From positions 1 through 64,000 of the forward strand of contig JAUYCX010000035.1 of NCBI GenBank assembly GCA_030692045.1: a stretch of DNA of 64,000 bases, written 5' to 3'. The notes under the pieces were generated by a model. That model saw only the letters and a list, made by a program, of their open reading frames with translations. It was not told where the DNA came from and made no database searches. This document shows, in pieces, positions 1 through 64,000 of the stretch; the first letter of the stretch is position 1, and each line of letters starts with the position of its first letter. This DNA comes from Candidatus Omnitrophota bacterium. GTDB lineage: Bacteria; Omnitrophota; Gorgyraeia; JAUYCX01. A program made the position numbers and the translations under genes.

Positions 1-2
1 CA

Positions 3-293
3 AAGATTACTGCTAATGAGGGAGCTGCACAAGCTGCTTTAAAGACTATTGCCACATCTGCAGAAACTTATGCCACAGGTAGTAATGGAACCTATCCAAC
101 TGCCGAGGGAAGCCTAAAGACTGGAACCATACCCTATTATAACAGAACTTTCTGCACCTCGAGAGTTCAGGGTTATTCGTTTGGTTGCACTTGGGCAAGC
201 ACTGGGTATACTATTGTGGCAACACCTGCTTCTGGGCAAACAGGCACACGCACCTTTACCATTACAACTGGTGGTATATTGACAACTCCATAA
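3..293 (+). CDS. Type IV major pilin / PulG-like protein, 5' truncated by window edge
   Basis: Open frame from base 3 (KITANEGAAQAALKTIATSAETYATGSNGTYPTAEGS...GGILTTP*), nearly identical to the complete pilin at 604-990. Confidence 0.85.
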   Translation, partial: KITANEGAAQAALKTIATSAETYATGSNGTYPTAEGSLKTGTIPYYNRTFCTSRVQGYSFGCTWASTGYTIVATPASGQTGTRTFTITTGGILTTP

Positions 294-316
294 TTGGTTT
301 TTTCATTGGTGGTATT

Positions 317-355
317 GAAGAAGAGGGGGAGGAAATGCTTCCCCTCTTCTTTTTA
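317..355 (+). terminator. Rho-independent terminator after first pilin copy
   Basis: GAAGAAGAGGGGGAGGAAATGCTTCCCCTCTTCTTTTT: strong G/C-rich stem followed by a T run. Confidence 0.75.
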
Positions 356-396
356 TTGTCTTTTTCAAATTTTGTGAAAAAAATCAAGATTTTTTC

Positions 397-426
397 TTGA
401 CAAATAAATAGAAGAAGTGATAGAAT
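397..426 (+). promoter_or_regulatory. Sigma70-like promoter upstream of second pilin copy
   Basis: TTGACA (397-402), 18-bp spacer, TAGAAT (421-426). Confidence 0.55.
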
Positions 427-603
427 TAATCAGTTTGTTAGACCAATGACTTTATTCTTTTCTTAAAGCCAGATAAAGGGTTAGGAGAAATTAAAGCCCG
501 ATGGAATTATAAACTTTCCTCCTAAAGGAAATCTCCTGATAGCCGTTTACACTGTTTTAAGAAATTAAAAGTCAAATCAAGGTCAGGAAGGAGGTATTTT
601 AAG

Positions 604-990
604 ATGAAAAAAGGTTTTACCTTGGTGGAAATTATGATAGTTGTAGCAATCATTGCTTTATTGGCGGCAATTGCCATACCCAACTTGTTAAGGGCAAAGA
701 TTACTGCTAATGAGTCTGCGGCTCAAGCGGCACTTAAGACTATTTCCACAGCTGCAGAAACTTATGCCATAGGTAGTAGTAATGGAGCCTATCCAACTGC
801 CGAGGGAAGCCTAAATACTGGAACCATACCCTATTATAACAGAACTTTCTGCACCTCGATAGTTCAGGGTTATTCGTTTGGTTGCACTTGGTCAAGCACT
901 GGGTATACTATTGTGGCAAGACCTGCTTCTGGGCAAACAGGCACACGCACCTTTACCATTACAACTGGTGGTATATTGACAACTCCATAA
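604..990 (+). CDS. Type IV major pilin / PulG-like prepilin
   Basis: MKKGFTLVEIMIVVAIIALLAAIAIPNLL: class III prepilin signal with G/FTLVE cleavage motif; GGAGG upstream. Confidence 0.93.
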   Translation: MKKGFTLVEIMIVVAIIALLAAIAIPNLLRAKITANESAAQAALKTISTAAETYAIGSSNGAYPTAEGSLNTGTIPYYNRTFCTSIVQGYSFGCTWSSTGYTIVARPASGQTGTRTFTITTGGILTTP

Positions 991-1020
991 TTGGTTTTTT
1001 CATTGGTGGTATTGAAGAAG

Positions 1021-1046
1021 AGGGGGAGGAAATGCTCCCCCTTTTT
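1021..1046 (+). terminator. Rho-independent terminator-like hairpin after second pilin
   Basis: AGGGGGAGGAAATGCTCCCCCTTTTTG: stem AGGGGGAG/CTCCCCCT plus T run. Confidence 0.6.
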
Positions 1047-1077
1047 GTGAAGGAGAGTTTGAAAAATAGTATTTAAA

Positions 1078-1545
1078 ATGATAAAAGAGAAGATAGGTTT
1101 TACATTAATAGAGATAATGATAGTGGTGGGTGTGGTTTTGATTTTGGCTACCGTAGCTATACCCAATATGATGCGCTCAAAAATCGTGGGAAATGAAACC
1201 TCTGCCATAGCCACACTAAAAGTTGTCACCAATGCATGTAATCTCTATGCGATGAATAACAGTATCTATCCTACCAACATAGATAATTTAGTCACTAATC
1301 AAAACCCTGCTTATATTTCTAATGATGTGTATCAAGCCTTTCCTTTTACCTCGATTCTTCCCAAGGACGGTTATAGATTTAATTATGGTTTAACCGGAAC
1401 TACGGGTTTTTGGGTGAGAGCTCAGCCTTTCAGGTATCGAGTCAGTGGCATAAGAAGTTTTTATTGTAATGAATCAGGGTTACTCACCTATTGCGAAACC
1501 CAAAATTGTAACCCTACACCTCCTGGAGGAACCCCGATTTATTAG
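1078..1545 (+). CDS. Prepilin-type N-terminal cleavage/methylation domain protein
   Basis: MIKEKIGFTLIEIMIVVGVVLILATVAIPN signal. Confidence 0.9.
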   Translation: MIKEKIGFTLIEIMIVVGVVLILATVAIPNMMRSKIVGNETSAIATLKVVTNACNLYAMNNSIYPTNIDNLVTNQNPAYISNDVYQAFPFTSILPKDGYRFNYGLTGTTGFWVRAQPFRYRVSGIRSFYCNESGLLTYCETQNCNPTPPGGTPIY

Positions 1546-1559
1546 CTTAATTTAAATTT

Positions 1560-3527
1560 ATGAAATCCCCAAAGCCCTTCCTTATTTCATATCCTAAACT
1601 AAATATAGTTATGTTTTATTTTTTAATCGGCAGCGTTGTTTATTTTAACAGTTTAAATAATCCTTTTATTTGGGATGATGAGGTGATTATAATTTTTAAC
1701 CCTTTGATTAAGCAGGGAGCAAATTTCCTTAACATTTTTAAGACTAATATGGTTGGCGGAATTTTGTCAGGCGTAACCTTTTATAGGCCAATTCAAGTGA
1801 TTAGCTATAAGCTGGATTATTTTTTTTGGGGTTTAAATCCTTTAGGTTTTCATATCACAAATATTATTTTATTTATTCTGAATGCGATTTTAGTGTTTTA
1901 CTTTGTGAATTTAATTTTAAAGGACTTTTGGGTCTCAAGTCTGTCTGGCTTATTTTTCTTGGTGCACCCTATTTATCCTGAGGCAGTAACCTATATCTCA
2001 GGCAGAGCAGATATACTGGCTGGGATTTTTCTTTTGTTAAGCTTTATTAGTTTTATTAAATATGATGAGAAGAAAAACATTTTCTGGTATTTCTTATCGA
2101 CTTTTAGTTTTTGCTTGGCTTTGCTTTCTAAGGAATTAGCAGTAGTTTTTCCTTTGATATTATTAATTTATGATTTCTGTTTTAAAAGAGATATTTTCCA
2201 TAGTTTAAAACCATTTTTGATAAGATATTTGCCAATATTTTTCATTGCCTCAATTTATATAGTTTTAAGATTAACAGTGTTAAAGTTTGGAGAATTTTTT
2301 CTCCCCACACCAGAATCATTTTTTACAAGATGTCTAATGTCTATAACTACCCTGAATGCATATTTGGGGATGTTATTTGTCCCCTTAGATATGCATATGT
2401 TGCGAGATTTTTCTCGTCCCAAATTTGAAATCATCACTGGATTATCTATTTTTTCATTTTTACTGTTATTGGTTTTTATTTGTTATTTCTTTAGAAAACA
2501 AAAAGTGCTTTTTTTCTTTTCTGTATGGTTTTTTGTAACATTATTACCGCAATCGGGAATTTTCCCTATCAATTCCTATATCTCTGATCATTTTATATAT
2601 TTGCCGGCAATTGGTTTTTTTGTAATTTTTTCTCATTATCTGTTGAAGCTAAAAGAAATTGGAAAGCATTTATTTTACATTGTAATTTTATCTATTCTTT
2701 TATGCTATTTAGCCCTTACTGTTGCGCACAACTATGATTGGAAGGATACAGAATATTTTTTTAGAAGAATTACTAAACTATCTCCACGTAGCTGGTTGGC
2801 GCACGATAATCTGGCAGGGGCATTGGTTAAAAAAGGTAGATATGATGAGGCCTTGAAAGAATATAAATGGGCGCTTGCCTTAGATATTTTTAAGACAAAG
2901 ACAGCGAATATAAAACTCTCGATCGCTAATGCTTATATACTTCTTACTCAAGCAGATGAGGCAATTAAAGAGCTGAATGAGATTGTAAAACTCGACCCAA
3001 ATTTTTCTGCTCAATCTATCCATTACAGTTTAGGGAATTGTTATTATTTAAAAAAAGATTATGAATCTGCGATTAAAGAGTTTAGGATTTTATTAAAATT
3101 TAATCCCAATGATGACTTAGCCAGGTTCAAATTAATCCAGGTATATTTAAGAACACATAAAAATGAACTTGTTTTTAGAGAATTGTCAGAGACGCTTGAT
3201 ATTGATAGCTCTTTATTGCGGCAAAAAACTTTTCCTCCCTTAAAAGATTATGGAAAGGTTATTCAAGAAAAGGATAACCTGGAGGTAACCTATGCCAAGT
3301 TAGGTATGCTTTTTTTTAATTATAATTTAATGGACTTAGCCAAGAAATCTTTTGAAAAAGCTATCCAGATTGCCCCTAATTATGCTGACCCTTATTGGCA
3401 TTTGGGAGGAATTTATTACAGAGAAGGTAAAAAACCAGAAGGTTTAAGGCTTTGGAATAAGGCATATAAGCTTGACCCCAATAATCCTATTGCTATTTCC
3501 TGGCGTAAGAATAAGAGATTACATTAA
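1560..3527 (+). CDS. Multi-TM (GT-C/TMTC-like) membrane protein with C-terminal TPR repeats
   Basis: N-terminal 'NPFIWDDEVIIIFNPLI' acidic motif followed by about 10 hydrophobic segments, then TPR-like repeats (AHDNLAGALVKKGRYDEALKEYKWAL; YADPYWHLGGIYYREGKKPEGLRLW). Confidence 0.8.
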   Translation: MKSPKPFLISYPKLNIVMFYFLIGSVVYFNSLNNPFIWDDEVIIIFNPLIKQGANFLNIFKTNMVGGILSGVTFYRPIQVISYKLDYFFWGLNPLGFHITNIILFILNAILVFYFVNLILKDFWVSSLSGLFFLVHPIYPEAVTYISGRADILAGIFLLLSFISFIKYDEKKNIFWYFLSTFSFCLALLSKELAVVFPLILLIYDFCFKRDIFHSLKPFLIRYLPIFFIASIYIVLRLTVLKFGEFFLPTPESFFTRCLMSITTLNAYLGMLFVPLDMHMLRDFSRPKFEIITGLSIFSFLLLLVFICYFFRKQKVLFFFSVWFFVTLLPQSGIFPINSYISDHFIYLPAIGFFVIFSHYLLKLKEIGKHLFYIVILSILLCYLALTVAHNYDWKDTEYFFRRITKLSPRSWLAHDNLAGALVKKGRYDEALKEYKWALALDIFKTKTANIKLSIANAYILLTQADEAIKELNEIVKLDPNFSAQSIHYSLGNCYYLKKDYESAIKEFRILLKFNPNDDLARFKLIQVYLRTHKNELVFRELSETLDIDSSLLRQKTFPPLKDYGKVIQEKDNLEVTYAKLGMLFFNYNLMDLAKKSFEKAIQIAPNYADPYWHLGGIYYREGKKPEGLRLWNKAYKLDPNNPIAISWRKNKRLH

Positions 3528-3626
3528 CTTGAAATAGAGAATCTAATTTCTCAAATTATATTCTAAAATAAGGATTTGCATTGACTTTTTAATCATTTGC
3601 AGTTATTATAATTAAAGAAAATAAAT

Positions 3627-4163
3627 ATGATTAAAGAGATTAACCAGTTAAATTGCAAAGATCATCTTTCCTTAAAAAAACATTGTAATCAAAGACCTTT
3701 TCAGATGTTAAATTTATTTCAGAGTTTTAATTCAGCAGGGTTTACCCTGATGGAATTAATGATTGCGGCAATGATTTTAGCTTTTGTGTTGGTAAGCCTT
3801 TTAGCCAGTTTCATTGCCTGCCTTGACCTTGTGGAGATTTCTAAAAATACCTCAATTGCCATTAACAATGCTCAAAACAAGCTGGAAGAGATAAAAAACA
3901 CAAGCTATGCACAAATAAAAAATAATTATAATAATATCGCCTTTAATGTTGTAGGAATAACTGGCAAAGGCGTAAGTTATGTGGATGATACTAATCCAGA
4001 GCTGTTAGAGGTAATGATTAGCATAAGCTGGAAACAGAGAAATGGTCGGATTATCGGGGAGGATTTAAACTTAAATGGTGCGCTAAATGTGGGAGAGGAT
4101 ACTAATGCAAATGGGAAATTAGACTCTCCTGCTGAAATTGTTACTTATATTGCCGCACCATAA
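3627..4163 (+). CDS. Prepilin-type (PilV-like) protein; likely start 3705
   Basis: AGFTLMELMIAAMILAFVLVSLLASF prepilin motif. Confidence 0.85.
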   Translation: MIKEINQLNCKDHLSLKKHCNQRPFQMLNLFQSFNSAGFTLMELMIAAMILAFVLVSLLASFIACLDLVEISKNTSIAINNAQNKLEEIKNTSYAQIKNNYNNIAFNVVGITGKGVSYVDDTNPELLEVMISISWKQRNGRIIGEDLNLNGALNVGEDTNANGKLDSPAEIVTYIAAP

Positions 4164-4218
4164 ATTTATCCGCCTTCGGCGGATGTCGCTGATGAGAAAA
4201 GCCCAGGGGCTGCATTGT

Positions 4219-4887
4219 ATGAAGAAGCAACTAAAGAATGGTTTTACCCTTGCTGAGATTCTGGTAGTTGTTTTGATATTTTCCTTTCTGATGAGCGGCT
4301 TGTTCGCTGTTTTACTCACTGGCCAGAGGTCTTGGCATGTTTCTGATGTTTCAATTGAACTTCAGCAGGATTTGCGTAGTTCCCTTATGCGTATAACCCG
4401 TGAGCTTCATCAGTCCGGTTTTAAATGTAATGACCCGCCAGCTTGCACTAACACAACCATTCAGGTAACCATTGCCCCAAATCCCGATGTAATCAACACG
4501 GATATTTTAAGATTTAAACTGCCTGTTGATTATAATCGGGATGGTTATATAAAAAATAATAACGGCATTGTAGAGCTTTGGGGTGCGAATTTGACTTGGG
4601 GTTGTAGTGATTTTGGCTGTCAAAAGCCCAAAAGTCCAGAGTCCCAGAACAATAATTATCAAATTGAATATTTGTTAGATGTAAATAAACAGCTTATAAG
4701 ACGGGTTTTGAATACTAGCTCGACTACAATTCAATCGGACATTTACGCTACTAATTTAATAGATTTTCAAGCCAGTATCAATGGAAACATTGTAACCATT
4801 CAATTAACAGCAGAAAAGAAACCTGCTGTAGGAGATAATATTACTTCTAACTTGAGTGTTCAGATTTTATTAAGGAACAGGGGGTAA
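4219..4887 (+). CDS. Prepilin-type (PilW-like) protein; ORF extends upstream to 4138
   Basis: MKKQLKNGFTLAEILVVVLIFSFLMSGLF prepilin motif; in-frame ATG at 4219. Confidence 0.85.
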   Translation: MKKQLKNGFTLAEILVVVLIFSFLMSGLFAVLLTGQRSWHVSDVSIELQQDLRSSLMRITRELHQSGFKCNDPPACTNTTIQVTIAPNPDVINTDILRFKLPVDYNRDGYIKNNNGIVELWGANLTWGCSDFGCQKPKSPESQNNNYQIEYLLDVNKQLIRRVLNTSSTTIQSDIYATNLIDFQASINGNIVTIQLTAEKKPAVGDNITSNLSVQILLRNRG

Positions 4888-5095
4888 ATGAGGACATAAG
4901 TTATGGAGTCCGCCACAGAACTTTGGCGGACGACATAACTTATATGTCCGAATTTACCCAGCACTAATTTTTGAAAGAGTGCATTATTTAAAACGAAGGT
5001 AAATTTAGTAACTATCTCATAGATTTTGAACACCGCACAGTTACAAAAATTAGTGCTGGGTTCAATTCCGACAAACAACTTACGTCGTCATTGAA
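4886..5095. repeat. Nested-palindromic junction element, copy E1
   Basis: Ends AAATGAGGACATAAGTTATG...CAACTTACGTCGTCATT; core arms ACCCAGCACTAATTTTTG (4956-4973) / CAAAAATTAGTGCTGGGT (5044-5061) perfectly complementary; flanked by direct repeats GGGGGTAAAT (4880-4889, 5096-5105). Confidence 0.85.
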
Positions 5096-5105
5096 GGGGG
5101 TAAAT

Positions 5106-6893
5106 ATGATTAAGAATAGAAAGGGTATTGCATTAGCTATCTCATTTTTGGTAATTATAGTGTTAGTAATTTTGGGCAGTGTTTTTATTTTAAGAAGTGT
5201 AGGCGAGAAAAATGCCGCGGATAAAGAAAAGAAATCTATTCAGGCATTTTATTTAGGAGAGGCAGGCGCCAATGAGGCATTAAATAGATTAGTTGTACTG
5301 ATTAATTCAGACTTAATGCTTACGGTAAATAGTACCAATCCACAAGTTTTAGCCAATAATGTCAGAAGCTATGTTAATTCTAGCGATGGCTTGGTTTTTT
5401 TGGCTAACTATACTAAGGAAAATAACACTCCTCAATTTATCTGTCCTCAAAATTGCTCTAACTGCCAAAACTGCACTTTTATAACTTATAATGGCCAAAT
5501 AACAAATTTTGGCCAAGGTAATTATCAATACATAATTACAGTTAATGAGAATGGCAATCCTACAACCATTACCACGGATGTTTGGGATTTTCCATATAAT
5601 TACAAAATTTCAAGTACTGGCACAGTTGCAGGTATCCCCCGCAAGATTATTTCCTCTGGAGATTTTACTGTGCGAGTTCAGCATGATAATTTTGCCAGAT
5701 ACGCTTTGTTTGATGTGCATCACACAACTCCTGGCGGAGATGCAGTTTGGTTTACCAGCCGGACAAATTTTAGTGGTCCTGTGCATACAAATGACCAATA
5801 TAGATTTTATGGGAATCCTAACAGTGTACCTGTGGGCATAAGTGGAACTTTTGAGGGTTTGGTAACCCAGCATTTAAACAAGGCTTGGTTTTATAATCTG
5901 GGCTCTCCTTTTCAGGCTGACCAGGACAGTAACCCTGGGAAAGATGTTCCGGTTTTAAATGCCGGTTTTCAGCGCGGTGTGAATGAAATAAACCTAGAAT
6001 CTTCAGTTACGCAGCAGGATTTAATGAATCAGGCGCAAGGTGGAGTGGGTGGCAGTTATGCAGATGGGATTTATGTGAATAATGACGGCAGTAATGTAAT
6101 CGGAGGGATTTATATAAAAGGAAACTCAACTATTGAAATGGGTAAGGATGTTAACGAAAATGCAACCTATAACATTGTTCAAGGCGGCTCAAATAAAATT
6201 ATTACTGTGGATTATGTAAATAACCAAACCACAGTCCAGACTGCGGGAGGTCCAACCAATGTTTATAACGGTAAGCCTGACGGCATAGATAATTTAGGCA
6301 CCATAATTTATGCTGATGGCGCTGTGGATAGTTTAAAAGGAACTGTTCAAAAGGATTCTCAGGTTACAGTTTCCAGCCAAGGTAACATTATAATTACAGA
6401 CCACATTATGTATGAGGATTACAATCCTGCTCAAGGAGTGCCGGGGCAACCGGGTTATGTTCCTCCTAATGCCGAAGGCAAGACCAATTTATTAGGCATA
6501 CTTTCTTGGGGCGGTGATGTTAATATTGGTACATCTTCGCCAAATGATATAAATCTACACGGCACAATGATGGCCAGAAACGGAATTTTTACTGTAGAAA
6601 GCTATTCCTCCCGCTGTAATTCTAATCCTAGTTGTGATTCTCAGTTACCTTCTGGTGGTTGTGGCGCAGCCACGCTTTTAGGTGGAGCCATTACAAATTT
6701 TTATGGTGCTTTTGGCACCTTTTGTGCTGGTGACGGAAGACCGCGCAGTGGCTATGGCAGAAATTTTGTTTATGATGAAAGAATGGCTCAGGGCAATGCA
6801 CCGCCTTATTTTCCGTCAATGAGAACATTTATTGCCCTTACCCCCAATGACACCATTAAGGATAAAATTACCTGGCAAGAGGGAGGTCAATGA
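5106..6893 (+). CDS. PilX-like pilus assembly protein
   Basis: N-terminal KNRKGIALAISFLVIIVLVILGSVFILRSVGEKNAADKEKKSIQAFYLGEAGANEAL, typical PilX N-terminal domain; start ATG 5106 after GGGGG. Confidence 0.8.
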   Translation: MIKNRKGIALAISFLVIIVLVILGSVFILRSVGEKNAADKEKKSIQAFYLGEAGANEALNRLVVLINSDLMLTVNSTNPQVLANNVRSYVNSSDGLVFLANYTKENNTPQFICPQNCSNCQNCTFITYNGQITNFGQGNYQYIITVNENGNPTTITTDVWDFPYNYKISSTGTVAGIPRKIISSGDFTVRVQHDNFARYALFDVHHTTPGGDAVWFTSRTNFSGPVHTNDQYRFYGNPNSVPVGISGTFEGLVTQHLNKAWFYNLGSPFQADQDSNPGKDVPVLNAGFQRGVNEINLESSVTQQDLMNQAQGGVGGSYADGIYVNNDGSNVIGGIYIKGNSTIEMGKDVNENATYNIVQGGSNKIITVDYVNNQTTVQTAGGPTNVYNGKPDGIDNLGTIIYADGAVDSLKGTVQKDSQVTVSSQGNIIITDHIMYEDYNPAQGVPGQPGYVPPNAEGKTNLLGILSWGGDVNIGTSSPNDINLHGTMMARNGIFTVESYSSRCNSNPSCDSQLPSGGCGAATLLGGAITNFYGAFGTFCAGDGRPRSGYGRNFVYDERMAQGNAPPYFPSMRTFIALTPNDTIKDKITWQEGGQ

Positions 6894-7131
6894 AGACACG
6901 ACTTATGGAACGAAGTGACATAAGTCGTTTGGCTGAATTGACCCAGCACTAATTTTACTGACAGCGCAGGTTTCTAAATAAAATGGTTTTATCCGAAATA
7001 AATCCGTAACATTGTTATTAAGCATATTAGTAAAATTAGTGCTGGGTTTAATTCGCAGACGGACTTCGTCCTATGATTTATGTCGTCCGCCACGAATATT
7101 GGCGGACTCCATAAATCATCTGCTCATTAAA
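6893..7131. repeat. Nested-palindromic junction element, copy E2
   Basis: Core arms ACCCAGCACTAATTTTACT (6941-6959) / AGTAAAATTAGTGCTGGGT (7029-7047); flanked by perfect 14-bp direct repeats GGGAGGTCAATGAA (6881-6894, 7132-7145). Confidence 0.88.
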
Positions 7132-7145
7132 GGGAGGTCAATGAA

Positions 7146-7454
7146 ATGAACAAAAAGCCAAGTAACATTTTTCTAATCGTTAGTATTTCCTTTGTTATCA
7201 TTTTTATTTTAGCCATTATTTCAGTAAATAATTGGTTAAAACAGGCCCTAAAAGAAGAAACTGCTGTCCAGGAAAAATTATCTGTTCCAGCTGTTAGCAA
7301 AAGTAAATATAAACAACCATCTATAAAGCCGCAGACTGGAAGAGCTGTTGCTGAAGATAAAGAAAAAAAAGCGGCCACTTCAGAAACTACCGAAACAGGT
7401 TTTAAAGAAATTGAGACAAGCGTTCCTCAGACAGAAAAAGTGTTGATGAACTAA
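7146..7454 (+). CDS. Small single-TM hypothetical protein in pilus operon
   Basis: 102-aa ORF with GGGAGG RBS; one N-terminal TM segment; lies between PilX-like and PilM-like genes. Confidence 0.65.
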   Translation: MNKKPSNIFLIVSISFVIIFILAIISVNNWLKQALKEETAVQEKLSVPAVSKSKYKQPSIKPQTGRAVAEDKEKKAATSETTETGFKEIETSVPQTEKVLMN

Positions 7455-7466
7455 AAATAAATCGCT

Positions 7467-8549
7467 ATGGAAGATATTTTAAAGAAATATTTTTCTCAGT
7501 ATTTTCTAAAAATCAAAGAGCTCATTCCTAAATCAAAACCCAAAACTTTTGTGGGTTTAGATATTGGTGCTTCGAGCGTTAAAGTGGTTGAAATAAACAA
7601 TGATGCAGTTGGCTTCACAATTGATAAATTTACAGTTGAAGCTGTTAATCAGGATGATGTTGCCTCCTCAATTGCTAATGCATTGGAAAAAAGCGGCGTA
7701 GCTACGAAAACTGTTAACACATCTGTCAGTGGTCAGGGAGTTATTATTAGGTATGTTGTGATGCCTAAAATGCCACTCTCTGATATAAAGTCTTCTATTA
7801 GTTTAGAGGCGGATAAATATTTCCCCTTTCCTTTAGAAGAAGTAATTATGGATTGTTTTATTCTAGAGGATAGTCCTCTGGAAAATAAAGTTTTTGTCTT
7901 AATTGCCGCGGCTAAAAAAGAGTTGATCGAGCAAAGAATTGCCCTACTTCTTAAGCTTAATTTAGAGCCGCAAATAATTTCAACTGACTCAATTGCTATG
8001 GCTAATGTGTTTAATGTATTGGGCCCTAAATTAAATATAGATTATGCTTTAGATTCTCAAGGCAGAGTTTCTTCTTTGGCCGTATTAAATATCGGGGCAA
8101 CTTTTAGCAATTTAAATATTATCAAGAATAATTTGCCATGTTTTACCAGAGACATTTTTATAGGAGGCATAGATTTTACCAAGAAAATTAGTAACATTTT
8201 AGGCTTGGATATGAAAGCCGCTGAAAATTTAAAGCTCAATGGGCCAGATGATGAGAAGCAAAAGATTTTGGATGCCTGCGAATCGGTTTTAAATAATCTT
8301 CTGACTGAAATTAGGCTGTCCTTTGATTATTTTGAAACAGAGAATAATATACCGGTTAGCCATTTGTATCTAAGCGGCGGTGGTTCTTATTTAAAAGGAT
8401 TAGATGAAACAATGAGGCAGGGCTTAGGTATTGAAATAGATTTGTGGCAGCCATTTTTGGGTTTGAATGTTAATCCTAATTTATCTACACGAGATTTAAA
8501 AGCTCAAGCTAATAAATTAAGCATTGCTATTGGCTTGGCATTAAGATAA
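7467..8549 (+). CDS. pilM: Type IV pilus assembly protein PilM
   Basis: FVGLDIGASSVKVVEI actin-like ATPase motif and LYLSGGGSYLKGLDE; followed by PilN/O/P/Q-like genes. Confidence 0.92.
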   Translation: MEDILKKYFSQYFLKIKELIPKSKPKTFVGLDIGASSVKVVEINNDAVGFTIDKFTVEAVNQDDVASSIANALEKSGVATKTVNTSVSGQGVIIRYVVMPKMPLSDIKSSISLEADKYFPFPLEEVIMDCFILEDSPLENKVFVLIAAAKKELIEQRIALLLKLNLEPQIISTDSIAMANVFNVLGPKLNIDYALDSQGRVSSLAVLNIGATFSNLNIIKNNLPCFTRDIFIGGIDFTKKISNILGLDMKAAENLKLNGPDDEKQKILDACESVLNNLLTEIRLSFDYFETENNIPVSHLYLSGGGSYLKGLDETMRQGLGIEIDLWQPFLGLNVNPNLSTRDLKAQANKLSIAIGLALR

Positions 8550-9133
8550 TGATTGATATCAATTTACTGCCAGAAAAATTTAGAAAGAAAAGAAGGGTAA
8601 TTGAGAGAGAGGTTTTGGTGTTTCCCAAAGAGATAATTGTTGGCCTTATAGGGGGTCTAATTTGTTTGTTAATCATCACTCACCTTATTCTACTTACATT
8701 TCTTTTCTCCAAGAAAATGCAATTGTCGCATTTAACCAAAGATTGGGAAAAGATATTACCTGCGAAAAAAGAGATAGATGTATTTAAAAATGAGATTGAC
8801 TCAATTGAATCTAGAATGAAATCCATTGCTCTTATACGTAGTGGCAAGAAAATTTCTTGGTCTCAAGAGCTAAATAAAATAAGTGATTGTATGGTAAGAG
8901 GTCTTTGGTTAACCAGAATTTATTTTGGAGAGGGCCTTTTGAAAATTGAGGGCAGTGGTGTATCGCAAAAAGGCCAGGAGTTGATAAACGTAGGCAAATT
9001 TACTTCCAATTTAAAAGAGGATAAGAGATTTTACGAAGGCTTAATTAGTTTGGAGCTTACTAATATTGTGAGGCGTAATATCAAGTCAACTGAAGTGGTA
9101 GATTTTATTATAACCGCCAGCATTAAAGAATGA
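8549..9133 (+). CDS. pilN: PilN-like fimbrial assembly protein
   Basis: MIDINLLPEKFRKKR start typical of PilN, single TM, position after pilM. Confidence 0.85.
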   Translation: MIDINLLPEKFRKKRRVIEREVLVFPKEIIVGLIGGLICLLIITHLILLTFLFSKKMQLSHLTKDWEKILPAKKEIDVFKNEIDSIESRMKSIALIRSGKKISWSQELNKISDCMVRGLWLTRIYFGEGLLKIEGSGVSQKGQELINVGKFTSNLKEDKRFYEGLISLELTNIVRRNIKSTEVVDFIITASIKE

Positions 9134-9137
9134 TAAT

Positions 9138-9698
9138 ATGAATTTTCTTTTGGAAAGGCATAAAAATTTAATTATCGCACTTTTCCTAATACTGCTTTTT
9201 ATTTTAGATTTTACACTTCTTATGGGCCCACAAATTAGAATCTTAAGAAAGATAGGCGCCAAGGTTTTAGTTCTAAGTAGTGATTTAAGAAAAGCAAAAA
9301 AGGATATCGCCTCTCAAAAAGAATTTAAAGATAAATTGACCCTTTTAAAAGGTAAAATAGAGGAAATTGGAGCAAGTGTTAAGCCTGAAGAAGAGTTGCC
9401 CTCTATTCTGGATACTATTTCACGTACAGCCAATCGCACCTCTGTTAAAATTACACAACTTAAACCTCTCAAGGAGGAAAGAACAGTTGTTCTAAAAACC
9501 GGGAAAACTTTATTTTATCAAATTCCCGTATTGATTGATGTACGCTGTGGCTATCATGAATTGGGAAAGTTTTTAAATGAACTAGAGAGGGGAGACTTAT
9601 TTTTGAAAATAATCGCTTTGGAAGTTACAACCAATCAAGATGATATCCTGCATCATTTAGTAAGGCTGACTATTCAATTATTCGTGTTAGGCAAATGA
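9138..9698 (+). CDS. pilO: PilO-like pilus assembly protein
   Basis: N-terminal TM, coiled coil, then ferredoxin-like PilO domain region (PSILDTISRTANRTSVKITQLKP); synteny. Confidence 0.82.
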   Translation: MNFLLERHKNLIIALFLILLFILDFTLLMGPQIRILRKIGAKVLVLSSDLRKAKKDIASQKEFKDKLTLLKGKIEEIGASVKPEEELPSILDTISRTANRTSVKITQLKPLKEERTVVLKTGKTLFYQIPVLIDVRCGYHELGKFLNELERGDLFLKIIALEVTTNQDDILHHLVRLTIQLFVLGK

Positions 9699-10045
9699 AG
9701 ATTAAAACAATATTTTTGATATTTTTTATGGGGAGTTGTGCTTTGGTTTATTCCCAGGCTGATTTTATTTATGACAGCAAAGGAAGACGCGACCCATTTT
9801 TGCCTTTGGTTAGTAAAGAAGGCTACATTATAAATCGCGAAACAGAAATTTTGGCTTCAGATATGAATCTGGAGGGAATAATTTATGACCCTAGGGGAAA
9901 GAGCTTAGCTATTATTAATGGTACGGTCTTAAAAATTGGTGACACAATTGGTAATTACAGTATAATAGAAATAGAAAAAAATAAAGTTACATTATCATGG
10001 GGTAATGAGAAAATTATTTTAGAGTTAAAGCAGGAGGGCAAATGA
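9695..10045 (+). CDS. PilP-like pilus lipoprotein/periplasmic protein
   Basis: 'RRDPFLPL' motif and short beta domain as in PilP; synteny. Confidence 0.7.
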   Translation: MKIKTIFLIFFMGSCALVYSQADFIYDSKGRRDPFLPLVSKEGYIINRETEILASDMNLEGIIYDPRGKSLAIINGTVLKIGDTIGNYSIIEIEKNKVTLSWGNEKIILELKQEGK

Positions 10046-11400
10046 AGAATAATATGCTTAGGGTTTTTACAATAACCTTATTATTTTTTCTTATTGCTTG
10101 TTTAGCCAAAGCACAAGAGCCAGCGCAAAAAACAGATGAAACCGCTGCAAAACTTCCAGCTGTGGAAGAGTTGGTTGTGACTACGCCTGGAAATGTAACA
10201 TTGGATTTTCGCGATGCAGATATAAGAAATGTCTTAAGAATTATTTCGTATAAAAGCGGTGTTAACATTGTTCCAGGGCCTGATGTTACAGGTTTAATTA
10301 CCATACAGCTTACAGATGTTCCGTGGGAAAAGGCATTGGATGTTATCCTTAAAACTTACGGTTATGGTTATGAGCGTCAGGGTAATATTATTACTGTCAG
10401 CACCTTTGAAAAACTTTCAGAAAAAAGAAAGATTGAAAAAGAATTAGCAGAACAAGAACCCTTGGTTACCGAGGTTTTTATTTTAAGTTATGCTAAATCA
10501 AAAGATCTTATGGCATCGCTTAAAGAGATGCTTACAACCCGCGGCAGGATAAATGTGGATGAACGTACAAATACAATTATTGTTACTGATAACACAACAA
10601 ACATGGAAAGAATAAGGTCAATTATGCCAAATCTGGATGCTGTAACTCCTCAGGTCTTGATTGAGGCAAAGGTTGTGGAAACCAGAATTGATAGTTCTGA
10701 TAAGTTAGGCATTGACTGGACTGCTAAAGCCACAGCCTCACTGCCGCAGCGACCCGTTCTGTTTCCATTCGATAGTTCTTCCACCAGTAGATACGCACCG
10801 GATAACTTTCCCTCAGCTACTTCCACAGAATTTAAATTCGGAACTTTAAATTTTAGTCAATTTCAAGCGGTGTTAGAATTATTAAGCTCAAGAACAGACA
10901 CAAATATTTTATCCAATCCGCGCATTGTAACATTGGATAACCAGACAGCCTCCATAACTGTAGGTACAAAATGGCCTATTGCACAGTACACCTATAACGC
11001 TGATCAGGCAAAATGGCAGGTTTCTGGCTGGGAGTATTTGGATTTTGGAATTTTATTAAAAGTAACTCCACATGTAAATAAAGAGGGGTTTGTGACTTTG
11101 GATGTTGCTCCCGAGGTTAGCGAGCAAAATGGTTCGGTTACTTTCGAGACGGCAACCATACCAATTCTAACTACTCAAGAGACATCCACACGGGTAATGA
11201 TTAAAGACGGAGAAACATTAATAATTGCAGGGCTGTTGAAGGATAAAACAATCGCCACCAAGAAAAAAATACCCTTTTTGGGTGATATTCCAATTGTGGG
11301 GCTAATTTTTCAGAAAAGAGAAAATACGATAGAAAAGAAAGACCTCCTTATCTTTATTACGCCTCATATCATTACTCCAGTTGCAACGCCTAAAGCATAA
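10042..11400 (+). CDS. pilQ: Type IV pilus secretin PilQ (compact form)
   Basis: VTLDFRDADIRNVLRIISYKSGVNIVPGPDVTG (STN/N0) and secretin C-terminal domain (NILSNPRIVTLDNQTASITVGTKWP; KKKIPFLGDIPIVGLIFQ). Confidence 0.93.
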   Translation: MKNNMLRVFTITLLFFLIACLAKAQEPAQKTDETAAKLPAVEELVVTTPGNVTLDFRDADIRNVLRIISYKSGVNIVPGPDVTGLITIQLTDVPWEKALDVILKTYGYGYERQGNIITVSTFEKLSEKRKIEKELAEQEPLVTEVFILSYAKSKDLMASLKEMLTTRGRINVDERTNTIIVTDNTTNMERIRSIMPNLDAVTPQVLIEAKVVETRIDSSDKLGIDWTAKATASLPQRPVLFPFDSSSTSRYAPDNFPSATSTEFKFGTLNFSQFQAVLELLSSRTDTNILSNPRIVTLDNQTASITVGTKWPIAQYTYNADQAKWQVSGWEYLDFGILLKVTPHVNKEGFVTLDVAPEVSEQNGSVTFETATIPILTTQETSTRVMIKDGETLIIAGLLKDKTIATKKKIPFLGDIPIVGLIFQKRENTIEKKDLLIFITPHIITPVATPKA

Positions 11401-11483
11401 ATTTTAGAAATCAAATTTTTCTTCTGTTTATTCGAAAGGCGCTTCATTTTATTTTGACAAAAATAGCGTGAAAATTTATTCAT

Positions 11484-12797
11484 ATGAGTAAAGATATACT
11501 TATTAACATTAAGCCTAAGGAAAAACGTGTAGCCGTGGTTAAAGAGGGCAAACTTGAGGAGTTTTACTTAGAGTTATCAGGGGACACTTCGCTATTAGGC
11601 AATATCTACAAGGGAAGGATTGATTCTGTTGTTCCTTCAATTAATGCCGCTTTTGTAGATATTGGTATTGGGAAGAATGGTTTTTTATATCTAACAGAAA
11701 TGTCCAATCCTTTATTAGAAGAAGAGACGTCTTTGACTCAGAAATTCTTAAATAAAATTTTGAAAAAGAAAACCAATGTGGCGACTGGTAGACTAAGATT
11801 TGTTAAGGGTGATGAAGTTTTGGTTCAGGTTGTTAAAGAGCCGTTTGGCACAAAGGGGCCAAGATTAACTACCCACATTAGTTTGGCTGGCAGATTCTTA
11901 GTATTAATGTCACAGGATAAGCCAGCAGGAGTTTCGCGCAGGATTGATTCGCTGGATGAGCGCAGGCGCCTGCGGCAAATCTTATCTGATTTAAGATTCG
12001 CTGAAGGGGTGGGCTTTATTGTAAGAACTGCCTCTTTAGGAAAGGGTAAAAGAGAACTTATACGCGATGCAAAATTTCTCTTTAAAATGTGGCTAAGAAT
12101 TAAATCATCTGCCAAGAATCAGAAGGCTCCAGCCTTAATTTATAAAGAATACGATCTTATGTGGAGGGTTGTTCGCGACTATTTTTCTGAAGATATAGAC
12201 GGCATTTATATTGATTCTAAGCTTGAGTTCTTGAAGTTTTTGCGTTTTGTAAAGACATTAATCGGGCCACATTTGATAAAAAAGATTCATTTTTACAAAG
12301 AAAACCTTCCCTTATTTGAAGCCAAAGGTATAGAGAATGAGATAAAAAAGATATACGAGAGAAAGATTTTCTTAAAGTCAGGTGCCTACATTGTTATTGA
12401 ACCAACAGAAGGGCTAACAGTTGTAGATGTCAACAGCGGCAAATTCAAATCTCAGTTAGACCCAGAGACTGCTGCTTTTCAGGTAAATATTGAGGTAGCT
12501 TCTGAGATTGCCAGGCAGATTAGACTTAGGGATATAGGCGGAATAATTGTTATTGATTTTATTGATATGGCAAAAGAATCTCACCGAAAGGCAGTATTTG
12601 AAACTTTAAAGCAGGCTTTATCTTTTGACCGTGCAAAAACAGAAGTTCAAGGAATTTCCAATCTGGGTTTAGTTGAGATGACCAGAGAGCGAACTGGAAA
12701 AACTTTAGAATCTAAGTCTTTTGAGGATTGTCCACATTGCAAAGGAACTGGGAAAATAAAAATAAATGAGGACATAACTTATGGAGTCCGACACTAA
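11484..12797 (+). CDS. rng: Ribonuclease G/E family protein
   Basis: S1-like N-terminus, [42 protein letters not shown]-type motif, C-terminal CPHCKGTG zinc link. Confidence 0.93.
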   Translation: [437 protein letters not shown]

Positions 12798-12834
12798 ATC
12801 AATGGCGGACGACATGACTTGTGTCGTCATTGAA
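12764..12834. repeat. Junction element, short copy E3 (termini plus one hairpin, no core)
   Basis: TAAATGAGGACATAACTTATGGAGTCCG...TGGCGGACGACATGACTTGTGTCGTCATTGAAG; shares both termini with E1. Confidence 0.75.
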
Positions 12835-12847
12835 GGAGGATTTTAAA

Positions 12848-13165
12848 ATGTATGCTATTGTTCAAATAGGCCAAAGCCAGTACATGGTAAAAAAGGGCGA
12901 TACAATTGCAATAGATCGTCTGGATGATAAAGAGGGTAAGAGTGTTAATTTTGACAAGGTGATTTTATTGTGTAGTGGTAAAAGTGAAGTAAATATTGGT
13001 CAGCCATATTTAAAAGGCATAAAGGTAAACGCTGAAGTTTTGCGACATTTTGACGGAAAAAAGAAAATCGCTTTTAAATATAAACGTAGAAAGCATTACT
13101 ATCGAAAACATGGACACAGACAGCTCTTAACTCAGCTTAAGATTATAGATATCTCGGAAAAATAA
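12848..13165 (+). CDS. rplU: 50S ribosomal protein L21
   Basis: MYAIVQIGQSQYMVKKGDTIAIDRL...KYKRRKHYYRKHGHRQLLTQLKI; true start 12848 after AGGAGG. Confidence 0.95.
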   Translation: MYAIVQIGQSQYMVKKGDTIAIDRLDDKEGKSVNFDKVILLCSGKSEVNIGQPYLKGIKVNAEVLRHFDGKKKIAFKYKRRKHYYRKHGHRQLLTQLKIIDISEK

Positions 13166-13169
13166 TTCA

Positions 13170-14150
13170 ATGCCATTTGTAGACGAAGCTCGGATTTTTA
13201 TTAAGGCTGGTGACGGTGGAAAGGGTTGCAGAAGTTTTTATCGCGATAAGTTTGGTCGCTATCCTAAGCCAGATGGAGGAGATGGCGGAGAGGGTCAGGA
13301 TATAGTTTTTTTAACAGATTCCAATGTGTATACGCTATTAGATTTTCAATTTCGCCAACACTTTTTAGGAGAAAAGGGTGGAAATGGCGGCAGTAACAGC
13401 AAAAAAGGAAAAGACCAACCAGATTGTGTTATCAAGGTGCCAATTGGCACAACCATAAAAGACTTAAACACAAATTGCATTTTGCGGGATTTAAATAGAG
13501 CCGGTCAAAGATTAATCGCTGCAAAAGGAGGAATGGGCGGCAAGGGGAATATTCATCGTGATGAACCCACGCCTCCACAGCCAGGAGAAGAAAAAACCCT
13601 TTTATTAGAGTTAAAATTAATTGCTGATTGTGGTATAGTAGGATTTCCCAATGCAGGTAAATCCAGCTTAATTAACGCAATAACATCCTCTAAATCTAAG
13701 GTTGCCGATTACCCTTTTACCACAAAAGAGCCAAGATTAGGTGTTATAAAAAGCGATGAATATAGTATTGTAATTGCTGATTTACCAGGATTAATTGAGG
13801 GCGCTCATGAAGGAAAAGGATTAGGTTTGAAATTTTTAAAACACGCAAAGCGGACTAAAGTTTTAATACATCTTCTGGATATGGCAGGCGTAGATGGAAG
13901 AAACCCCATTGATGATTTTAAAGAATTAAATCAGGAGTTAAAATTTTTTAGCCAGGATTTAAGTGCAAAGCCACAAATAATTGTGGCTAATAAAATGGAT
14001 TTGCCGCAAGCCCAAATTAATTTAAGGGTTTTCTTGTCCAAGATTAAAAAAAAAGTATTTGTTATTTCGGCAAAGAATAAAGAGGGTTTAACTGTTTTAG
14101 TCGATGCTTTGAAGAAAAAAATATGCAAAGAAAATTCTCTCATAAAATAA
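13170..14150 (+). CDS. obgE: GTPase Obg/CgtA
   Basis: MPFVDEARIFIKAGDGGKGCRSFYRDKF and GFPNAGKSSLINAIT G1 motif. Confidence 0.96.
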   Translation: MPFVDEARIFIKAGDGGKGCRSFYRDKFGRYPKPDGGDGGEGQDIVFLTDSNVYTLLDFQFRQHFLGEKGGNGGSNSKKGKDQPDCVIKVPIGTTIKDLNTNCILRDLNRAGQRLIAAKGGMGGKGNIHRDEPTPPQPGEEKTLLLELKLIADCGIVGFPNAGKSSLINAITSSKSKVADYPFTTKEPRLGVIKSDEYSIVIADLPGLIEGAHEGKGLGLKFLKHAKRTKVLIHLLDMAGVDGRNPIDDFKELNQELKFFSQDLSAKPQIIVANKMDLPQAQINLRVFLSKIKKKVFVISAKNKEGLTVLVDALKKKICKENSLIK

Positions 14151-15214
14151 AGCGTATAGTTGTAAAAGTTGGCACGAGTGTTCTGGCAAATAATAAGTTT
14201 GAAATTGATGGCCGGCGATTGAAAAATGTGGTTGAGGGTATCTGTGATTTGATAAAGCAAGGCCTTGAAGTTATACTGGTTAGCTCAGGGGCTGTAGTAT
14301 CAGGCATGTCAATATTAGGCATTAAATGCCGTCCGCAGGGTTTAGCTTGCATTCAAGCAACTGCCGCTTGCGGTCAGCTGATTTTAATGCGCAGGTACAG
14401 TGATTTATTCAAACAAAAGAAAATAAACTGCGGACAAATTCTGTTAACCTGGGATGATTTTGACTCTCGAGAGCGTTATCTAAATGCCAAAAATACTATA
14501 CTTTCACTTTTAGAATATAAAACCCTGCCCATAATTAATGAAAATGATACAGTTTCAACAGAGGAGATAAAATTTGGGGACAATGATAGATTGTCAGCTT
14601 TGGTTGCCTGTATGGTTGAGGCTGATTTGTTGATTGTGCTTTCAGACGTGGATGGTATCTACGAGATAAAGAATAGCAAAAGCCACATAATTGAACAGGT
14701 TACAGAACTTAATTCTTCCATACAGAACCTGGCTAAAGATACACTAAAGAAACAGATTTCCAAAGGCGGTATGAGAACAAAATTAGAGGCAGCAAAGATT
14801 GTAACTGAATCAGGTATTGATTGTATAGTGGCCAATGGTAAAATCAAAGGCATTCTTAAAAAATTAGTTTCAGGAGAAATAATTGGAACGCATATTCTAT
14901 CTAAGGCAAGAACAATTGGCGCAAAAAAACGTTGGATTGCCTTTGGTACGAAACCTAAAGGTAAGATTTATATTGATGATGGTTGTAAACAAGCACTTTT
15001 AAACAAAGGCAAAAGTCTGCTTGCACCCGGAATAATTAGGGCTGAAGGAAATTTTTCAGCTGGCGATATAGTTAGTATCATTGATAAAGATGGATTTGAG
15101 TTGGGTAGGGGGCTGGTTCATTATTCTCAAAGCGATTTAGAAAGGAATAGAGGAAATAAATTCCATAACGAGGTAATTCATCGCAATAATTTAGTTTTGA
15201 CTCAAGGAAAATGA
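14123..15214 (+). CDS. proB: Glutamate 5-kinase
   Basis: IVVKVGTSVLA, FGDNDRLSALVA motif, C-terminal PUA region; followed by proA. Confidence 0.95.
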   Translation: MQRKFSHKIKRIVVKVGTSVLANNKFEIDGRRLKNVVEGICDLIKQGLEVILVSSGAVVSGMSILGIKCRPQGLACIQATAACGQLILMRRYSDLFKQKKINCGQILLTWDDFDSRERYLNAKNTILSLLEYKTLPIINENDTVSTEEIKFGDNDRLSALVACMVEADLLIVLSDVDGIYEIKNSKSHIIEQVTELNSSIQNLAKDTLKKQISKGGMRTKLEAAKIVTESGIDCIVANGKIKGILKKLVSGEIIGTHILSKARTIGAKKRWIAFGTKPKGKIYIDDGCKQALLNKGKSLLAPGIIRAEGNFSAGDIVSIIDKDGFELGRGLVHYSQSDLERNRGNKFHNEVIHRNNLVLTQGK

Positions 15215-16476
15215 AGATGTCATTAAAAGAACAAATTTTAAAAATAGCTAAACAAGCTAAACAATCCTCCAACAAACTGGCTTTGCTAAGTCGTGAAACT
15301 AAGGATGGGGTTTTAAAAGATATGGCCAGTAACCTAGAAGAAAACAAAGAAGCTATAATCCAAGCTAACCAAAAAGACCTAAGATTAGCTAAGCTTAAAA
15401 AATACTCACAAGCAATCATTGACAGACTTACTCTAAACGACAAACGCATTAGCCAGATGGCAGATTCTTTAAGAGAGGTGGCTAATTTAGCCAATCCCGT
15501 GGGAGAGGTTATGCGTTCTTGGACTATGCCTAACGGTCTTTTAATAAAAAAGGTGCGTGTGCCAATTGGTACAGTTGGAATAATCTATGAATCTCGTCCA
15601 GATGTGACAGCAGATTGTATTGGTTTATGCCTAAAATCAGGAAATAGTGTAATCTTAAAAGGCGGAAGCGAAGCTTTAAATTCAAATCTGGCGATATTTA
15701 AGTGCCTTCGAGACGCTCTAATTAAACACAAAATTCCAGAGGCTGCCATAAATTTAATTTCCACAACTGATAGAAAGGCGCTAGATTTTTTATTAAGGAT
15801 GGATAGTTTTGTAGACTTAATTATTCCTCGAGGAGGAGAAGGTTTAATTAGAAAAGTGGTAAAGAAATCCCGCATACCCGTTGTAAAGCATTATAAAGGA
15901 ATATGCCATGTTTATGTAGATTCTGATGCAGATTTAAATATGGCAGAAAATATTTGTTTAAATGCCAAGGTACAAAGGCCAGGAGTTTGCAATGCTATGG
16001 AAAGTATGCTGGTACATCGCGATATAGCTATAAGGTTTCTGCCGGGAATGATTAAAAAGTTACAAGAATCCAGCGTGGAAATAAGGGGTTGTCCAGTAAC
16101 TCGTAAAATTGTTAAGGCAAAAATAAAATTAGCTACTGTTAAAGACTACGCAACTGAATATTTAGATTTAATCTTGTCTGTAAAGGTAGTCGAAAGCTTA
16201 GATGCGGCAATTGAACACGTCAATAAGTATGGAACGCACCACTCAGATTCTATTGTAACCGACGACGAGACTTCTGCCAATGAATTCTTAAAGCGGGTGG
16301 ATTCTGCCTGTGTTTATGTAAATGCCTCAACCCGATTTACCGATGGAAATCAATTTGGCATGGGAGCAGAGATTGGCATAAGCACCGATAAAATACACGC
16401 CAGAGGTCCTATGGCATTAGAGGAATTGTGTAGCTACAAATACCAAATTTATGGTAGCGGTCAAATAAGGCAATGA
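15211..16476 (+). CDS. proA: Gamma-glutamyl phosphate reductase
   Basis: RVPIGTVGIIYESRPDVTADCIGLCLKSGNSVILKGGSEA; GADIGISTDKIHARGPM-like C-terminus. Confidence 0.96.
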   Translation: MKMSLKEQILKIAKQAKQSSNKLALLSRETKDGVLKDMASNLEENKEAIIQANQKDLRLAKLKKYSQAIIDRLTLNDKRISQMADSLREVANLANPVGEVMRSWTMPNGLLIKKVRVPIGTVGIIYESRPDVTADCIGLCLKSGNSVILKGGSEALNSNLAIFKCLRDALIKHKIPEAAINLISTTDRKALDFLLRMDSFVDLIIPRGGEGLIRKVVKKSRIPVVKHYKGICHVYVDSDADLNMAENICLNAKVQRPGVCNAMESMLVHRDIAIRFLPGMIKKLQESSVEIRGCPVTRKIVKAKIKLATVKDYATEYLDLILSVKVVESLDAAIEHVNKYGTHHSDSIVTDDETSANEFLKRVDSACVYVNASTRFTDGNQFGMGAEIGISTDKIHARGPMALEELCSYKYQIYGSGQIRQ

Positions 16477-17045
16477 CAAGAATTGGGATATTTGGGGGCA
16501 CATTTAACCCCATTCATTTAGGACATCTGATAATTGCACAGAAGGTTTTAGAAAACCTTGACCTAAAGAGGATAATTTTTGTGCCATGTTACATACCTGC
16601 GCATAAGAGCAAAAAAAAATTAGTAGATGCACAGGATAGGTTTAAGATGGTTTCTCTGGCAATTGAGGGTAATTCTCGTTTTAAGGTCTCCAGTTGGGAG
16701 ATTAAACAAAAAGCTACCTCCTACACTATTGATACGCTAAAACATTTTAAAAACAAATTAGGAAAGAATGCCTTATTATTTTTTATTATCGGGTCAGACA
16801 GCTTGAAGGAATTGATGAAATGGAAGGATGTAAAGGGTATTTTAAAATTGGTAAGGCTTGTGGTAGTAAATCGTCCTGGTTATAATTTTAGAAAGCTTCC
16901 CAGAGGTTTTATCAAGGTTTCAATTCCAGGAATTGATATCTCCTCATCTTTAATACGAAAGCGCCTTTCCCAAAGTAAAAGCGTTGATTATTTTTTAAGC
17001 GATAAGGTTAGTGAGTATATCAAGAAAAAAAGGCTTTATGTTTAA
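16473..17045 (+). CDS. nadD: Nicotinate-nucleotide adenylyltransferase
   Basis: IGIFGGTFNPIHLGHLIIAQ and ISSSLIRKRL motifs. Confidence 0.95.
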   Translation: MTRIGIFGGTFNPIHLGHLIIAQKVLENLDLKRIIFVPCYIPAHKSKKKLVDAQDRFKMVSLAIEGNSRFKVSSWEIKQKATSYTIDTLKHFKNKLGKNALLFFIIGSDSLKELMKWKDVKGILKLVRLVVVNRPGYNFRKLPRGFIKVSIPGIDISSSLIRKRLSQSKSVDYFLSDKVSEYIKKKRLYV

Positions 17046-17070
17046 GTTTAATCAATTTTAGGTTTAGAAA

Positions 17071-18489
17071 ATGAGTCATAAAAAAGCTATAAAATTTGGC
17101 ACTGATGGCTGGCGGGGTGTAATCTCTGAGGATTTTACATTTGAGAATGTAAGGGTTGTGGCTCAAGCAATAAGTGATTGGATTAATAAAAAATCAACCA
17201 CAAAAGAAAGAGCTAAGAAGGTGGTGGTAGGTTTTGATACGCGTTTTCTTTCAGAAGAGTATGCAAAGACCGCGGCTTCAGTTTTAGCTGCAAATGGAAT
17301 TTTTGTTAGCTTATCCAATAAGCCCACTCCTACTCCTACCGTTAGTTTTAGTGTTGCAAAAAATGGGTTTGACGCAGGGGTAATGATTACAGCCAGCCAT
17401 AATCCTGCCCAGTTTAATGGCATTAAAATTAAAACCTCAACTGGCGCAGCAGCTCCTACTAGCGTTACTGAAACTGTGGAAAAATTTCTTTTTAAAAACA
17501 GGGTTAAGGTGTTAGACTTAAATAAAGCAATTATTTCAAAACGAATTAAGGTGCAAGATTTAACCAGGGATTATGTGGATTTTTTAAGGGGCTATATAAA
17601 TTTAAAGAAGATTAAAAAACATAAGTTTAAGGTCTTGGTCGACGCTATGCACGGAAGCGGAGATAATTTTATTGCAGAAATTCTTAAAGGTACTTCAATT
17701 CGTTTAAGCGTTATGCGTTCGGAAATAAATCCCTCTTTTGAAGGAAAGCGTCCAGAGCCCACAGTAGAAAACTTAGAAGGGATTTTAAGCATAATGAAGA
17801 AAGAGCCTTTTGATTTAGGGCTTGTTTTAGATGGCGATGCAGACCGTATTGCCGCAGTTGAACCAGGCGGCAGATTTATTCATCCTCAGAAAATTTTAGG
17901 CCTTTTAGCATTACACCTTAACCAAGATAGGCACTTAAACGGCGGAATTGTAAAAACCATTGCTGGAACCAATCTTATTGATAACATTGCTAGAAAGCTT
18001 AGGCTTAAGCTCTATGAAACACCCGTTGGCTTTAAATATATTTCTGATTTAATGGTTAAGCAAGATATTCTTGTCGGGGGTGAAGAGGCAGGTGGCATGG
18101 GTTTTAAAAATTATATTCCAGAAAGAGATGGCATCTTGGCTGGACTTTTGCTTTTGGAGATGATGGTTTACCGAAAGAAATCCATGGAAAAGATAGTTAA
18201 GGAAGTGGAGAATGAATTTGGCCGTTACTATTACCAAAGGGCTGATTTAAAGACGCATCATAAGAATTTAAATTTAGATAGGATTAAAAAAATAAAACAA
18301 ATCTTAGGAAAAAAAGTTATAAGGCTTAAGGATTTCGACGGAATAAAACTTATTTGTGAAGATGAGAGTTGGCTGATGTTTCGTGCCTCTGGCACTGAGT
18401 CTCTGGTTAGGGTTTATGCTGAGGCTAAGTCTAAAAATAAATCAGAGGCGCTTATTAACTTTGGCAAAAAAATAATAAAGTCAGTTTAA
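17071..18489 (+). CDS. Phosphoglucomutase/phosphomannomutase family
   Basis: FGTDGWRGVI, MITASHNPAQFNGIK, DGDADRIAAV and RASGTESLVRVYAEA motifs. Confidence 0.93.
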   Translation: MSHKKAIKFGTDGWRGVISEDFTFENVRVVAQAISDWINKKSTTKERAKKVVVGFDTRFLSEEYAKTAASVLAANGIFVSLSNKPTPTPTVSFSVAKNGFDAGVMITASHNPAQFNGIKIKTSTGAAAPTSVTETVEKFLFKNRVKVLDLNKAIISKRIKVQDLTRDYVDFLRGYINLKKIKKHKFKVLVDAMHGSGDNFIAEILKGTSIRLSVMRSEINPSFEGKRPEPTVENLEGILSIMKKEPFDLGLVLDGDADRIAAVEPGGRFIHPQKILGLLALHLNQDRHLNGGIVKTIAGTNLIDNIARKLRLKLYETPVGFKYISDLMVKQDILVGGEEAGGMGFKNYIPERDGILAGLLLLEMMVYRKKSMEKIVKEVENEFGRYYYQRADLKTHHKNLNLDRIKKIKQILGKKVIRLKDFDGIKLICEDESWLMFRASGTESLVRVYAEAKSKNKSEALINFGKKIIKSV

Positions 18490-18490
18490 T

Positions 18491-19078
18491 ATGCCGCTTT
18501 ATCATATTTTTCGTTTCATATTGATTTTATTATTTAAGATTATTTTTGGTTTAGAGGTTATTGGCGTAGAAAACATTCCCCGTAGGGTAGGGTTTATACT
18601 TGCGAGTAACCATCTTAGTAACCTCGATCCTTTAATCTTGGGCGTTGCTTGTATTCGAGAATTAAATTTTATGGCTAAGGAAGATTTATTTCGCAATTCG
18701 TTTTTTAGCAGTTTACTTGATAATGTAGGCGCTTTTCCTGTAAGAAGAGATTATGTTGATGTTTCTGCCATCAAAGAAGCGATTAGCCGCTTAAAAAGTG
18801 GAGCTGTAGTTTTGGTTTTTCCAGAAGGGACGCGTGGCAGAAGTGAAGATCAGTTGCAGGTTCAATTGGGTGTTGCTTTGTTAGCAAATAAAGCCAATTG
18901 CCCAATTTTACCTGCTTTTATTACTGGCGCAGATAAAGCCATGCCTCGTGGTTCTAAATTTATAAAGCCTACAAAAATAACCGTAAGATTTGGAAGGCTT
19001 TTAAGCTTTGATAAGAATCAGACGTATGAACAGATTGCTAATAAAGTAGGAGATGAAATTATTTCCTTGAAAGTTTAA
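18491..19078 (+). CDS. plsC: 1-acyl-sn-glycerol-3-phosphate acyltransferase
   Basis: NHLSNLDP (HX4D-like) and FPEGTRGRS motifs. Confidence 0.9.
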   Translation: MPLYHIFRFILILLFKIIFGLEVIGVENIPRRVGFILASNHLSNLDPLILGVACIRELNFMAKEDLFRNSFFSSLLDNVGAFPVRRDYVDVSAIKEAISRLKSGAVVLVFPEGTRGRSEDQLQVQLGVALLANKANCPILPAFITGADKAMPRGSKFIKPTKITVRFGRLLSFDKNQTYEQIANKVGDEIISLKV

Positions 19079-19143
19079 TAGAGGCTTAAGCAAAAAATTT
19101 TTTGAAAATCATAAAAAGAATAGGAGGCGGTGAATAATTTAAG

Positions 19144-19347
19144 TAAGGACATAAGTTATCTGTCCGAACTTACCCCACACCCAGCCTCTGGCTGGAAAGT
19201 GCTTGGGGTAAATTTCAATGTTATACAAACCCTTCATCCTAAAGGCTGGGTGAGGGGTTAAATTCGCAGACGCTTAAGACTAAGTAAAATGATAGACGCT
19301 ATAACTTATGCCTGCCGTCAGGCAGGCATAAGTTATCTGCTCATTTA
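19144..19347. repeat. Nested-palindromic junction element, copy E4 (variant core arms)
   Basis: TAAGGACATAAGTTATCTGTCCGAACTTACCCC...GGGGTTAAATTCGCAGACG...CATAAGTTATCTGCTCATTTAAG; includes perfect 16-bp stem ATAACTTATGCCTGCC-GTCA-GGCAGGCATAAGTTAT (19301-19336). Confidence 0.82.
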
Positions 19348-19361
19348 AGGAGAGATGATAA

Positions 19362-20918
19362 ATGGAATCCAAACAGCAAGAAAATAAAAAAATGTCTGAA
19401 ATTTATAACCAGACATTAAAGGATATAAAGGAAGGCCAAATAATTAAGGGAACAATTGTAGGAATTACGCAAAAGGATGTTTTGGTAGATGTGGGCTACA
19501 AATCAGAAGGAATAATCCCTTTGATTGAGTTTTCTAATCCAAAAGAACTTAAGCTTAATCAAGAGATTGAGGTTTTAGTTGAAGCGAAAGAGGATGAAGA
19601 TGGCAGAATTATGCTTTCTCGAGAAAAGGCTGAGAAGTTAAAGGGTTGGCAGAGGATTGTCAACAATACAAAAGAAGGCGATTTGGTTGAAGGCAGAATT
19701 AAGAAAAAGGTAAAGGGCGGTTATATAGTGGATGTTTATGGAACAGAAGGATTTTTGCCAATCTCTCTGTCTTCGTTTAGAGGAGTTTCTGATAGCGAAA
19801 TAATGTCCAAGTCCTATAAGTTTCAAGTTACAAAAATGAATAAACTACGCCGAAGTTTAATTTTGTCTCGTAGGGATGCCATTCAGAAAGAAAGAGAGGA
19901 AACCAAGGGTAAACTTTGGGATGAGTTAAAGGTTGGTCAAAAGCGTATAGGGCTTATTAAGAGCATCACTGACTTTGGTGCCTTTATTGATTTAGGCGGC
20001 ATTGACGGCCTTTTACATATTACAGATATGAGCTGGTCAAGAATAAGCCATCCTTCAGAGGTTGTGGCAATTGGCGATAAGATTGAGGTTGTAGTTTTAG
20101 ACTTTGATAAAAAAAATGCAAAAATATCTTTAGGTTTAAAACAAGTAACTTTAGATCCTTGGCAGGATATAGAAAATAAATTTCCAGTTGGTTCCAAGGT
20201 TAAGGGAAAGGTGGTAAATATCTTGCCATACGGAATTTTTGTGGAGTTAGATAAAGGAATCGAAGGCTTGGTGCACTCCTCAGAAATTTCTTGGCAGAAA
20301 AAGATTGTTAATCTTCAGGAAATGTTTGCCATTGGCGACTTGGTTGAAGTTCAGGTCTTAAATATTGATAAAGAAGCCAAGCGAATATCCTTAAGCATAA
20401 GACAGTTAGAGGCAAATCCTTGGCTTGAGGCAGAGAGTAAATTCCCCATCGGCTCAAAGGTAAGTGGAAAGGTAAGGGGTTTTACAGATTACGGAGCATT
20501 TATGGAACTGGATGAAAATTTAGAAGGGATGATTCATGTTTCAGATATGTCTTGGACAAAAAGGGTTGCTCATCCCCATGACATTTTACGAAAGGGACAA
20601 AAAGTAGAGGTGATAGTTTTAGCAGTAGATGCTCAAAATAGAAAAATTACCTTAGGACTAAAACAACTTATTACCAATCCTTGGCCTGAGATTGCTCAAA
20701 AGTATCCTATAGGCACTCAGATTGAAGCAGAAGTGTTACAGGTAAGTAGTTTTGGTGTATTTGTAAAACTTGAAGCAGAGCTTGAGGGATTGGTTTATTC
20801 TGGAGAGATTTCTAAGGAGCAACAAGAAAATCTTAAACCCGCTGATAAATTGATGGTTCGGATAATCAAGGTGGATGTTAATGAGATGAAAGTTGGTTTA
20901 AGCGCTAAATTAACTTAA
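19362..20918 (+). CDS. rpsA: 30S ribosomal protein S1
   Basis: Multiple tandem S1 domains (GSKVKGKVVNILPYGIFVELDKGIEGLVHSSEISW etc.). Confidence 0.95.
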   Translation: MESKQQENKKMSEIYNQTLKDIKEGQIIKGTIVGITQKDVLVDVGYKSEGIIPLIEFSNPKELKLNQEIEVLVEAKEDEDGRIMLSREKAEKLKGWQRIVNNTKEGDLVEGRIKKKVKGGYIVDVYGTEGFLPISLSSFRGVSDSEIMSKSYKFQVTKMNKLRRSLILSRRDAIQKEREETKGKLWDELKVGQKRIGLIKSITDFGAFIDLGGIDGLLHITDMSWSRISHPSEVVAIGDKIEVVVLDFDKKNAKISLGLKQVTLDPWQDIENKFPVGSKVKGKVVNILPYGIFVELDKGIEGLVHSSEISWQKKIVNLQEMFAIGDLVEVQVLNIDKEAKRISLSIRQLEANPWLEAESKFPIGSKVSGKVRGFTDYGAFMELDENLEGMIHVSDMSWTKRVAHPHDILRKGQKVEVIVLAVDAQNRKITLGLKQLITNPWPEIAQKYPIGTQIEAEVLQVSSFGVFVKLEAELEGLVYSGEISKEQQENLKPADKLMVRIIKVDVNEMKVGLSAKLT

Positions 20919-20928
20919 GGGAAATTGT

Positions 20929-22110
20929 ATGGATGCTAATGAACAATTAAAAATTATTTCGCGGGGTGTAGCTGAAATAATAAATCTTGATCAGCTTAAG
21001 AGTCGTATTGAGCAAAGCTTAAAGTCAAAAACACCCTTAAGAATAAAGGCAGGTTTTGACCCCACAGCCCCTGATATTCATTTGGGCCACGTGGTATTGC
21101 TTAAGAAGCTTAGGCAATTTCAAGATTGCGGTCATAAGGTTTTGTTTTTAATTGGCGATGCAACAGCCCTTGTAGGAGATCCTTCTGGGCAAAGTTTAAC
21201 GCGCAAAGTAATGACATGGGAGGAAGTTAAAGAAAATGCTAGGACCTATGAACAACAAGTCTCAAAAATTTTAAAAACCGATAAGAATGTATTTGAACGA
21301 ATACATAATAGTGATTGGTTTTTAAAACATACATTTACCTTTGAACAATTCGTTGAGCTTGCCAAGAAGTATACAATTGCCCGCATCTTAGAAAGGGATG
21401 ATTTTCAAAAAAGACTAAAAGAAAATAAACCGATTACTTTTTTGGAGACTTTTTATCCTCTTATGCAGGGTTATGACTCTGTCAAGCTTAAGGCAGATAT
21501 AGAGTTGGGAGGTACTGACCAAAAGTTTAATCTTTTGTTAGGCAGAGAATTGCAGAGAGAGTACGGCCAAGAGCCGCAAATTGTGATTACAACCCCGCTT
21601 CTCGAAGGATTAGATGGCGTTTGCAAGATGTCAAAGTCTTTTAAGAATCATATCGGCATAAATGAGCCACCCAAAGAGATGTTTGGAAAAATAATGTCCA
21701 TTTCAGATGATATGATGTGGAAGTACTATGAGTTATTGACAGAAGAAGATTTGATAAAGATAAAAAAACTGCATCCCAAAGAAGCAAAGCTTAATTTAGC
21801 TCAAATTCTAGTTGAGCAATTTTCTTCTTCTGCTGAAGCTAAGAAGGCGAGGTATGCGTTTGAGAGAATTTTCTCTGATAAACAAAACCCAGAAGATATT
21901 TTGGAATATCGTTTTTCAGATACAAGCGGGTCCTTTATAGAAATTTTACACAAAACAGGGATTACTAGTTCAAAAAATGAAGCGCGTAGGCTTATTGAAG
22001 CTGGCGCAGTTTATTTTAATAATAAAAAAATCAACGAAAATTGGCAGATAAAGGAGGGGATAATAAGAGTCGGGAAAAGAAGATTCTTGAAATTAATCCG
22101 CAGCAAATAA
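20929..22110 (+). CDS. tyrS: Tyrosyl-tRNA synthetase
   Basis: GFDPTAPDIHLGHVV, GDATALVGDPSG, KMSKSFKN and C-terminal S4 domain. Confidence 0.96.
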   Translation: MDANEQLKIISRGVAEIINLDQLKSRIEQSLKSKTPLRIKAGFDPTAPDIHLGHVVLLKKLRQFQDCGHKVLFLIGDATALVGDPSGQSLTRKVMTWEEVKENARTYEQQVSKILKTDKNVFERIHNSDWFLKHTFTFEQFVELAKKYTIARILERDDFQKRLKENKPITFLETFYPLMQGYDSVKLKADIELGGTDQKFNLLLGRELQREYGQEPQIVITTPLLEGLDGVCKMSKSFKNHIGINEPPKEMFGKIMSISDDMMWKYYELLTEEDLIKIKKLHPKEAKLNLAQILVEQFSSSAEAKKARYAFERIFSDKQNPEDILEYRFSDTSGSFIEILHKTGITSSKNEARRLIEAGAVYFNNKKINENWQIKEGIIRVGKRRFLKLIRSK

Positions 22111-22170
22111 GCTCATTTTTAAAATATCTTTTTGCCTGCCAAAAACTAAATTAAATGGCAATTTTTACTT

Positions 22171-22252
22171 GGTCGAGAAAGTATTCTCGACACAAGCGAA
22201 AAAATAAGCACAAGTTTGTATTTTTTCGCTTGCGCCGCAAAAGTCTTTGCGG
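22171..22252. repeat. Three consecutive perfect intergenic hairpins
   Basis: GTCGAGAA-N4-TTCTCGAC (22171-22190); AAGCGAAAAAATA-N12-TATTTTTTCGCTT (22193-22230); GCCGCAAA-N4-TTTGCGGC (22233-22252). Confidence 0.8.
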
Positions 22253-22347
22253 CATCAAGCAAAATTTAATCCACAAGGGATAGACCATCCTGATACCTTT
22301 AAAGGATGGGTCTAAACGCCAGTTGGCAAATTTTGCTGTTAGCTAAA

Positions 22348-23723
22348 TTTTAAAAGTGAACAATTTAAACTTTAAAAGTGGACAGTCCCAGTAATCTGGT
22401 TTTGATGAACCGGACGTCCAAAAGTTGATCTTTAAACCAGAATCGAACTTCGGATAAACCGCTATTTTGATCTGGGTAAATACGTAAATTGACCGTTTCT
22501 CGGATTGGTGCATTGTTGAATTTGATTTGCAGATTATTAACCGATATAGACCTGTAGGCATCAACCGTTCTATCCATTCTGAAACAAAAGATATCTTTCG
22601 TTGTTTTATATGGTGGCGGGACAAAGAATTTGCGAAAGACGTTTTTCTTTTGTTTCAAAGCTCTTTGATAACGCAGGTAAGGAATCTCACCAGTAGTGGA
22701 GTGCACGCGTTTGTAATTGTATTCAAAGACTTCGCGGAATAAGACCTGATTGGCTTTAGCGATGGTTGCGATGTTGTCTCTGGCACAGATGCGCACAATA
22801 TGGTCTTGCAGCCAGCCGTAAGGTCGTTCTACTTTGCCTTTGGCTTGAGGGGATAACGCGTGGATGACTTTGACTTGACAATCGTGGACAACCTGTTTCC
22901 ATTGGGGGATAGAGTCATCAGTTAATTGATGATGTTTGTAATGGAGTTTATCACGTCCTCGAACGAATCTGAAAATAGAATCGGAATCGACATACATGCT
23001 TAAAGGCAGGCCATATTTCAAAAACACCGTCTGGAGAGCTAAGATGTGAGGCCAAGCAAGGTCTCTTAAAATCAACATGGCATACAGGATCATGCGGCTG
23101 AAGTCATCCAGTGAGGTAATCAGCCACCATTTTTGCTTGGCGTATGGACTCCAGAGGTGGAAAGAAGAATCATGCTGAAGTAATTCACCCACATGGTTGG
23201 TGATCACCTCACGGTCATGGATTTTAAGATTTTTGGATCGGGCAATATAAAAACCATGTTGTTTGGCACGTTTGATGATCGTGGGTAATGAGACTTCCTG
23301 CCGATAACGATTTTTTAGATCATTTTTGATAAAACTATAGTTGTATGACCAAATAGGCATATCTTTGTTATCAATAAATGTTTTTGTGGTCTTAAGTTCT
23401 TTGAGGATATTTTTCTCAATCGTAGGGTTAAGGGTTCTGGTGTGCTTGGTTCGTTGATAGGCAACAGTAAACTTATCAGGGTTATTGCGGTAATCCTTAA
23501 CCAAAGCAAAGAATCGGGTTTTCCCGATTTTTAAGACTGTTTGGACATGCTCGCGCTTAATTTCGCCGTTTAGGTAGCGTTGCATAAGATCTTTAACCTG
23601 TTCATCAGTGAACTTTTTGTGGATTTGCTCAGCCATACCAACACCTCCATTTTCTTATAAGTATGGCTGATAGAGGTGTTCACTTTTAAAATTTAAATCA
23701 CTTTAGAAACAGTTCACTTTTAA
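22348..23723 (-). mobile_element. Complete insertion sequence with DDE/rve transposase (IS481/ISNCY-like)
   Basis: Terminal inverted repeats TTAAAAGTGAAC (around 22350-22361) / GTTCACTTTTAA (23712-23723) bracket one transposase ORF; 17-bp direct repeat AGTTGGCAAATTTTGCT lies just outside (22321-22337, 23737-23753). Confidence 0.87.
22365..23636 (-). CDS. Integrase-catalytic-domain (rve) transposase
   Basis: 423 aa; HDSSFHLWSPYAKQKWWLITSLDDFSR ... PLSMYVDSDSIF ... SPQAKGKVERPYGWLQD, with D, D, E residues spaced as in rve-fold transposases. Confidence 0.92.
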   Translation of the reverse strand: MAEQIHKKFTDEQVKDLMQRYLNGEIKREHVQTVLKIGKTRFFALVKDYRNNPDKFTVAYQRTKHTRTLNPTIEKNILKELKTTKTFIDNKDMPIWSYNYSFIKNDLKNRYRQEVSLPTIIKRAKQHGFYIARSKNLKIHDREVITNHVGELLQHDSSFHLWSPYAKQKWWLITSLDDFSRMILYAMLILRDLAWPHILALQTVFLKYGLPLSMYVDSDSIFRFVRGRDKLHYKHHQLTDDSIPQWKQVVHDCQVKVIHALSPQAKGKVERPYGWLQDHIVRICARDNIATIAKANQVLFREVFEYNYKRVHSTTGEIPYLRYQRALKQKKNVFRKFFVPPPYKTTKDIFCFRMDRTVDAYRSISVNNLQIKFNNAPIRETVNLRIYPDQNSGLSEVRFWFKDQLLDVRFIKTRLLGLSTFKV

Positions 23724-23752
23724 TTTTTAAATGACAAGTTGGCAAATTTTGC

Positions 23753-23781
23753 TTGACAATATATAATTTTATGTGTATACT
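23753..23781 (+). promoter_or_regulatory. Sigma70-consensus promoter of tRNA-Thr/rpmG/tRNA-Trp/secE/nusG operon
   Basis: TTGACA (23753-23758), 17-bp spacer, TATACT (23776-23781). Confidence 0.8.
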
Positions 23782-23849
23782 TAACATTTCTGTAATCTGA
23801 CCAAAAAGCTTATGCCAGCAGGGCAAGTTATTTATTCTTTGAGATTATT

Positions 23850-23922
23850 GCTGGAGTAGCTCAGTTGGCAGAGCACGTCCTTGGTAAGGACGGGGTCACG
23901 GGTTCAATTCCCGTCTCCAGCT
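23850..23922 (+). tRNA. tRNA-Thr (GGT)
   Basis: Cloverleaf: GCTGGAG/CTCCAGC acceptor, anticodon stem CGTCC/GGACG with loop TTGGTAA, T arm ACGGG-TTCAATT-CCCGT; CCA not encoded. Confidence 0.95.
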
Positions 23923-23969
23923 TTTAAGTCTTAAGGAGACAAATCCATAGAAAAAAATAAAATCTATTT

Positions 23970-24119
23970 ATGCGCGAGATAATTAGTTTTGAGTGTAGTG
24001 TTTGTAAAAGAAGAAATTATAGTTCTACTAAAGATAAAAAAGCACATCCGCAGAAATTAGAATTAAAAAAATTCTGTCGCTTTTGTCGCAAGCACACGTT
24101 ACATAAAGAGATAAAATAG
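23970..24119 (+). CDS. rpmG: 50S ribosomal protein L33 (zinc form); not in supplied ORF track
   Basis: MREIISFECSVCKRRNYSSTKDKKAHPQKLELKKFCRFCRKHTLHKEIK*. Confidence 0.95.
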   Translation: MREIISFECSVCKRRNYSSTKDKKAHPQKLELKKFCRFCRKHTLHKEIK

Positions 24120-24191
24120 GCCTGTAGCTCTAATTGGCAGAGCGACGGTCTCCAAAACCGTGTGTTGCAGGTTCGAATCCTGCCAGGCCTG
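24118..24191 (+). tRNA. tRNA-Trp (CCA)
   Basis: AGGCCTG/CAGGCCT acceptor, anticodon loop CTCCAAA, T arm TGCAG-GTTCGAAT-CCTGC. Confidence 0.95.
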
Positions 24192-24222
24192 TTAAATTAA
24201 ATCTGGTAGGAATAAATAATAA

Positions 24223-24492
24223 ATGTTTGAATTGATTATTAAAAATTTTACTAAAATAATTTTGGCTGTAGCTGGATTTGTTTCTATTTTTTTTATTGTC
24301 AAGAATTTTGAGCAGATAAAAAAATTCTTAATAGAAGTAAGGTTAGAGTTAACCAAGGTTTCTTGGTCAACCAGAAAGGAATTAATTACCTCAACTTGGG
24401 TGGTGATTGCCACCACCGGTTTTTTAGCAGTGTTTATAGGGACAGTTGATTTTGTTCTTTCGAAGTTTTTAAGTTTATTAATTAAACGATGA
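24223..24492 (+). CDS. secE: Preprotein translocase subunit SecE
   Basis: EVRLELTKVSWSTRKELITSTWVVIATTGFLAVFIGTVDFVLSK; precedes nusG. Confidence 0.93.
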   Translation: MFELIIKNFTKIILAVAGFVSIFFIVKNFEQIKKFLIEVRLELTKVSWSTRKELITSTWVVIATTGFLAVFIGTVDFVLSKFLSLLIKR

Positions 24493-25013
24493 AGTGGTAC
24501 GTTGTACATACTCAGACTGGTAGCGAGGAAAAGGTAAAGGCAAGCCTGGATAAACGAATTGCTGCAAGCCCTCTTAAGGATTGTTTTAAAGAGGTTATCA
24601 TACCTACTGAGCAGGTTTCAGAAATTAGATCTGGTAAAAAACGCATTTCACTTCGGAAATTTTTTCCGGGTTATCTAATCATTCAGATGGAAATGACCAA
24701 GGATAGTTGGTACTTGGTAAAGACAACACCGGGAATTACTGGTTTTATTGGTTTAGGACATAAGCCCTCAGCGCTTTCCGATGTGGAAGTTGAAAATATC
24801 TTAAAACGCACCCAAGATACCCAAGTTAAGCCTAGCCCAAAGATTGCTTTTGAGAGTGGTGAGGCAGTGAGAATTACAGAAGGTCCTTTTGCGAACTTTA
24901 ATGGCACAATTGAGGAGGTGCACCCAGAAAGGGGAAAGTTAAAGGTGGGTGTTTCGATATTTGGCAGGGCAACGCCTGTAGAGTTGGAGTATTGGCAGGT
25001 GGAGAAAATTTAA
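24489..25013 (+). CDS. nusG: Transcription antitermination factor NusG
   Basis: [19 protein letters not shown] motif [33 protein letters not shown]. Confidence 0.97.
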
Positions 25014-25453
25014 TGGCAAAAAAAATTACAGCACAAATAAAGTTATATGTTCCAGCAGGTCAGGCAAATCCAGCACCTCCTGTTGGTCCAGCATTGGGAC
25101 AGCACGGTGTTAACATTATGATGTTTTGTAAACAGTTTAATGAACAAACCAAGGGAAAAGAAGGTTTAATACTGCCTGCAATAATTACTGTTTATGAAGA
25201 TAAATCATTTAGTTTTATTGTTAAAAGCCCACCTAGCTCTATACTTATTAAACGTGCAGCAAATTTGGCCAAGGCCTCAGGCCAGGCAGGCAAAGAAAAA
25301 ATAGCAACTATTACCACTAAACAGGTCCAAGAGATTGCCAAACAAAAAATGCAAGATCTAAATACCTCTGATATTGAGAAGGCAATAAATATAATCAAGG
25401 GCTCAGCTAGAAGTATGGGTATAGAAGTTATAGAAGAAAATGAAAAAACATAG
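25013..25453 (+). CDS. rplK: 50S ribosomal protein L11
   Basis: [33 protein letters not shown]. Confidence 0.97.
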
Positions 25454-26120
25454 CAAGCGTTTTAAACAAATAGAATCACTCACAGATAAATCCAAAATTT
25501 ATGCTTTAAAAGAGGCTGTGGCAGTCATAAAAAAAGCCATTCCCGTAAAATTTAATGAGTCAATAGAATTGAATTTGCATTTAAATATAGATCCCAAAAA
25601 ATCTGAGGAATTAGTTCGCGGCACTGTTGTATTACCACATGGAACTGGAAAGAAAAAGAAAATTGCAGTTTTTTGTAAGGGAGAGCAGGAGTCTTTGGCT
25701 TCTTCTCTCGGGGTAGATTTTGTAGGTGGCAGTGATTTGATAGAGAAGGTAGCTTCAGGGTTTCTCGATTTTGATTGCGCAATTGCAACTCCTGAGATGA
25801 TGAAGGATTTAAGTCGGTTAGGAAAAATATTAGGGCCCAGGGGCCTTATGCCAAGTCCAAAGACTGGAACTGTAACAAATGATATTGCGCATGCCATTAA
25901 AGAAGTAAAGGCCGGAAAGATTGAATTTAAATCTGATAAGCAAGGTGGCTTGCACGTAGCCGTGGGTAAACTAAGTTTTAGCGAACAACAAATTTATGAT
26001 AATGCAGAATGTGTTTTAGAGGCGATTAAGCAAGTAAAGCCAGCCTCAGTTAAGGGAGAATTATTTAAAAGCATATCCCTTGCTACGACTATGGGAGTGG
26101 GTTTGAAAGTATCTATTTAA
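25440..26120 (+). CDS. rplA: 50S ribosomal protein L1
   Basis: [23 protein letters not shown] signature. Confidence 0.97.
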
Positions 26121-26126
26121 TAAAAG

Positions 26127-26663
26127 ATGGAAAAGATAGGCGTCCTTTTTAGAAAAAATTTGCAAGAGCAATTAAAGCAACGGCTCGAACAACGAGAAAA
26201 TGCCTTTCTTATGGGTTATTCTGGTGTCAAGAGCCCAAAGATGAGTGAGCTTAGAAAAGAGCTAAAACAGTTGGGAGCAAATATTTTCATAACCAGAAAT
26301 ACGCTTGCCAAAGCAACTTTAAAAGACATTAAATTGGAGGGCTTAGCTGATTTAGTAGAAGGACCCACAGCTTTTATTTATTCTGACGCCGACACTGTTT
26401 CTATTGCTAAAGCCTTGTGTAAATTTTCCCAAACAAACGAAAGTGTAAAATTAAGAGGGGGTTTTTTAAGGCAAAAATTATTAGATGCCTTTGAAATTAA
26501 AGAACTGGCAAAGCTTCCCTCAAGAACCGTTCTTTACGGAATGTTTTTGAGCGTTTTAAACGCACCGTTAACTAATTTAGCATTTGTTTTAAGCCAAAAA
26601 ATTCGTGAGCTTTTATTTTTATTAAAGGAAATAGAAAAACGAGGAGGAAATAAAAATGTCTGA
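26127..26663 (+). CDS. rplJ: 50S ribosomal protein L10
   Basis: [35 protein letters not shown]; between rplA and rplL. Confidence 0.95.
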
Positions 26664-27042
26664 AAACAAATTAGAGGAGATTGTAAAAAGTATTGAGTCA
26701 ATGACGATTTTAGAGGTATCTAAGCTGGTTAAGACTTTGGAGGAAAAATTTGGTATCCAAGCATTGGCGCCAGTTGCAGCTGCAGGCAGTAGTCCCGCAG
26801 GAGCTGCAGCCGCCGCTCCTACTGAAGAAAAAACCACCTTTACAGTTGTGCTGGTAAATGTTGGCGCAAACAAGATTCAGGTAATTAAGGAGGTTAGAAC
26901 AGTTACCAATTTAGGATTAAAAGAAGCTAAAGACCTGGTGGATTCTGCGCCTAAACCAGTTAAAGAGCATGTTTCCAAAGAAGAAGCGCAAGAGTTAAAG
27001 AAAAAATTAGAAGCAGTAGGTGCAACTGTTGAATTAAAGTAA
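26656..27042 (+). CDS. rplL: 50S ribosomal protein L7/L12
   Basis: [47 protein letters not shown]. Confidence 0.97.
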
Positions 27043-27110
27043 TCCCCGAAGCTTTGCCAAAAACCTTGATGAAGGCGCATAAAAAAGATTTTATTTAGGA
27101 ATATACTCGT

Positions 27111-30100
27111 ATGATAAAGATTAAGGATTTTAGTAAAATTCGCGAAACATATCCTATGCCTAATTTACTGGAGATTCAAACTAAGTCTTACCAGGATTTC
27201 CTGCAATTGGATGTGGCTGCGGATGAAAGAAAAGATCAGGGTTTGCAAGAGGTCTTTCAGGAGGTTTTTCCTTTGGAGAGCTATGACCGACAGACGCGCT
27301 TGGAATTTATTAGTTTTGCCTTAGGAAAACCTAAATATACCAATTTAGAGTGTCAGCGAAGAGGTATGACCTATGCAGCTCCTTTAAAGGTGAAACTGCG
27401 CCTGATTAACCCTAAGCAAATAAAAGAGCAGGAGGTTTATTTAGGTGATTTGCCGTTAATGACTGAAACCGGCACATTTATCATCAATGGCGATGAGCGT
27501 GTGGTAGTAAGCCAATTACAGCGTTCTCCAGGCGTTTCTTTTGAAGAAGAAATGCATCCTACTGGCAAGAAGATTCATTTTGGCAGGATTATTCCTTCAC
27601 GCGGTGCATGGCTTGAATTTAAATATGATTTGAATGATGTTATCTCTGTTTATGTAGATAGACGCAGAAACTTTCCAGCTACTCAAATCCTCAGGGTTAT
27701 GGGTATTTCAACAGATGGCGAAATAGAAAGGATGTTTGGTAATGAGTTTAAAGAATTAGCCAACACCTTAAAGCGAGACCATACCAAATCCAAGGAGGAT
27801 GCATTATTAGATTTCTATCGTAAAATGCGGCCCACCGAGCCGGCAACAGTAGAAGTTGCAGAGTCATTATTTTATAGATTATTTTTTGATGCCAAAAGAT
27901 ACGACCTAAGTAAAGTAGGTCGTTTTATTTTGAACCGCAAGCTAAAGATGAATGTGGCTCTGGAAGAAAAGGTTTTAGATGCGCAAACAGTTGTTGAGGC
28001 GATGAGGTATTTAATAAGACTAAGGTTAGACGAGGGCCAAACAGATGACATTGACCATTTAGGAAATCGACGCATCAAAACCGTGGGTGAGTTAGTGCAA
28101 AACCAGGTGCGTATTGGACTCTCTAGGTTAGAAAGGTCAATAAAAGAACGTTTAATTGTCTTAAGTAATTTTGAAGATATTAGTGCCCACCATTTGATAA
28201 ATTCCCGCCTATTTTCCAATCAGGTTCATGATTTCTTTGCCAGAAGCCAGTTATCTCAATTTATGGACCAGGTAAATCCCTTGGCTGAATTGACTCACAA
28301 GAGGCGTTTAAGTGCTTTGGGCCCCGGTGGGTTATCCAGAGAACGTGCTGGCTTTGAGGTGCGCGATATTCATCCTTCGCACTATGGCAGGATTTGTCCC
28401 ATAGAAACTCCTGAAGGTCCCAACATCGGACTCATTGCTTCCTTAACTACCTATTCTCGCGTAAACGAATTAGGTTTTATGGAAACTCCCTATTATAAAG
28501 TTGAGGATGGTAGAGTAACTAAAAGAATTGAATATTTAACTGCGGATAAAGAAGAAGATAAATATATTGCCCAGGCAAATGCGCTATTAGACAAAGATGG
28601 TTATTTCTTAGAAAAAGAGGTTTCCTGCCGTTACAGAGGCGATTTTCCTAAAGTAACTCCCAAAAAAGTTGAGTATATGGATGTTTCTCCTAAGCAGTTA
28701 GTCTCTGTGGCAGCAGCATTAATCCCATTTTTGGAGCATGACGACGCAAACCGCGCTTTAATGGGTTCAAATATGCAAAGGCAGGCAGTGCCATTAATGG
28801 TAACTGAGGGACCTTTGGTAGGAACCGGCATTGAGTCAAAGGCAGCTATTGATTCCGGAGTGATGGTGGTGGCAAAGGAGCCAGGCCGTGTGACCTCAGT
28901 TGACGGCTTAGAGATTACAGTGGGTAAAAACAAATATGCCTTAAAAAAATTCTCTCGTTCTAATGCGGATACTTGCATAAATCAAAAACCAATTGTGCGC
29001 TTAGGCCAAGAGGTGAAGGTTGGAGAAGTAATTGCAGATGGAATGGCTACAAAAAATGGAAAGCTTGCTTTAGGACGAAATTTATTAGCGGCGTTTATGC
29101 CTTGGCGCGGATATAATTTTGAAGATGCAATAGTTTTAAGTGAAAAATTGGTGATGAATGATGTGTTTACCTCAATACATGTGGAAAGGTTTGAGGTGGA
29201 GGCAAGGGAAACCAGGCTGGGCAATGAAGAGATGACCCGTGACATTCCCAATGTTGGCGAAGAGGCTTTAAAGGATTTGGATGAAAGCGGAATTGTCAGG
29301 GTGGGTGCAGAGGTAAGGTCATCAGATATATTGGTAGGTAAGGTTACTCCTAAAACAGAAAGGGAGCTCTCTCCTGAAGAAAGGCTTTTAAGGGCAATAT
29401 TTGGCGAGAAGGCAGCGGATATTCGCGATACATCTTTAACCGTGCCGCCAGGAATTGAGGGAGTTACCGTCAATGTCGAAGTTTTTCAGCGCAAAGAGCG
29501 CGGAAGAAAAACTAAGGAAAACAAAAGCAAGGAGCTTGCCCAGATTGCTGAAGTAAAGAATTATTATAAGCAGGAAATCCAATTCATTGAAGAAGAAAAA
29601 ATACGAAAACTTTGCAAGCTTTTAGGGGTGGATAAGAAAAAGCTGGAAAGAATGGATTTAGATAATATTGATGATGAAGAGGTAAGGCAATTTCTTTCAT
29701 TTTTCAATGATAAATTAAAGGAAGTAAAGGAAGAAGAAGAGCAAGAGATTGAAAAGATTAAACGCGGCGATGAATTGCCAGCAGGCGTAATCAAAAGAGT
29801 GGTAGTGTATATTGCTACCAAAAGAAAGATTGCTGAAGGCGATAAAGTTGCCGGCAGACACGGAAATAAAGGAGTGATTGCCAAAATACTGCCGGTTGAG
29901 GATATGCCATTTTTGCCGGATGGTACGGCTGTGGATATAATTTTAAATCCCTTAGGAGTTCCTTCCAGGATGAATGTGGGTCAAATTTTAGAGACGCATT
30001 TGGGTTGGGCAGCCAAGGTTTTAGGATTTGAATGCTTTAGCCCGGTTTTTGATGGTTCGAGTGAAAAAGAGATTAGAGAGATGTTAAAAGAAGCTAAGCT

Positions 30101-30524
30101 GCCTGAAGAGGGAAAGATAAACCTGTATGACGGCTATACTGGAGAGGCATTTGACCAAAAAATAACTGTGGGTTATATCTATATGATGAAACTAATTCAT
30201 CTGGTAGATGAAAAAATTCATGCACGCTCAATTGGACCGTATTCTTTAGTTACCCAACAACCCTTGGGTGGCAAGGCGCACTTTGGCGGACAGCGTTTTG
30301 GCGAAATGGAGGTTTGGGCTTTGGAGGCATATGGAGCGGCCTTTAGTCTTCAGGAGATGCTTACTGTAAAAAGTGATGATGTTGCTGGCAGAAGCCGTAT
30401 CTACGAGGCAATTGTAAAAGGTGAACAGAGATTACATCCAGGTACGCCTGAATCGTTTAATGTTTTGATTAAAGAATTACAGGGTTTGGCTTTAGACATA
30501 AAGACCGAGAAGAAAAAGGAATAG
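27111..30524 (+). CDS. rpoB: RNA polymerase beta subunit
   Basis: 1137 aa; [68 protein letters not shown]. Confidence 0.98.
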
Positions 30525-30526
30525 CC

Positions 30527-33500
30527 ATGGAAGATTTAAATCAATTTGACAGTATCTCCATAAAAATTGCCTCACCTCAAGTGATTCGCTCTTGGTCAAG
30601 AGGAGAGCTTAAAAAGGCAGAAACCCTAAATTATCGCACCTTAAAGCCTGAAAAGGATGGTCTTTTTTGTGAAAAGATTTTTGGTCCGGTGCGTGACTGG
30701 GAGTGTAACTGCGGTAAATATAAAGGTATAAAATTTAAGGCTGTTGTGTGTGACCGTTGTGGCGTGGAAGTTACTCGTTCTTCAGTAAGGCGCGAAAGAA
30801 TGGGGCATATAGATTTAGCCACCCCTGTCACCCATATTTGGTTTTTTAAGGCAGTACCCAGCAGACTTTCTTCGCTTTTACAGATTGGGCTGCGCGATTT
30901 AGAAAAACTTATCTATTACGAAGAATATATCGTGATTGACCCAGGTGATACTCCTTTAAAGCCTAAAGAGCTCTTATCCGAAGATAAATACCAAGAATGC
31001 CTGGCAAAGTATGGCCAGAGCTTTAAGGCAAAGATAGGTGCTGAGGCCGTAAGTGAGCTATTAAAGTCATTGGATTTAAATGCACTTTGTAAAAAACTGC
31101 GCAAAGAAATGGAATCAGCAAATCCCCTCTCTGCCAATGCCCGGAAGATTGTTAAGACATTAAAAATTGCTGAAGATTTTCGCAGGACCGGTGATAAACC
31201 AGAGTGGATGGTATTAGAGGTTATACCGGTTATCCCTCCGGACTTAAGGCCATTGGTTCCCTTGGATGGAGGAAGGTTTGCCACCTCTGATTTAAATGAT
31301 TTGTATCGCCGAGTAATTAACAGAAATAACCGGCTTAAAAAATTATTGGCTTTAAACGCACCTGAAATAATTGTGCGCAATGAAAAAAGAATGCTTCAGG
31401 AGGCTGTAGATGCACTTCTGGATAATGGCAGACACGGTAGGCCAGCATTGGGGGCAAACAATCGTCCCTTAAAGTCATTATCTGATATGCTTAAAGGTAA
31501 GCAAGGAAGGTTTAGGCAGAATCTTTTAGGCAAGCGAGTAGATTATTCTGGCAGGTCGGTAATTGTGGTTGGCCCTGAATTAAAACTGCACCAGTTCGGA
31601 CTTCCCAAGCGTATGGCCTTGGAATTATTCGAACCATTTATTATCCGTAAATTAAGAGAAAAAGGTTTTGTGCATTCTATTAAGGGCGCCAAAAGAATGG
31701 TGGAGAGGGCAAAAATCGAGGTTTGGGATATTTTGGACGAGGTTATTAAAGATCATCCCCTGCTTTTAAACCGGGCTCCTACTTTGCATCGCTTAAGTAT
31801 CCAGGCTTTTCAGCCTTTGCTTATTGAGGGAAAGGCCATAAAGGTTCATCCATTGGTGTGCGCTGCCTTTAATGCAGATTTTGATGGTGACCAGATGGCA
31901 GTGCATGTGCCTTTATCTTTAGAGTCACAGATTGAAGCGCGTATTCTCATGCTTTCTGTAAACAATATATTTTCTCCGGCTGATGGCAGACCGATAGTAA
32001 GCCCCACACAAGATATAATCCTGGGGACCTGTTACCTTACTAAGGAAAAACCCGGCACAAAAGGCGAGGGTAAGTTTTTTAGCAATCCAGACGAAGTAAT
32101 TATTGCACATAATGACGCAGTTGTAGATTTACACTCTAAGATAAAATTAAGATGGGAGAAAAAGGTTTGGCATCAGGAAGAGACGACAGCTTTACCCGAA
32201 GCGGCTAAATCAAAAGAAGCTAAAAAGCTCAATGTTATTGAGACAACCGTGGGCAGGGTAATTTTTAATCAACTTTTACCAGAGGATTTTGGTTTTGTAA
32301 ATGAGGTTTTAAACAAAGGCAAGGTTGGAGATCTAATTTTCGACTGTTACAAACAATTTGGTCATAGTAGGGTGGTTAAGCTTCTGGATGATTTAAAGGA
32401 GTTAGGCTTTTACTATGTCACACGTGCAGGGATCTCTATTAGTATAGATGACATAAAGGTGCCCAAAGAAAAGAAGGAATATTTAAAGTCAGCCCAAGCA
32501 GAAGTAGACAAAGTAGATGAACAGTACAAAAAAGGCATTATTACTGACAGAGAGCGTTATAACAAAATTATCGATATCTGGACACACGCTACTGAGACAA
32601 TTTCAGATTTAGTGTTTAAAGAGATGGATGCATTTAATCCTATATTTCTTATGGCTGATTCTGGTGCACGCGGTTCGCGCTTACAAATTAGACAGTTAGC
32701 TGGTATGCGCGGGCTTATGGCAAAGCCATCAGGCGAAATTATTGAAAGCCCTATAACTGCAAATTTTAGAGAGGGTTTAACCGTCTTGGAATATTTTATC
32801 TCCACTCACGGAGCTCGTAAAGGTCTTGCTGATACGGCCTTAAAAACAGCTGATGCTGGATATCTTACTCGTAGGCTCATTGATGTAGCCCAGGAAATTA
32901 TAGTTACCGAACTTGACTGCCGAACCTTAAACGGAATTACAGTCTCAGCAATTATTGAGGGCGATGAAGTGGTGGTAAGTTTAAAGGAAAGGGTTATTGG
33001 ACGCGTGGCTTTGGATAATATCGTGGATGTAATTACTGATCAGCTAATTGTAGAGGCAGGTAATGAAATTGCTGAGGAAAAAGCTGAAATTATTGAGCGT
33101 CTGGGCATGGAAAAGATACGTATTAGAAGTGTTTTAACCTGTGAGTCAGAACGAGGTTGTTGTGTTAAGTGTTACGGCAGAAACTTGGCTAGCCAGAGAA
33201 TGGTTGAGGTAGGAGAGGCGGTTGGCATAATTGCTGCCCAGAGTATTGGCGAGCCAGGAACACAATTAACCATGCGCACATTCCACATTGGCGGGACTGC
33301 CAGTCGTACTATTGAGCAATCTTTTATCCGTACCAAAAATAAAGGAATTTTAAAGTATCATAATTTAAGGATTGTTGCGCGTAGAAAAGAATATGTAGTT
33401 CTAAACCGCAATGGTTCATTGAGTATTAATGATAGTCAAGGTAGGGAGTTAGAGCGCTATACAGTTCCACAGGGTGCATTTATTTCTGTGGCTCAGGATG

Positions 33501-34609
33501 AAGATGTGCCTAAAGCAGCAATTTTTGTGCATTGGGATCCTTATACCTCTCCGATATTGACAGAGGTTAAAGGCTTTGTGAATTTTGAAGATTTAAAAGA
33601 AGGGGTAACTGTGCGCGAAGAATTAAACTCTGCCACTGGAAATGTGGAAAGAGTAGTTGTTGAACATAAACAAGAGTATCATCCGCAGATTATTATTTCA
33701 GATGAGAAGAAGGAAATTTTAGGTATTTATCCTATTCCTGCGGGGGCGCATATTTTAGTAAAGGATCGCCAGGAAATTGAGGGTGGCGAGCTTTTAGCTA
33801 AAATACCAAGAGTTGTGGGAAAGACTAGGGATATTACTGGAGGTCTGCCGCGCGTGGCTGAGTTATTTGAAGCAAGGCGGCCAAAAGACCCAGCAATTGT
33901 TAGTGAAATTGATGGATTTGTAGAGTTTGGAGAAACCAAAAAGGGTCAGCGCCAGATTATCATCAGAAGCCCAACTGGCATGAAAAAGGAATATGCTATT
34001 CCGCATGGAAAACATCCCAATGTTTACAAAGGAGATAAGGTAGTAGCTGGTCAGCAGTTAACAGATGGACCGATTGTTCCTCAGGATATTTTAAGGGTAA
34101 GCGGTGACAAGGTTTTGCAGGAATATCTGGTTAATGAGGTTCAAGAGGTTTATCGTTTGCAGGGAGTTCATATCAATGATAAGCATATTGAGCTAATCAT
34201 TCGTCAGATGTTAAAGAAAGTCAAGATTGAGCATCCAGGTGACACAGAGTTCTTGGCTGGCCAGCAAGTAGACAAGCTTTTATTCCAAAAAGAAAACCAA
34301 AAAATAATCAAAAAGGGCGGTAAGCCTGCTTCGGCAACACCCCTGCTTTTAGGAATTACCAAGGTATCATTGACTACAGAGAGTTTTATTTCTGCTGCCA
34401 GTTTTCAAGAGACTACCCGAGTTTTAACCGATGCTGCCACATCTGGTAAAAAGGATGAATTAATTGGCTTAAAAGAGAATGTGATTGTGGGACATTTGAT
34501 TCCCGCTGGTACTGGTTTTAAAGAACACCACGAAATAGAATTGGAGAAGTATGCCGACAATTCTGCAGTTGATTCGAAAGCACCGACGTCAGAAAAGAAA
34601 AAAGACTAA
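30527..34609 (+). CDS. rpoC: RNA polymerase beta' subunit
   Basis: 1360 aa; [16 protein letters not shown] catalytic motif and N-terminal zinc ribbon. Confidence 0.98.
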
Positions 34610-34922
34610 GTCTCCAGCTTTAAAAGGCTGTCCGCAAAGGCGGGGGGTTTGCGTCCAGGTTAGAACCATGACACCTAAAAAACCTAACTCTGCTTTGCGC
34701 AAGATTGCTAGAGTCAGACTTACTACTGGCATTGAAGTAACTGCCTATATTCCCGGTGAAGGGCATAATCTTCAAGAACATTCTATTGTTTTGGTGCGAG
34801 GTGGAAGGGTTAAGGATTTACCAGGGGTGCGTTATCATATAGTGCGTGGAACATTGGATACAGCAGGAGTAAATCAAAGGAAAAGATCTCGTTCAAAATA
34901 CGGAGCCAAGAGACCCAAATAA
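34551..34922 (+). CDS. rpsL: 30S ribosomal protein S12
   Basis: [57 protein letters not shown]; overlaps rpoC 3' end by 59 nt. Confidence 0.96.
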
Positions 34923-34923
34923 G

Positions 34924-35114
34924 TGAGTCCGCCAATAATTTGTGGCGGACGAACTTACCCAGCACTAATTTTGAAAGAGCAGTTTTATGAGATTAAAGGG
35001 TAAATTTTGTTATTACTCCGAAAGTTACAAACTCAGCACTATTAGAAAAATTAGTGCTGGGTTAAATTCGCCCAAACAACTTATGTCATTACATTCCATA
35101 AGTTGTGGGCTCAT
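34924..35114. repeat. Nested-palindromic junction element, copy E5
   Basis: Core arms ACCCAGCACTAATTTT (34957-34972) / AAAATTAGTGCTGGGT (35047-35062); left hairpin GTCCGCCA..TGGCGGAC; right end CATAAGTTGTGGGCTCATTT. Confidence 0.83.
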
Positions 35115-35119
35115 TTAAA

Positions 35120-35590
35120 ATGAGACGTAGGCAAGCAGTAAAAAAAGATATTCTTCCGGACCCAAAATACAACAACAAGGTTGTAGCTAAGTTTATTAAT
35201 ATGGTAATGGAAAGAGGGAAAAGGTCATTAGCCGAAGATATTGTTTATGGCGCTTTGAATTTAGCTAAGAACAGTCTCAATGAAGCTGATGCCATGAAAA
35301 TTTTTAATAAGGCAATTGAAAATGCAAGGCCTCATTTAGAGGTGAAACCTCGTCGTGTAGGTGGAGCAACTTATCAGGTTCCTATAGAGGTAAATCAACA
35401 AAGGGGTACATCTATTGCCTTACGTTGGATTAGGGATTTTGCACGCGCCAAAAAAGGTAAGCCAATGAAGCAAAAATTGGCTGAGGAAATAATTTCAGCC
35501 TGCAAAGGTGAAGGTTTAGCCATCAAGAAAAGAGATGATACTCACAAGATGGCTGATGCAAACAAGGCTTTTGCTCATTTTAGATGGTAG
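35120..35590 (+). CDS. rpsG: 30S ribosomal protein S7
   Basis: [46 protein letters not shown]. Confidence 0.97.
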
Positions 35591-35595
35591 GGATT

Positions 35596-37686
35596 ATGTC
35601 TCGCGAAGTTTCCTTAGAAAAAATAAGAAATATCGGCATCGTTGCTCACATTGATGCGGGTAAAACTACAACCACAGAAAGAATATTATTTTTTACCAGA
35701 AGAATACATCGTATTGGTGAAGTTGATGAAGGTACTGCCACAATGGATTGGATGCCTGAGGAGCAACGTCGTGGTATTACAATCACCGCTGCCAATACTA
35801 CCTGTTATTGGGAAGATTGTAAAATTAATATTATTGATACGCCTGGCCACGTAGATTTTACAGTAGAGGTGGAGCGCTCTTTAAAGGTCTTAGACGGGTG
35901 TGTAGTGGTTTTTTGCGCTGTAGGCCAAGTTGAACCTCAAACAGAGACTGTTTGGCGTCAGGCAGATAGATACAATGTTCCACGCTTGGCATTTGTCAAC
36001 AAGATGGATAGAATTGGCGCAAACTTTAATGAATGTGTTAAGCAAATTGTCACTCGTTTAGGCGCGCAGGCGCATCCCATACAATTACCCGTTGGCAGTG
36101 AAGATAATTTTAAAGGTATTATTGATTTGATTGAAGGTAAATTAATCACCTACGAAGACAGTTTAGGTTTAGAGATATTAAAGCAAGAAATACCAGATGA
36201 GCTTAAGGCAGATTTCTTAAAAACGCGCAATTCATTGATTGAAAGAACTGCTGAATTAGACAACGAAATTATGGATAAATTTATCCATAATCAAGATATC
36301 ACAACCCAAGATTTGAAGCAGGCAATTAGAAGAATAACTATCAAAGAGCATTTTGTACCTATTCTTTGCGGTTCTTCTCTAAAGAATAAGGGTATTCAAC
36401 CTTTATTAGATGCAATTTGCGATTATTTGCCTTCACCTGTGAATTTGCCGCCTATTAAAGGTATTGATCCTCTTACAAGCGAATACGAGGAGAGAATTGC
36501 TTCTGATGATGCGCCTTTTTGCGCCCTCTGTTTTAAGGTAGCCACAGACCCTTATGTAGGAAAACTTTTTTATTTACGGATATATTCCGGCGTATTAACT
36601 TCTGGAAGTTATGTTTATAATGCAACAAAGCGTTCAAAAGAAAGGATAAATAAGATTGTGCGCATGCATGCTAACCGTCAAGAAATTATCGAGGAGGCAA
36701 ATACCGGAGAGATTGTGGCGGTGGTGGGTTTAAAGGACACAAAAACTGGGGAAACACTTTGTGATGAGACAACGCCCATTATTTTAGAACAAATGCGTCT
36801 GCCCGAACCAGTTATTTCCATGGCAATTGAACCCAAAACCAAGGTTGATCAGGAGAAGTTAGGTTTATCTCTAAGAAAATTTGCCGATGAAGACCCTTCT
36901 TTTAAGGTTAGTTATAATTCTGAAACTGGCGAGACAATAGTTTCTGGAATGGGAGAGCTGCATTTGGAGGTTATTGTAGCTAGGATGCTTCGGGAGTTTA
37001 ATGTAGGGGCAAATGTGGGTAAACCACAGGTTGCCTATAAGGAAACAATTACTAAGAAGATAACTACTGTGGGCAAATTTATTCAGCAAACCGGCGGCCA
37101 CGGTCAATATGGACATGTGATTATTGAAATGGAACCATCAGAAGAACCAAATAAAGGTATAGTGTTTATTGAGCGAATAAAAGGTGGAGTTATCCCTCGT
37201 GAATTTATTCCAGCAGTAAAACAGGGAATTCTTTTGGCGGCGAAGAGTGGATTGCTCGCAGGTTTTCCAGTAACGGATGTAACCGTTACTTTAGTTGACG
37301 GCTCATACCATGAGGTTGATTCATCTGAGCTTGCCTTTCAGATGGCCGCCTCTATTGCTTTTAACGAAGGGCTCAAGAAAGCGAAATCAATTTTCTTAGA
37401 GCCAATTATGGATGTGGAGGTAGTAGTGCCAGAAGAATATATGGGTGTGGTTATCGCTGATTTAAATACCCGCCGGGCAAAGGTAAGTTCTTTAGGCAAG
37501 AGAACAAATGCTCGTGTGATACGTTGCTTTGTCCCTTTAGCAGAGGTGTTTGGATACGCAACGGCGCTGCGTTCTTTAACTCAAGGCAGAGCCTCCTATA
37601 CAATGGAGCCCTCTTATTATACAGAGGTGCCTTCACATATAGCTGAAAAAATTGTGGGTAGCTCCACAATTTCTACTCGACGCTAA
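35596..37686 (+). CDS. fusA: Elongation factor G
   Basis: [23 protein letters not shown]; full-length EF-G. Confidence 0.98.
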
Positions 37687-37737
37687 TTTGTTGAGTATGC
37701 AAGTGGTAAATTAGCACTGTTAACTTAAAAATGAATC

Positions 37738-37890
37738 TAAATCCGAATATCGAATATCGAAATACGAAACAATGTTTAAATTTTCTAAATCCAAATGTTC
37801 TAAACCAGCATTTTTTACATCTGTTTTGGACATTTGAAGATTCAGATTTCGGATTTGTTTCGAAATTCGAATTTCGTGCTTCGGATTTAA
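37738..37890. repeat. Long imperfect palindrome rich in TCGAAA/TTTCGA motifs
   Basis: ATCCGAATATCGAATATCGAAATACGAAACAA pairs with TTGTTTCGAAATTCGAATTTCGTGCTTCGGAT; inner arms AAATCCAAATGTTCTAAAC / GTTTTGGACATTTGAAGATT. Confidence 0.82.
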
Positions 37891-37930
37891 TCGATTGGTT
37901 AACAGAAACCGTATTAAGGGGGGTGTAAAA

Positions 37931-39133
37931 ATGGCAAAAGAAAAGTTTGTAAGGTCAAAAACGCATGTCAATGTGGGTACAATTGGCCATGTTGACCATG
38001 GAAAGACGACGCTTTCTTCTGCTATCACTTTAGTTTTAAATAAAAGGGGATTAGCAGAGGCAAGACCATACGATACAATTGACAATGCGCCTGAAGAAAA
38101 AGAGCGCGGAGTAACAATTAATATCTCGCATATCGAGTATCAAACTGAAACGCGTCACTATGCACATATTGACTGCCCAGGACATGCTGACTACATCAAG
38201 AATATGATTACTGGTGCTGCCCAGATGGACGGTGCCATTCTCGTGGTTTCAGCAGCTGACGGTCCAATGCCTCAAACCAGAGAGCATATCTTATTAGCTA
38301 GGCAAGTTAATGTTCCAGAAATTGTTGTGTTTATGAACAAGGTGGATATGGTTGAGGATAAAGAATTGTTGGACTTAGTGGAATTGGAGGTTAGGGATCT
38401 CTTAATTAAATACAAGTTTCCAGGAGATAAAACTCCTATAATTAAAGGCAGTGCTTTAAATGCAATGAACTGCGCCTGCGGAAAAGATGAATGTCCTCAC
38501 TGTAGACCTATCATTGATTTGATGAAGGCAGTGGATGAGTTTATTCCTGCTCCCAAAAGAGATTTGGAAAAACCATTCCAGATGGCAGTTGAGGATGTTT
38601 TCTCTATCTCAGGTCGAGGGACAGTGGGTACTGGCAGGATTGAACGCGGTCGTGTTAAAGTTGGAGAAGAAGTGGATATTGTAGGTTTGAGGCCTGACAT
38701 CAGAAAATCAGTGGTTACAGGAATTGAAATGTTTAGAAAGCTTTTAGATGAAGGCTTGGCCGGAGATAATGTGGGTATCCTTTTACGAGGCATTGAAAAG
38801 GACGATTTAGAGCGCGGAATGGTTTTGGCAGCTCCAGGTACAATGATGCCACATACCCATTTCAAAGCCCAGGTTTATGTTTTAACCAAAGAAGAGGGCG
38901 GAAGACACACGCCATTTTTCTCAGGATACAGACCCCAGTTTTATTTTAGGACCACAGATGTTACTGGCACAGCCAAATTGCCAAAAGGCGCAGAAATGAT
39001 AATGCCTGGTGACAGTGCGGAGCTAGAAATTGAGTTAATAGTTCCTGTGGCTATGGATAAAGAATCGCGTTTTGCCATCCGCGAAGGCGGCCACACAGTG
39101 GGTGCAGGCGTTGTGTCTGAGGTAATTAAATAG
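37931..39133 (+). CDS. tuf: Elongation factor Tu
   Basis: [59 protein letters not shown]. Confidence 0.98.
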
Positions 39134-39168
39134 GCTAATAACGCCATACACTATACAATGTTAATACA

Positions 39169-39474
39169 ATGGCTATGCAAAAGATAAGAATAAAACTTAA
39201 GGGTTATGACCATCGTTTACTGGATCAATCAGCTTTGGAAATTGTTGAAACTGCTAAGCGTACCGGTGCCAAGGTAGCAGGACCAATTCCCTTGCCCACT
39301 AAGAAAGAAATTTATACGGTTTTGCGTTCTCCTGTAATTGATAAGAAATCTCGTGAGCAATTTCAACTGGCAACGCATAAGCGGATTTTGGAATTGATTG
39401 AACCAACATCTAAGACAATCGATGCACTTCGCAAGTTAAATCTTCCTGCAGGTGTGGATGTTGAAATAAAGTAA
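39169..39474 (+). CDS. rpsJ: 30S ribosomal protein S10
   Basis: [50 protein letters not shown]. Confidence 0.97.
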
Positions 39475-39507
39475 AAAGTAAAAAGGAATAAGTAAAAAGT
39501 AGAAAGC
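39470..39507 (+). repeat. A-rich short repeat (AGTAAAAAG units) upstream of rplC
   Basis: AAGTAAAAAGTAAAAAGGAATAAGTAAAAAGTAGAAAG; similar block at 51006-51038. Confidence 0.6.
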
Positions 39508-39524
39508 TTTTACTTTGAATTGCT

Positions 39525-40208
39525 ATGGTGGGTTTATTAGGAAAAAAAATAGGTATGACACAAATCTTTGATAGCGACGCAAGAGTTGTTGCGTTAACTG
39601 CTATTGAGGCGGGCCCTTGTTTTGTTTTAGAGACTAAAAAAAGCACCCCCCAAAAAATCAAATTGGGTTTTTCCCCAATTAAAGAAACTAAACTAAAAAA
39701 ACCAGAGCTAGGATTTTTTAAGAAGATAAATGTTGCCCCTTTAAGATTTATTCGCGAAATACCTTTTAATGAGACAAAGGATTATAAGGTAGGAGAGGAA
39801 GTAAAAGTTGATATTTTTAATTCGGGAGATTTTGTAGATGTTACTGGCATTTCTATTGGCAAGGGTTTTCAAGGTGGTATGAAACGCTGGCATTGGAAAG
39901 GTGGTCCTCAAACCCATGGCTCAACGTCCAAACGTCGGGTGGGTTCTATAGGTTCTAGTACTACACCTGGCCGTGTCTATAAAGGCCACCATATGCCTGG
40001 GCATATGGGCTTTGATAGGGTAACTGTGCAAAACCTAAAAGTTGTTAAGGTGGATTTAGAGCATAACCTTTTATTGTTAAAAGGTGCTGTTCCTGGACAT
40101 AAAAATAGCTTTTTAATCATAAAAAAGTCAAAGAAAAAAGTCAATAAGTCAATAGTTGTAGATAAACCTAAGGAAGAAACTAAACAAGAACCTAAGGAAA
40201 AGAAATAG
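39525..40208 (+). CDS. rplC: 50S ribosomal protein L3
   Basis: DVTGISIGKGFQGGMKRWHWKGGPQTHGSTSKRRVGSIG. Confidence 0.97.
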   Translation: MVGLLGKKIGMTQIFDSDARVVALTAIEAGPCFVLETKKSTPQKIKLGFSPIKETKLKKPELGFFKKINVAPLRFIREIPFNETKDYKVGEEVKVDIFNSGDFVDVTGISIGKGFQGGMKRWHWKGGPQTHGSTSKRRVGSIGSSTTPGRVYKGHHMPGHMGFDRVTVQNLKVVKVDLEHNLLLLKGAVPGHKNSFLIIKKSKKKVNKSIVVDKPKEETKQEPKEKK

Positions 40209-40221
40209 CCACAAAAGATAA

Positions 40222-40860
40222 ATGCCTAATTTAGCAGTTTTGAATAATCAAGGGAAAGAAATTGAAAAGTTAGAGTTACCCGCAGCCATTTTTGACGGCG
40301 AGGTTAATAAAAAGCTTTTGCATCAGGCGGTAATAATGTATCAGGCTAACTTAAGAGCGGGAACCGCCTCCACAAAAACGAGGGGCGAGGTTTCTGGCGG
40401 CGGCAAAAAACCCTGGCGCCAAAAAGGTACAGGACGTGCACGGGCCGGTTCAATTCGTTCGCCTCTTTGGAGGCATGGAGGGGTGGTATTTGGTCCGCAC
40501 CCGCGTGATTTTGGAAATAAGTTATCTCAAAGAATTAGACTGTTAGCCTTAAAATCTAGCCTGAACGACAAAGTTAATTCAGGTAATTTAAAGTTAATTG
40601 AGGAAATAAGACTGGATAAACCAAAAACCAAAGAATTTTCTAAACTCCTTTCTGTTTTAAATATCCACGAAGACACATTGGCTATTGTGGAAAGTCAAGA
40701 TAAAAATTTCTCTCAAGCTTCAAGGAATATTCCTTTTTTTATTTCTAAACCAGCAACAGATGTTAATGCCCTGGATGTTTTAAGACACAAAAATTTGCTT
40801 ATTACCAAGAGTGGTTTAAAGGTCTTGATAAATCGGTTCAAGTTAAAAGATGGAAAATAG
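40222..40860 (+). CDS. rplD: 50S ribosomal protein L4
   Basis: GRAGTASTKTRGEVSGGGKKPWRQKGTGRARAGSIRSPLWRHGGVVFGP-type motif. Confidence 0.97.
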   Translation: MPNLAVLNNQGKEIEKLELPAAIFDGEVNKKLLHQAVIMYQANLRAGTASTKTRGEVSGGGKKPWRQKGTGRARAGSIRSPLWRHGGVVFGPHPRDFGNKLSQRIRLLALKSSLNDKVNSGNLKLIEEIRLDKPKTKEFSKLLSVLNIHEDTLAIVESQDKNFSQASRNIPFFISKPATDVNALDVLRHKNLLITKSGLKVLINRFKLKDGK

Positions 40861-41128
40861 TTTTGATATCGTCAAGAATTTAGTGCGCACAGAAAAAGGC
40901 ACTCAAGCAGAGCCAAGAGGAAAGTATTTGTTTGAGGTGAGCCTTAAAGCAAATAAAATTCAGATTAAAAGGGCAATTGAGTTAATTTACAAGGTTAAGG
41001 TAAAGTCTGTAAATACATTGGTAGTTGTGGGAAAATTACGGCGCGTGCGCCAAGAATTAGGCAGAACTCCTAACTGGAAAAAGGCAGTCGTTACTTTACG
41101 GGAAGGCCAAAAAATTGAGGTAACCTAA
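40850..41128 (+). CDS. rplW: 50S ribosomal protein L23
   Basis: [40 protein letters not shown]. Confidence 0.95.
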
Positions 41129-41961
41129 TGGGAATCAAAAAATTTAAACCCACAACTCATTCCTTGCGTTTTACTGAAATTTCTGATTTTCAGGAGATAA
41201 CTAAGGATAAGCCTGAAAAATCTCTACTGGAACCACTTAAAAAAAGTGGCGGTAGAAATGTGTATGGGCGTATTACTACCCGGCATATTGGCGGCGGCCA
41301 CAAGAGAATGTATAGGCTGATAGATTTTAAGCGCGATAGAATTGATTCCGAGGCAAAGGTATTGGCAATTGAATATGATCCTAATCGCACATCCCGTATT
41401 GCCTTAATTGAATATCCTGATAAGACAAAAAATTATATTTTAGCCCCAGCAGATTTAAAAGTAGGCGAAAGCGTAGTAAGCAGTTTACTTCCTGCGACCG
41501 AAATTAAACTGGGCAACTGTTTGTCTTTGCGTTTTATTCCCTCTGGGGTTGCAATCCATAATTTGGAATTGGTTAAAGGTCGTGGCGGACAAATTGTAAG
41601 AAGCGCTGGCACATCTGCAAGGATTTTGGCCAAAGAAGGCGAATTTGCGCAGGTTAGACTTCCTTCAGGAGAGGTGCGTTTAATGCATTTGGATTGCCGC
41701 GCAACTGTCGGGGTTGTAGGAAATGTTGACCATGGGGCAATTGTTTTGGGAAAAGCTGGGAGGTCTCGTTGGTTAGGCAGGCGTCCAAATGTGCGTGGTT
41801 TAGCCATGAATCCTCATGACCATCCGCATGGTGGCGGCGAAGGAAAATCTGGACAAGGAAACCCGCATCCAGTTTCTCCTTGGGGAATGCCCACAAAAGG
41901 TTATAAGACACGCAAGGGTTATAAATATTCTGATAGATTTATTGTAAAGAGAAGGAAATGA
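41128..41961 (+). CDS. rplB: 50S ribosomal protein L2
   Basis: [38 protein letters not shown]. Confidence 0.97.
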
Positions 41962-41962
41962 A

Positions 41963-42250
41963 ATGCCGCGCTCAATAAAAAAAGGACCATTTGTTGCACC
42001 AGATTTAATCGCCAAGATAGAGAAGATGCGCTCTTTAGGTCAAAAACAACCAATTAAGACTTGGTCAAGAAGCTCAACGGTAATTCCGGATTTTGTAGGA
42101 TTTACAATTGCAGTTCATGACGGCAGAAAGCATGTGCCAATTTTTATCACAGAAAATATGGTTGGCCATAAATTGGGTGAGTTCGCAGCTACAAGAATTT
42201 TTAGAAAACACAGCGGAGTTAAGGCAAAAAAGGCTGCTGAAAAGACATGA
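41963..42250 (+). CDS. rpsS: 30S ribosomal protein S19
   Basis: [62 protein letters not shown]. Confidence 0.97.
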
Positions 42251-42594
42251 TCGCTAAAGCAAGAGGAAAATTTTTAAGGCTTTCAGCAACTAAGGTTAGG
42301 CAAGTTATTGATTTGATTCGTGGCTATGATTGTAATGCTGCATTGGCAATTCTAACCAACATTAATAAAAGGCCAAAAGAACAGATTATAAAGATTTTAA
42401 AATCTGCCATGGCTAATGCCAAGCAAAAAGGGTTAAAGCCAGAGGATTTATATATCTCTAAAATTGTGTCGGATAATGGTCCTTCTTGGAAGAGATTTAA
42501 AGCCGCAGCATTTGGCAGAGCAACGCCAATTTTAAAACGCACTTCGCATCTGACAATAGAGTTAGAGTTAAAGCAGAATTTTTCTAAAGCTTAA
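42247..42594 (+). CDS. rplV: 50S ribosomal protein L22
   Basis: [23 protein letters not shown]22 C-terminal region. Confidence 0.95.
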
Positions 42595-42625
42595 TTTTTG
42601 AAAGGTTTTTAGATAAGGAGAAAAA

Positions 42626-43288
42626 GTGGGTCAAAAGGTAAGCCCTTTAATCTTAAGGATTGGAATTATTAAGAATTGGCACAGCCTTTGGTATGGCCAT
42701 AAGAAGGATTTTGCTGATTTTATTCAGGAAGATTTAAAGATACGTAATTTTATAAAAAAGAAATTTTTACAAGCCGCAATTTCAAAAATAGTAATTGAGC
42801 GATTGGTAAATCAAATCAGGGTTAAGATTTTTTCAGCTCGGCCAGGCCTTATAATTGGAAGACACGGTGCGGACATTGAAAGACTTAGAGAGGATTTAAG
42901 AAATATTACTAACAAAGAACTGGTGATTGACATTGAAGAGGTTAAAGAGCCATCCCTTGAGGCGCAGTTGGTTGCAGAGAATATTACCTTTCAATTAGAA
43001 AAAAGAATTGCCTTCAGGCGCGCAATGAAAAGGGCAATTGAACAGACAATGTCAGGCGGGGGAAAGGGAATTAAGATTGTTTGTTCCGGCAGGTTAGGCG
43101 GGGCTGAGATGTCTCGTCAGGAATCTTATCGGGTAGGAAAAGTTCCGCTGCATACCTTCAGGGCAGATATCGATTACGGTTTTGCTGAAGCCTTGACAAC
43201 TTACGGCCTTATTGGTGTAAAGGTTTGGATTTATAGGGGAGATATTATATCAGAGAAAAAGAATGTTTCTGCGGTTAAGAAAATTTAA
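42626..43288 (+). CDS. rpsC: 30S ribosomal protein S3 (GTG start)
   Basis: [25 protein letters not shown] domain; [32 protein letters not shown]. Confidence 0.97.
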
Positions 43289-43305
43289 GCCAAGGAGTCA
43301 AAGTA

Positions 43306-43722
43306 ATGGCAATGATGCCAAAGAGAGTAAAGTATCGTAAGGCACAACGAGGTTCGCGTTCTGGTATCGCAACCCGAGGCAATGAACTTAATTTTGGAGA
43401 GTTTGGATTAAAAGCTTTGGAAAATGCCTGGATAAAAAACAGTCAGATTGAGGCAGCGCGTGTGGTTCTAACCAGGCGCCTTAGACAAGGCGGAAAACTC
43501 TGGATTAGAATTTTTCCTGATAAGCCAGTAACTAAAAAGCCGGCTGAAACCAGAATGGGCAAGGGTAAAGGTGATTTAGACCATTGGGTAAGTGTAGTAA
43601 GAAGAGGAAGAATACTTTTTGAATTATTAGGAGTGCCTGAGGAACTTGCGCGTCAGGTTTTTCGCTTGGCTGCTTATAAGTTGCCCATAAAGACAAAATT
43701 TGTTTCGCGCCTGCATTCATAA
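43306..43722 (+). CDS. rplP: 50S ribosomal protein L16
   Basis: [35 protein letters not shown]. Confidence 0.97.
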
Positions 43723-43727
43723 AACAG

Positions 43728-43928
43728 ATGGCTAAGATAAATGAACTAAGAGATTTAAGTAGTGAAGAATTAAGTCAGAAGTTAAAAGCTTTTAAAGAGG
43801 AGTTATTTAACCTTAATTATCAAAGAAAATTTGGCAGGGTAGAAAAACCACATCGCTTTCAGTTATTGAAGAAGGATATTGCCAGAATTAAAACAATTTT
43901 AAAGGAAAAGAAAACCAATGGAGCTTAG
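43728..43928 (+). CDS. rpmC: 50S ribosomal protein L29
   Basis: INELRDLSSEELSQKLKAFKEELFNLNYQRKFGRVEKPHRFQLLKKDIARIKTIL. Confidence 0.95.
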   Translation: MAKINELRDLSSEELSQKLKAFKEELFNLNYQRKFGRVEKPHRFQLLKKDIARIKTILKEKKTNGA

Positions 43929-44184
43929 AAGAGGAAAACGTAAGTTTAGACTAGGTATCGTTGTAAGCGATAAAATGAATAAGACCCGCGTTGTGCGAGT
44001 TGTTAGGCTTTCTCGCCATCCTAAATATTCTCGGATTATAAAAAGTTATATAAAATTTAAGGTTCATGATGAGAAGAATACCTCGAAGACTGGAGATAGA
44101 GTTAGGGTTATGGAAACCAGACCTTTGTCAAAAGAGAAGCATTGGACATTGGTTGAGGTTTTAGGCCAAAGCTCTAAAGGTTAA
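43918..44184 (+). CDS. rpsQ: 30S ribosomal protein S17
   Basis: [44 protein letters not shown]. Confidence 0.96.
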
Positions 44185-44189
44185 AATTT

Positions 44190-44558
44190 ATGCTTCAGCT
44201 AAAATCAATTTTAGATGTAACAGATAATACAGGTGCTAGGCGCGCCTCATTTATTGGAGTGCTAGGATGCAGGGGGAAGGCAATAGGCGCAATTGGTGAT
44301 ATTATTAGGGTTAGCATTAAAGAGTCAATTCCCAATGCTGTTATAAAAAAAGGAGAAATGTCAAAGGCAGTTATTGTGCGAACTCGCGCTCCCATCAGAA
44401 GGCAGGATGGTTCTTATTTAAGATTTGACGCAAATGCTGTAGTATTAATTGATGACCAACTTAACCCTAAAGGAACCAGGGTTTTTGGGCCAGTCGCTAG
44501 GGAGTTAAGGGATAAGAATTTTATGAAAATTGTTTCTTTAGCACCAGAGGTAATTTAA
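44190..44558 (+). CDS. rplN: 50S ribosomal protein L14
   Basis: [27 protein letters not shown]14 signature. Confidence 0.97.
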
Positions 44559-44867
44559 ATGTTGGGCATAAGAAAAGATGATATTGTTTTTGTAACTACT
44601 GGCAAGGATAAAGGCAAGAAGGGGAAGGTTTTAAGGGTTTTGCCAAGTTTAAATAAAGCTATTGTAGAAAATATTAATTTGGTAAAAAAGAATCGCCGCA
44701 AAACTCAACAAGACCAGCAGGCAGGAATTATAGATATCGAATGCCCCATTAGCCTTAGTAATATAATGCTCCTTTGCAAAAGTTGTAATAGGCCTACTCG
44801 CATAGGCGTAAAAATTAACCCAGACGCAAAAGATAGATACTGTAAAAGGTGTAAAACTATAATTTAA
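44559..44867 (+). CDS. rplX: 50S ribosomal protein L24
   Basis: IRKDDIVFVTTGKDKGKKGKVLRVLPSLNKAIVENINLVKKNRRKTQQDQQAGIIDIECPI; C-terminal CKSC..CKRC. Confidence 0.96.
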   Translation: MLGIRKDDIVFVTTGKDKGKKGKVLRVLPSLNKAIVENINLVKKNRRKTQQDQQAGIIDIECPISLSNIMLLCKSCNRPTRIGVKINPDAKDRYCKRCKTII

Positions 44868-44868
44868 A

Positions 44869-45408
44869 ATGAAACCCAGATTTTTAGAAAAATATGAGCA
44901 GTTAATCGTTCCAACCGTTAAGGAAAAATTTGGCTTTAAGAATAGCTTGTGGGTTCCCCGTCTAAAAAAGATTGTCGTCAATATGGGTGTAGGCGAAGCG
45001 GTCACCGACATTAAAATTCTTGAAAAAACAATGGAAGAGCTTGCAACAATTACTGGCCAAAAGCCCATTATGCGCCGTGCAAAAAAGGCAATTGCCAATT
45101 TTAAAATTAGAGCGGGTTTACCTATTGGCTGCATGGTTACATTAAGAAAAAATATGATGTATGAATTTCTAGACCGCCTAATTAATGTGGCTTTGCCCAG
45201 AATTAGGGATTTTAATGGAGTGGCTAGAGATTCATTTGATGAAAGCGGTAATTACAGTTTGGGTTTAAAAGAACAAACGATTTTCCCTGAAATTGAATAC
45301 GATAAGATTCAGAGGGCTCAGGGAATGAATGTTACCCTTGTTTTTAACGGAAAAAATAAAGAAGAGACATTTGAGGTTTTACGATTGTTTGGTATGCCCT
45401 TCAAATGA
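44869..45408 (+). CDS. rplE: 50S ribosomal protein L5
   Basis: [53 protein letters not shown]. Confidence 0.97.
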
Positions 45409-45424
45409 GCGTATAGGTTACGTA

Positions 45425-45610
45425 ATGGCAAAAAAATCGCAGATTAATCGCTGGCTCAAAAAACAAAAATTCTCAACCAGAAAGCATAACCGTTGCCGTA
45501 GCTGTGGCAGATCAGGCGGGTATCTAAGACGCTTTGGTTTATGTCGGATTTGCTTTAGGGAGTTAGCTTGGAAGGGATTTATTCCGGGCGTTAAAAAAGC
45601 CAGCTGGTAG
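45425..45610 (+). CDS. rpsN: 30S ribosomal protein S14, zinc (type Z) form
   Basis: [61 protein letters not shown]. Confidence 0.96.
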
Positions 45611-45657
45611 GAAAATTTAGTTATGATAGTCTTTTTTAATGGATAAGAAAGGTTAAA

Positions 45658-46056
45658 ATGTCATTAAGCGACCCGATTGCAAATGGATTAACGATTATCA
45701 GAAACGCCTCTCGAGTGAAAAAAGAGAGCGCAGATATCCCAAGTAGCAAAATGTTTAAGGGTATTTTAGAGATTTTAAAAAATGAAGGCTATATTGATAA
45801 CTATCGCCAGATAGAAGATAAAAAGCAGGGAATTTTGCGCGTCTATTTTAAATTTACCGGCAATAATCAACCAGAGATTACGGGCCTGCGTAGAATTTCC
45901 AAGCCAGGGTCGCGCATTTTTGTTAAGGGCACAAAGCTGCCTAAGGTATTAAATGGTCTGGGAGTTGCCATAATTTCTACTTCCAAAGGAGTATTCTCAG
46001 ACAAACAGGCCAGAGAATTGAAGCTGGGTGGAGAGGTTATTTGTTATATTTGGTAA
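45658..46056 (+). CDS. rpsH: 30S ribosomal protein S8
   Basis: LSDPIANGLTIIRNAS; GVAIISTSKGVFSDKQARELKLGGEVICYIW. Confidence 0.97.
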   Translation: MSLSDPIANGLTIIRNASRVKKESADIPSSKMFKGILEILKNEGYIDNYRQIEDKKQGILRVYFKFTGNNQPEITGLRRISKPGSRIFVKGTKLPKVLNGLGVAIISTSKGVFSDKQARELKLGGEVICYIW

Positions 46057-46069
46057 GTGAGGATATTCA

Positions 46070-46609
46070 ATGTCGCGTATAGGTAAAAACCCCATTCTCA
46101 TTCCTGAAAATGTAAAGGTAAATATTGCCGAAAGCCAAGTTATAATTGAAGGTCCAAAAGGTAATCTAATCCAGGCAATTCCTACATATATTAAGGTTGA
46201 GGTTAAGGAAAATTCAATTATTGTTACTCGTTTAAATGAAACCAAACAAACAAAATCTAATCATGGCACAATCAGGGCTTTACTTTTTAATATGGTAAAA
46301 GGTGTGGTTGAGGGTTATCAAAAGGAGTTGGAGATTCAGGGGGTAGGGTTTCGAGCGCAAACTAAAGATAAAATTTTGAATATGCAGTTGGGGTTTACCC
46401 ACCCAGTGAATTTTCCTATTCCCGAAGATATAAAAATATCCACTCCTAAGCCAACCAACATAATTGTGCAGGGTATTGATAAATTTAAAGTGGGAGAAGT
46501 AGCCGCAAACATTAGAAGAGTTTTTCCTCCTGAGCCGTATAAAGGAAAGGGTATTAGATATGTTGGCGAATATGTCAGGAGAAAACAGGGCAAGTCAGTG
46601 ACTAAATAA
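46070..46609 (+). CDS. rplF: 50S ribosomal protein L6
   Basis: [40 protein letters not shown]. Confidence 0.97.
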
Positions 46610-46614
46610 ATAAA

Positions 46615-46977
46615 ATGGCAAAAAGTAAGTTAAGCTCTAAAATTGGCAGACACAAGAGAATTAGGAAAAAGGTTAGAGGCAATAAAGAAAGACCGCGTTT
46701 ATCTGTTTATCGAAGTCTAAAAAATATTTTCTGCTCGATAATAGACGATTCAATAGGTAAGACTCTTTTATCGGTTTCTACTTTGGATAAGGAACTGCGA
46801 AACACAATTAAATATGGCGGCAATATAAAGGCAGCAAATGCCTTGGGTAGTTTTTTAGCAAAGCAAGCTAAGGCAAAAGGAATAACTAAGGTTTGTTTTG
46901 ACCGTGGAGGATATATTTATCACGGTAGGATTAAGTCATTGGCTGAAGCAGCCAGAAAAGAAGGGTTGGAATTTTGA
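46615..46977 (+). CDS. rplR: 50S ribosomal protein L18
   Basis: [58 protein letters not shown]-like. Confidence 0.96.
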
Positions 46978-47465
46978 TGGAAAATCCCCGAAAAAAAGAA
47001 ACTGAGTCACAAGAAATTATAGAAAGAATAGTTTCAATTAATCGTGTGGCAAAGGTTACTAAGGGCGGCAAAAAACTTTCCTTTAGCGCATTAGTTGTGG
47101 CTGGTGACGGTAAGGGCAGTGTTGGTGTTTTTCTAGGGAAGGCAAATGAAGTAGCAGATGCAATCCGTAAAGGCCTAGCTGGCGCTAAGAAAAATATGCT
47201 CAAGGTAAATTTGAAAGGCACAACTATTCCTCACGAAGTATTAGGCCATTTTGGTGCAGCTGTAGTTTTATTAAAACCAGCTTCTGAGGGAACAGGTGTT
47301 ATTGCAGCGGGTCCAGTGAGAGCGGTTTGTGAGGCTGTAGGTATTCGAGATATATTAACTAAATGCCATAGATCTAATAATCCTATTAATGTGATTAAGG
47401 CAACGTTAGAGGGTTTTATAAGATTAAAGCCAGCTAAAGAGATGCTTTCTGTAAAGAGCGGGTAA
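46977..47465 (+). CDS. rpsE: 30S ribosomal protein S5
   Basis: [42 protein letters not shown]. Confidence 0.97.
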
Positions 47466-47469
47466 TCAT

Positions 47470-47925
47470 ATGCAATTGCATGAATTAATATCTCCCTATG
47501 GAAGCCATAAAAGGCGAAAGATTGTAGGCCGGGGCCCTAGCTCAGGCCATGGCAAGACTGCTTGCCGTGGCTCCAATGGACAAAATGCACGTTCAGGCAC
47601 ACGCAGGCGTCCAGGATTTGAAGGCGGGCAAATGCCTTTAATTCGTCGTGTGCCCAAACGCGGTTTTAATCGCAAATTTCCTAAGGAAGTTCAAATTGTA
47701 AATTTAAAGAGCTTTACTCTTTTTAAGGAAGATAGCGTTATTTCTCCTGAAATTCTCCAAGAAAAGGGTTTAATCAAAGATAAGGGTGGCTTAATAAAAA
47801 TTTTAGGCAGCGGAGAAATACATAAACCTTTGGTTATAAAAGCACATAATTTTTCACAGGGCGCAAAAGAAAAGATTGAAAAGGCAGGCGGCAAAGTAGA
47901 GATTATCCCATGCTTAAAGCGTTAG
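47470..47925 (+). CDS. rplO: 50S ribosomal protein L15
   Basis: KIVGRGPSSGHGKTACRGSNGQNARSGTRRRPGFEGGQMPLIRRVPKRGF. Confidence 0.97.
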   Translation: MQLHELISPYGSHKRRKIVGRGPSSGHGKTACRGSNGQNARSGTRRRPGFEGGQMPLIRRVPKRGFNRKFPKEVQIVNLKSFTLFKEDSVISPEILQEKGLIKDKGGLIKILGSGEIHKPLVIKAHNFSQGAKEKIEKAGGKVEIIPCLKR

Positions 47926-49256
47926 CCAATTCCTTTAAGATTCCTGAACTAAAGAAGCGATTGCTTTTTACTTTAGGTCTTTTGTGCGCATATAGAATAG
48001 GTTGTTATATTCCTACTCCTGGGATTGATGGCAAGGCATTATCAGAATTTTTTAGCCAAATAAACCGTACTCAGGGTGGCACGCTCTTTGGCATAATGAA
48101 TATGTTTTCTGGTGGAGCAATGGAGCGCTTAACTGTTTTCGCATTAGGCATTATGCCTTATATTTCAAGCTCGATTATCTTACAACTTTTGACCGCGGTT
48201 ATCCCAGCTTTAGAAAAAATCGCCAAGGAAGGGAAAAGCGGATATCAAAAGATAAATCAATATACCAGATACGGCACAGTTATCTTGGCAATAATACAAT
48301 CGTATTTTATTGCTTTATGGCTGGAGAAGCTGGGGATGCAGGAAGGCATTAGGATAGTCAGTTCTCCAGGATTGGGTTTTAGATTATTGACACTTATCAC
48401 ACTAACTGCTGGAACAATAGTTTTAATGTGGTTAGGTGAACAAATTCAGGAAAGAGGCATTGGAAATGGCATTTCTTTGGTGATTACAGCTGGCATAATC
48501 TCTAGAATTCCTGCAGCAATTTACGAGTTGATAGTTTTGCTTTCGCCTAAGAATGTCTCTTTAAGGCAAATTCAGCCTTTTACGCTGCTAATAATGGTGG
48601 TTCTTTTATTTGGGGTTATTTTTTCTGTTACCTTGATTACGCAAGGACAGCGTAAGATTCCTGTTCAATATGCTCGTCGTATTGTGGGTAGAAAAGTCTA
48701 TGGTGGACAGAGTACCTACATTCCTTTAAAGGTGGATACCTCGGGTGTAATTGCGATTATCTTTGCCCAGTCAATAATTTTATTTCCAGCAACCCTGGCT
48801 AGCTTTATTCCTAACCCTGCGTTTCAAAGATTTTCTCAGGCATTAGTGAGGGGTCATTTTGCATATACATTTTTTTATGCCATTCTAATAATTTTCTTTT
48901 GTTATTTTTATACAGCGATTGTATTCAATCCCATAGAAGTAGCTGATAATATGAAAAAATATGGAGGTTTTATTCCAGGGATTAGGCCAGGAGGATCTAC
49001 TGCCGAATTTTTGGATTTTGTAATGACACGTATAACCTTGGCTGGAGCTTTGTTTGTAACATTCATTGCCATTTTCCCAGATTTTCTTATGGCATGGTTA
49101 AAGGTTCCCTACCTGGTGGCTTCGTTTTTTGGGGGCACTGGTATATTGATTGTGGTGGGGGTTATGTTAGATACAATGAAACAGATTGAATCACATCTTT
49201 TAATGCGCCACTACGAGGGATTTATGAAGTCAGGACAGTTTAGGGGGAGACGTTGA
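47910..49256 (+). CDS. secY: Preprotein translocase subunit SecY
   Basis: 448 aa, multiple TM; RIPAAIYELI, GQRKIPVQYARRIVG, FNPIEVADNMKKYGGFIPGIRPG. Confidence 0.97.
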   Translation: MLKALANSFKIPELKKRLLFTLGLLCAYRIGCYIPTPGIDGKALSEFFSQINRTQGGTLFGIMNMFSGGAMERLTVFALGIMPYISSSIILQLLTAVIPALEKIAKEGKSGYQKINQYTRYGTVILAIIQSYFIALWLEKLGMQEGIRIVSSPGLGFRLLTLITLTAGTIVLMWLGEQIQERGIGNGISLVITAGIISRIPAAIYELIVLLSPKNVSLRQIQPFTLLIMVVLLFGVIFSVTLITQGQRKIPVQYARRIVGRKVYGGQSTYIPLKVDTSGVIAIIFAQSIILFPATLASFIPNPAFQRFSQALVRGHFAYTFFYAILIIFFCYFYTAIVFNPIEVADNMKKYGGFIPGIRPGGSTAEFLDFVMTRITLAGALFVTFIAIFPDFLMAWLKVPYLVASFFGGTGILIVVGVMLDTMKQIESHLLMRHYEGFMKSGQFRGRR

Positions 49257-49909
49257 ATTTGATTCTTTTAGGTCCCCCAGGAGCTGGTAAAGGAACACAA
49301 GCAAAGTTGTTAAGTGAGGGCTTAGGACTTTGGCATATTTCTACTGGTGATATTCTAAGGGAAGAGCTTAAAGCAGGCTCTGATTTAGGTTGCCTGGCTA
49401 AAACATTTATTGATAAGGGAGAGCTTGTTCCAGATAGTTTGGTTATAAAGTTAATCGAGAAAAAAATCTTGGAAGCGAAGGGTAAAAATGGTTTTATTCT
49501 CGACGGGTTTCCCAGAAATTTAGCCCAGGCCAAAAGTTTGGATAGCATATTTAAAATTTATAATTTATCCATAGATTGGGTAATTTATTTTGAGGCATCA
49601 CAGAAAACAATTGTTCAGCGCTTAAGTGGTAGACGAGTATGCAAAGTTTGCTTTGCCAATTTCCATTTGAATAATATGCCCCCTAAAAAAGAAAACATCT
49701 GCGACTACTGTGGGGGTGAATTGTATCAACGCCCCGATGACAATGAAGAAACAATTAAGAATAGATTACGGGTTTATCTTAAAAGCGCATCTCTCCTCAT
49801 TGATTATTATGAAAAACAGAAAAAGTTATTCAAGGTAAACGCAGATTTTAATGCAGAAAAAGTTTATCAAATTTTACTTAAAACCTTTGAAGAAAAGAAG
49901 CCAAATTGA
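49253..49909 (+). CDS. adk: Adenylate kinase, zinc-LID type (TTG start)
   Basis: LILLGPPGAGKGTQAKLL; LID CKVCFANFHLNNMPPKKENICDYCGG. Confidence 0.95.
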   Translation: MNLILLGPPGAGKGTQAKLLSEGLGLWHISTGDILREELKAGSDLGCLAKTFIDKGELVPDSLVIKLIEKKILEAKGKNGFILDGFPRNLAQAKSLDSIFKIYNLSIDWVIYFEASQKTIVQRLSGRRVCKVCFANFHLNNMPPKKENICDYCGGELYQRPDDNEETIKNRLRVYLKSASLLIDYYEKQKKLFKVNADFNAEKVYQILLKTFEEKKPN

Positions 49910-50649
49910 TTGAAATTAAGACGAAAGAAGAGATTGAGATAATGAAAAGAAATGGCAAGGTTTTGGCAAAGATTTCCCAGAATATCAAGTCAAGTATCCA
50001 GCCAGGAATGACTACGCTTGAAATTGACCATTTAGCTTCTGATTTAATTCAAAAGGAAGAAGCGCTTCCTGCATTTAAGGGCTATCGGGGTTTTCCGGCA
50101 AATATCTGCATTTCAGTTAATGAAGAAGTTGTGCATGGCATACCCACAGAAAAAAGGCTTAATTTTGGTGACATTGTAAGCATTGATATAGGCCTTAAGA
50201 AAGATGGCTATTTTGCGGATATGGCTTTTACAGTTGCCTTAGGGAAAGTAAGCTCTTCCTTAAATAAACTAATTGATGTAACCAGGAAGGCATTGGATTT
50301 AGGAATAAGACAAGCTAAGGTCAATAACCATTTGATGGATATCTCTTATGCTATACAAAGTTATGCGGAGGCAAAGGGTTTTTCTGTGGTAAGGGATTTT
50401 GTGGGACACGGCATAGGAAAGAAAATGCACGAAGACCCAGAAGTGCCAAACTTCGGCAAACCCCATACAGGGCCAAAGTTACAAGAAGGATTTGTCTTGG
50501 CAATTGAGCCAATGGTTAATATTGGTTCTTGGGAAGTAGTGGTTGAGGCAAATGGTTGGACAGCCAGAACAAAAGATAGGCTTGCTTCAGCTCATTTTGA
50601 GCACACCATTGCCATAACCAGAAACGGACCAGAGATTTTAACCCAGTAG
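49906..50649 (+). CDS. map: Methionine aminopeptidase type I (TTG start)
   Basis: EIEIMKRNGKVLAKI; GHGIGKKMHEDPEVPNFG; VLAIEPMVNIG. Confidence 0.96.
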   Translation: MIEIKTKEEIEIMKRNGKVLAKISQNIKSSIQPGMTTLEIDHLASDLIQKEEALPAFKGYRGFPANICISVNEEVVHGIPTEKRLNFGDIVSIDIGLKKDGYFADMAFTVALGKVSSSLNKLIDVTRKALDLGIRQAKVNNHLMDISYAIQSYAEAKGFSVVRDFVGHGIGKKMHEDPEVPNFGKPHTGPKLQEGFVLAIEPMVNIGSWEVVVEANGWTARTKDRLASAHFEHTIAITRNGPEILTQ

Positions 50650-50670
50650 AACGAATCGGGATTAAGTATT

Positions 50671-50889
50671 ATGCCTAAAGAAGAACTAATCGAAACTGAG
50701 GGCAAAATTTTGGAATCATTGCCAAATGCGATGTTTAGGGTAGAATTGGATAACGGACATAAAGTGCTAGCGCATATTTCTGGAAAAATAAGGATGCATT
50801 TTATTAGAATTCTTCCAGGAGACAGGGTTAAATTAGAGTTGTCACCTTATGATTTAAGTAGAGGTAGAATAGTCTACAGAGTGAAATAA
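50671..50889 (+). CDS. infA: Translation initiation factor IF-1
   Basis: [63 protein letters not shown]. Confidence 0.97.
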
Positions 50890-51002
50890 TGAAGGTTAAA
50901 GCCTCAGTAAAAAAAATCTGTAATCGCTGCAAAATTGTAAGGCGTTTTGGAATAGTAAGGGTTATTTGCGTAAATCCAAAGCATAAACAAAGGCAGGGAT
51001 AA
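50889..51002 (+). CDS. rpmJ: 50S ribosomal protein L36 (zinc form); not in supplied ORF track
   Basis: [37 protein letters not shown]; start overlaps infA stop (TAATG). Confidence 0.96.
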
Positions 51003-51005
51003 TTT

Positions 51006-51038
51006 AAGTAAAAAGTAAAAAGGAAGAAGGAAGAAGGT
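51006..51038 (+). repeat. A-rich short repeat (AGTAAAAAG / GGAAGAA units) upstream of rpsM
   Basis: AAGTAAAAAGTAAAAAGGAAGAAGGAAGAAGGT. Confidence 0.6.
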
Positions 51039-51041
51039 ATT

Positions 51042-51428
51042 ATGGCAAGAATTTTAGGCATTGATTTACCCAAAGAAAAACGCATTGAAATTGCGCTTAC
51101 CTATCTTTATGGTATTGGTCGTTCTACTTCCAATAAGATCTTAAAAGAAACTGGTGTTAATCCGGATAAGCGCGCAAAGGATTTAACTGAAGAAGAAATC
51201 TCTAAAATAACTGCTGTTATTCAGAAAAATTACAAGGCAGAAGGAGACCTGCGCCGAGAAATTACTCAGAATATTAGACGCCTTATTGATATTGGCTGTT
51301 ATCGCGGTATGAGACATAAAAAGGGTCTTCCTGTTCGAGGACAGCGAACCCGTACCAATGCCAGAACACGCAAGGGTCCAAGGCGCGCAGTCGGCACTAT
51401 GAAGAAAAAAGAGGAGACAAAAGCATAA
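51042..51428 (+). CDS. rpsM: 30S ribosomal protein S13
   Basis: [60 protein letters not shown]. Confidence 0.97.
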
Positions 51429-51429
51429 T

Positions 51430-51816
51430 ATGGCTAAAGACAAAACAAAAAAGAAAAAAACAATCTTAGGTTCCACTAGCGGCATAGTTCATATTCAGGC
51501 AACATTTAATAACACCATAGTTACAATTACTGATAAACAAGGCAATGTAATTGTCTGGTCAAGCCCAGGGATTGTGGGATTTAGTGGTTCAAAAAAGTCT
51601 ACTCCTTTTGCCGCGCAGGTAGCTGCAGCTGATGCAGCCAAGAAGGCAAAGGATGCTGGTATTCAAGAAGTTGAAGTTTATGTCAAAGGTCCTGGTTCTG
51701 GAAGGGAATCAGCTATTAGAGCTCTACAAGCTGGCGGATTGTCCATCACTTCCATAAAAGATATTACACCCATTCCTCATAATGGATGTCGTCCCAGAAA
51801 AAGACGCAGGGTTTAA
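51430..51816 (+). CDS. rpsK: 30S ribosomal protein S11
   Basis: [48 protein letters not shown]. Confidence 0.97.
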
Positions 51817-51877
51817 TCTAAAAGTAATCCATCTTCACTAAAGTTTCGTTTTACTAAGGCGGATAAAAAGGAGAATA

Positions 51878-52504
51878 ATGGCAAGGGATACAGGACCAAA
51901 TTGCAGACAGTGTAGGCGTGAGGGCATGAAGCTTTTTTTAAAAGGCATAAAATGCACAACCGAAAAATGCCCATTTGTCAGGCGTCAGTATGCTCCGGGT
52001 CAACACGGACAGAAGAGGTCAAAGCTGTCAAACTATGCTCAGCAGTTAAGAGAAAAACAAAAGGTAAAAAGAATTTATGGTTTGATGGAAAAGCAGTTTA
52101 GGACATATTTCTTAAAGGCTTCTAAATCTAAGGGTGTAACTGGAAAAATGCTTTTGCAGTTGTTGGAGCGTAGGTTAGACAATGTGATTTTTCAGATGCG
52201 CCTTGCCACATCCCGTCAAGAAGCGAGACAAATTGTAAATCATGGCTTTGTTTATGTTAATGGCCAGAGAGTAAATGTGCCTTCATTTTTAGTTAAGACC
52301 CAAGATTCCATTGAATTAAAACTTAAACAAAAGAATTTGAAGAATATCAAAGAGAATATTGAGGTTTCACAGCAGAGGAGTGTTCCTTCGTGGCTGGAGG
52401 TAGATTTTGAGAATTTCAAAGGAAAGGTTATTCGACTTCCAGAAAGAGAAGATATACAACTTCCCATCCGCGAGCAGTTGATTGTTGAGCTTTATTCGAA
52501 GTAA
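51878..52504 (+). CDS. rpsD: 30S ribosomal protein S4, zinc form
   Basis: MARDTGPNCRQCRREGMKLFLKGIKCTTEKCPFVRRQYAPGQHG; S4 domain. Confidence 0.97.
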   Translation: MARDTGPNCRQCRREGMKLFLKGIKCTTEKCPFVRRQYAPGQHGQKRSKLSNYAQQLREKQKVKRIYGLMEKQFRTYFLKASKSKGVTGKMLLQLLERRLDNVIFQMRLATSRQEARQIVNHGFVYVNGQRVNVPSFLVKTQDSIELKLKQKNLKNIKENIEVSQQRSVPSWLEVDFENFKGKVIRLPEREDIQLPIREQLIVELYSK

Positions 52505-52509
52505 AATTC

Positions 52510-52532
52510 TTCCCGACGTTTCGTCGGGTTCA
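52510..52532 (+). other. Short perfect hairpin between rpsD and rpoA
   Basis: CCCGACG-TTT-CGTCGGG followed by TTCATTTGAGGAGG, which resembles the right end of the junction elements. Confidence 0.6.
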
Positions 52533-52549
52533 TTTGAGGAGGATAAAAA

Positions 52550-53542
52550 ATGGGGATTAAGTGGAGAGATTTCCAAATGCCCAAGAGGCTCGAATGCGAA
52601 GAGTCTAGCTATAACTCAACATATGGTAAATTTATAGCCGAGCCATTCGAGAGAGGTTATGGTGTAACTTTTGGGAATTCCTTAAGGAGGATTATTCTTT
52701 CCTCCATAGAAGGCAGTGCCGTTACATCCATCAAGATAGACAATGTGCAACATGAGTTTTCCAATATACCAGGTGTTGTTGAAGATGCAACAGAGATTGT
52801 ATTAAATATAAAGAATTTGGTTTTACGTTCTCACTCCAAAACGCCCAAATCCATTTATATTAAAGCTGAAGATAAAGGTGAGGTTTTGGCAAAGGATATT
52901 ATAAGCGATGAGACAATCGAAATCATAAATCCTGATTTACATATCGCCAGTTTAACTAGGGATGCAAAATTTTATGTAGAAATGGAGGTTTCTAGAGGCC
53001 GTGGTTATGTTACAGCTGAAATGAATAAAAAAGATGAGCATACTATTGGGGTAATTGCAGTTGATTCAATATTTACTCCAGTTAAAAATGTAAATTTCTA
53101 CGTAGAAAATACTCGTGTTGGGCAAAGGACCGATTACGATAAACTTATTTTAGAAATCTGGACAAATGGTGGTGTAAATCCAAAAGAAGCACTTCTATAT
53201 GCGGCAAATATCTTACAGAGACACCTGGATGTGTTTGTAAGTTTCGGTCAATTGCCTGAAGAAGAAGAGGAAGAAGAAGAGTTTACTACCGAAGAGAAAG
53301 CCCTTTATGAGAAATTACGCCTGCCTATTTCTGAATTAGAGCTTTCTGTAAGAAGCTCAAATTGCTTAAGGGAGGCAAATATAAAGATAATTGGCGATTT
53401 GGTTAAAAAAACAGAGACTGAGCTTTTGAGTTTTAGAAATTTCGGTAAAAAATCACTTTCCGAGATAAACGAATTACTTAAGGGGATGAATCTATCCTTA
53501 GGCATGAAGATAGACCTCAAAAAATTAAAGAAAAAAGAATAA
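52550..53542 (+). CDS. rpoA: RNA polymerase alpha subunit
   Basis: EPFERGYGVTFGNSLRRIILSSIEGSAVTSIKI; alpha-CTD SELELSVRSSNCLREANIKIIGDLV. Confidence 0.97.
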   Translation: MGIKWRDFQMPKRLECEESSYNSTYGKFIAEPFERGYGVTFGNSLRRIILSSIEGSAVTSIKIDNVQHEFSNIPGVVEDATEIVLNIKNLVLRSHSKTPKSIYIKAEDKGEVLAKDIISDETIEIINPDLHIASLTRDAKFYVEMEVSRGRGYVTAEMNKKDEHTIGVIAVDSIFTPVKNVNFYVENTRVGQRTDYDKLILEIWTNGGVNPKEALLYAANILQRHLDVFVSFGQLPEEEEEEEEFTTEEKALYEKLRLPISELELSVRSSNCLREANIKIIGDLVKKTETELLSFRNFGKKSLSEINELLKGMNLSLGMKIDLKKLKKKE

Positions 53543-53543
53543 G

Positions 53544-54191
53544 ATGCGCCATCAAAAATTGAACAAAACATTAGGTCGTAATAAAAGCGGCCGTTTGGCC
53601 TTGGTACGAGATTTAGCCAAGGCAGCACTTTCTTATGAAAGCATAACCACAACTAAAGCTAAAGCTAAACAGGCTAAAAAGTTAGTAGAACGGCTTATCT
53701 CTTTAGGGAAAGAGGGTAGTTTAAAGAGTCGCCGCTTTGCTTATAGAGAGTTGTGTAGCCATAAATTAGTCAGTTTATTATTTAATGATATTGCAAAACG
53801 CTTTCAGAATATAAACGGCGGCTATACGAGAATTTATTCTTTATTAAACAGAAGAGGTGACGGCACTCAGATTGTAGTTTTGGAGTTGACACAAAAGAGA
53901 GAAGCAAAGGCAGCAAGATCTAAAGTAGAGAAAAAGGAAGAATTAAAAAGCAGTAAAGAATCAAAGCCAAGAGAAGAAAAGCCAAACAAAGAGGAAGTTT
54001 TGCCTCCAGAAGAAGTCCGGCCACAAGAGAAAGAAAAATTAGATGTGGCAAAGATACAAGAAAAGCCAAAGCCTGAAGAAAAAAGCGCTCCACCCTTAAA
54101 GGAAAAACCAAAGCATAAAGAAATTAAGCCGCCTACAAAATTTTTAGGCGGTTTAAGGAAATTCTTTAAAAAGGAAAGAGATTCCTTATAA
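53544..54191 (+). CDS. rplQ: 50S ribosomal protein L17 with long K/E/P-rich C-terminal tail
   Basis: MRHQKLNKTLGRNKSGRLALVRDLAKAALSYESITTTKAKAKQAKKLVERLI; about 95-residue low-complexity tail. Confidence 0.94.
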   Translation: MRHQKLNKTLGRNKSGRLALVRDLAKAALSYESITTTKAKAKQAKKLVERLISLGKEGSLKSRRFAYRELCSHKLVSLLFNDIAKRFQNINGGYTRIYSLLNRRGDGTQIVVLELTQKREAKAARSKVEKKEELKSSKESKPREEKPNKEEVLPPEEVRPQEKEKLDVAKIQEKPKPEEKSAPPLKEKPKHKEIKPPTKFLGGLRKFFKKERDSL

Positions 54192-54206
54192 AGTTTTTGT
54201 CCTTTA

Positions 54207-55382
54207 ATGAAACTTGCCCAAAGAATTCAAAATGTATCCGGTTCCTTAACTCTTGAAATCACTTCCCGGGCAAAAAAATTACGCCAAGAAGGCTTTGATG
54301 TGATAAATTTTGCTGCTGGAGAGCCAGATTTCGACACACCAGAATTTATTAAAGAAGCGGCAATAAAAGCTATACATGATGGCTTTACCAAATACACTCC
54401 CTCCTCTGGAATTCTTGAACTTAAAAGTGCTATCTCTCGAAAATTTAAAAATGAGAATAGACTAAATTACAATCCCAGCCAAATTGTTGTTTCTTGCGGC
54501 GCAAAGCACTCCATTTATAATTTAATCCAAGTTTTAACTGAATCTGGCGATGAAGTAATTATACCCTCGCCTTATTGGGTTAGCTACCCAGAGATGGTTA
54601 AACTCGCAGAAGCTACTGCGGTTATATTAAGAGCATATCCTAATGAAAATCTAAAAATAAATATTTCTTGTCTTAAGCAAGCAATCACTTCCAAAACAAA
54701 ATTGCTTATTTTAAACAGTCCCTCAAATCCCACAGGAGTAGTTTATAATCCAGATGAGCTTAAAGAAATTGCTAAAGTTTGCATTCAGAATAAAATTTTA
54801 GTTATCAGCGATGAAATTTATGAACATTTAATCTATGATGGGCAAAGTTATACCTCGATTGCTTCGTTAGGCAAAGAAATTTATGATTTAACTATTACGG
54901 TGAACGGTGTTTCTAAGGCGTTTTCCATGACCGGTTGGCGCATTGGGTATTTGGGTGCTTCAGAAGAAATTGCTTGCGCTGTTTCTAAATTTCAAGATCA
55001 CTCTACTTCAAATCCCACATCAATTAGTCAAAAAGCCGCATTTGCCGCTTTGGAGGCAAAAAATAGCTGGTTGAAAAAATTATGCCTTGAATTTGAAGAA
55101 AGACGTAACCTTATGCTTCAATGTTTGGATAACATATCAGCTTTAAGTTACATTAAACCGCAAGGCGCATTTTATGTTTTCTCTGACATCTCAAAATTAG
55201 GATTAGATTCACACACCTTTGTTAAAAGGTTGCTGGAAGAAGAGAATGTTGCTTTGATTCCAGGTGAAGGCTTTGGAATGGAAAATTATGTGCGTTTAAG
55301 CTTTGCCACAAGTAAGGATAAAATAAAGCTTGGCATGGAAAGAATTGAAAGATGGGTAAAACAATTGCTGAAAAAATCCTAA
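54207..55382 (+). CDS. Pyridoxal-phosphate aminotransferase (aspartate aminotransferase-like)
   Basis: GEPDFDTPEFIKEAA; NSPSNPTGVVY; SDEIYEHLIYDG; GVSKAFSMTGWRIGY PLP-Lys motif. Confidence 0.93.
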   Translation: MKLAQRIQNVSGSLTLEITSRAKKLRQEGFDVINFAAGEPDFDTPEFIKEAAIKAIHDGFTKYTPSSGILELKSAISRKFKNENRLNYNPSQIVVSCGAKHSIYNLIQVLTESGDEVIIPSPYWVSYPEMVKLAEATAVILRAYPNENLKINISCLKQAITSKTKLLILNSPSNPTGVVYNPDELKEIAKVCIQNKILVISDEIYEHLIYDGQSYTSIASLGKEIYDLTITVNGVSKAFSMTGWRIGYLGASEEIACAVSKFQDHSTSNPTSISQKAAFAALEAKNSWLKKLCLEFEERRNLMLQCLDNISALSYIKPQGAFYVFSDISKLGLDSHTFVKRLLEEENVALIPGEGFGMENYVRLSFATSKDKIKLGMERIERWVKQLLKKS

Positions 55383-56611
55383 GCCTGCACGCTAAAAAGG
55401 ATTTAGTTGCCGGAGACTTTGCTGTGTGCTCAGTAGATTTTTGTTTTGGACAGGATGGCACAAGCAGTATTATTATTGATAGATTAAAAGAATTAGGCGT
55501 AAAGAAGATATTTGATAAAAATAAATTTTGTCTAGTTATTGACCATAATAGCCCCAGCCCCACTTTAGGAGTTTCTCAAGTACACAAGAAGATGCGCCAA
55601 TTCTCAAGGGAGCAAGACATAGAGCTATTTGACATCGGCTGCGGGATTTGCCATCAGGTTATTCCGGAGCAGGGTTTTATTGTGCCGGGAGATTTAGTGG
55701 TTGGCGCTGATTCTCATACATGCACTTACGGTGCGCTTAATGCCTTTGCCTGCGGCATGGGTTCTACGGATGTTGCAATCACGTTAGCAGGTGGCAAAAA
55801 TTGGTTCAAGGTTCCCCAAACATTAAAGATAATCACAGAGGGTAAATTACCAAAAGGAGTATTCGCAAAAGACCTTATTCTTTATATAATTGGTGACATA
55901 GGCAGTAATGGTGCAACCTACAAGTCAATTGAGATTTACGGTGAGGCAATTGAGCAAATGAGTATGGAACAGCGCTTTACCATTTGCAATATGGCAATTG
56001 AAAGTGGAGCAAAGGCCTTAACTTTAGAGGCAGATAAAAAAATACTTGATTGGCTTAAAAAAAGAAAACTTAAAAAGCAACCAAATCCTCAAACCGCAGA
56101 TAAGGATGCCAAGTATCTTGCTATAAAAAGATACAAGATCTCCAAATTGGCGCCACAGGTTGCTAAGCCTCATGCTGTGGATAATGTTTCAGATGTTAGC
56201 AAGCTTAAAGATATAAAAATTGATGAGGCTTTTTTAGGAACTTGCACTAACGGCCGCCTGGAAGACTTAACAGTTGCTGCTAAAATTTTAAAAGGCAGAA
56301 GCGTTCATCCTGATGTTAAGCTTATTGTAGCGCCTGCTTCCAAAGAAATTTTCCTAGAAGCTTTAAAAAGTGGTATTATTAAGGTTCTGGTTAATGCTGG
56401 ATGTGCAATTGTTACGCCAGGCTGTGGGCCATGTGTGGGCACTCACAATGGCGTTCCTGCAGATGGAGAAGTAGTTATATCAACGGCTAACCGAAATTTT
56501 AAAGGCCGGATGGGTAACCCCAGTAGCTTTATTTATCTGGCTTCGCCTGCAACTGTGGTAGCTTCGGCAATTAGGGGTAAAATTACAGACCCCAGAGAAT
56601 TTTTCAAATGA
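55352..56611 (+). CDS. leuC: Aconitase-superfamily large subunit (3-isopropylmalate dehydratase/homoaconitase LeuC-like)
   Basis: VVGADSHTCTYGALNAFACGMGSTDVA; LGTCTNGRLEDL; TPGCGPCVGTHNGVPADGEV. Confidence 0.92.
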   Translation: MGKTIAEKILSLHAKKDLVAGDFAVCSVDFCFGQDGTSSIIIDRLKELGVKKIFDKNKFCLVIDHNSPSPTLGVSQVHKKMRQFSREQDIELFDIGCGICHQVIPEQGFIVPGDLVVGADSHTCTYGALNAFACGMGSTDVAITLAGGKNWFKVPQTLKIITEGKLPKGVFAKDLILYIIGDIGSNGATYKSIEIYGEAIEQMSMEQRFTICNMAIESGAKALTLEADKKILDWLKKRKLKKQPNPQTADKDAKYLAIKRYKISKLAPQVAKPHAVDNVSDVSKLKDIKIDEAFLGTCTNGRLEDLTVAAKILKGRSVHPDVKLIVAPASKEIFLEALKSGIIKVLVNAGCAIVTPGCGPCVGTHNGVPADGEVVISTANRNFKGRMGNPSSFIYLASPATVVASAIRGKITDPREFFK

Positions 56612-56870
56612 AGCCACAACTTATGGAACGAAGTGAAATAAGTTGTTTGGCTGAATTTGACCCGAAGAATATGTCAAAATTATCGTAGAGAATTTTGACA
56701 TAGTTTATGAGTCGGGAATATTGATAACATATGCCCCTCGCCTAAACATCCCGAAAATCTCTTCGATATTTTCGGGATAGGCTTCGGGATTAATTCGTAC
56801 AAACAAAGTAGCGACTCAAAGGAAGATTGATACTTGACATAAAGAATGTCAAGTATCAAGTGCTCATTAA
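56608..56870. repeat. Nested-palindromic junction element, copy E6 (variant core arms)
   Basis: Left ATGAAGCCACAACTTATGGAACGAAGTGAAATAAGTTGTTTGGCTGAATTTGACCCG (compare E2); GGGATTAATTCGTACAAACAA; right hairpin GATACTTGACAT..ATGTCAAGTATC and GCTCATTAAAGGAGG end. Confidence 0.8.
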
Positions 56871-56881
56871 AGGAGGAATGT

Positions 56882-57928
56882 ATGGAATTAAGGGAATTGC
56901 TAATGCTTACTATTGAGAAAAAGGCCTCAGACCTTCATTTAACTGAGAATACGCCTCCGGTTTTAAGAATTGACGGGAAATTAACCCTTACCAAATTTCC
57001 TGCTTTAAGCCGGGAAGATACTAAGAAAATGATTTATAGCATGCTTTCAGATGTACAAAAGGAGGTATTTGAAAGGGATTTGGAGCTAGATTTTTCTTTA
57101 GCCCTACCAGGATTAGACCGCTTTCGTGTAAATGTACATATTCAGAAAGGTTCAGTTGAATCTGCTTTTCGCCGCATCCCTTTATTTGTGCCTAGCCTTG
57201 AAGAATTGGGCTTACCTACAGTTGTAACTGATTTAGCCAGAAAGCCAAACGGTTTGGTTTTAATTACTGGACCAACAGGGGTAGGAAAAACTACAACCCT
57301 GGCCGCTATGGTTGATTTAGTTAATAATGAAAGTTCAAAGCTTATTGTTACAATTGAAGACCCTATTGAATTTATTCACTACAATAAAAAAAGTATTATT
57401 AAACAGCGCGAGGTTTATAGTGACACCAAGTCTTTTGCTGCGGCATTAATGCATTGTTTAAGACAGGACCCCAATATTATTGTTGTAGGCGAAATGCGTG
57501 ACTTGGAAACAATCTCAACAGCTTTAACTGCTGCTGAAACTGGACACTTAGTTCTAGCAACCCTGCATACACCTGATGCTCCTCAGACTATTGAGAGGAT
57601 TATTGATGTTTTCCCGCCGCACCAACAACAACAAGTGAAATTACAACTTTCAGATTGTTTACAAGGGATTTGTTCACAGTTATTGCTTCCTCGCGCAAAT
57701 GGAATTGGCAGAATTCTGTCAACTGAGATTTTAATTGCCACGCCTGGAATTAGAAATTTAATTCGAGAGCAGGAAATTGAGCAAATTCCCACCCTCATTC
57801 AAACCGGCAGTCAGTATGGCATGAAGACAATGGATAAGTCTTTAAAAGACCTTTATCATGCAGGATTAATTAGCTATGATGTGGCAGTAAGTAAAGTTAA
57901 GAGTCCCGAAGAGTTTAAACATTTATGA
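56882..57928 (+). CDS. pilT: Type IV pilus twitching motility ATPase PilT
   Basis: MELRELLMLTIEKKASDLHLTENTPPVLRIDGKL; Walker A GPTGVGKTTTLAA; GIRNLIRE C-terminal PilT motif. Confidence 0.94.
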   Translation: MELRELLMLTIEKKASDLHLTENTPPVLRIDGKLTLTKFPALSREDTKKMIYSMLSDVQKEVFERDLELDFSLALPGLDRFRVNVHIQKGSVESAFRRIPLFVPSLEELGLPTVVTDLARKPNGLVLITGPTGVGKTTTLAAMVDLVNNESSKLIVTIEDPIEFIHYNKKSIIKQREVYSDTKSFAAALMHCLRQDPNIIVVGEMRDLETISTALTAAETGHLVLATLHTPDAPQTIERIIDVFPPHQQQQVKLQLSDCLQGICSQLLLPRANGIGRILSTEILIATPGIRNLIREQEIEQIPTLIQTGSQYGMKTMDKSLKDLYHAGLISYDVAVSKVKSPEEFKHL

Positions 57929-57929
57929 A

Positions 57930-58430
57930 ATGAAATTAAAGGGTTTTGCCTACAAATTCGGCGATAATATTAATACAGATTTAATAATTTCTGGCAGGTA
58001 TAAATTTTCTATTACCGATATAAAAGAATTATCCCAACACTTATTTGAAGATATAGAGATGGATTTTTCTAAAAAGTTAAAGTTTAATGAATCCATTATT
58101 GTGGCAGGAGAAAATTTTGGCATGGGTTCTTCTCGAGAACAAGCACCCTTGGTTTTAAAAGAGGCAGGGATTATTGCGGTAGTTGCCAAGAGTTTTGCTC
58201 GTATTTTTTTTAGAAATTCATTTAATATAGGCCTGCCTTTAATTGAGACAGATACATCTAAAATCAATGCAGGCGACGAATTGCAAATTGATTTAGAAAA
58301 AGGTATATTGTTAAACCTGTCGCATAAACAAAGCCTTTCAATTAAGCCACTACCATCTGTGATGAGAAGCATCTTAGATGACGGTGGTTTGGTTTCTCAT
58401 TTTAAAAAATATGGAAGGTTTAAGATATGA
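57930..58430 (+). CDS. leuD: Aconitase-superfamily small (swivel) subunit, LeuD-like
   Basis: [38 protein letters not shown]. Confidence 0.92.
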
Positions 58431-59509
58431 TTCATAAAGTGACACTTATCCCTGGCGATGGTATTGGTCCCGAAGTAAGCACTGCTGCAAAAAAATGTAT
58501 TGAGGCAACTGGTGTTAAAATTGAGTGGGAAGAGTTAATAGCTGGAGAGGGCGCAATAAAAAAATGGGGAATGCCTTTACCTAAAGAAGTTTTAAAATCA
58601 ATTAAAAAGAATAAGGTTGGTTTAAAGGGACCAATTATTACTCCGGTGGGCAAAGGTTTTCGTTCAGTAAATGTGCAATTAAGGCAGGAATTAAATTTAT
58701 TTGCCTGTGTACGGCCAGCCAAGTCTTTTAAAGGGGTGCGCTCTAAGTTTAAGGATATTGACTTGGTTGTAATTAGGGAAAACACAGAAGATTTATATGC
58801 AGGGATTGAGTTTAAAGCAGGTTCGCTAGAAACCAAAAAACTAATTAAAAAGATTCAAGATTTGCAGGATAAAAAGATTAGAGTTAATTCAGCAATTTCC
58901 ATAAAACCAATTTCTAAATTTGCTTCAGAGAGGATTGTGCGTTTTGCCTTTGAGTATGCCCTAAAGAATAACCGAAAAAAGATTACCGTGGTTCATAAGG
59001 CAAATATTATGAAATTTACCGACGGTCTATTTTTAGATACAGCTCGAAAGGTTTCTAAAGAGTATGAGCATAAATTGAAGTTTGAAGAGGTAATTGTAGA
59101 TAATATGTCTATGCAGTTAGTACAAAAGCCAGAAAATTTTGATTGTTTGGTTTTGCCAAATCTTTATGGCGATATAATTTCTGATCTTTGCGCAGGTTTA
59201 GTTGGCGGTTTAGGAATTGCCGCAGGGGCAAATTTCGGCCAAGGTTTGGCACTTTTTGAACCAGTACATGGTGCAGCTCCCAAATACGCAGGCTTTAATA
59301 AAGTAAATCCAACTGCAATGATTCTTTCCGGGGTTCTTATGTTAAGGTATTTAAATGAACAAGTTGCTGCAGATAAGTTGGAAGATGCAGTCAAAGAAGT
59401 CATCAAAGAAGGAAGATTTGTAACTTACGATTTAAAGGCTAATCGCGATGACCCCACAAGTGTGGGAACACAAGAGATGGCAGAGGCGATATGTCAAAAA
59501 TTGCGGTAA
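58427..59509 (+). CDS. NAD-dependent isocitrate dehydrogenase-type (IDH/IPMDH family)
   Basis: [25 protein letters not shown]-like; [42 protein letters not shown]. Confidence 0.9.
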
Positions 59510-60408
59510 TCGGTGCTGGTAATGTGGGTAGTCTTGTTGCCATGCGTATAGCTGAGGCAAATCTGGCAGATTTAGTTCTTTTGGATGTAATTTCTGGTAT
59601 TGCAATTGGCAAGGCCCTTGATATGGAAGATGCCTCAGTAATTATGGGGCATAATCGAACAATTAAAGGAACAGCTGATTTTTCTTTGCTGGAGGGTTGC
59701 GATATTGTAGTTATTACTGCTGGTTTTAGCCGCAATCCAGGGATGAGCAGAGTTGATTTGTTGAATAAAAATGCACAGGTTATAAGGGGCATTTCCAGAA
59801 ATTTAAAAGAACTAAAGAAAGAACCCATTGTAATTGTTGTAACTAATCCGGTTGATATATTAACTTATTTGGTCTTAAAGATAACTGGTTTCGACAAGAG
59901 GAGGGTTATGGGTTTAGGGGGCAGTTTAGATACAGCCAGATTCATAAATTTAATCCGCCAGGAATTAAAGGTTTCTTACGAAGATGTTAAAACTTTTGTA
60001 ATTGGAGCTCATAGTGAGAATATGATTCCCTTGGTAAGCAAAACTCAAGTGAAGAATAGACCTCTAACTGAGATTTTAAGCGAAGATAAAATTAAATTAT
60101 TGGTAGACGCAACGCAAAAAAGAGGCGCAACAATTGTTTCCAATTTAGGAAGCGGCAGTGCTTATTTTGCTCCCTCAGCTGCAATTCTTGAAATGGTTAA
60201 GGCCATTATTCTCGACGAGAAAAAAGAGATTATTGCCTCTAGCTTCTTGGATGGAGAATACGACTTAAAAGATATCTGTTTTGGTGTTCCTGTGATTATT
60301 GGAAAGAATGGAATAGAAAAAATCGTAAAACTGGAATTAGCTCAAGAAGAGCACAGCGGCTTGATAAATACCGCTAAAGGAATAAAGCAATGTTTGATTT
60401 GTGCGTAA
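59491..60408 (+). CDS. mdh: Malate dehydrogenase
   Basis: [72 protein letters not shown]. Confidence 0.92.
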
Positions 60409-61694
60409 TTGGTTCTGGTTGGGCAGGTTTTAATGCCGCTTTAAGGGCTGCAGAATTGGGCGCTAAGGTTTGCTTAATTGAACAGGATAAATTAGGGGGC
60501 GTGTGTTTAAACTATGGATGTATTCCCACAAAGGCAATGATAAATTCCTCTCGGATCTTCTCGCATTTAAACAGCTTATCCAATTTTGGAATTGAAATAA
60601 AGGAAACCTCGTTTAATTTTGATAAAATTCAAGAATATAAATTAAATGTTGTTGAAAGACTTAAGTCGGCTATTAATTTCCAGCTAAAAAATAAAGGGAT
60701 TGAGTTTATTAAGTCCAAGGCAAAGTTGATTGCCCATGATGAGATTGCCGCAGATGACCAAAAAATTAAGGCGAAGAATATAATTATTGCCACTGGCTCT
60801 TTAGCTGCAGAATTGCCATCATTAAAATTCGACGGGAAAAGAATTGTTTCCAGTAATGAAATATTGGAACTAAAATCTATTCCTAAAACCTTATTAATTG
60901 TCGGTGGCGGAGCAATTGGCTGTGAATTTGCCAGCATTTTTTCTTCTTTGGGTTCAAAGGTTACTGTAGTTGAGCTTTTGGATAGGCTCTTGCCCTTAGA
61001 AGATAGAGATATTTCGCAAAAGCTTGAAATGGTATTTCGAAAAAAAGGAATAAAGGTTCTGACTAAAACTAAACTAGAGGAATGTCCTTTAGAGGAGTCC
61101 GAAAAGATCTTGGTTTGTGTGGGAAGAAGACCCAACATACAAAATTTGGGTTTAGAAGAGCTGGGGATTAAAACAGAAAAAAATCGCATTTGTGTCAACA
61201 ATTTCCTGCAAACAAATATACCTAATATTTATGCAGCCGGCGATTGTGTGGGGAAAAAGATGCTTGCCCATGTTGCCTCTTACGAAGCAATAGTTGCCGC
61301 AGAGAATATTTTTGCTTCAAAAAAAGAAATAGAATACTGGGCTGTGCCTAACTGTATCTTTTGCGACCCTGAAATTGGAACTGTTGGTCTAACCGAGGAT
61401 GACGCCAGAAATTTGGGTCGGGATATTTCTATCAGCAAGTTTAGTTTTTTAAGTTCTGGTATGGCGCAGATATTGGGAGAAACAGATGGTTTTATTAAAA
61501 TAATTTGCGATAGCAAAACCTATGAATTGTTAGGAGCTGCAATTATTGGTCCAAAAGCAGCAGAGCTTATTGCCACCTTAACTTTAGCAATAAGAAAACG
61601 TCTAAAAATAGAGGACATCCATGACACAATTTTTGCTCACCCAACCCTATCAGAGGCAATTTTCGAGGCAGTCAAAGGGTTTAAACGATTGTAA
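60390..61694 (+). CDS. lpdA: Dihydrolipoyl dehydrogenase
   Basis: [47 protein letters not shown]-terminal HAHPTLSEA-like FAHPTLSEAI. Confidence 0.94.
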   Translation: MFDLCVIGSGWAGFNAALRAAELGAKVCLIEQDKLGGVCLNYGCIPTKAMINSSRIFSHLNSLSNFGIEIKETSFNFDKIQEYKLNVVERLKSAINFQLKNKGIEFIKSKAKLIAHDEIAADDQKIKAKNIIIATGSLAAELPSLKFDGKRIVSSNEILELKSIPKTLLIVGGGAIGCEFASIFSSLGSKVTVVELLDRLLPLEDRDISQKLEMVFRKKGIKVLTKTKLEECPLEESEKILVCVGRRPNIQNLGLEELGIKTEKNRICVNNFLQTNIPNIYAAGDCVGKKMLAHVASYEAIVAAENIFASKKEIEYWAVPNCIFCDPEIGTVGLTEDDARNLGRDISISKFSFLSSGMAQILGETDGFIKIICDSKTYELLGAAIIGPKAAELIATLTLAIRKRLKIEDIHDTIFAHPTLSEAIFEAVKGFKRL

Positions 61695-62355
61695 TATCAT
61701 TGATTTAGGATTGATTGCCTATAATGATGCATTTCAGTTTCAGCTGAAAAAATTAAACGAAAGAATCAATAATAAATGTTGTGATATCTTGATTATTTGT
61801 GAACACCCTGCGGTTTTTACTTTAGGCAGGCTAGCGAATAAAGAAAATATTTTAACTGACGAAGATGCATTAGCCAGCCAAAATTTAAAAGTAATCCGGG
61901 TAAATAGAGGGGGTGATGTGACTTTTCATGGGCCTGGTCAATTAGTAGCTTATCCAATTTTTGATTTAGCCAAATACAAAAAAGATTTAAGATATTTTCT
62001 GAATAGATTAGAAGAGACAGCCATTCAATTCTTAAAATATTTTGGTGTCGAAGTTTTTCGTCGGACTAACTCAATAGGTGCTTGGTTTAATGATTATAAG
62101 ATTGCTTCAATTGGCATTGGTGTCAAGAAATGGGTTTCCTTTCATGGTTTGGCAATAAATATAAATACAGATTTAAGATATTTTTCCTATATTAAGCCTT
62201 GTGGTTTAGATATAAAGATGACTTCTTTGCAAGGTATAAAACATTATAAAATAAATATGCAACATGCTAAAAGGATAATCGTAGATAAATTTGCTTCGAT
62301 TTTTGGTTTGAAGATAGATGAAAAAGCCTCCAGACGTATTGTCGGGGTTGGTTGA
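61621..62355 (+). CDS. lipB: Lipoyl(octanoyl) transferase LipB (start uncertain)
   Basis: EHPAVFTLGRLANKENIL; VNRGGDVTFHGPGQLVAYPIFDL; SIGIGVKKWVSFHGLAININTDL. Confidence 0.94.
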   Translation: MTQFLLTQPYQRQFSRQSKGLNDCNIIDLGLIAYNDAFQFQLKKLNERINNKCCDILIICEHPAVFTLGRLANKENILTDEDALASQNLKVIRVNRGGDVTFHGPGQLVAYPIFDLAKYKKDLRYFLNRLEETAIQFLKYFGVEVFRRTNSIGAWFNDYKIASIGIGVKKWVSFHGLAININTDLRYFSYIKPCGLDIKMTSLQGIKHYKINMQHAKRIIVDKFASIFGLKIDEKASRRIVGVG

Positions 62356-62471
62356 ATTAAACCCTTGACATCGAAAAATGTCAAGGGTTTAATTCGCAGA
62401 CGTCCGCCAATGAAGCAATGGTGGACTACAACTTGCGTTCACTAACGTTCCGTAAGTTGTCTGCTTATTAA
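62356..62471. repeat. Nested-palindromic junction element, copy E7 (left-truncated variant)
   Basis: Perfect 17-bp stem AATTAAACCCTTGACAT (62356-62372) / ATGTCAAGGGTTTAATT (62378-62394) followed by CGCAGACG and right end AAGTTGTCTGCTTATTAAAAGG. Confidence 0.78.
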
Positions 62472-62486
62472 AAGGGGGTGAATTGA

Positions 62487-62759
62487 TTGATGGTTAAGGT
62501 ATACTTGCCTGAATTAGGTGAGGGTATTGAAAAAGCAACCATTTCTTACTGGTATTTTCAAGAAGGGCAAGAGGTTAAGGAGGGTGATGATTTAGTAGAG
62601 GTGGCAACTGACAAGGCAACTTTTAACGTGCCATCTCCAGCAACAGGTATTTTATCAGAAGTTTTGGTTGAAGAAGGTAGTAATGTAAATGTGGGAGAAA
62701 CCCTGGCAGTTATTGAAGAATTAGCCACAGAAGAAAGCCAAGAGGATACGGCAATTTAG
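62487..62759 (+). CDS. Stand-alone lipoyl-attachment (E2-type) domain protein
   Basis: 90 aa: VKVYLPELGEGIEKATISYWYFQEGQEVKEGDDLVEVATDKATFNVPSPATGILSEVLVEEGSNVNVGETLAVIE, with the DK(A) lipoyl-lysine turn. Confidence 0.9.
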   Translation: MMVKVYLPELGEGIEKATISYWYFQEGQEVKEGDDLVEVATDKATFNVPSPATGILSEVLVEEGSNVNVGETLAVIEELATEESQEDTAI

Positions 62760-63881
62760 ATGAGCCAGAAAAGAATCCTTTTAATGTACATCTCTGAAAC
62801 TTCTGGCCACCATAGCGCAACCATAGCCATAGAAAAGGCCTTAAGAATTCTAGATCCTCGCACCCAAATCCTCAATATAAACTCTTTTACTTACACTAAT
62901 CCATTATTAGAAAAAATAATAAATAAAGCCTATTTAGGGGTTATTAAAAAAATGCCTCATATTTGGGATTTCCTTTATGATAATCCATTTGTAGTAGAAA
63001 AAACTCAGAGCCTAAAAACTGCAATCCACAAATCAAATTTTCGTAAATTAAAAGTTTTATTCGAAGAGTTTAATCCTAATGTAGTTGCCTGTACGCAAGC
63101 TTTTCCTTGCGGAATTGTAGCAGATTACAAAGTAAAGTTTAATCTTAACTTTTCTCTTTTAGGGGTTTTAACTGATTTCTTGCCTCATGGCTTTTGGTTC
63201 TACGACCACGTGAATTACTATATTGTAGCCAGTGACGAAGCAAAGCAAAGGTTTATTAAGGAAGGTTTCCCTGAAAGGAAAATAAGAAGTCTTGGCATAC
63301 CCATTGACCCAAAATTTTCCTTATCCTTAGAAAAGAATAAGATTGCGAAAAAATTTGATTTAGATTTAAATCTGCCTATAATTTTGGTTATGGGGGGCGG
63401 ACAAGGGATTGGGCCAATTAAACATATCGTTTTGGAATTAACCAAATCTAAGTTTTTATTTCAAATTATTGTTGTAGCTGGAAAAAATAAGAAGCTTTTG
63501 AGTTGGCTTAATAAGCAAAAGTCACGTTTCCATAAAAGATTAATTACGTTCGAATATGTGAATAATATTGAAGAATTGATGCAGATAGCTACCTTTATAG
63601 TTACTAAACCAGGAGGCTTAACCGCAGCAGAGGCTTTAGCAAAGGGTTTGCCATTGGTAATTGTAAAACCCATCCCTGGTCAAGAAATCAATAACACAAT
63701 ATATCTTCTAAAAAAAGATGTAGCCATAGAAGTTGATGAGATTAAACATATAAATCCTCAAATTGAAGCCGTGCTAAATAATCAAGGTAAATTTCAAGAG
63801 ATGCGAAAGAAAGCCTTGGCCTTAGGAAAGCCGCGCTCTGCATTAGATATTGCGCAATTTATTCTAAATCTAAATGTTTAA
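62760..63881 (+). CDS. MGDG-synthase/MurG-like glycosyltransferase
   Basis: SETSGHHSATIAIEKALR N-terminus and GGGQGIGPIKH...VTKPGGLTAAEALAKGLPLVIVKPIPGQE donor-binding motif. Confidence 0.87.
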   Translation: MSQKRILLMYISETSGHHSATIAIEKALRILDPRTQILNINSFTYTNPLLEKIINKAYLGVIKKMPHIWDFLYDNPFVVEKTQSLKTAIHKSNFRKLKVLFEEFNPNVVACTQAFPCGIVADYKVKFNLNFSLLGVLTDFLPHGFWFYDHVNYYIVASDEAKQRFIKEGFPERKIRSLGIPIDPKFSLSLEKNKIAKKFDLDLNLPIILVMGGGQGIGPIKHIVLELTKSKFLFQIIVVAGKNKKLLSWLNKQKSRFHKRLITFEYVNNIEELMQIATFIVTKPGGLTAAEALAKGLPLVIVKPIPGQEINNTIYLLKKDVAIEVDEIKHINPQIEAVLNNQGKFQEMRKKALALGKPRSALDIAQFILNLNV

Positions 63882-64000
63882 TTTTTTGCTGTATAAACTG
63901 GGAGCAATTCTAGCGCAAAGCCTTTCACGAGATATGGCCTACCGATTAGCCGAGTTTTTTACAGATTTACATTTATTCTTTTCTCCTAGGGATAGGCGCG
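63874..64000 (+). CDS. Lysophospholipid acyltransferase (LpxL/HtrB-like), N-terminal fragment truncated by window end
   Basis: ATG at 63874: MFNFLLYKLGAILAQSLSRDMAYRLAEFFTDLHLFFSPRDRR... Confidence 0.55.
   Translation, partial: MFNFLLYKLGAILAQSLSRDMAYRLAEFFTDLHLFFSPRDRR

Follow-up and report, generated by a model that had tools for sequence, protein, structure and literature searches.

The seven intergenic sequences E1–E7 in the window studied here, i.e., the whole 64,000-nucleotide stretch of an Omnitrophota contig, are probably MITE-like derivatives of miniature mobile elements that encode a GIY-YIG nuclease and target translation-initiation sites, a reading to which we attach a probability of roughly 0.7. 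As judged from comparative sequence analysis, several features when taken together support this reading: a dispersed family with a distinctive end structure; an ORF nested in its longer members and maintained by purifying selection; insertion at Shine-Dalgarno sites; and recent mobility.

Copies in the Window and Their Relatives

All seven sequences reported by a first-pass annotation were found where it had placed them (Table 1), and its claim that seven gene junctions carry related sequences is borne out by a blastn search with E1, which returned 87 matches in the source genome (G000; 2.19 Mb in 119 contigs, a draft with 7.5% estimated contamination). The covariance-model search proposed alongside that claim, using a model of a single end unit (R1, built from 31 end units), yielded 144 end-unit matches in the same genome; as read from the stretches around the matches, these pair into at least 68 two-ended elements with a median length of 226 bp, with solo ends in addition. 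Independent assemblies show this anatomy too, and R1 matches are present in 26 of 39 relatives of the class and, at a threshold of 1e-7 in a phylum-wide scan, in 199 of 384 sampled Omnitrophota genomes. The Rfam covariance search gave only two tRNAs in the window and no match in the longer copies, and the open-access literature offered no description of a GIY-YIG transposable element in bacteria. Over this range of sources, a hit to a described repeat family, which the first-pass annotation had named as a refuting outcome, did not turn up, and we provisionally regard the family as undescribed.

Both ends are kept by E1, E2, E4, E5 and E6, and E7 does indeed lack the left terminus, as had been remarked, retaining the core and the right end. 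By core type, E1, E2 and E5 match the parents L051, L093 and L211, and E4 matches L246, with E7 combining a core of the L226 type and a right end of the L093 type. E4 lies upstream of a gene for a protein with S1 domains; the right end of E5 abuts an ATG with no obvious Shine-Dalgarno sequence there. The ORF of the RNase E/G gene extends into E3 and stops at 12797, so that E3 supplies its last codons and stop. A single-hairpin remnant like E3 is also seen in the genome G267 at a position where G033 has the full element. A 907-bp pair of ends (L059) was considered as an autonomous element and rejected; its 90-residue ORF is of a different kind, and the pair may represent two solo ends.

Table 1. 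Elements and associated direct repeats in the window.
Feature	Position	Strand	Remarks
E1, two-ended non-autonomous copy, core type CAGCACTAATTTT	4885..5094	+	both termini and the core can be aligned with L051, L211, L093 (GIY-YIG-bearing parents)
E1 direct repeat AGGGGGTAAAT, left copy	4879..4889	+	includes the stop codon of the upstream gene
E1 direct repeat AGGGGGTAAAT, right copy	5095..5105	+	Shine-Dalgarno region of the downstream gene
E2, two-ended copy, core type CAGCACTAATTTT	6887..7130	+	internal motif GGGTCAAT matches the flank
E2 direct repeat AGGGAGGTCAATGAA, left copy	6880..6894	+	own-genome repeat survey gave AGGGAGGTCAATGA
E2 direct repeat AGGGAGGTCAATGAA, right copy	7131..7145	+	directly 5' of the ATG at 7146
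E3, single-hairpin reduced copy	12762..12834	+	between the RNase E/G gene and rplU
E4, two-ended copy, core type CCCCACACCCAGC	19138..19350	+	core matches GIY-YIG-bearing L246, L247
E5, two-ended copy	34920..35118	+	between rpsL (S12) and rpsG (S7)
E6, two-ended copy, divergent core (CCCGAAG..TTCGGG)	56605..56870	+	downstream of an aconitase-family gene
E7, truncated copy: core TTGACAT and right end only	62350..62471	+	core matches GIY-YIG-bearing L226; right end matches L093

Structured Ends with a Covarying Foot

Each end is a hairpin with a foot, in which the outermost 5–6 bases pair with an internal motif that precedes the hairpin. From inside to outside, the unit reads GGGTnnAAT - TC - GnnC - stem CAACTTATG - TC - loop - TC - CATAAGTTG - GnnC - TC - ATTnn(n), a pattern that can also be written GGGTnnAATTCGnnC-A(A)CTTATG..CATAAGTTG-GnnCTCATT. 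Over 140 end units of the source genome the 12 inner stem pairs are 98.6% paired, against 76% in shuffled and 29–41% in slid controls, and contain 394 compensatory cells. G-U pairs make up ~12 of about 1656 paired cells, and this near-absence suggests that the pairing conserved in the end units is that of a DNA rather than an RNA structure.

The foot is constrained in a comparable manner: in the source genome positions 1–5 are paired in 98, 98, 98, 92 and 92% (shuffled control: 97, 74, 97, 37 and 58%) and position 6 in 71%, with pairing ending at position 7; at positions 1–5 the value is at least 91% in both G000 and G033. Rare foot variants covary (TCGAAT/ATTCGA, TGTAAT/ATTACA, TCAAGC/GCTTGA, TTATGT/ACATAA). 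The first-pass annotation had described the ends as terminal inverted repeats and the interior as a scaffold around a central repeat. The end units are indeed inverted copies, but their outermost bases differ at positions 4–5 in most elements, and the termini are hence not simple inverted repeats: the left and right terminus of one element agree in only 16% (position 4) and 41% (position 5), and each pairs with its own internal motif in 93–94% at these positions. Positions 4–5 contradict both a reading of the termini as plain inverted terminal repeats and one in which the two ends form a four-way junction. The scaffold, GAATTnnACCC..GGGTnnAATTC, is likewise present, but it proves to be the internal motif with which the foot pairs.

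Insertion at Shine-Dalgarno Sequences

G033 and G267 belong to one genus and keep synteny at 72–84% nucleotide identity. Instead of the same elements at all the same junctions, the outcome that had been named as refuting the initial claim, 15 of 22 sites occupied in G033 read as element-free in G267 (two of the 15 with an approximate left boundary); of the remainder, two have an element or single-hairpin remnant, one a different palindrome, and four give no clear reading. At the clean site L324:3577, the empty sequence is ATCAGGAGGATG and the filled one ATCGGGAGG-[TCAAATGA..TCATTAA]-AGGAGGATG. A nuclease-bearing copy (L335:3045) has AAAGG on both sides, and the duplications elsewhere are AGGAGA (L335:8657), AAGGAGG/AAGGGGG (L322:5740), AAG (L322:8188), AAGGGGGGTA (L326:2285) and AAGGAAGTCAAAATGAA (L324:10541), with none at the clean sites L323:10312 and L332:7495. 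Across the readable junctions, the duplication usually takes in the Shine-Dalgarno run and measures 0–17 nt. These element-free sites, several with the Shine-Dalgarno run duplicated, uphold the view that the direct repeats at E1 and E2 signify insertion. A duplication of fixed length was considered and is contradicted by lengths varying from 0 to about 17 nt; most copies in the source genome are now without a clear direct repeat.

In most clean G033 sites the empty target does not contain TCAAAT, the left terminus, which thus came with the element. Foot bases that are always derived from the target are contradicted by the same observation; at E2 and L324:10541 the target already had matching foot bases.

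Among the 66 two-ended elements of the source genome with long flanks, a Shine-Dalgarno sequence with an ORF start is found at one end in 44 and at both ends in none, compared with 8% for random positions, in keeping with the initial description of the family as RBS-targeting and MITE-like. The orientation of the core relative to the genes varies. As the Shine-Dalgarno run is duplicated, the downstream gene keeps an RBS; dozens of copies can thus sit in operons, even between ribosomal protein genes. At the level of such genome comparisons, both mobility and target choice are demonstrable, and the elements are evidently recent insertions.

A GIY-YIG Nuclease Nested in the Core Stem

E1–E7 are gene-less, and the earlier statement that no ORF lies inside is correct for every copy in the window, but it does not extend to the family. 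Longer copies of about 375–440 bp carry one ORF, and only one, for a GIY-YIG nuclease of 77–85 residues (longer in one divergent case), which sits inside the central stem, 7–26 bp from the end units. Autonomous parents with shared termini, of the kind that the first-pass annotation proposed to look for, thus exist; the gene they carry is that of a GIY-YIG nuclease and not of a known transposase.

Two such copies in the source genome (C9:11220-11634, C71:453-878) have an intact 79-residue ORF, the ATG of which directly follows the stem CAGCACTAATTTT and the TAA of which lies where the opposite stem strand begins; two more (C9:115420-115813, C98:20307-20684) have the same ORF with one stop. Four of the 11 GIY-YIG genes of this genome thereby fall inside two-ended elements, which cover 0.6% of it (P = 5e-7), and the genes L199–L203, L205 and L209 have no such end units. 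The ORF again lies between end units in G033, and also in G025 and G014, where the proteins are divergent (34–37% identity). Among named genomes, we obtained 11 GIY-YIG loci with end units, comprising UBA6210 and the ten best relatives (at least 44% identity; nine on Omnitrophota contigs, the tenth on a contig assigned to Planctomycetales); the end units stand on both sides in nine and on one side in two, 7–26 bp from the ORF. The GIY-YIG gene L249, on a contig labelled Planctomycetales (SBBM01000057.1), has an R1 left end, and its genome is placed in a different phylum, which would reflect either transfer or contig misbinning.

The start of the ORF was seen inside the core stem on reading the L190 and L170 loci of the relatives, and its position there is constant across at least ten genomes and several core sequences. 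L170 is a short copy with the beginning of the ORF still present in its core stem and, from this arrangement, is evidently a deletion intermediate between the long and the gene-less copies. The dN/dS values between copies of the ORF (0.05–0.29) indicate purifying selection. Its product belongs to PF01541 (Pfam): the whole ~80-residue chain is the catalytic fold, the catalytic-type residues are invariant, and a separate DNA-binding domain is absent. By sequence, UPF0213 proteins and Slx1 are the nearest solved structures, and the best PDB matches of a structure model (pLDDT 93), at modest E-values, are UPF0213, Slx1, UvrC and the catalytic domain of I-TevI. The element-borne nucleases group in the tree, with the L226 and L259 lineages lying apart, and the end type tracks the nuclease clade (4 changes vs. 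12 in shuffles). The ORF has no Shine-Dalgarno sequence of its own, and no gene other than GIY-YIG recurs between the end units. Some element-rich genomes, among them G011 with 48 end units, gave no GIY-YIG match to the query; these may have lost the nuclease, have a diverged one or manage without it.

Proposed Mechanism and Its Alternatives

We picture the following mechanism. The autonomous form would be an element of about 375–440 bp, with two inverted end units around a long central stem enclosing the GIY-YIG ORF. The nuclease would recognize the folded end units as DNA and nick at their feet, and the nuclease or a host repair step would open a purine-rich Shine-Dalgarno sequence upstream of a gene. 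The element would then be joined or copied in, with the Shine-Dalgarno run being duplicated in the process. The stop codon of the upstream gene would now fall in or beside the left terminus (a TAA or TGA within TAAATGA, TCAAATGA), with the downstream gene retaining its own RBS, so that insertion within operons, even between rpsL and rpsG, could be tolerated. Copies without the ORF would presumably be moved in trans. We infer a role for the GIY-YIG protein as the cutter of both ends and target, and DNA rather than RNA as the active form; a new copy might be made either by transposition or by break repair. Slx1 is structure-specific on branched DNA, and the closeness of the element protein to it agrees with ends whose structure is conserved and whose sequence varies. 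To our knowledge, GIY-YIG nucleases do not rejoin DNA; hence, host repair must be assumed. The variable direct repeats (0 to about 17 nt) are unlike those of a classical transposase and count against this explanation, as do the missing Shine-Dalgarno sequence of the ORF, the element-rich genomes in which the query had no GIY-YIG match, and the many source-genome copies that now have no clear direct repeat.

As a sub-mechanism of the same reading, spread might occur by intronless homing, with the nuclease cutting Shine-Dalgarno-like sites and break repair via short purine-rich homology taking the place of transposition proper. Direct repeats that vary in length and lie in purine runs are consistent with such a process. 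GIY-YIG homing enzymes leave 2-nt 3' overhangs, and the free-standing ones, such as the phage T4 seg genes, resemble the present elements in being single intergenic GIY-YIG genes behaving as selfish elements (PMC2988022). However, homing of free-standing genes uses long flanking homology, and here dozens of unrelated sites per genome have only about 5–10 nt in common, the termini (TCAAAT..ATTAA) are largely element-borne and constant, and a single cognate site with long homology is not seen. Unlike in those genes, the GIY-YIG catalytic domain stands alone in a protein of ~80 residues, with no DNA-binding domain, is built into structured ends, and has short gene-less derivatives. We consider this route rather unlikely.

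The GIY-YIG gene could instead be a passenger: a nuclease gene of the homing type would have taken up residence in a palindromic element, in its core, with another enzyme of the host or of an element moving the family. The many copies without the ORF, the element-rich genomes without a matching GIY-YIG gene and the few nuclease lineages with these ends that lie apart in the tree (L226, L259) are all compatible with this proposal. It is nonetheless improbable given that, across several core sequences and at least ten genomes, the ORF occupies the same point of the core stem, that it is under purifying selection, and that no other gene recurs between the ends.

A more familiar kind of mover would be a Y1 transposase (RAYT or IS200/IS605) encoded elsewhere and acting on REP/BIME-type elements. 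The paired inverted hairpins, with a foot motif that pairs with terminal or flanking bases, do recall REP and IS200/IS605 ends, and Y1 genes are common in these genomes (six in the source genome). However, R1 end units are found at 0 of 15 scanned Y1 loci, which contradicts Y1/RAYT movers and leaves no Y1 gene among these loci flanked by the same hairpins; further, there are genomes with 3–4 end units and no Y1 gene, and genomes with Y1 genes and no end units. IS200/IS605 elements contain their Y1 HUH transposase and make no target duplication, whereas here the element ORF is GIY-YIG and the Shine-Dalgarno run is duplicated; the foot of 5–6 bp with its many variants is a further difference. 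The involvement of a Y1 enzyme is thus very improbable. Finally, vertically kept regulatory RNA structures of operons (attenuators or processing sites), which the strong folding of copies between co-directional genes might bring to mind, are scarcely credible in view of the 15 of 22 sites that are element-free in a genome of the same genus, the varying core orientation, the near-absence of G-U pairs and the nuclease gene of full-length copies, though single copies might possibly have been co-opted for such a role.

Relationship to Known Systems

Under the usual definition of MITEs (PMC10969869), the copies agree in size, lack of a gene, direct repeats and a parent with shared ends: the 68 two-ended elements, with their median of 226 bp, fall within 50–500 bp and have no functional transposase gene; target site duplications, albeit of variable length, occur at E1, E2, other copies in the source genome and several clean G033/G267 sites; and the ends are shared with the GIY-YIG-bearing elements as the autonomous form. 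Prokaryotic MITEs such as RUP, Chunjie, QMITE and ERIC are likewise gene-less, intergenic sequences of this size with strong stem-loops, some with direct repeats, and are mobilized by a relative with the same ends, as is putatively the case here. They also have inverted ends; in the present family the end units are inverted copies whose outermost bases differ at positions 4–5 in most elements. In contrast to these, the relative encodes a GIY-YIG nuclease rather than an IS transposase, the ends are hairpins with a covarying foot and the target is a Shine-Dalgarno sequence.

Penelope-like elements use a GIY-YIG domain for mobility and have variable direct repeats, and are similar in both respects; the present elements differ from them in having no reverse transcriptase, in being prokaryotic and in their size of about 400 bp. 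UPF0213 (YhbQ/YazA) and Slx1 are the closest solved structures by both sequence and fold, and we know of no case of either being encoded by mobile elements of this kind.

Other GIY-YIG Loci and Wider Implications

Several further arrangements of small GIY-YIG ORFs came to light. In the source genome, four stand beside tRNA genes (L200, C14:287487; L201, C91:3975; L202, C51:10767; L203, C14:170634), as do L233 (G024), L260 and L268 elsewhere, and several of these seven have a duplicated tRNA fragment on the other side; they are possibly tRNA-targeting GIY-YIG elements. In L212 (G021) and L213 (G035), the ORF lies between GAACCCCGCACCTTC..GAAGGTGCGGGGTGA inverted repeats at gene junctions, and in G267 the junction matching L333:5410-5584, which is occupied by an R1 element in G033, has a similar palindrome without a gene; together these are a second family that occupies sites of the same kind. 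L253 (Niyogibacteria, MHMQ01000025.1) has a GIY-YIG ORF at ~2501-2746 in a long hairpin within an apparent 16S rRNA gene. L084:1301-1645, on contig C51 of the source genome, is an element with a stretch similar to part of a tRNA gene (..GTTCAAATCTCGTTGGGGCTACCA) inside its core, and its right flank repeats AATCTCGTTGGGG. L250 (Jorgensenbacteria) and L254 (Liptonbacteria) are patescibacterial GIY-YIG genes with a common core stem, CCCGCCCTCTATGC..GCTTAGAGGGCGGG, and without R1 end units; in general, the more distant GIY-YIG genes of Patescibacteria lie in a core stem similar to that of the elements and lack R1 ends.

Against this backdrop, we tentatively entertain a mobile-element class with a single-domain GIY-YIG nuclease of ~80 residues as the sole mobility gene, which would read folded DNA ends rather than sequence, open Shine-Dalgarno sites, and spread itself and its gene-less derivatives through the genome; other GIY-YIG elements of Omnitrophota and Patescibacteria might act likewise, with tRNA genes and further gene junctions as their sites. 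We give such a class somewhat less than even odds.

GIY-YIG genes of ~80 residues are common in uncultured bacteria, where their usual annotation is that of a small nuclease with unknown role. One such group is now tied to a mobile element, with its anatomy, target and short derivatives, and the covarying foot makes the choice of target directly testable. If the nuclease is the mover, these would be among the smallest autonomous mobile elements known, and their mobility enzyme would belong to none of the usual DDE, HUH, serine and tyrosine types.
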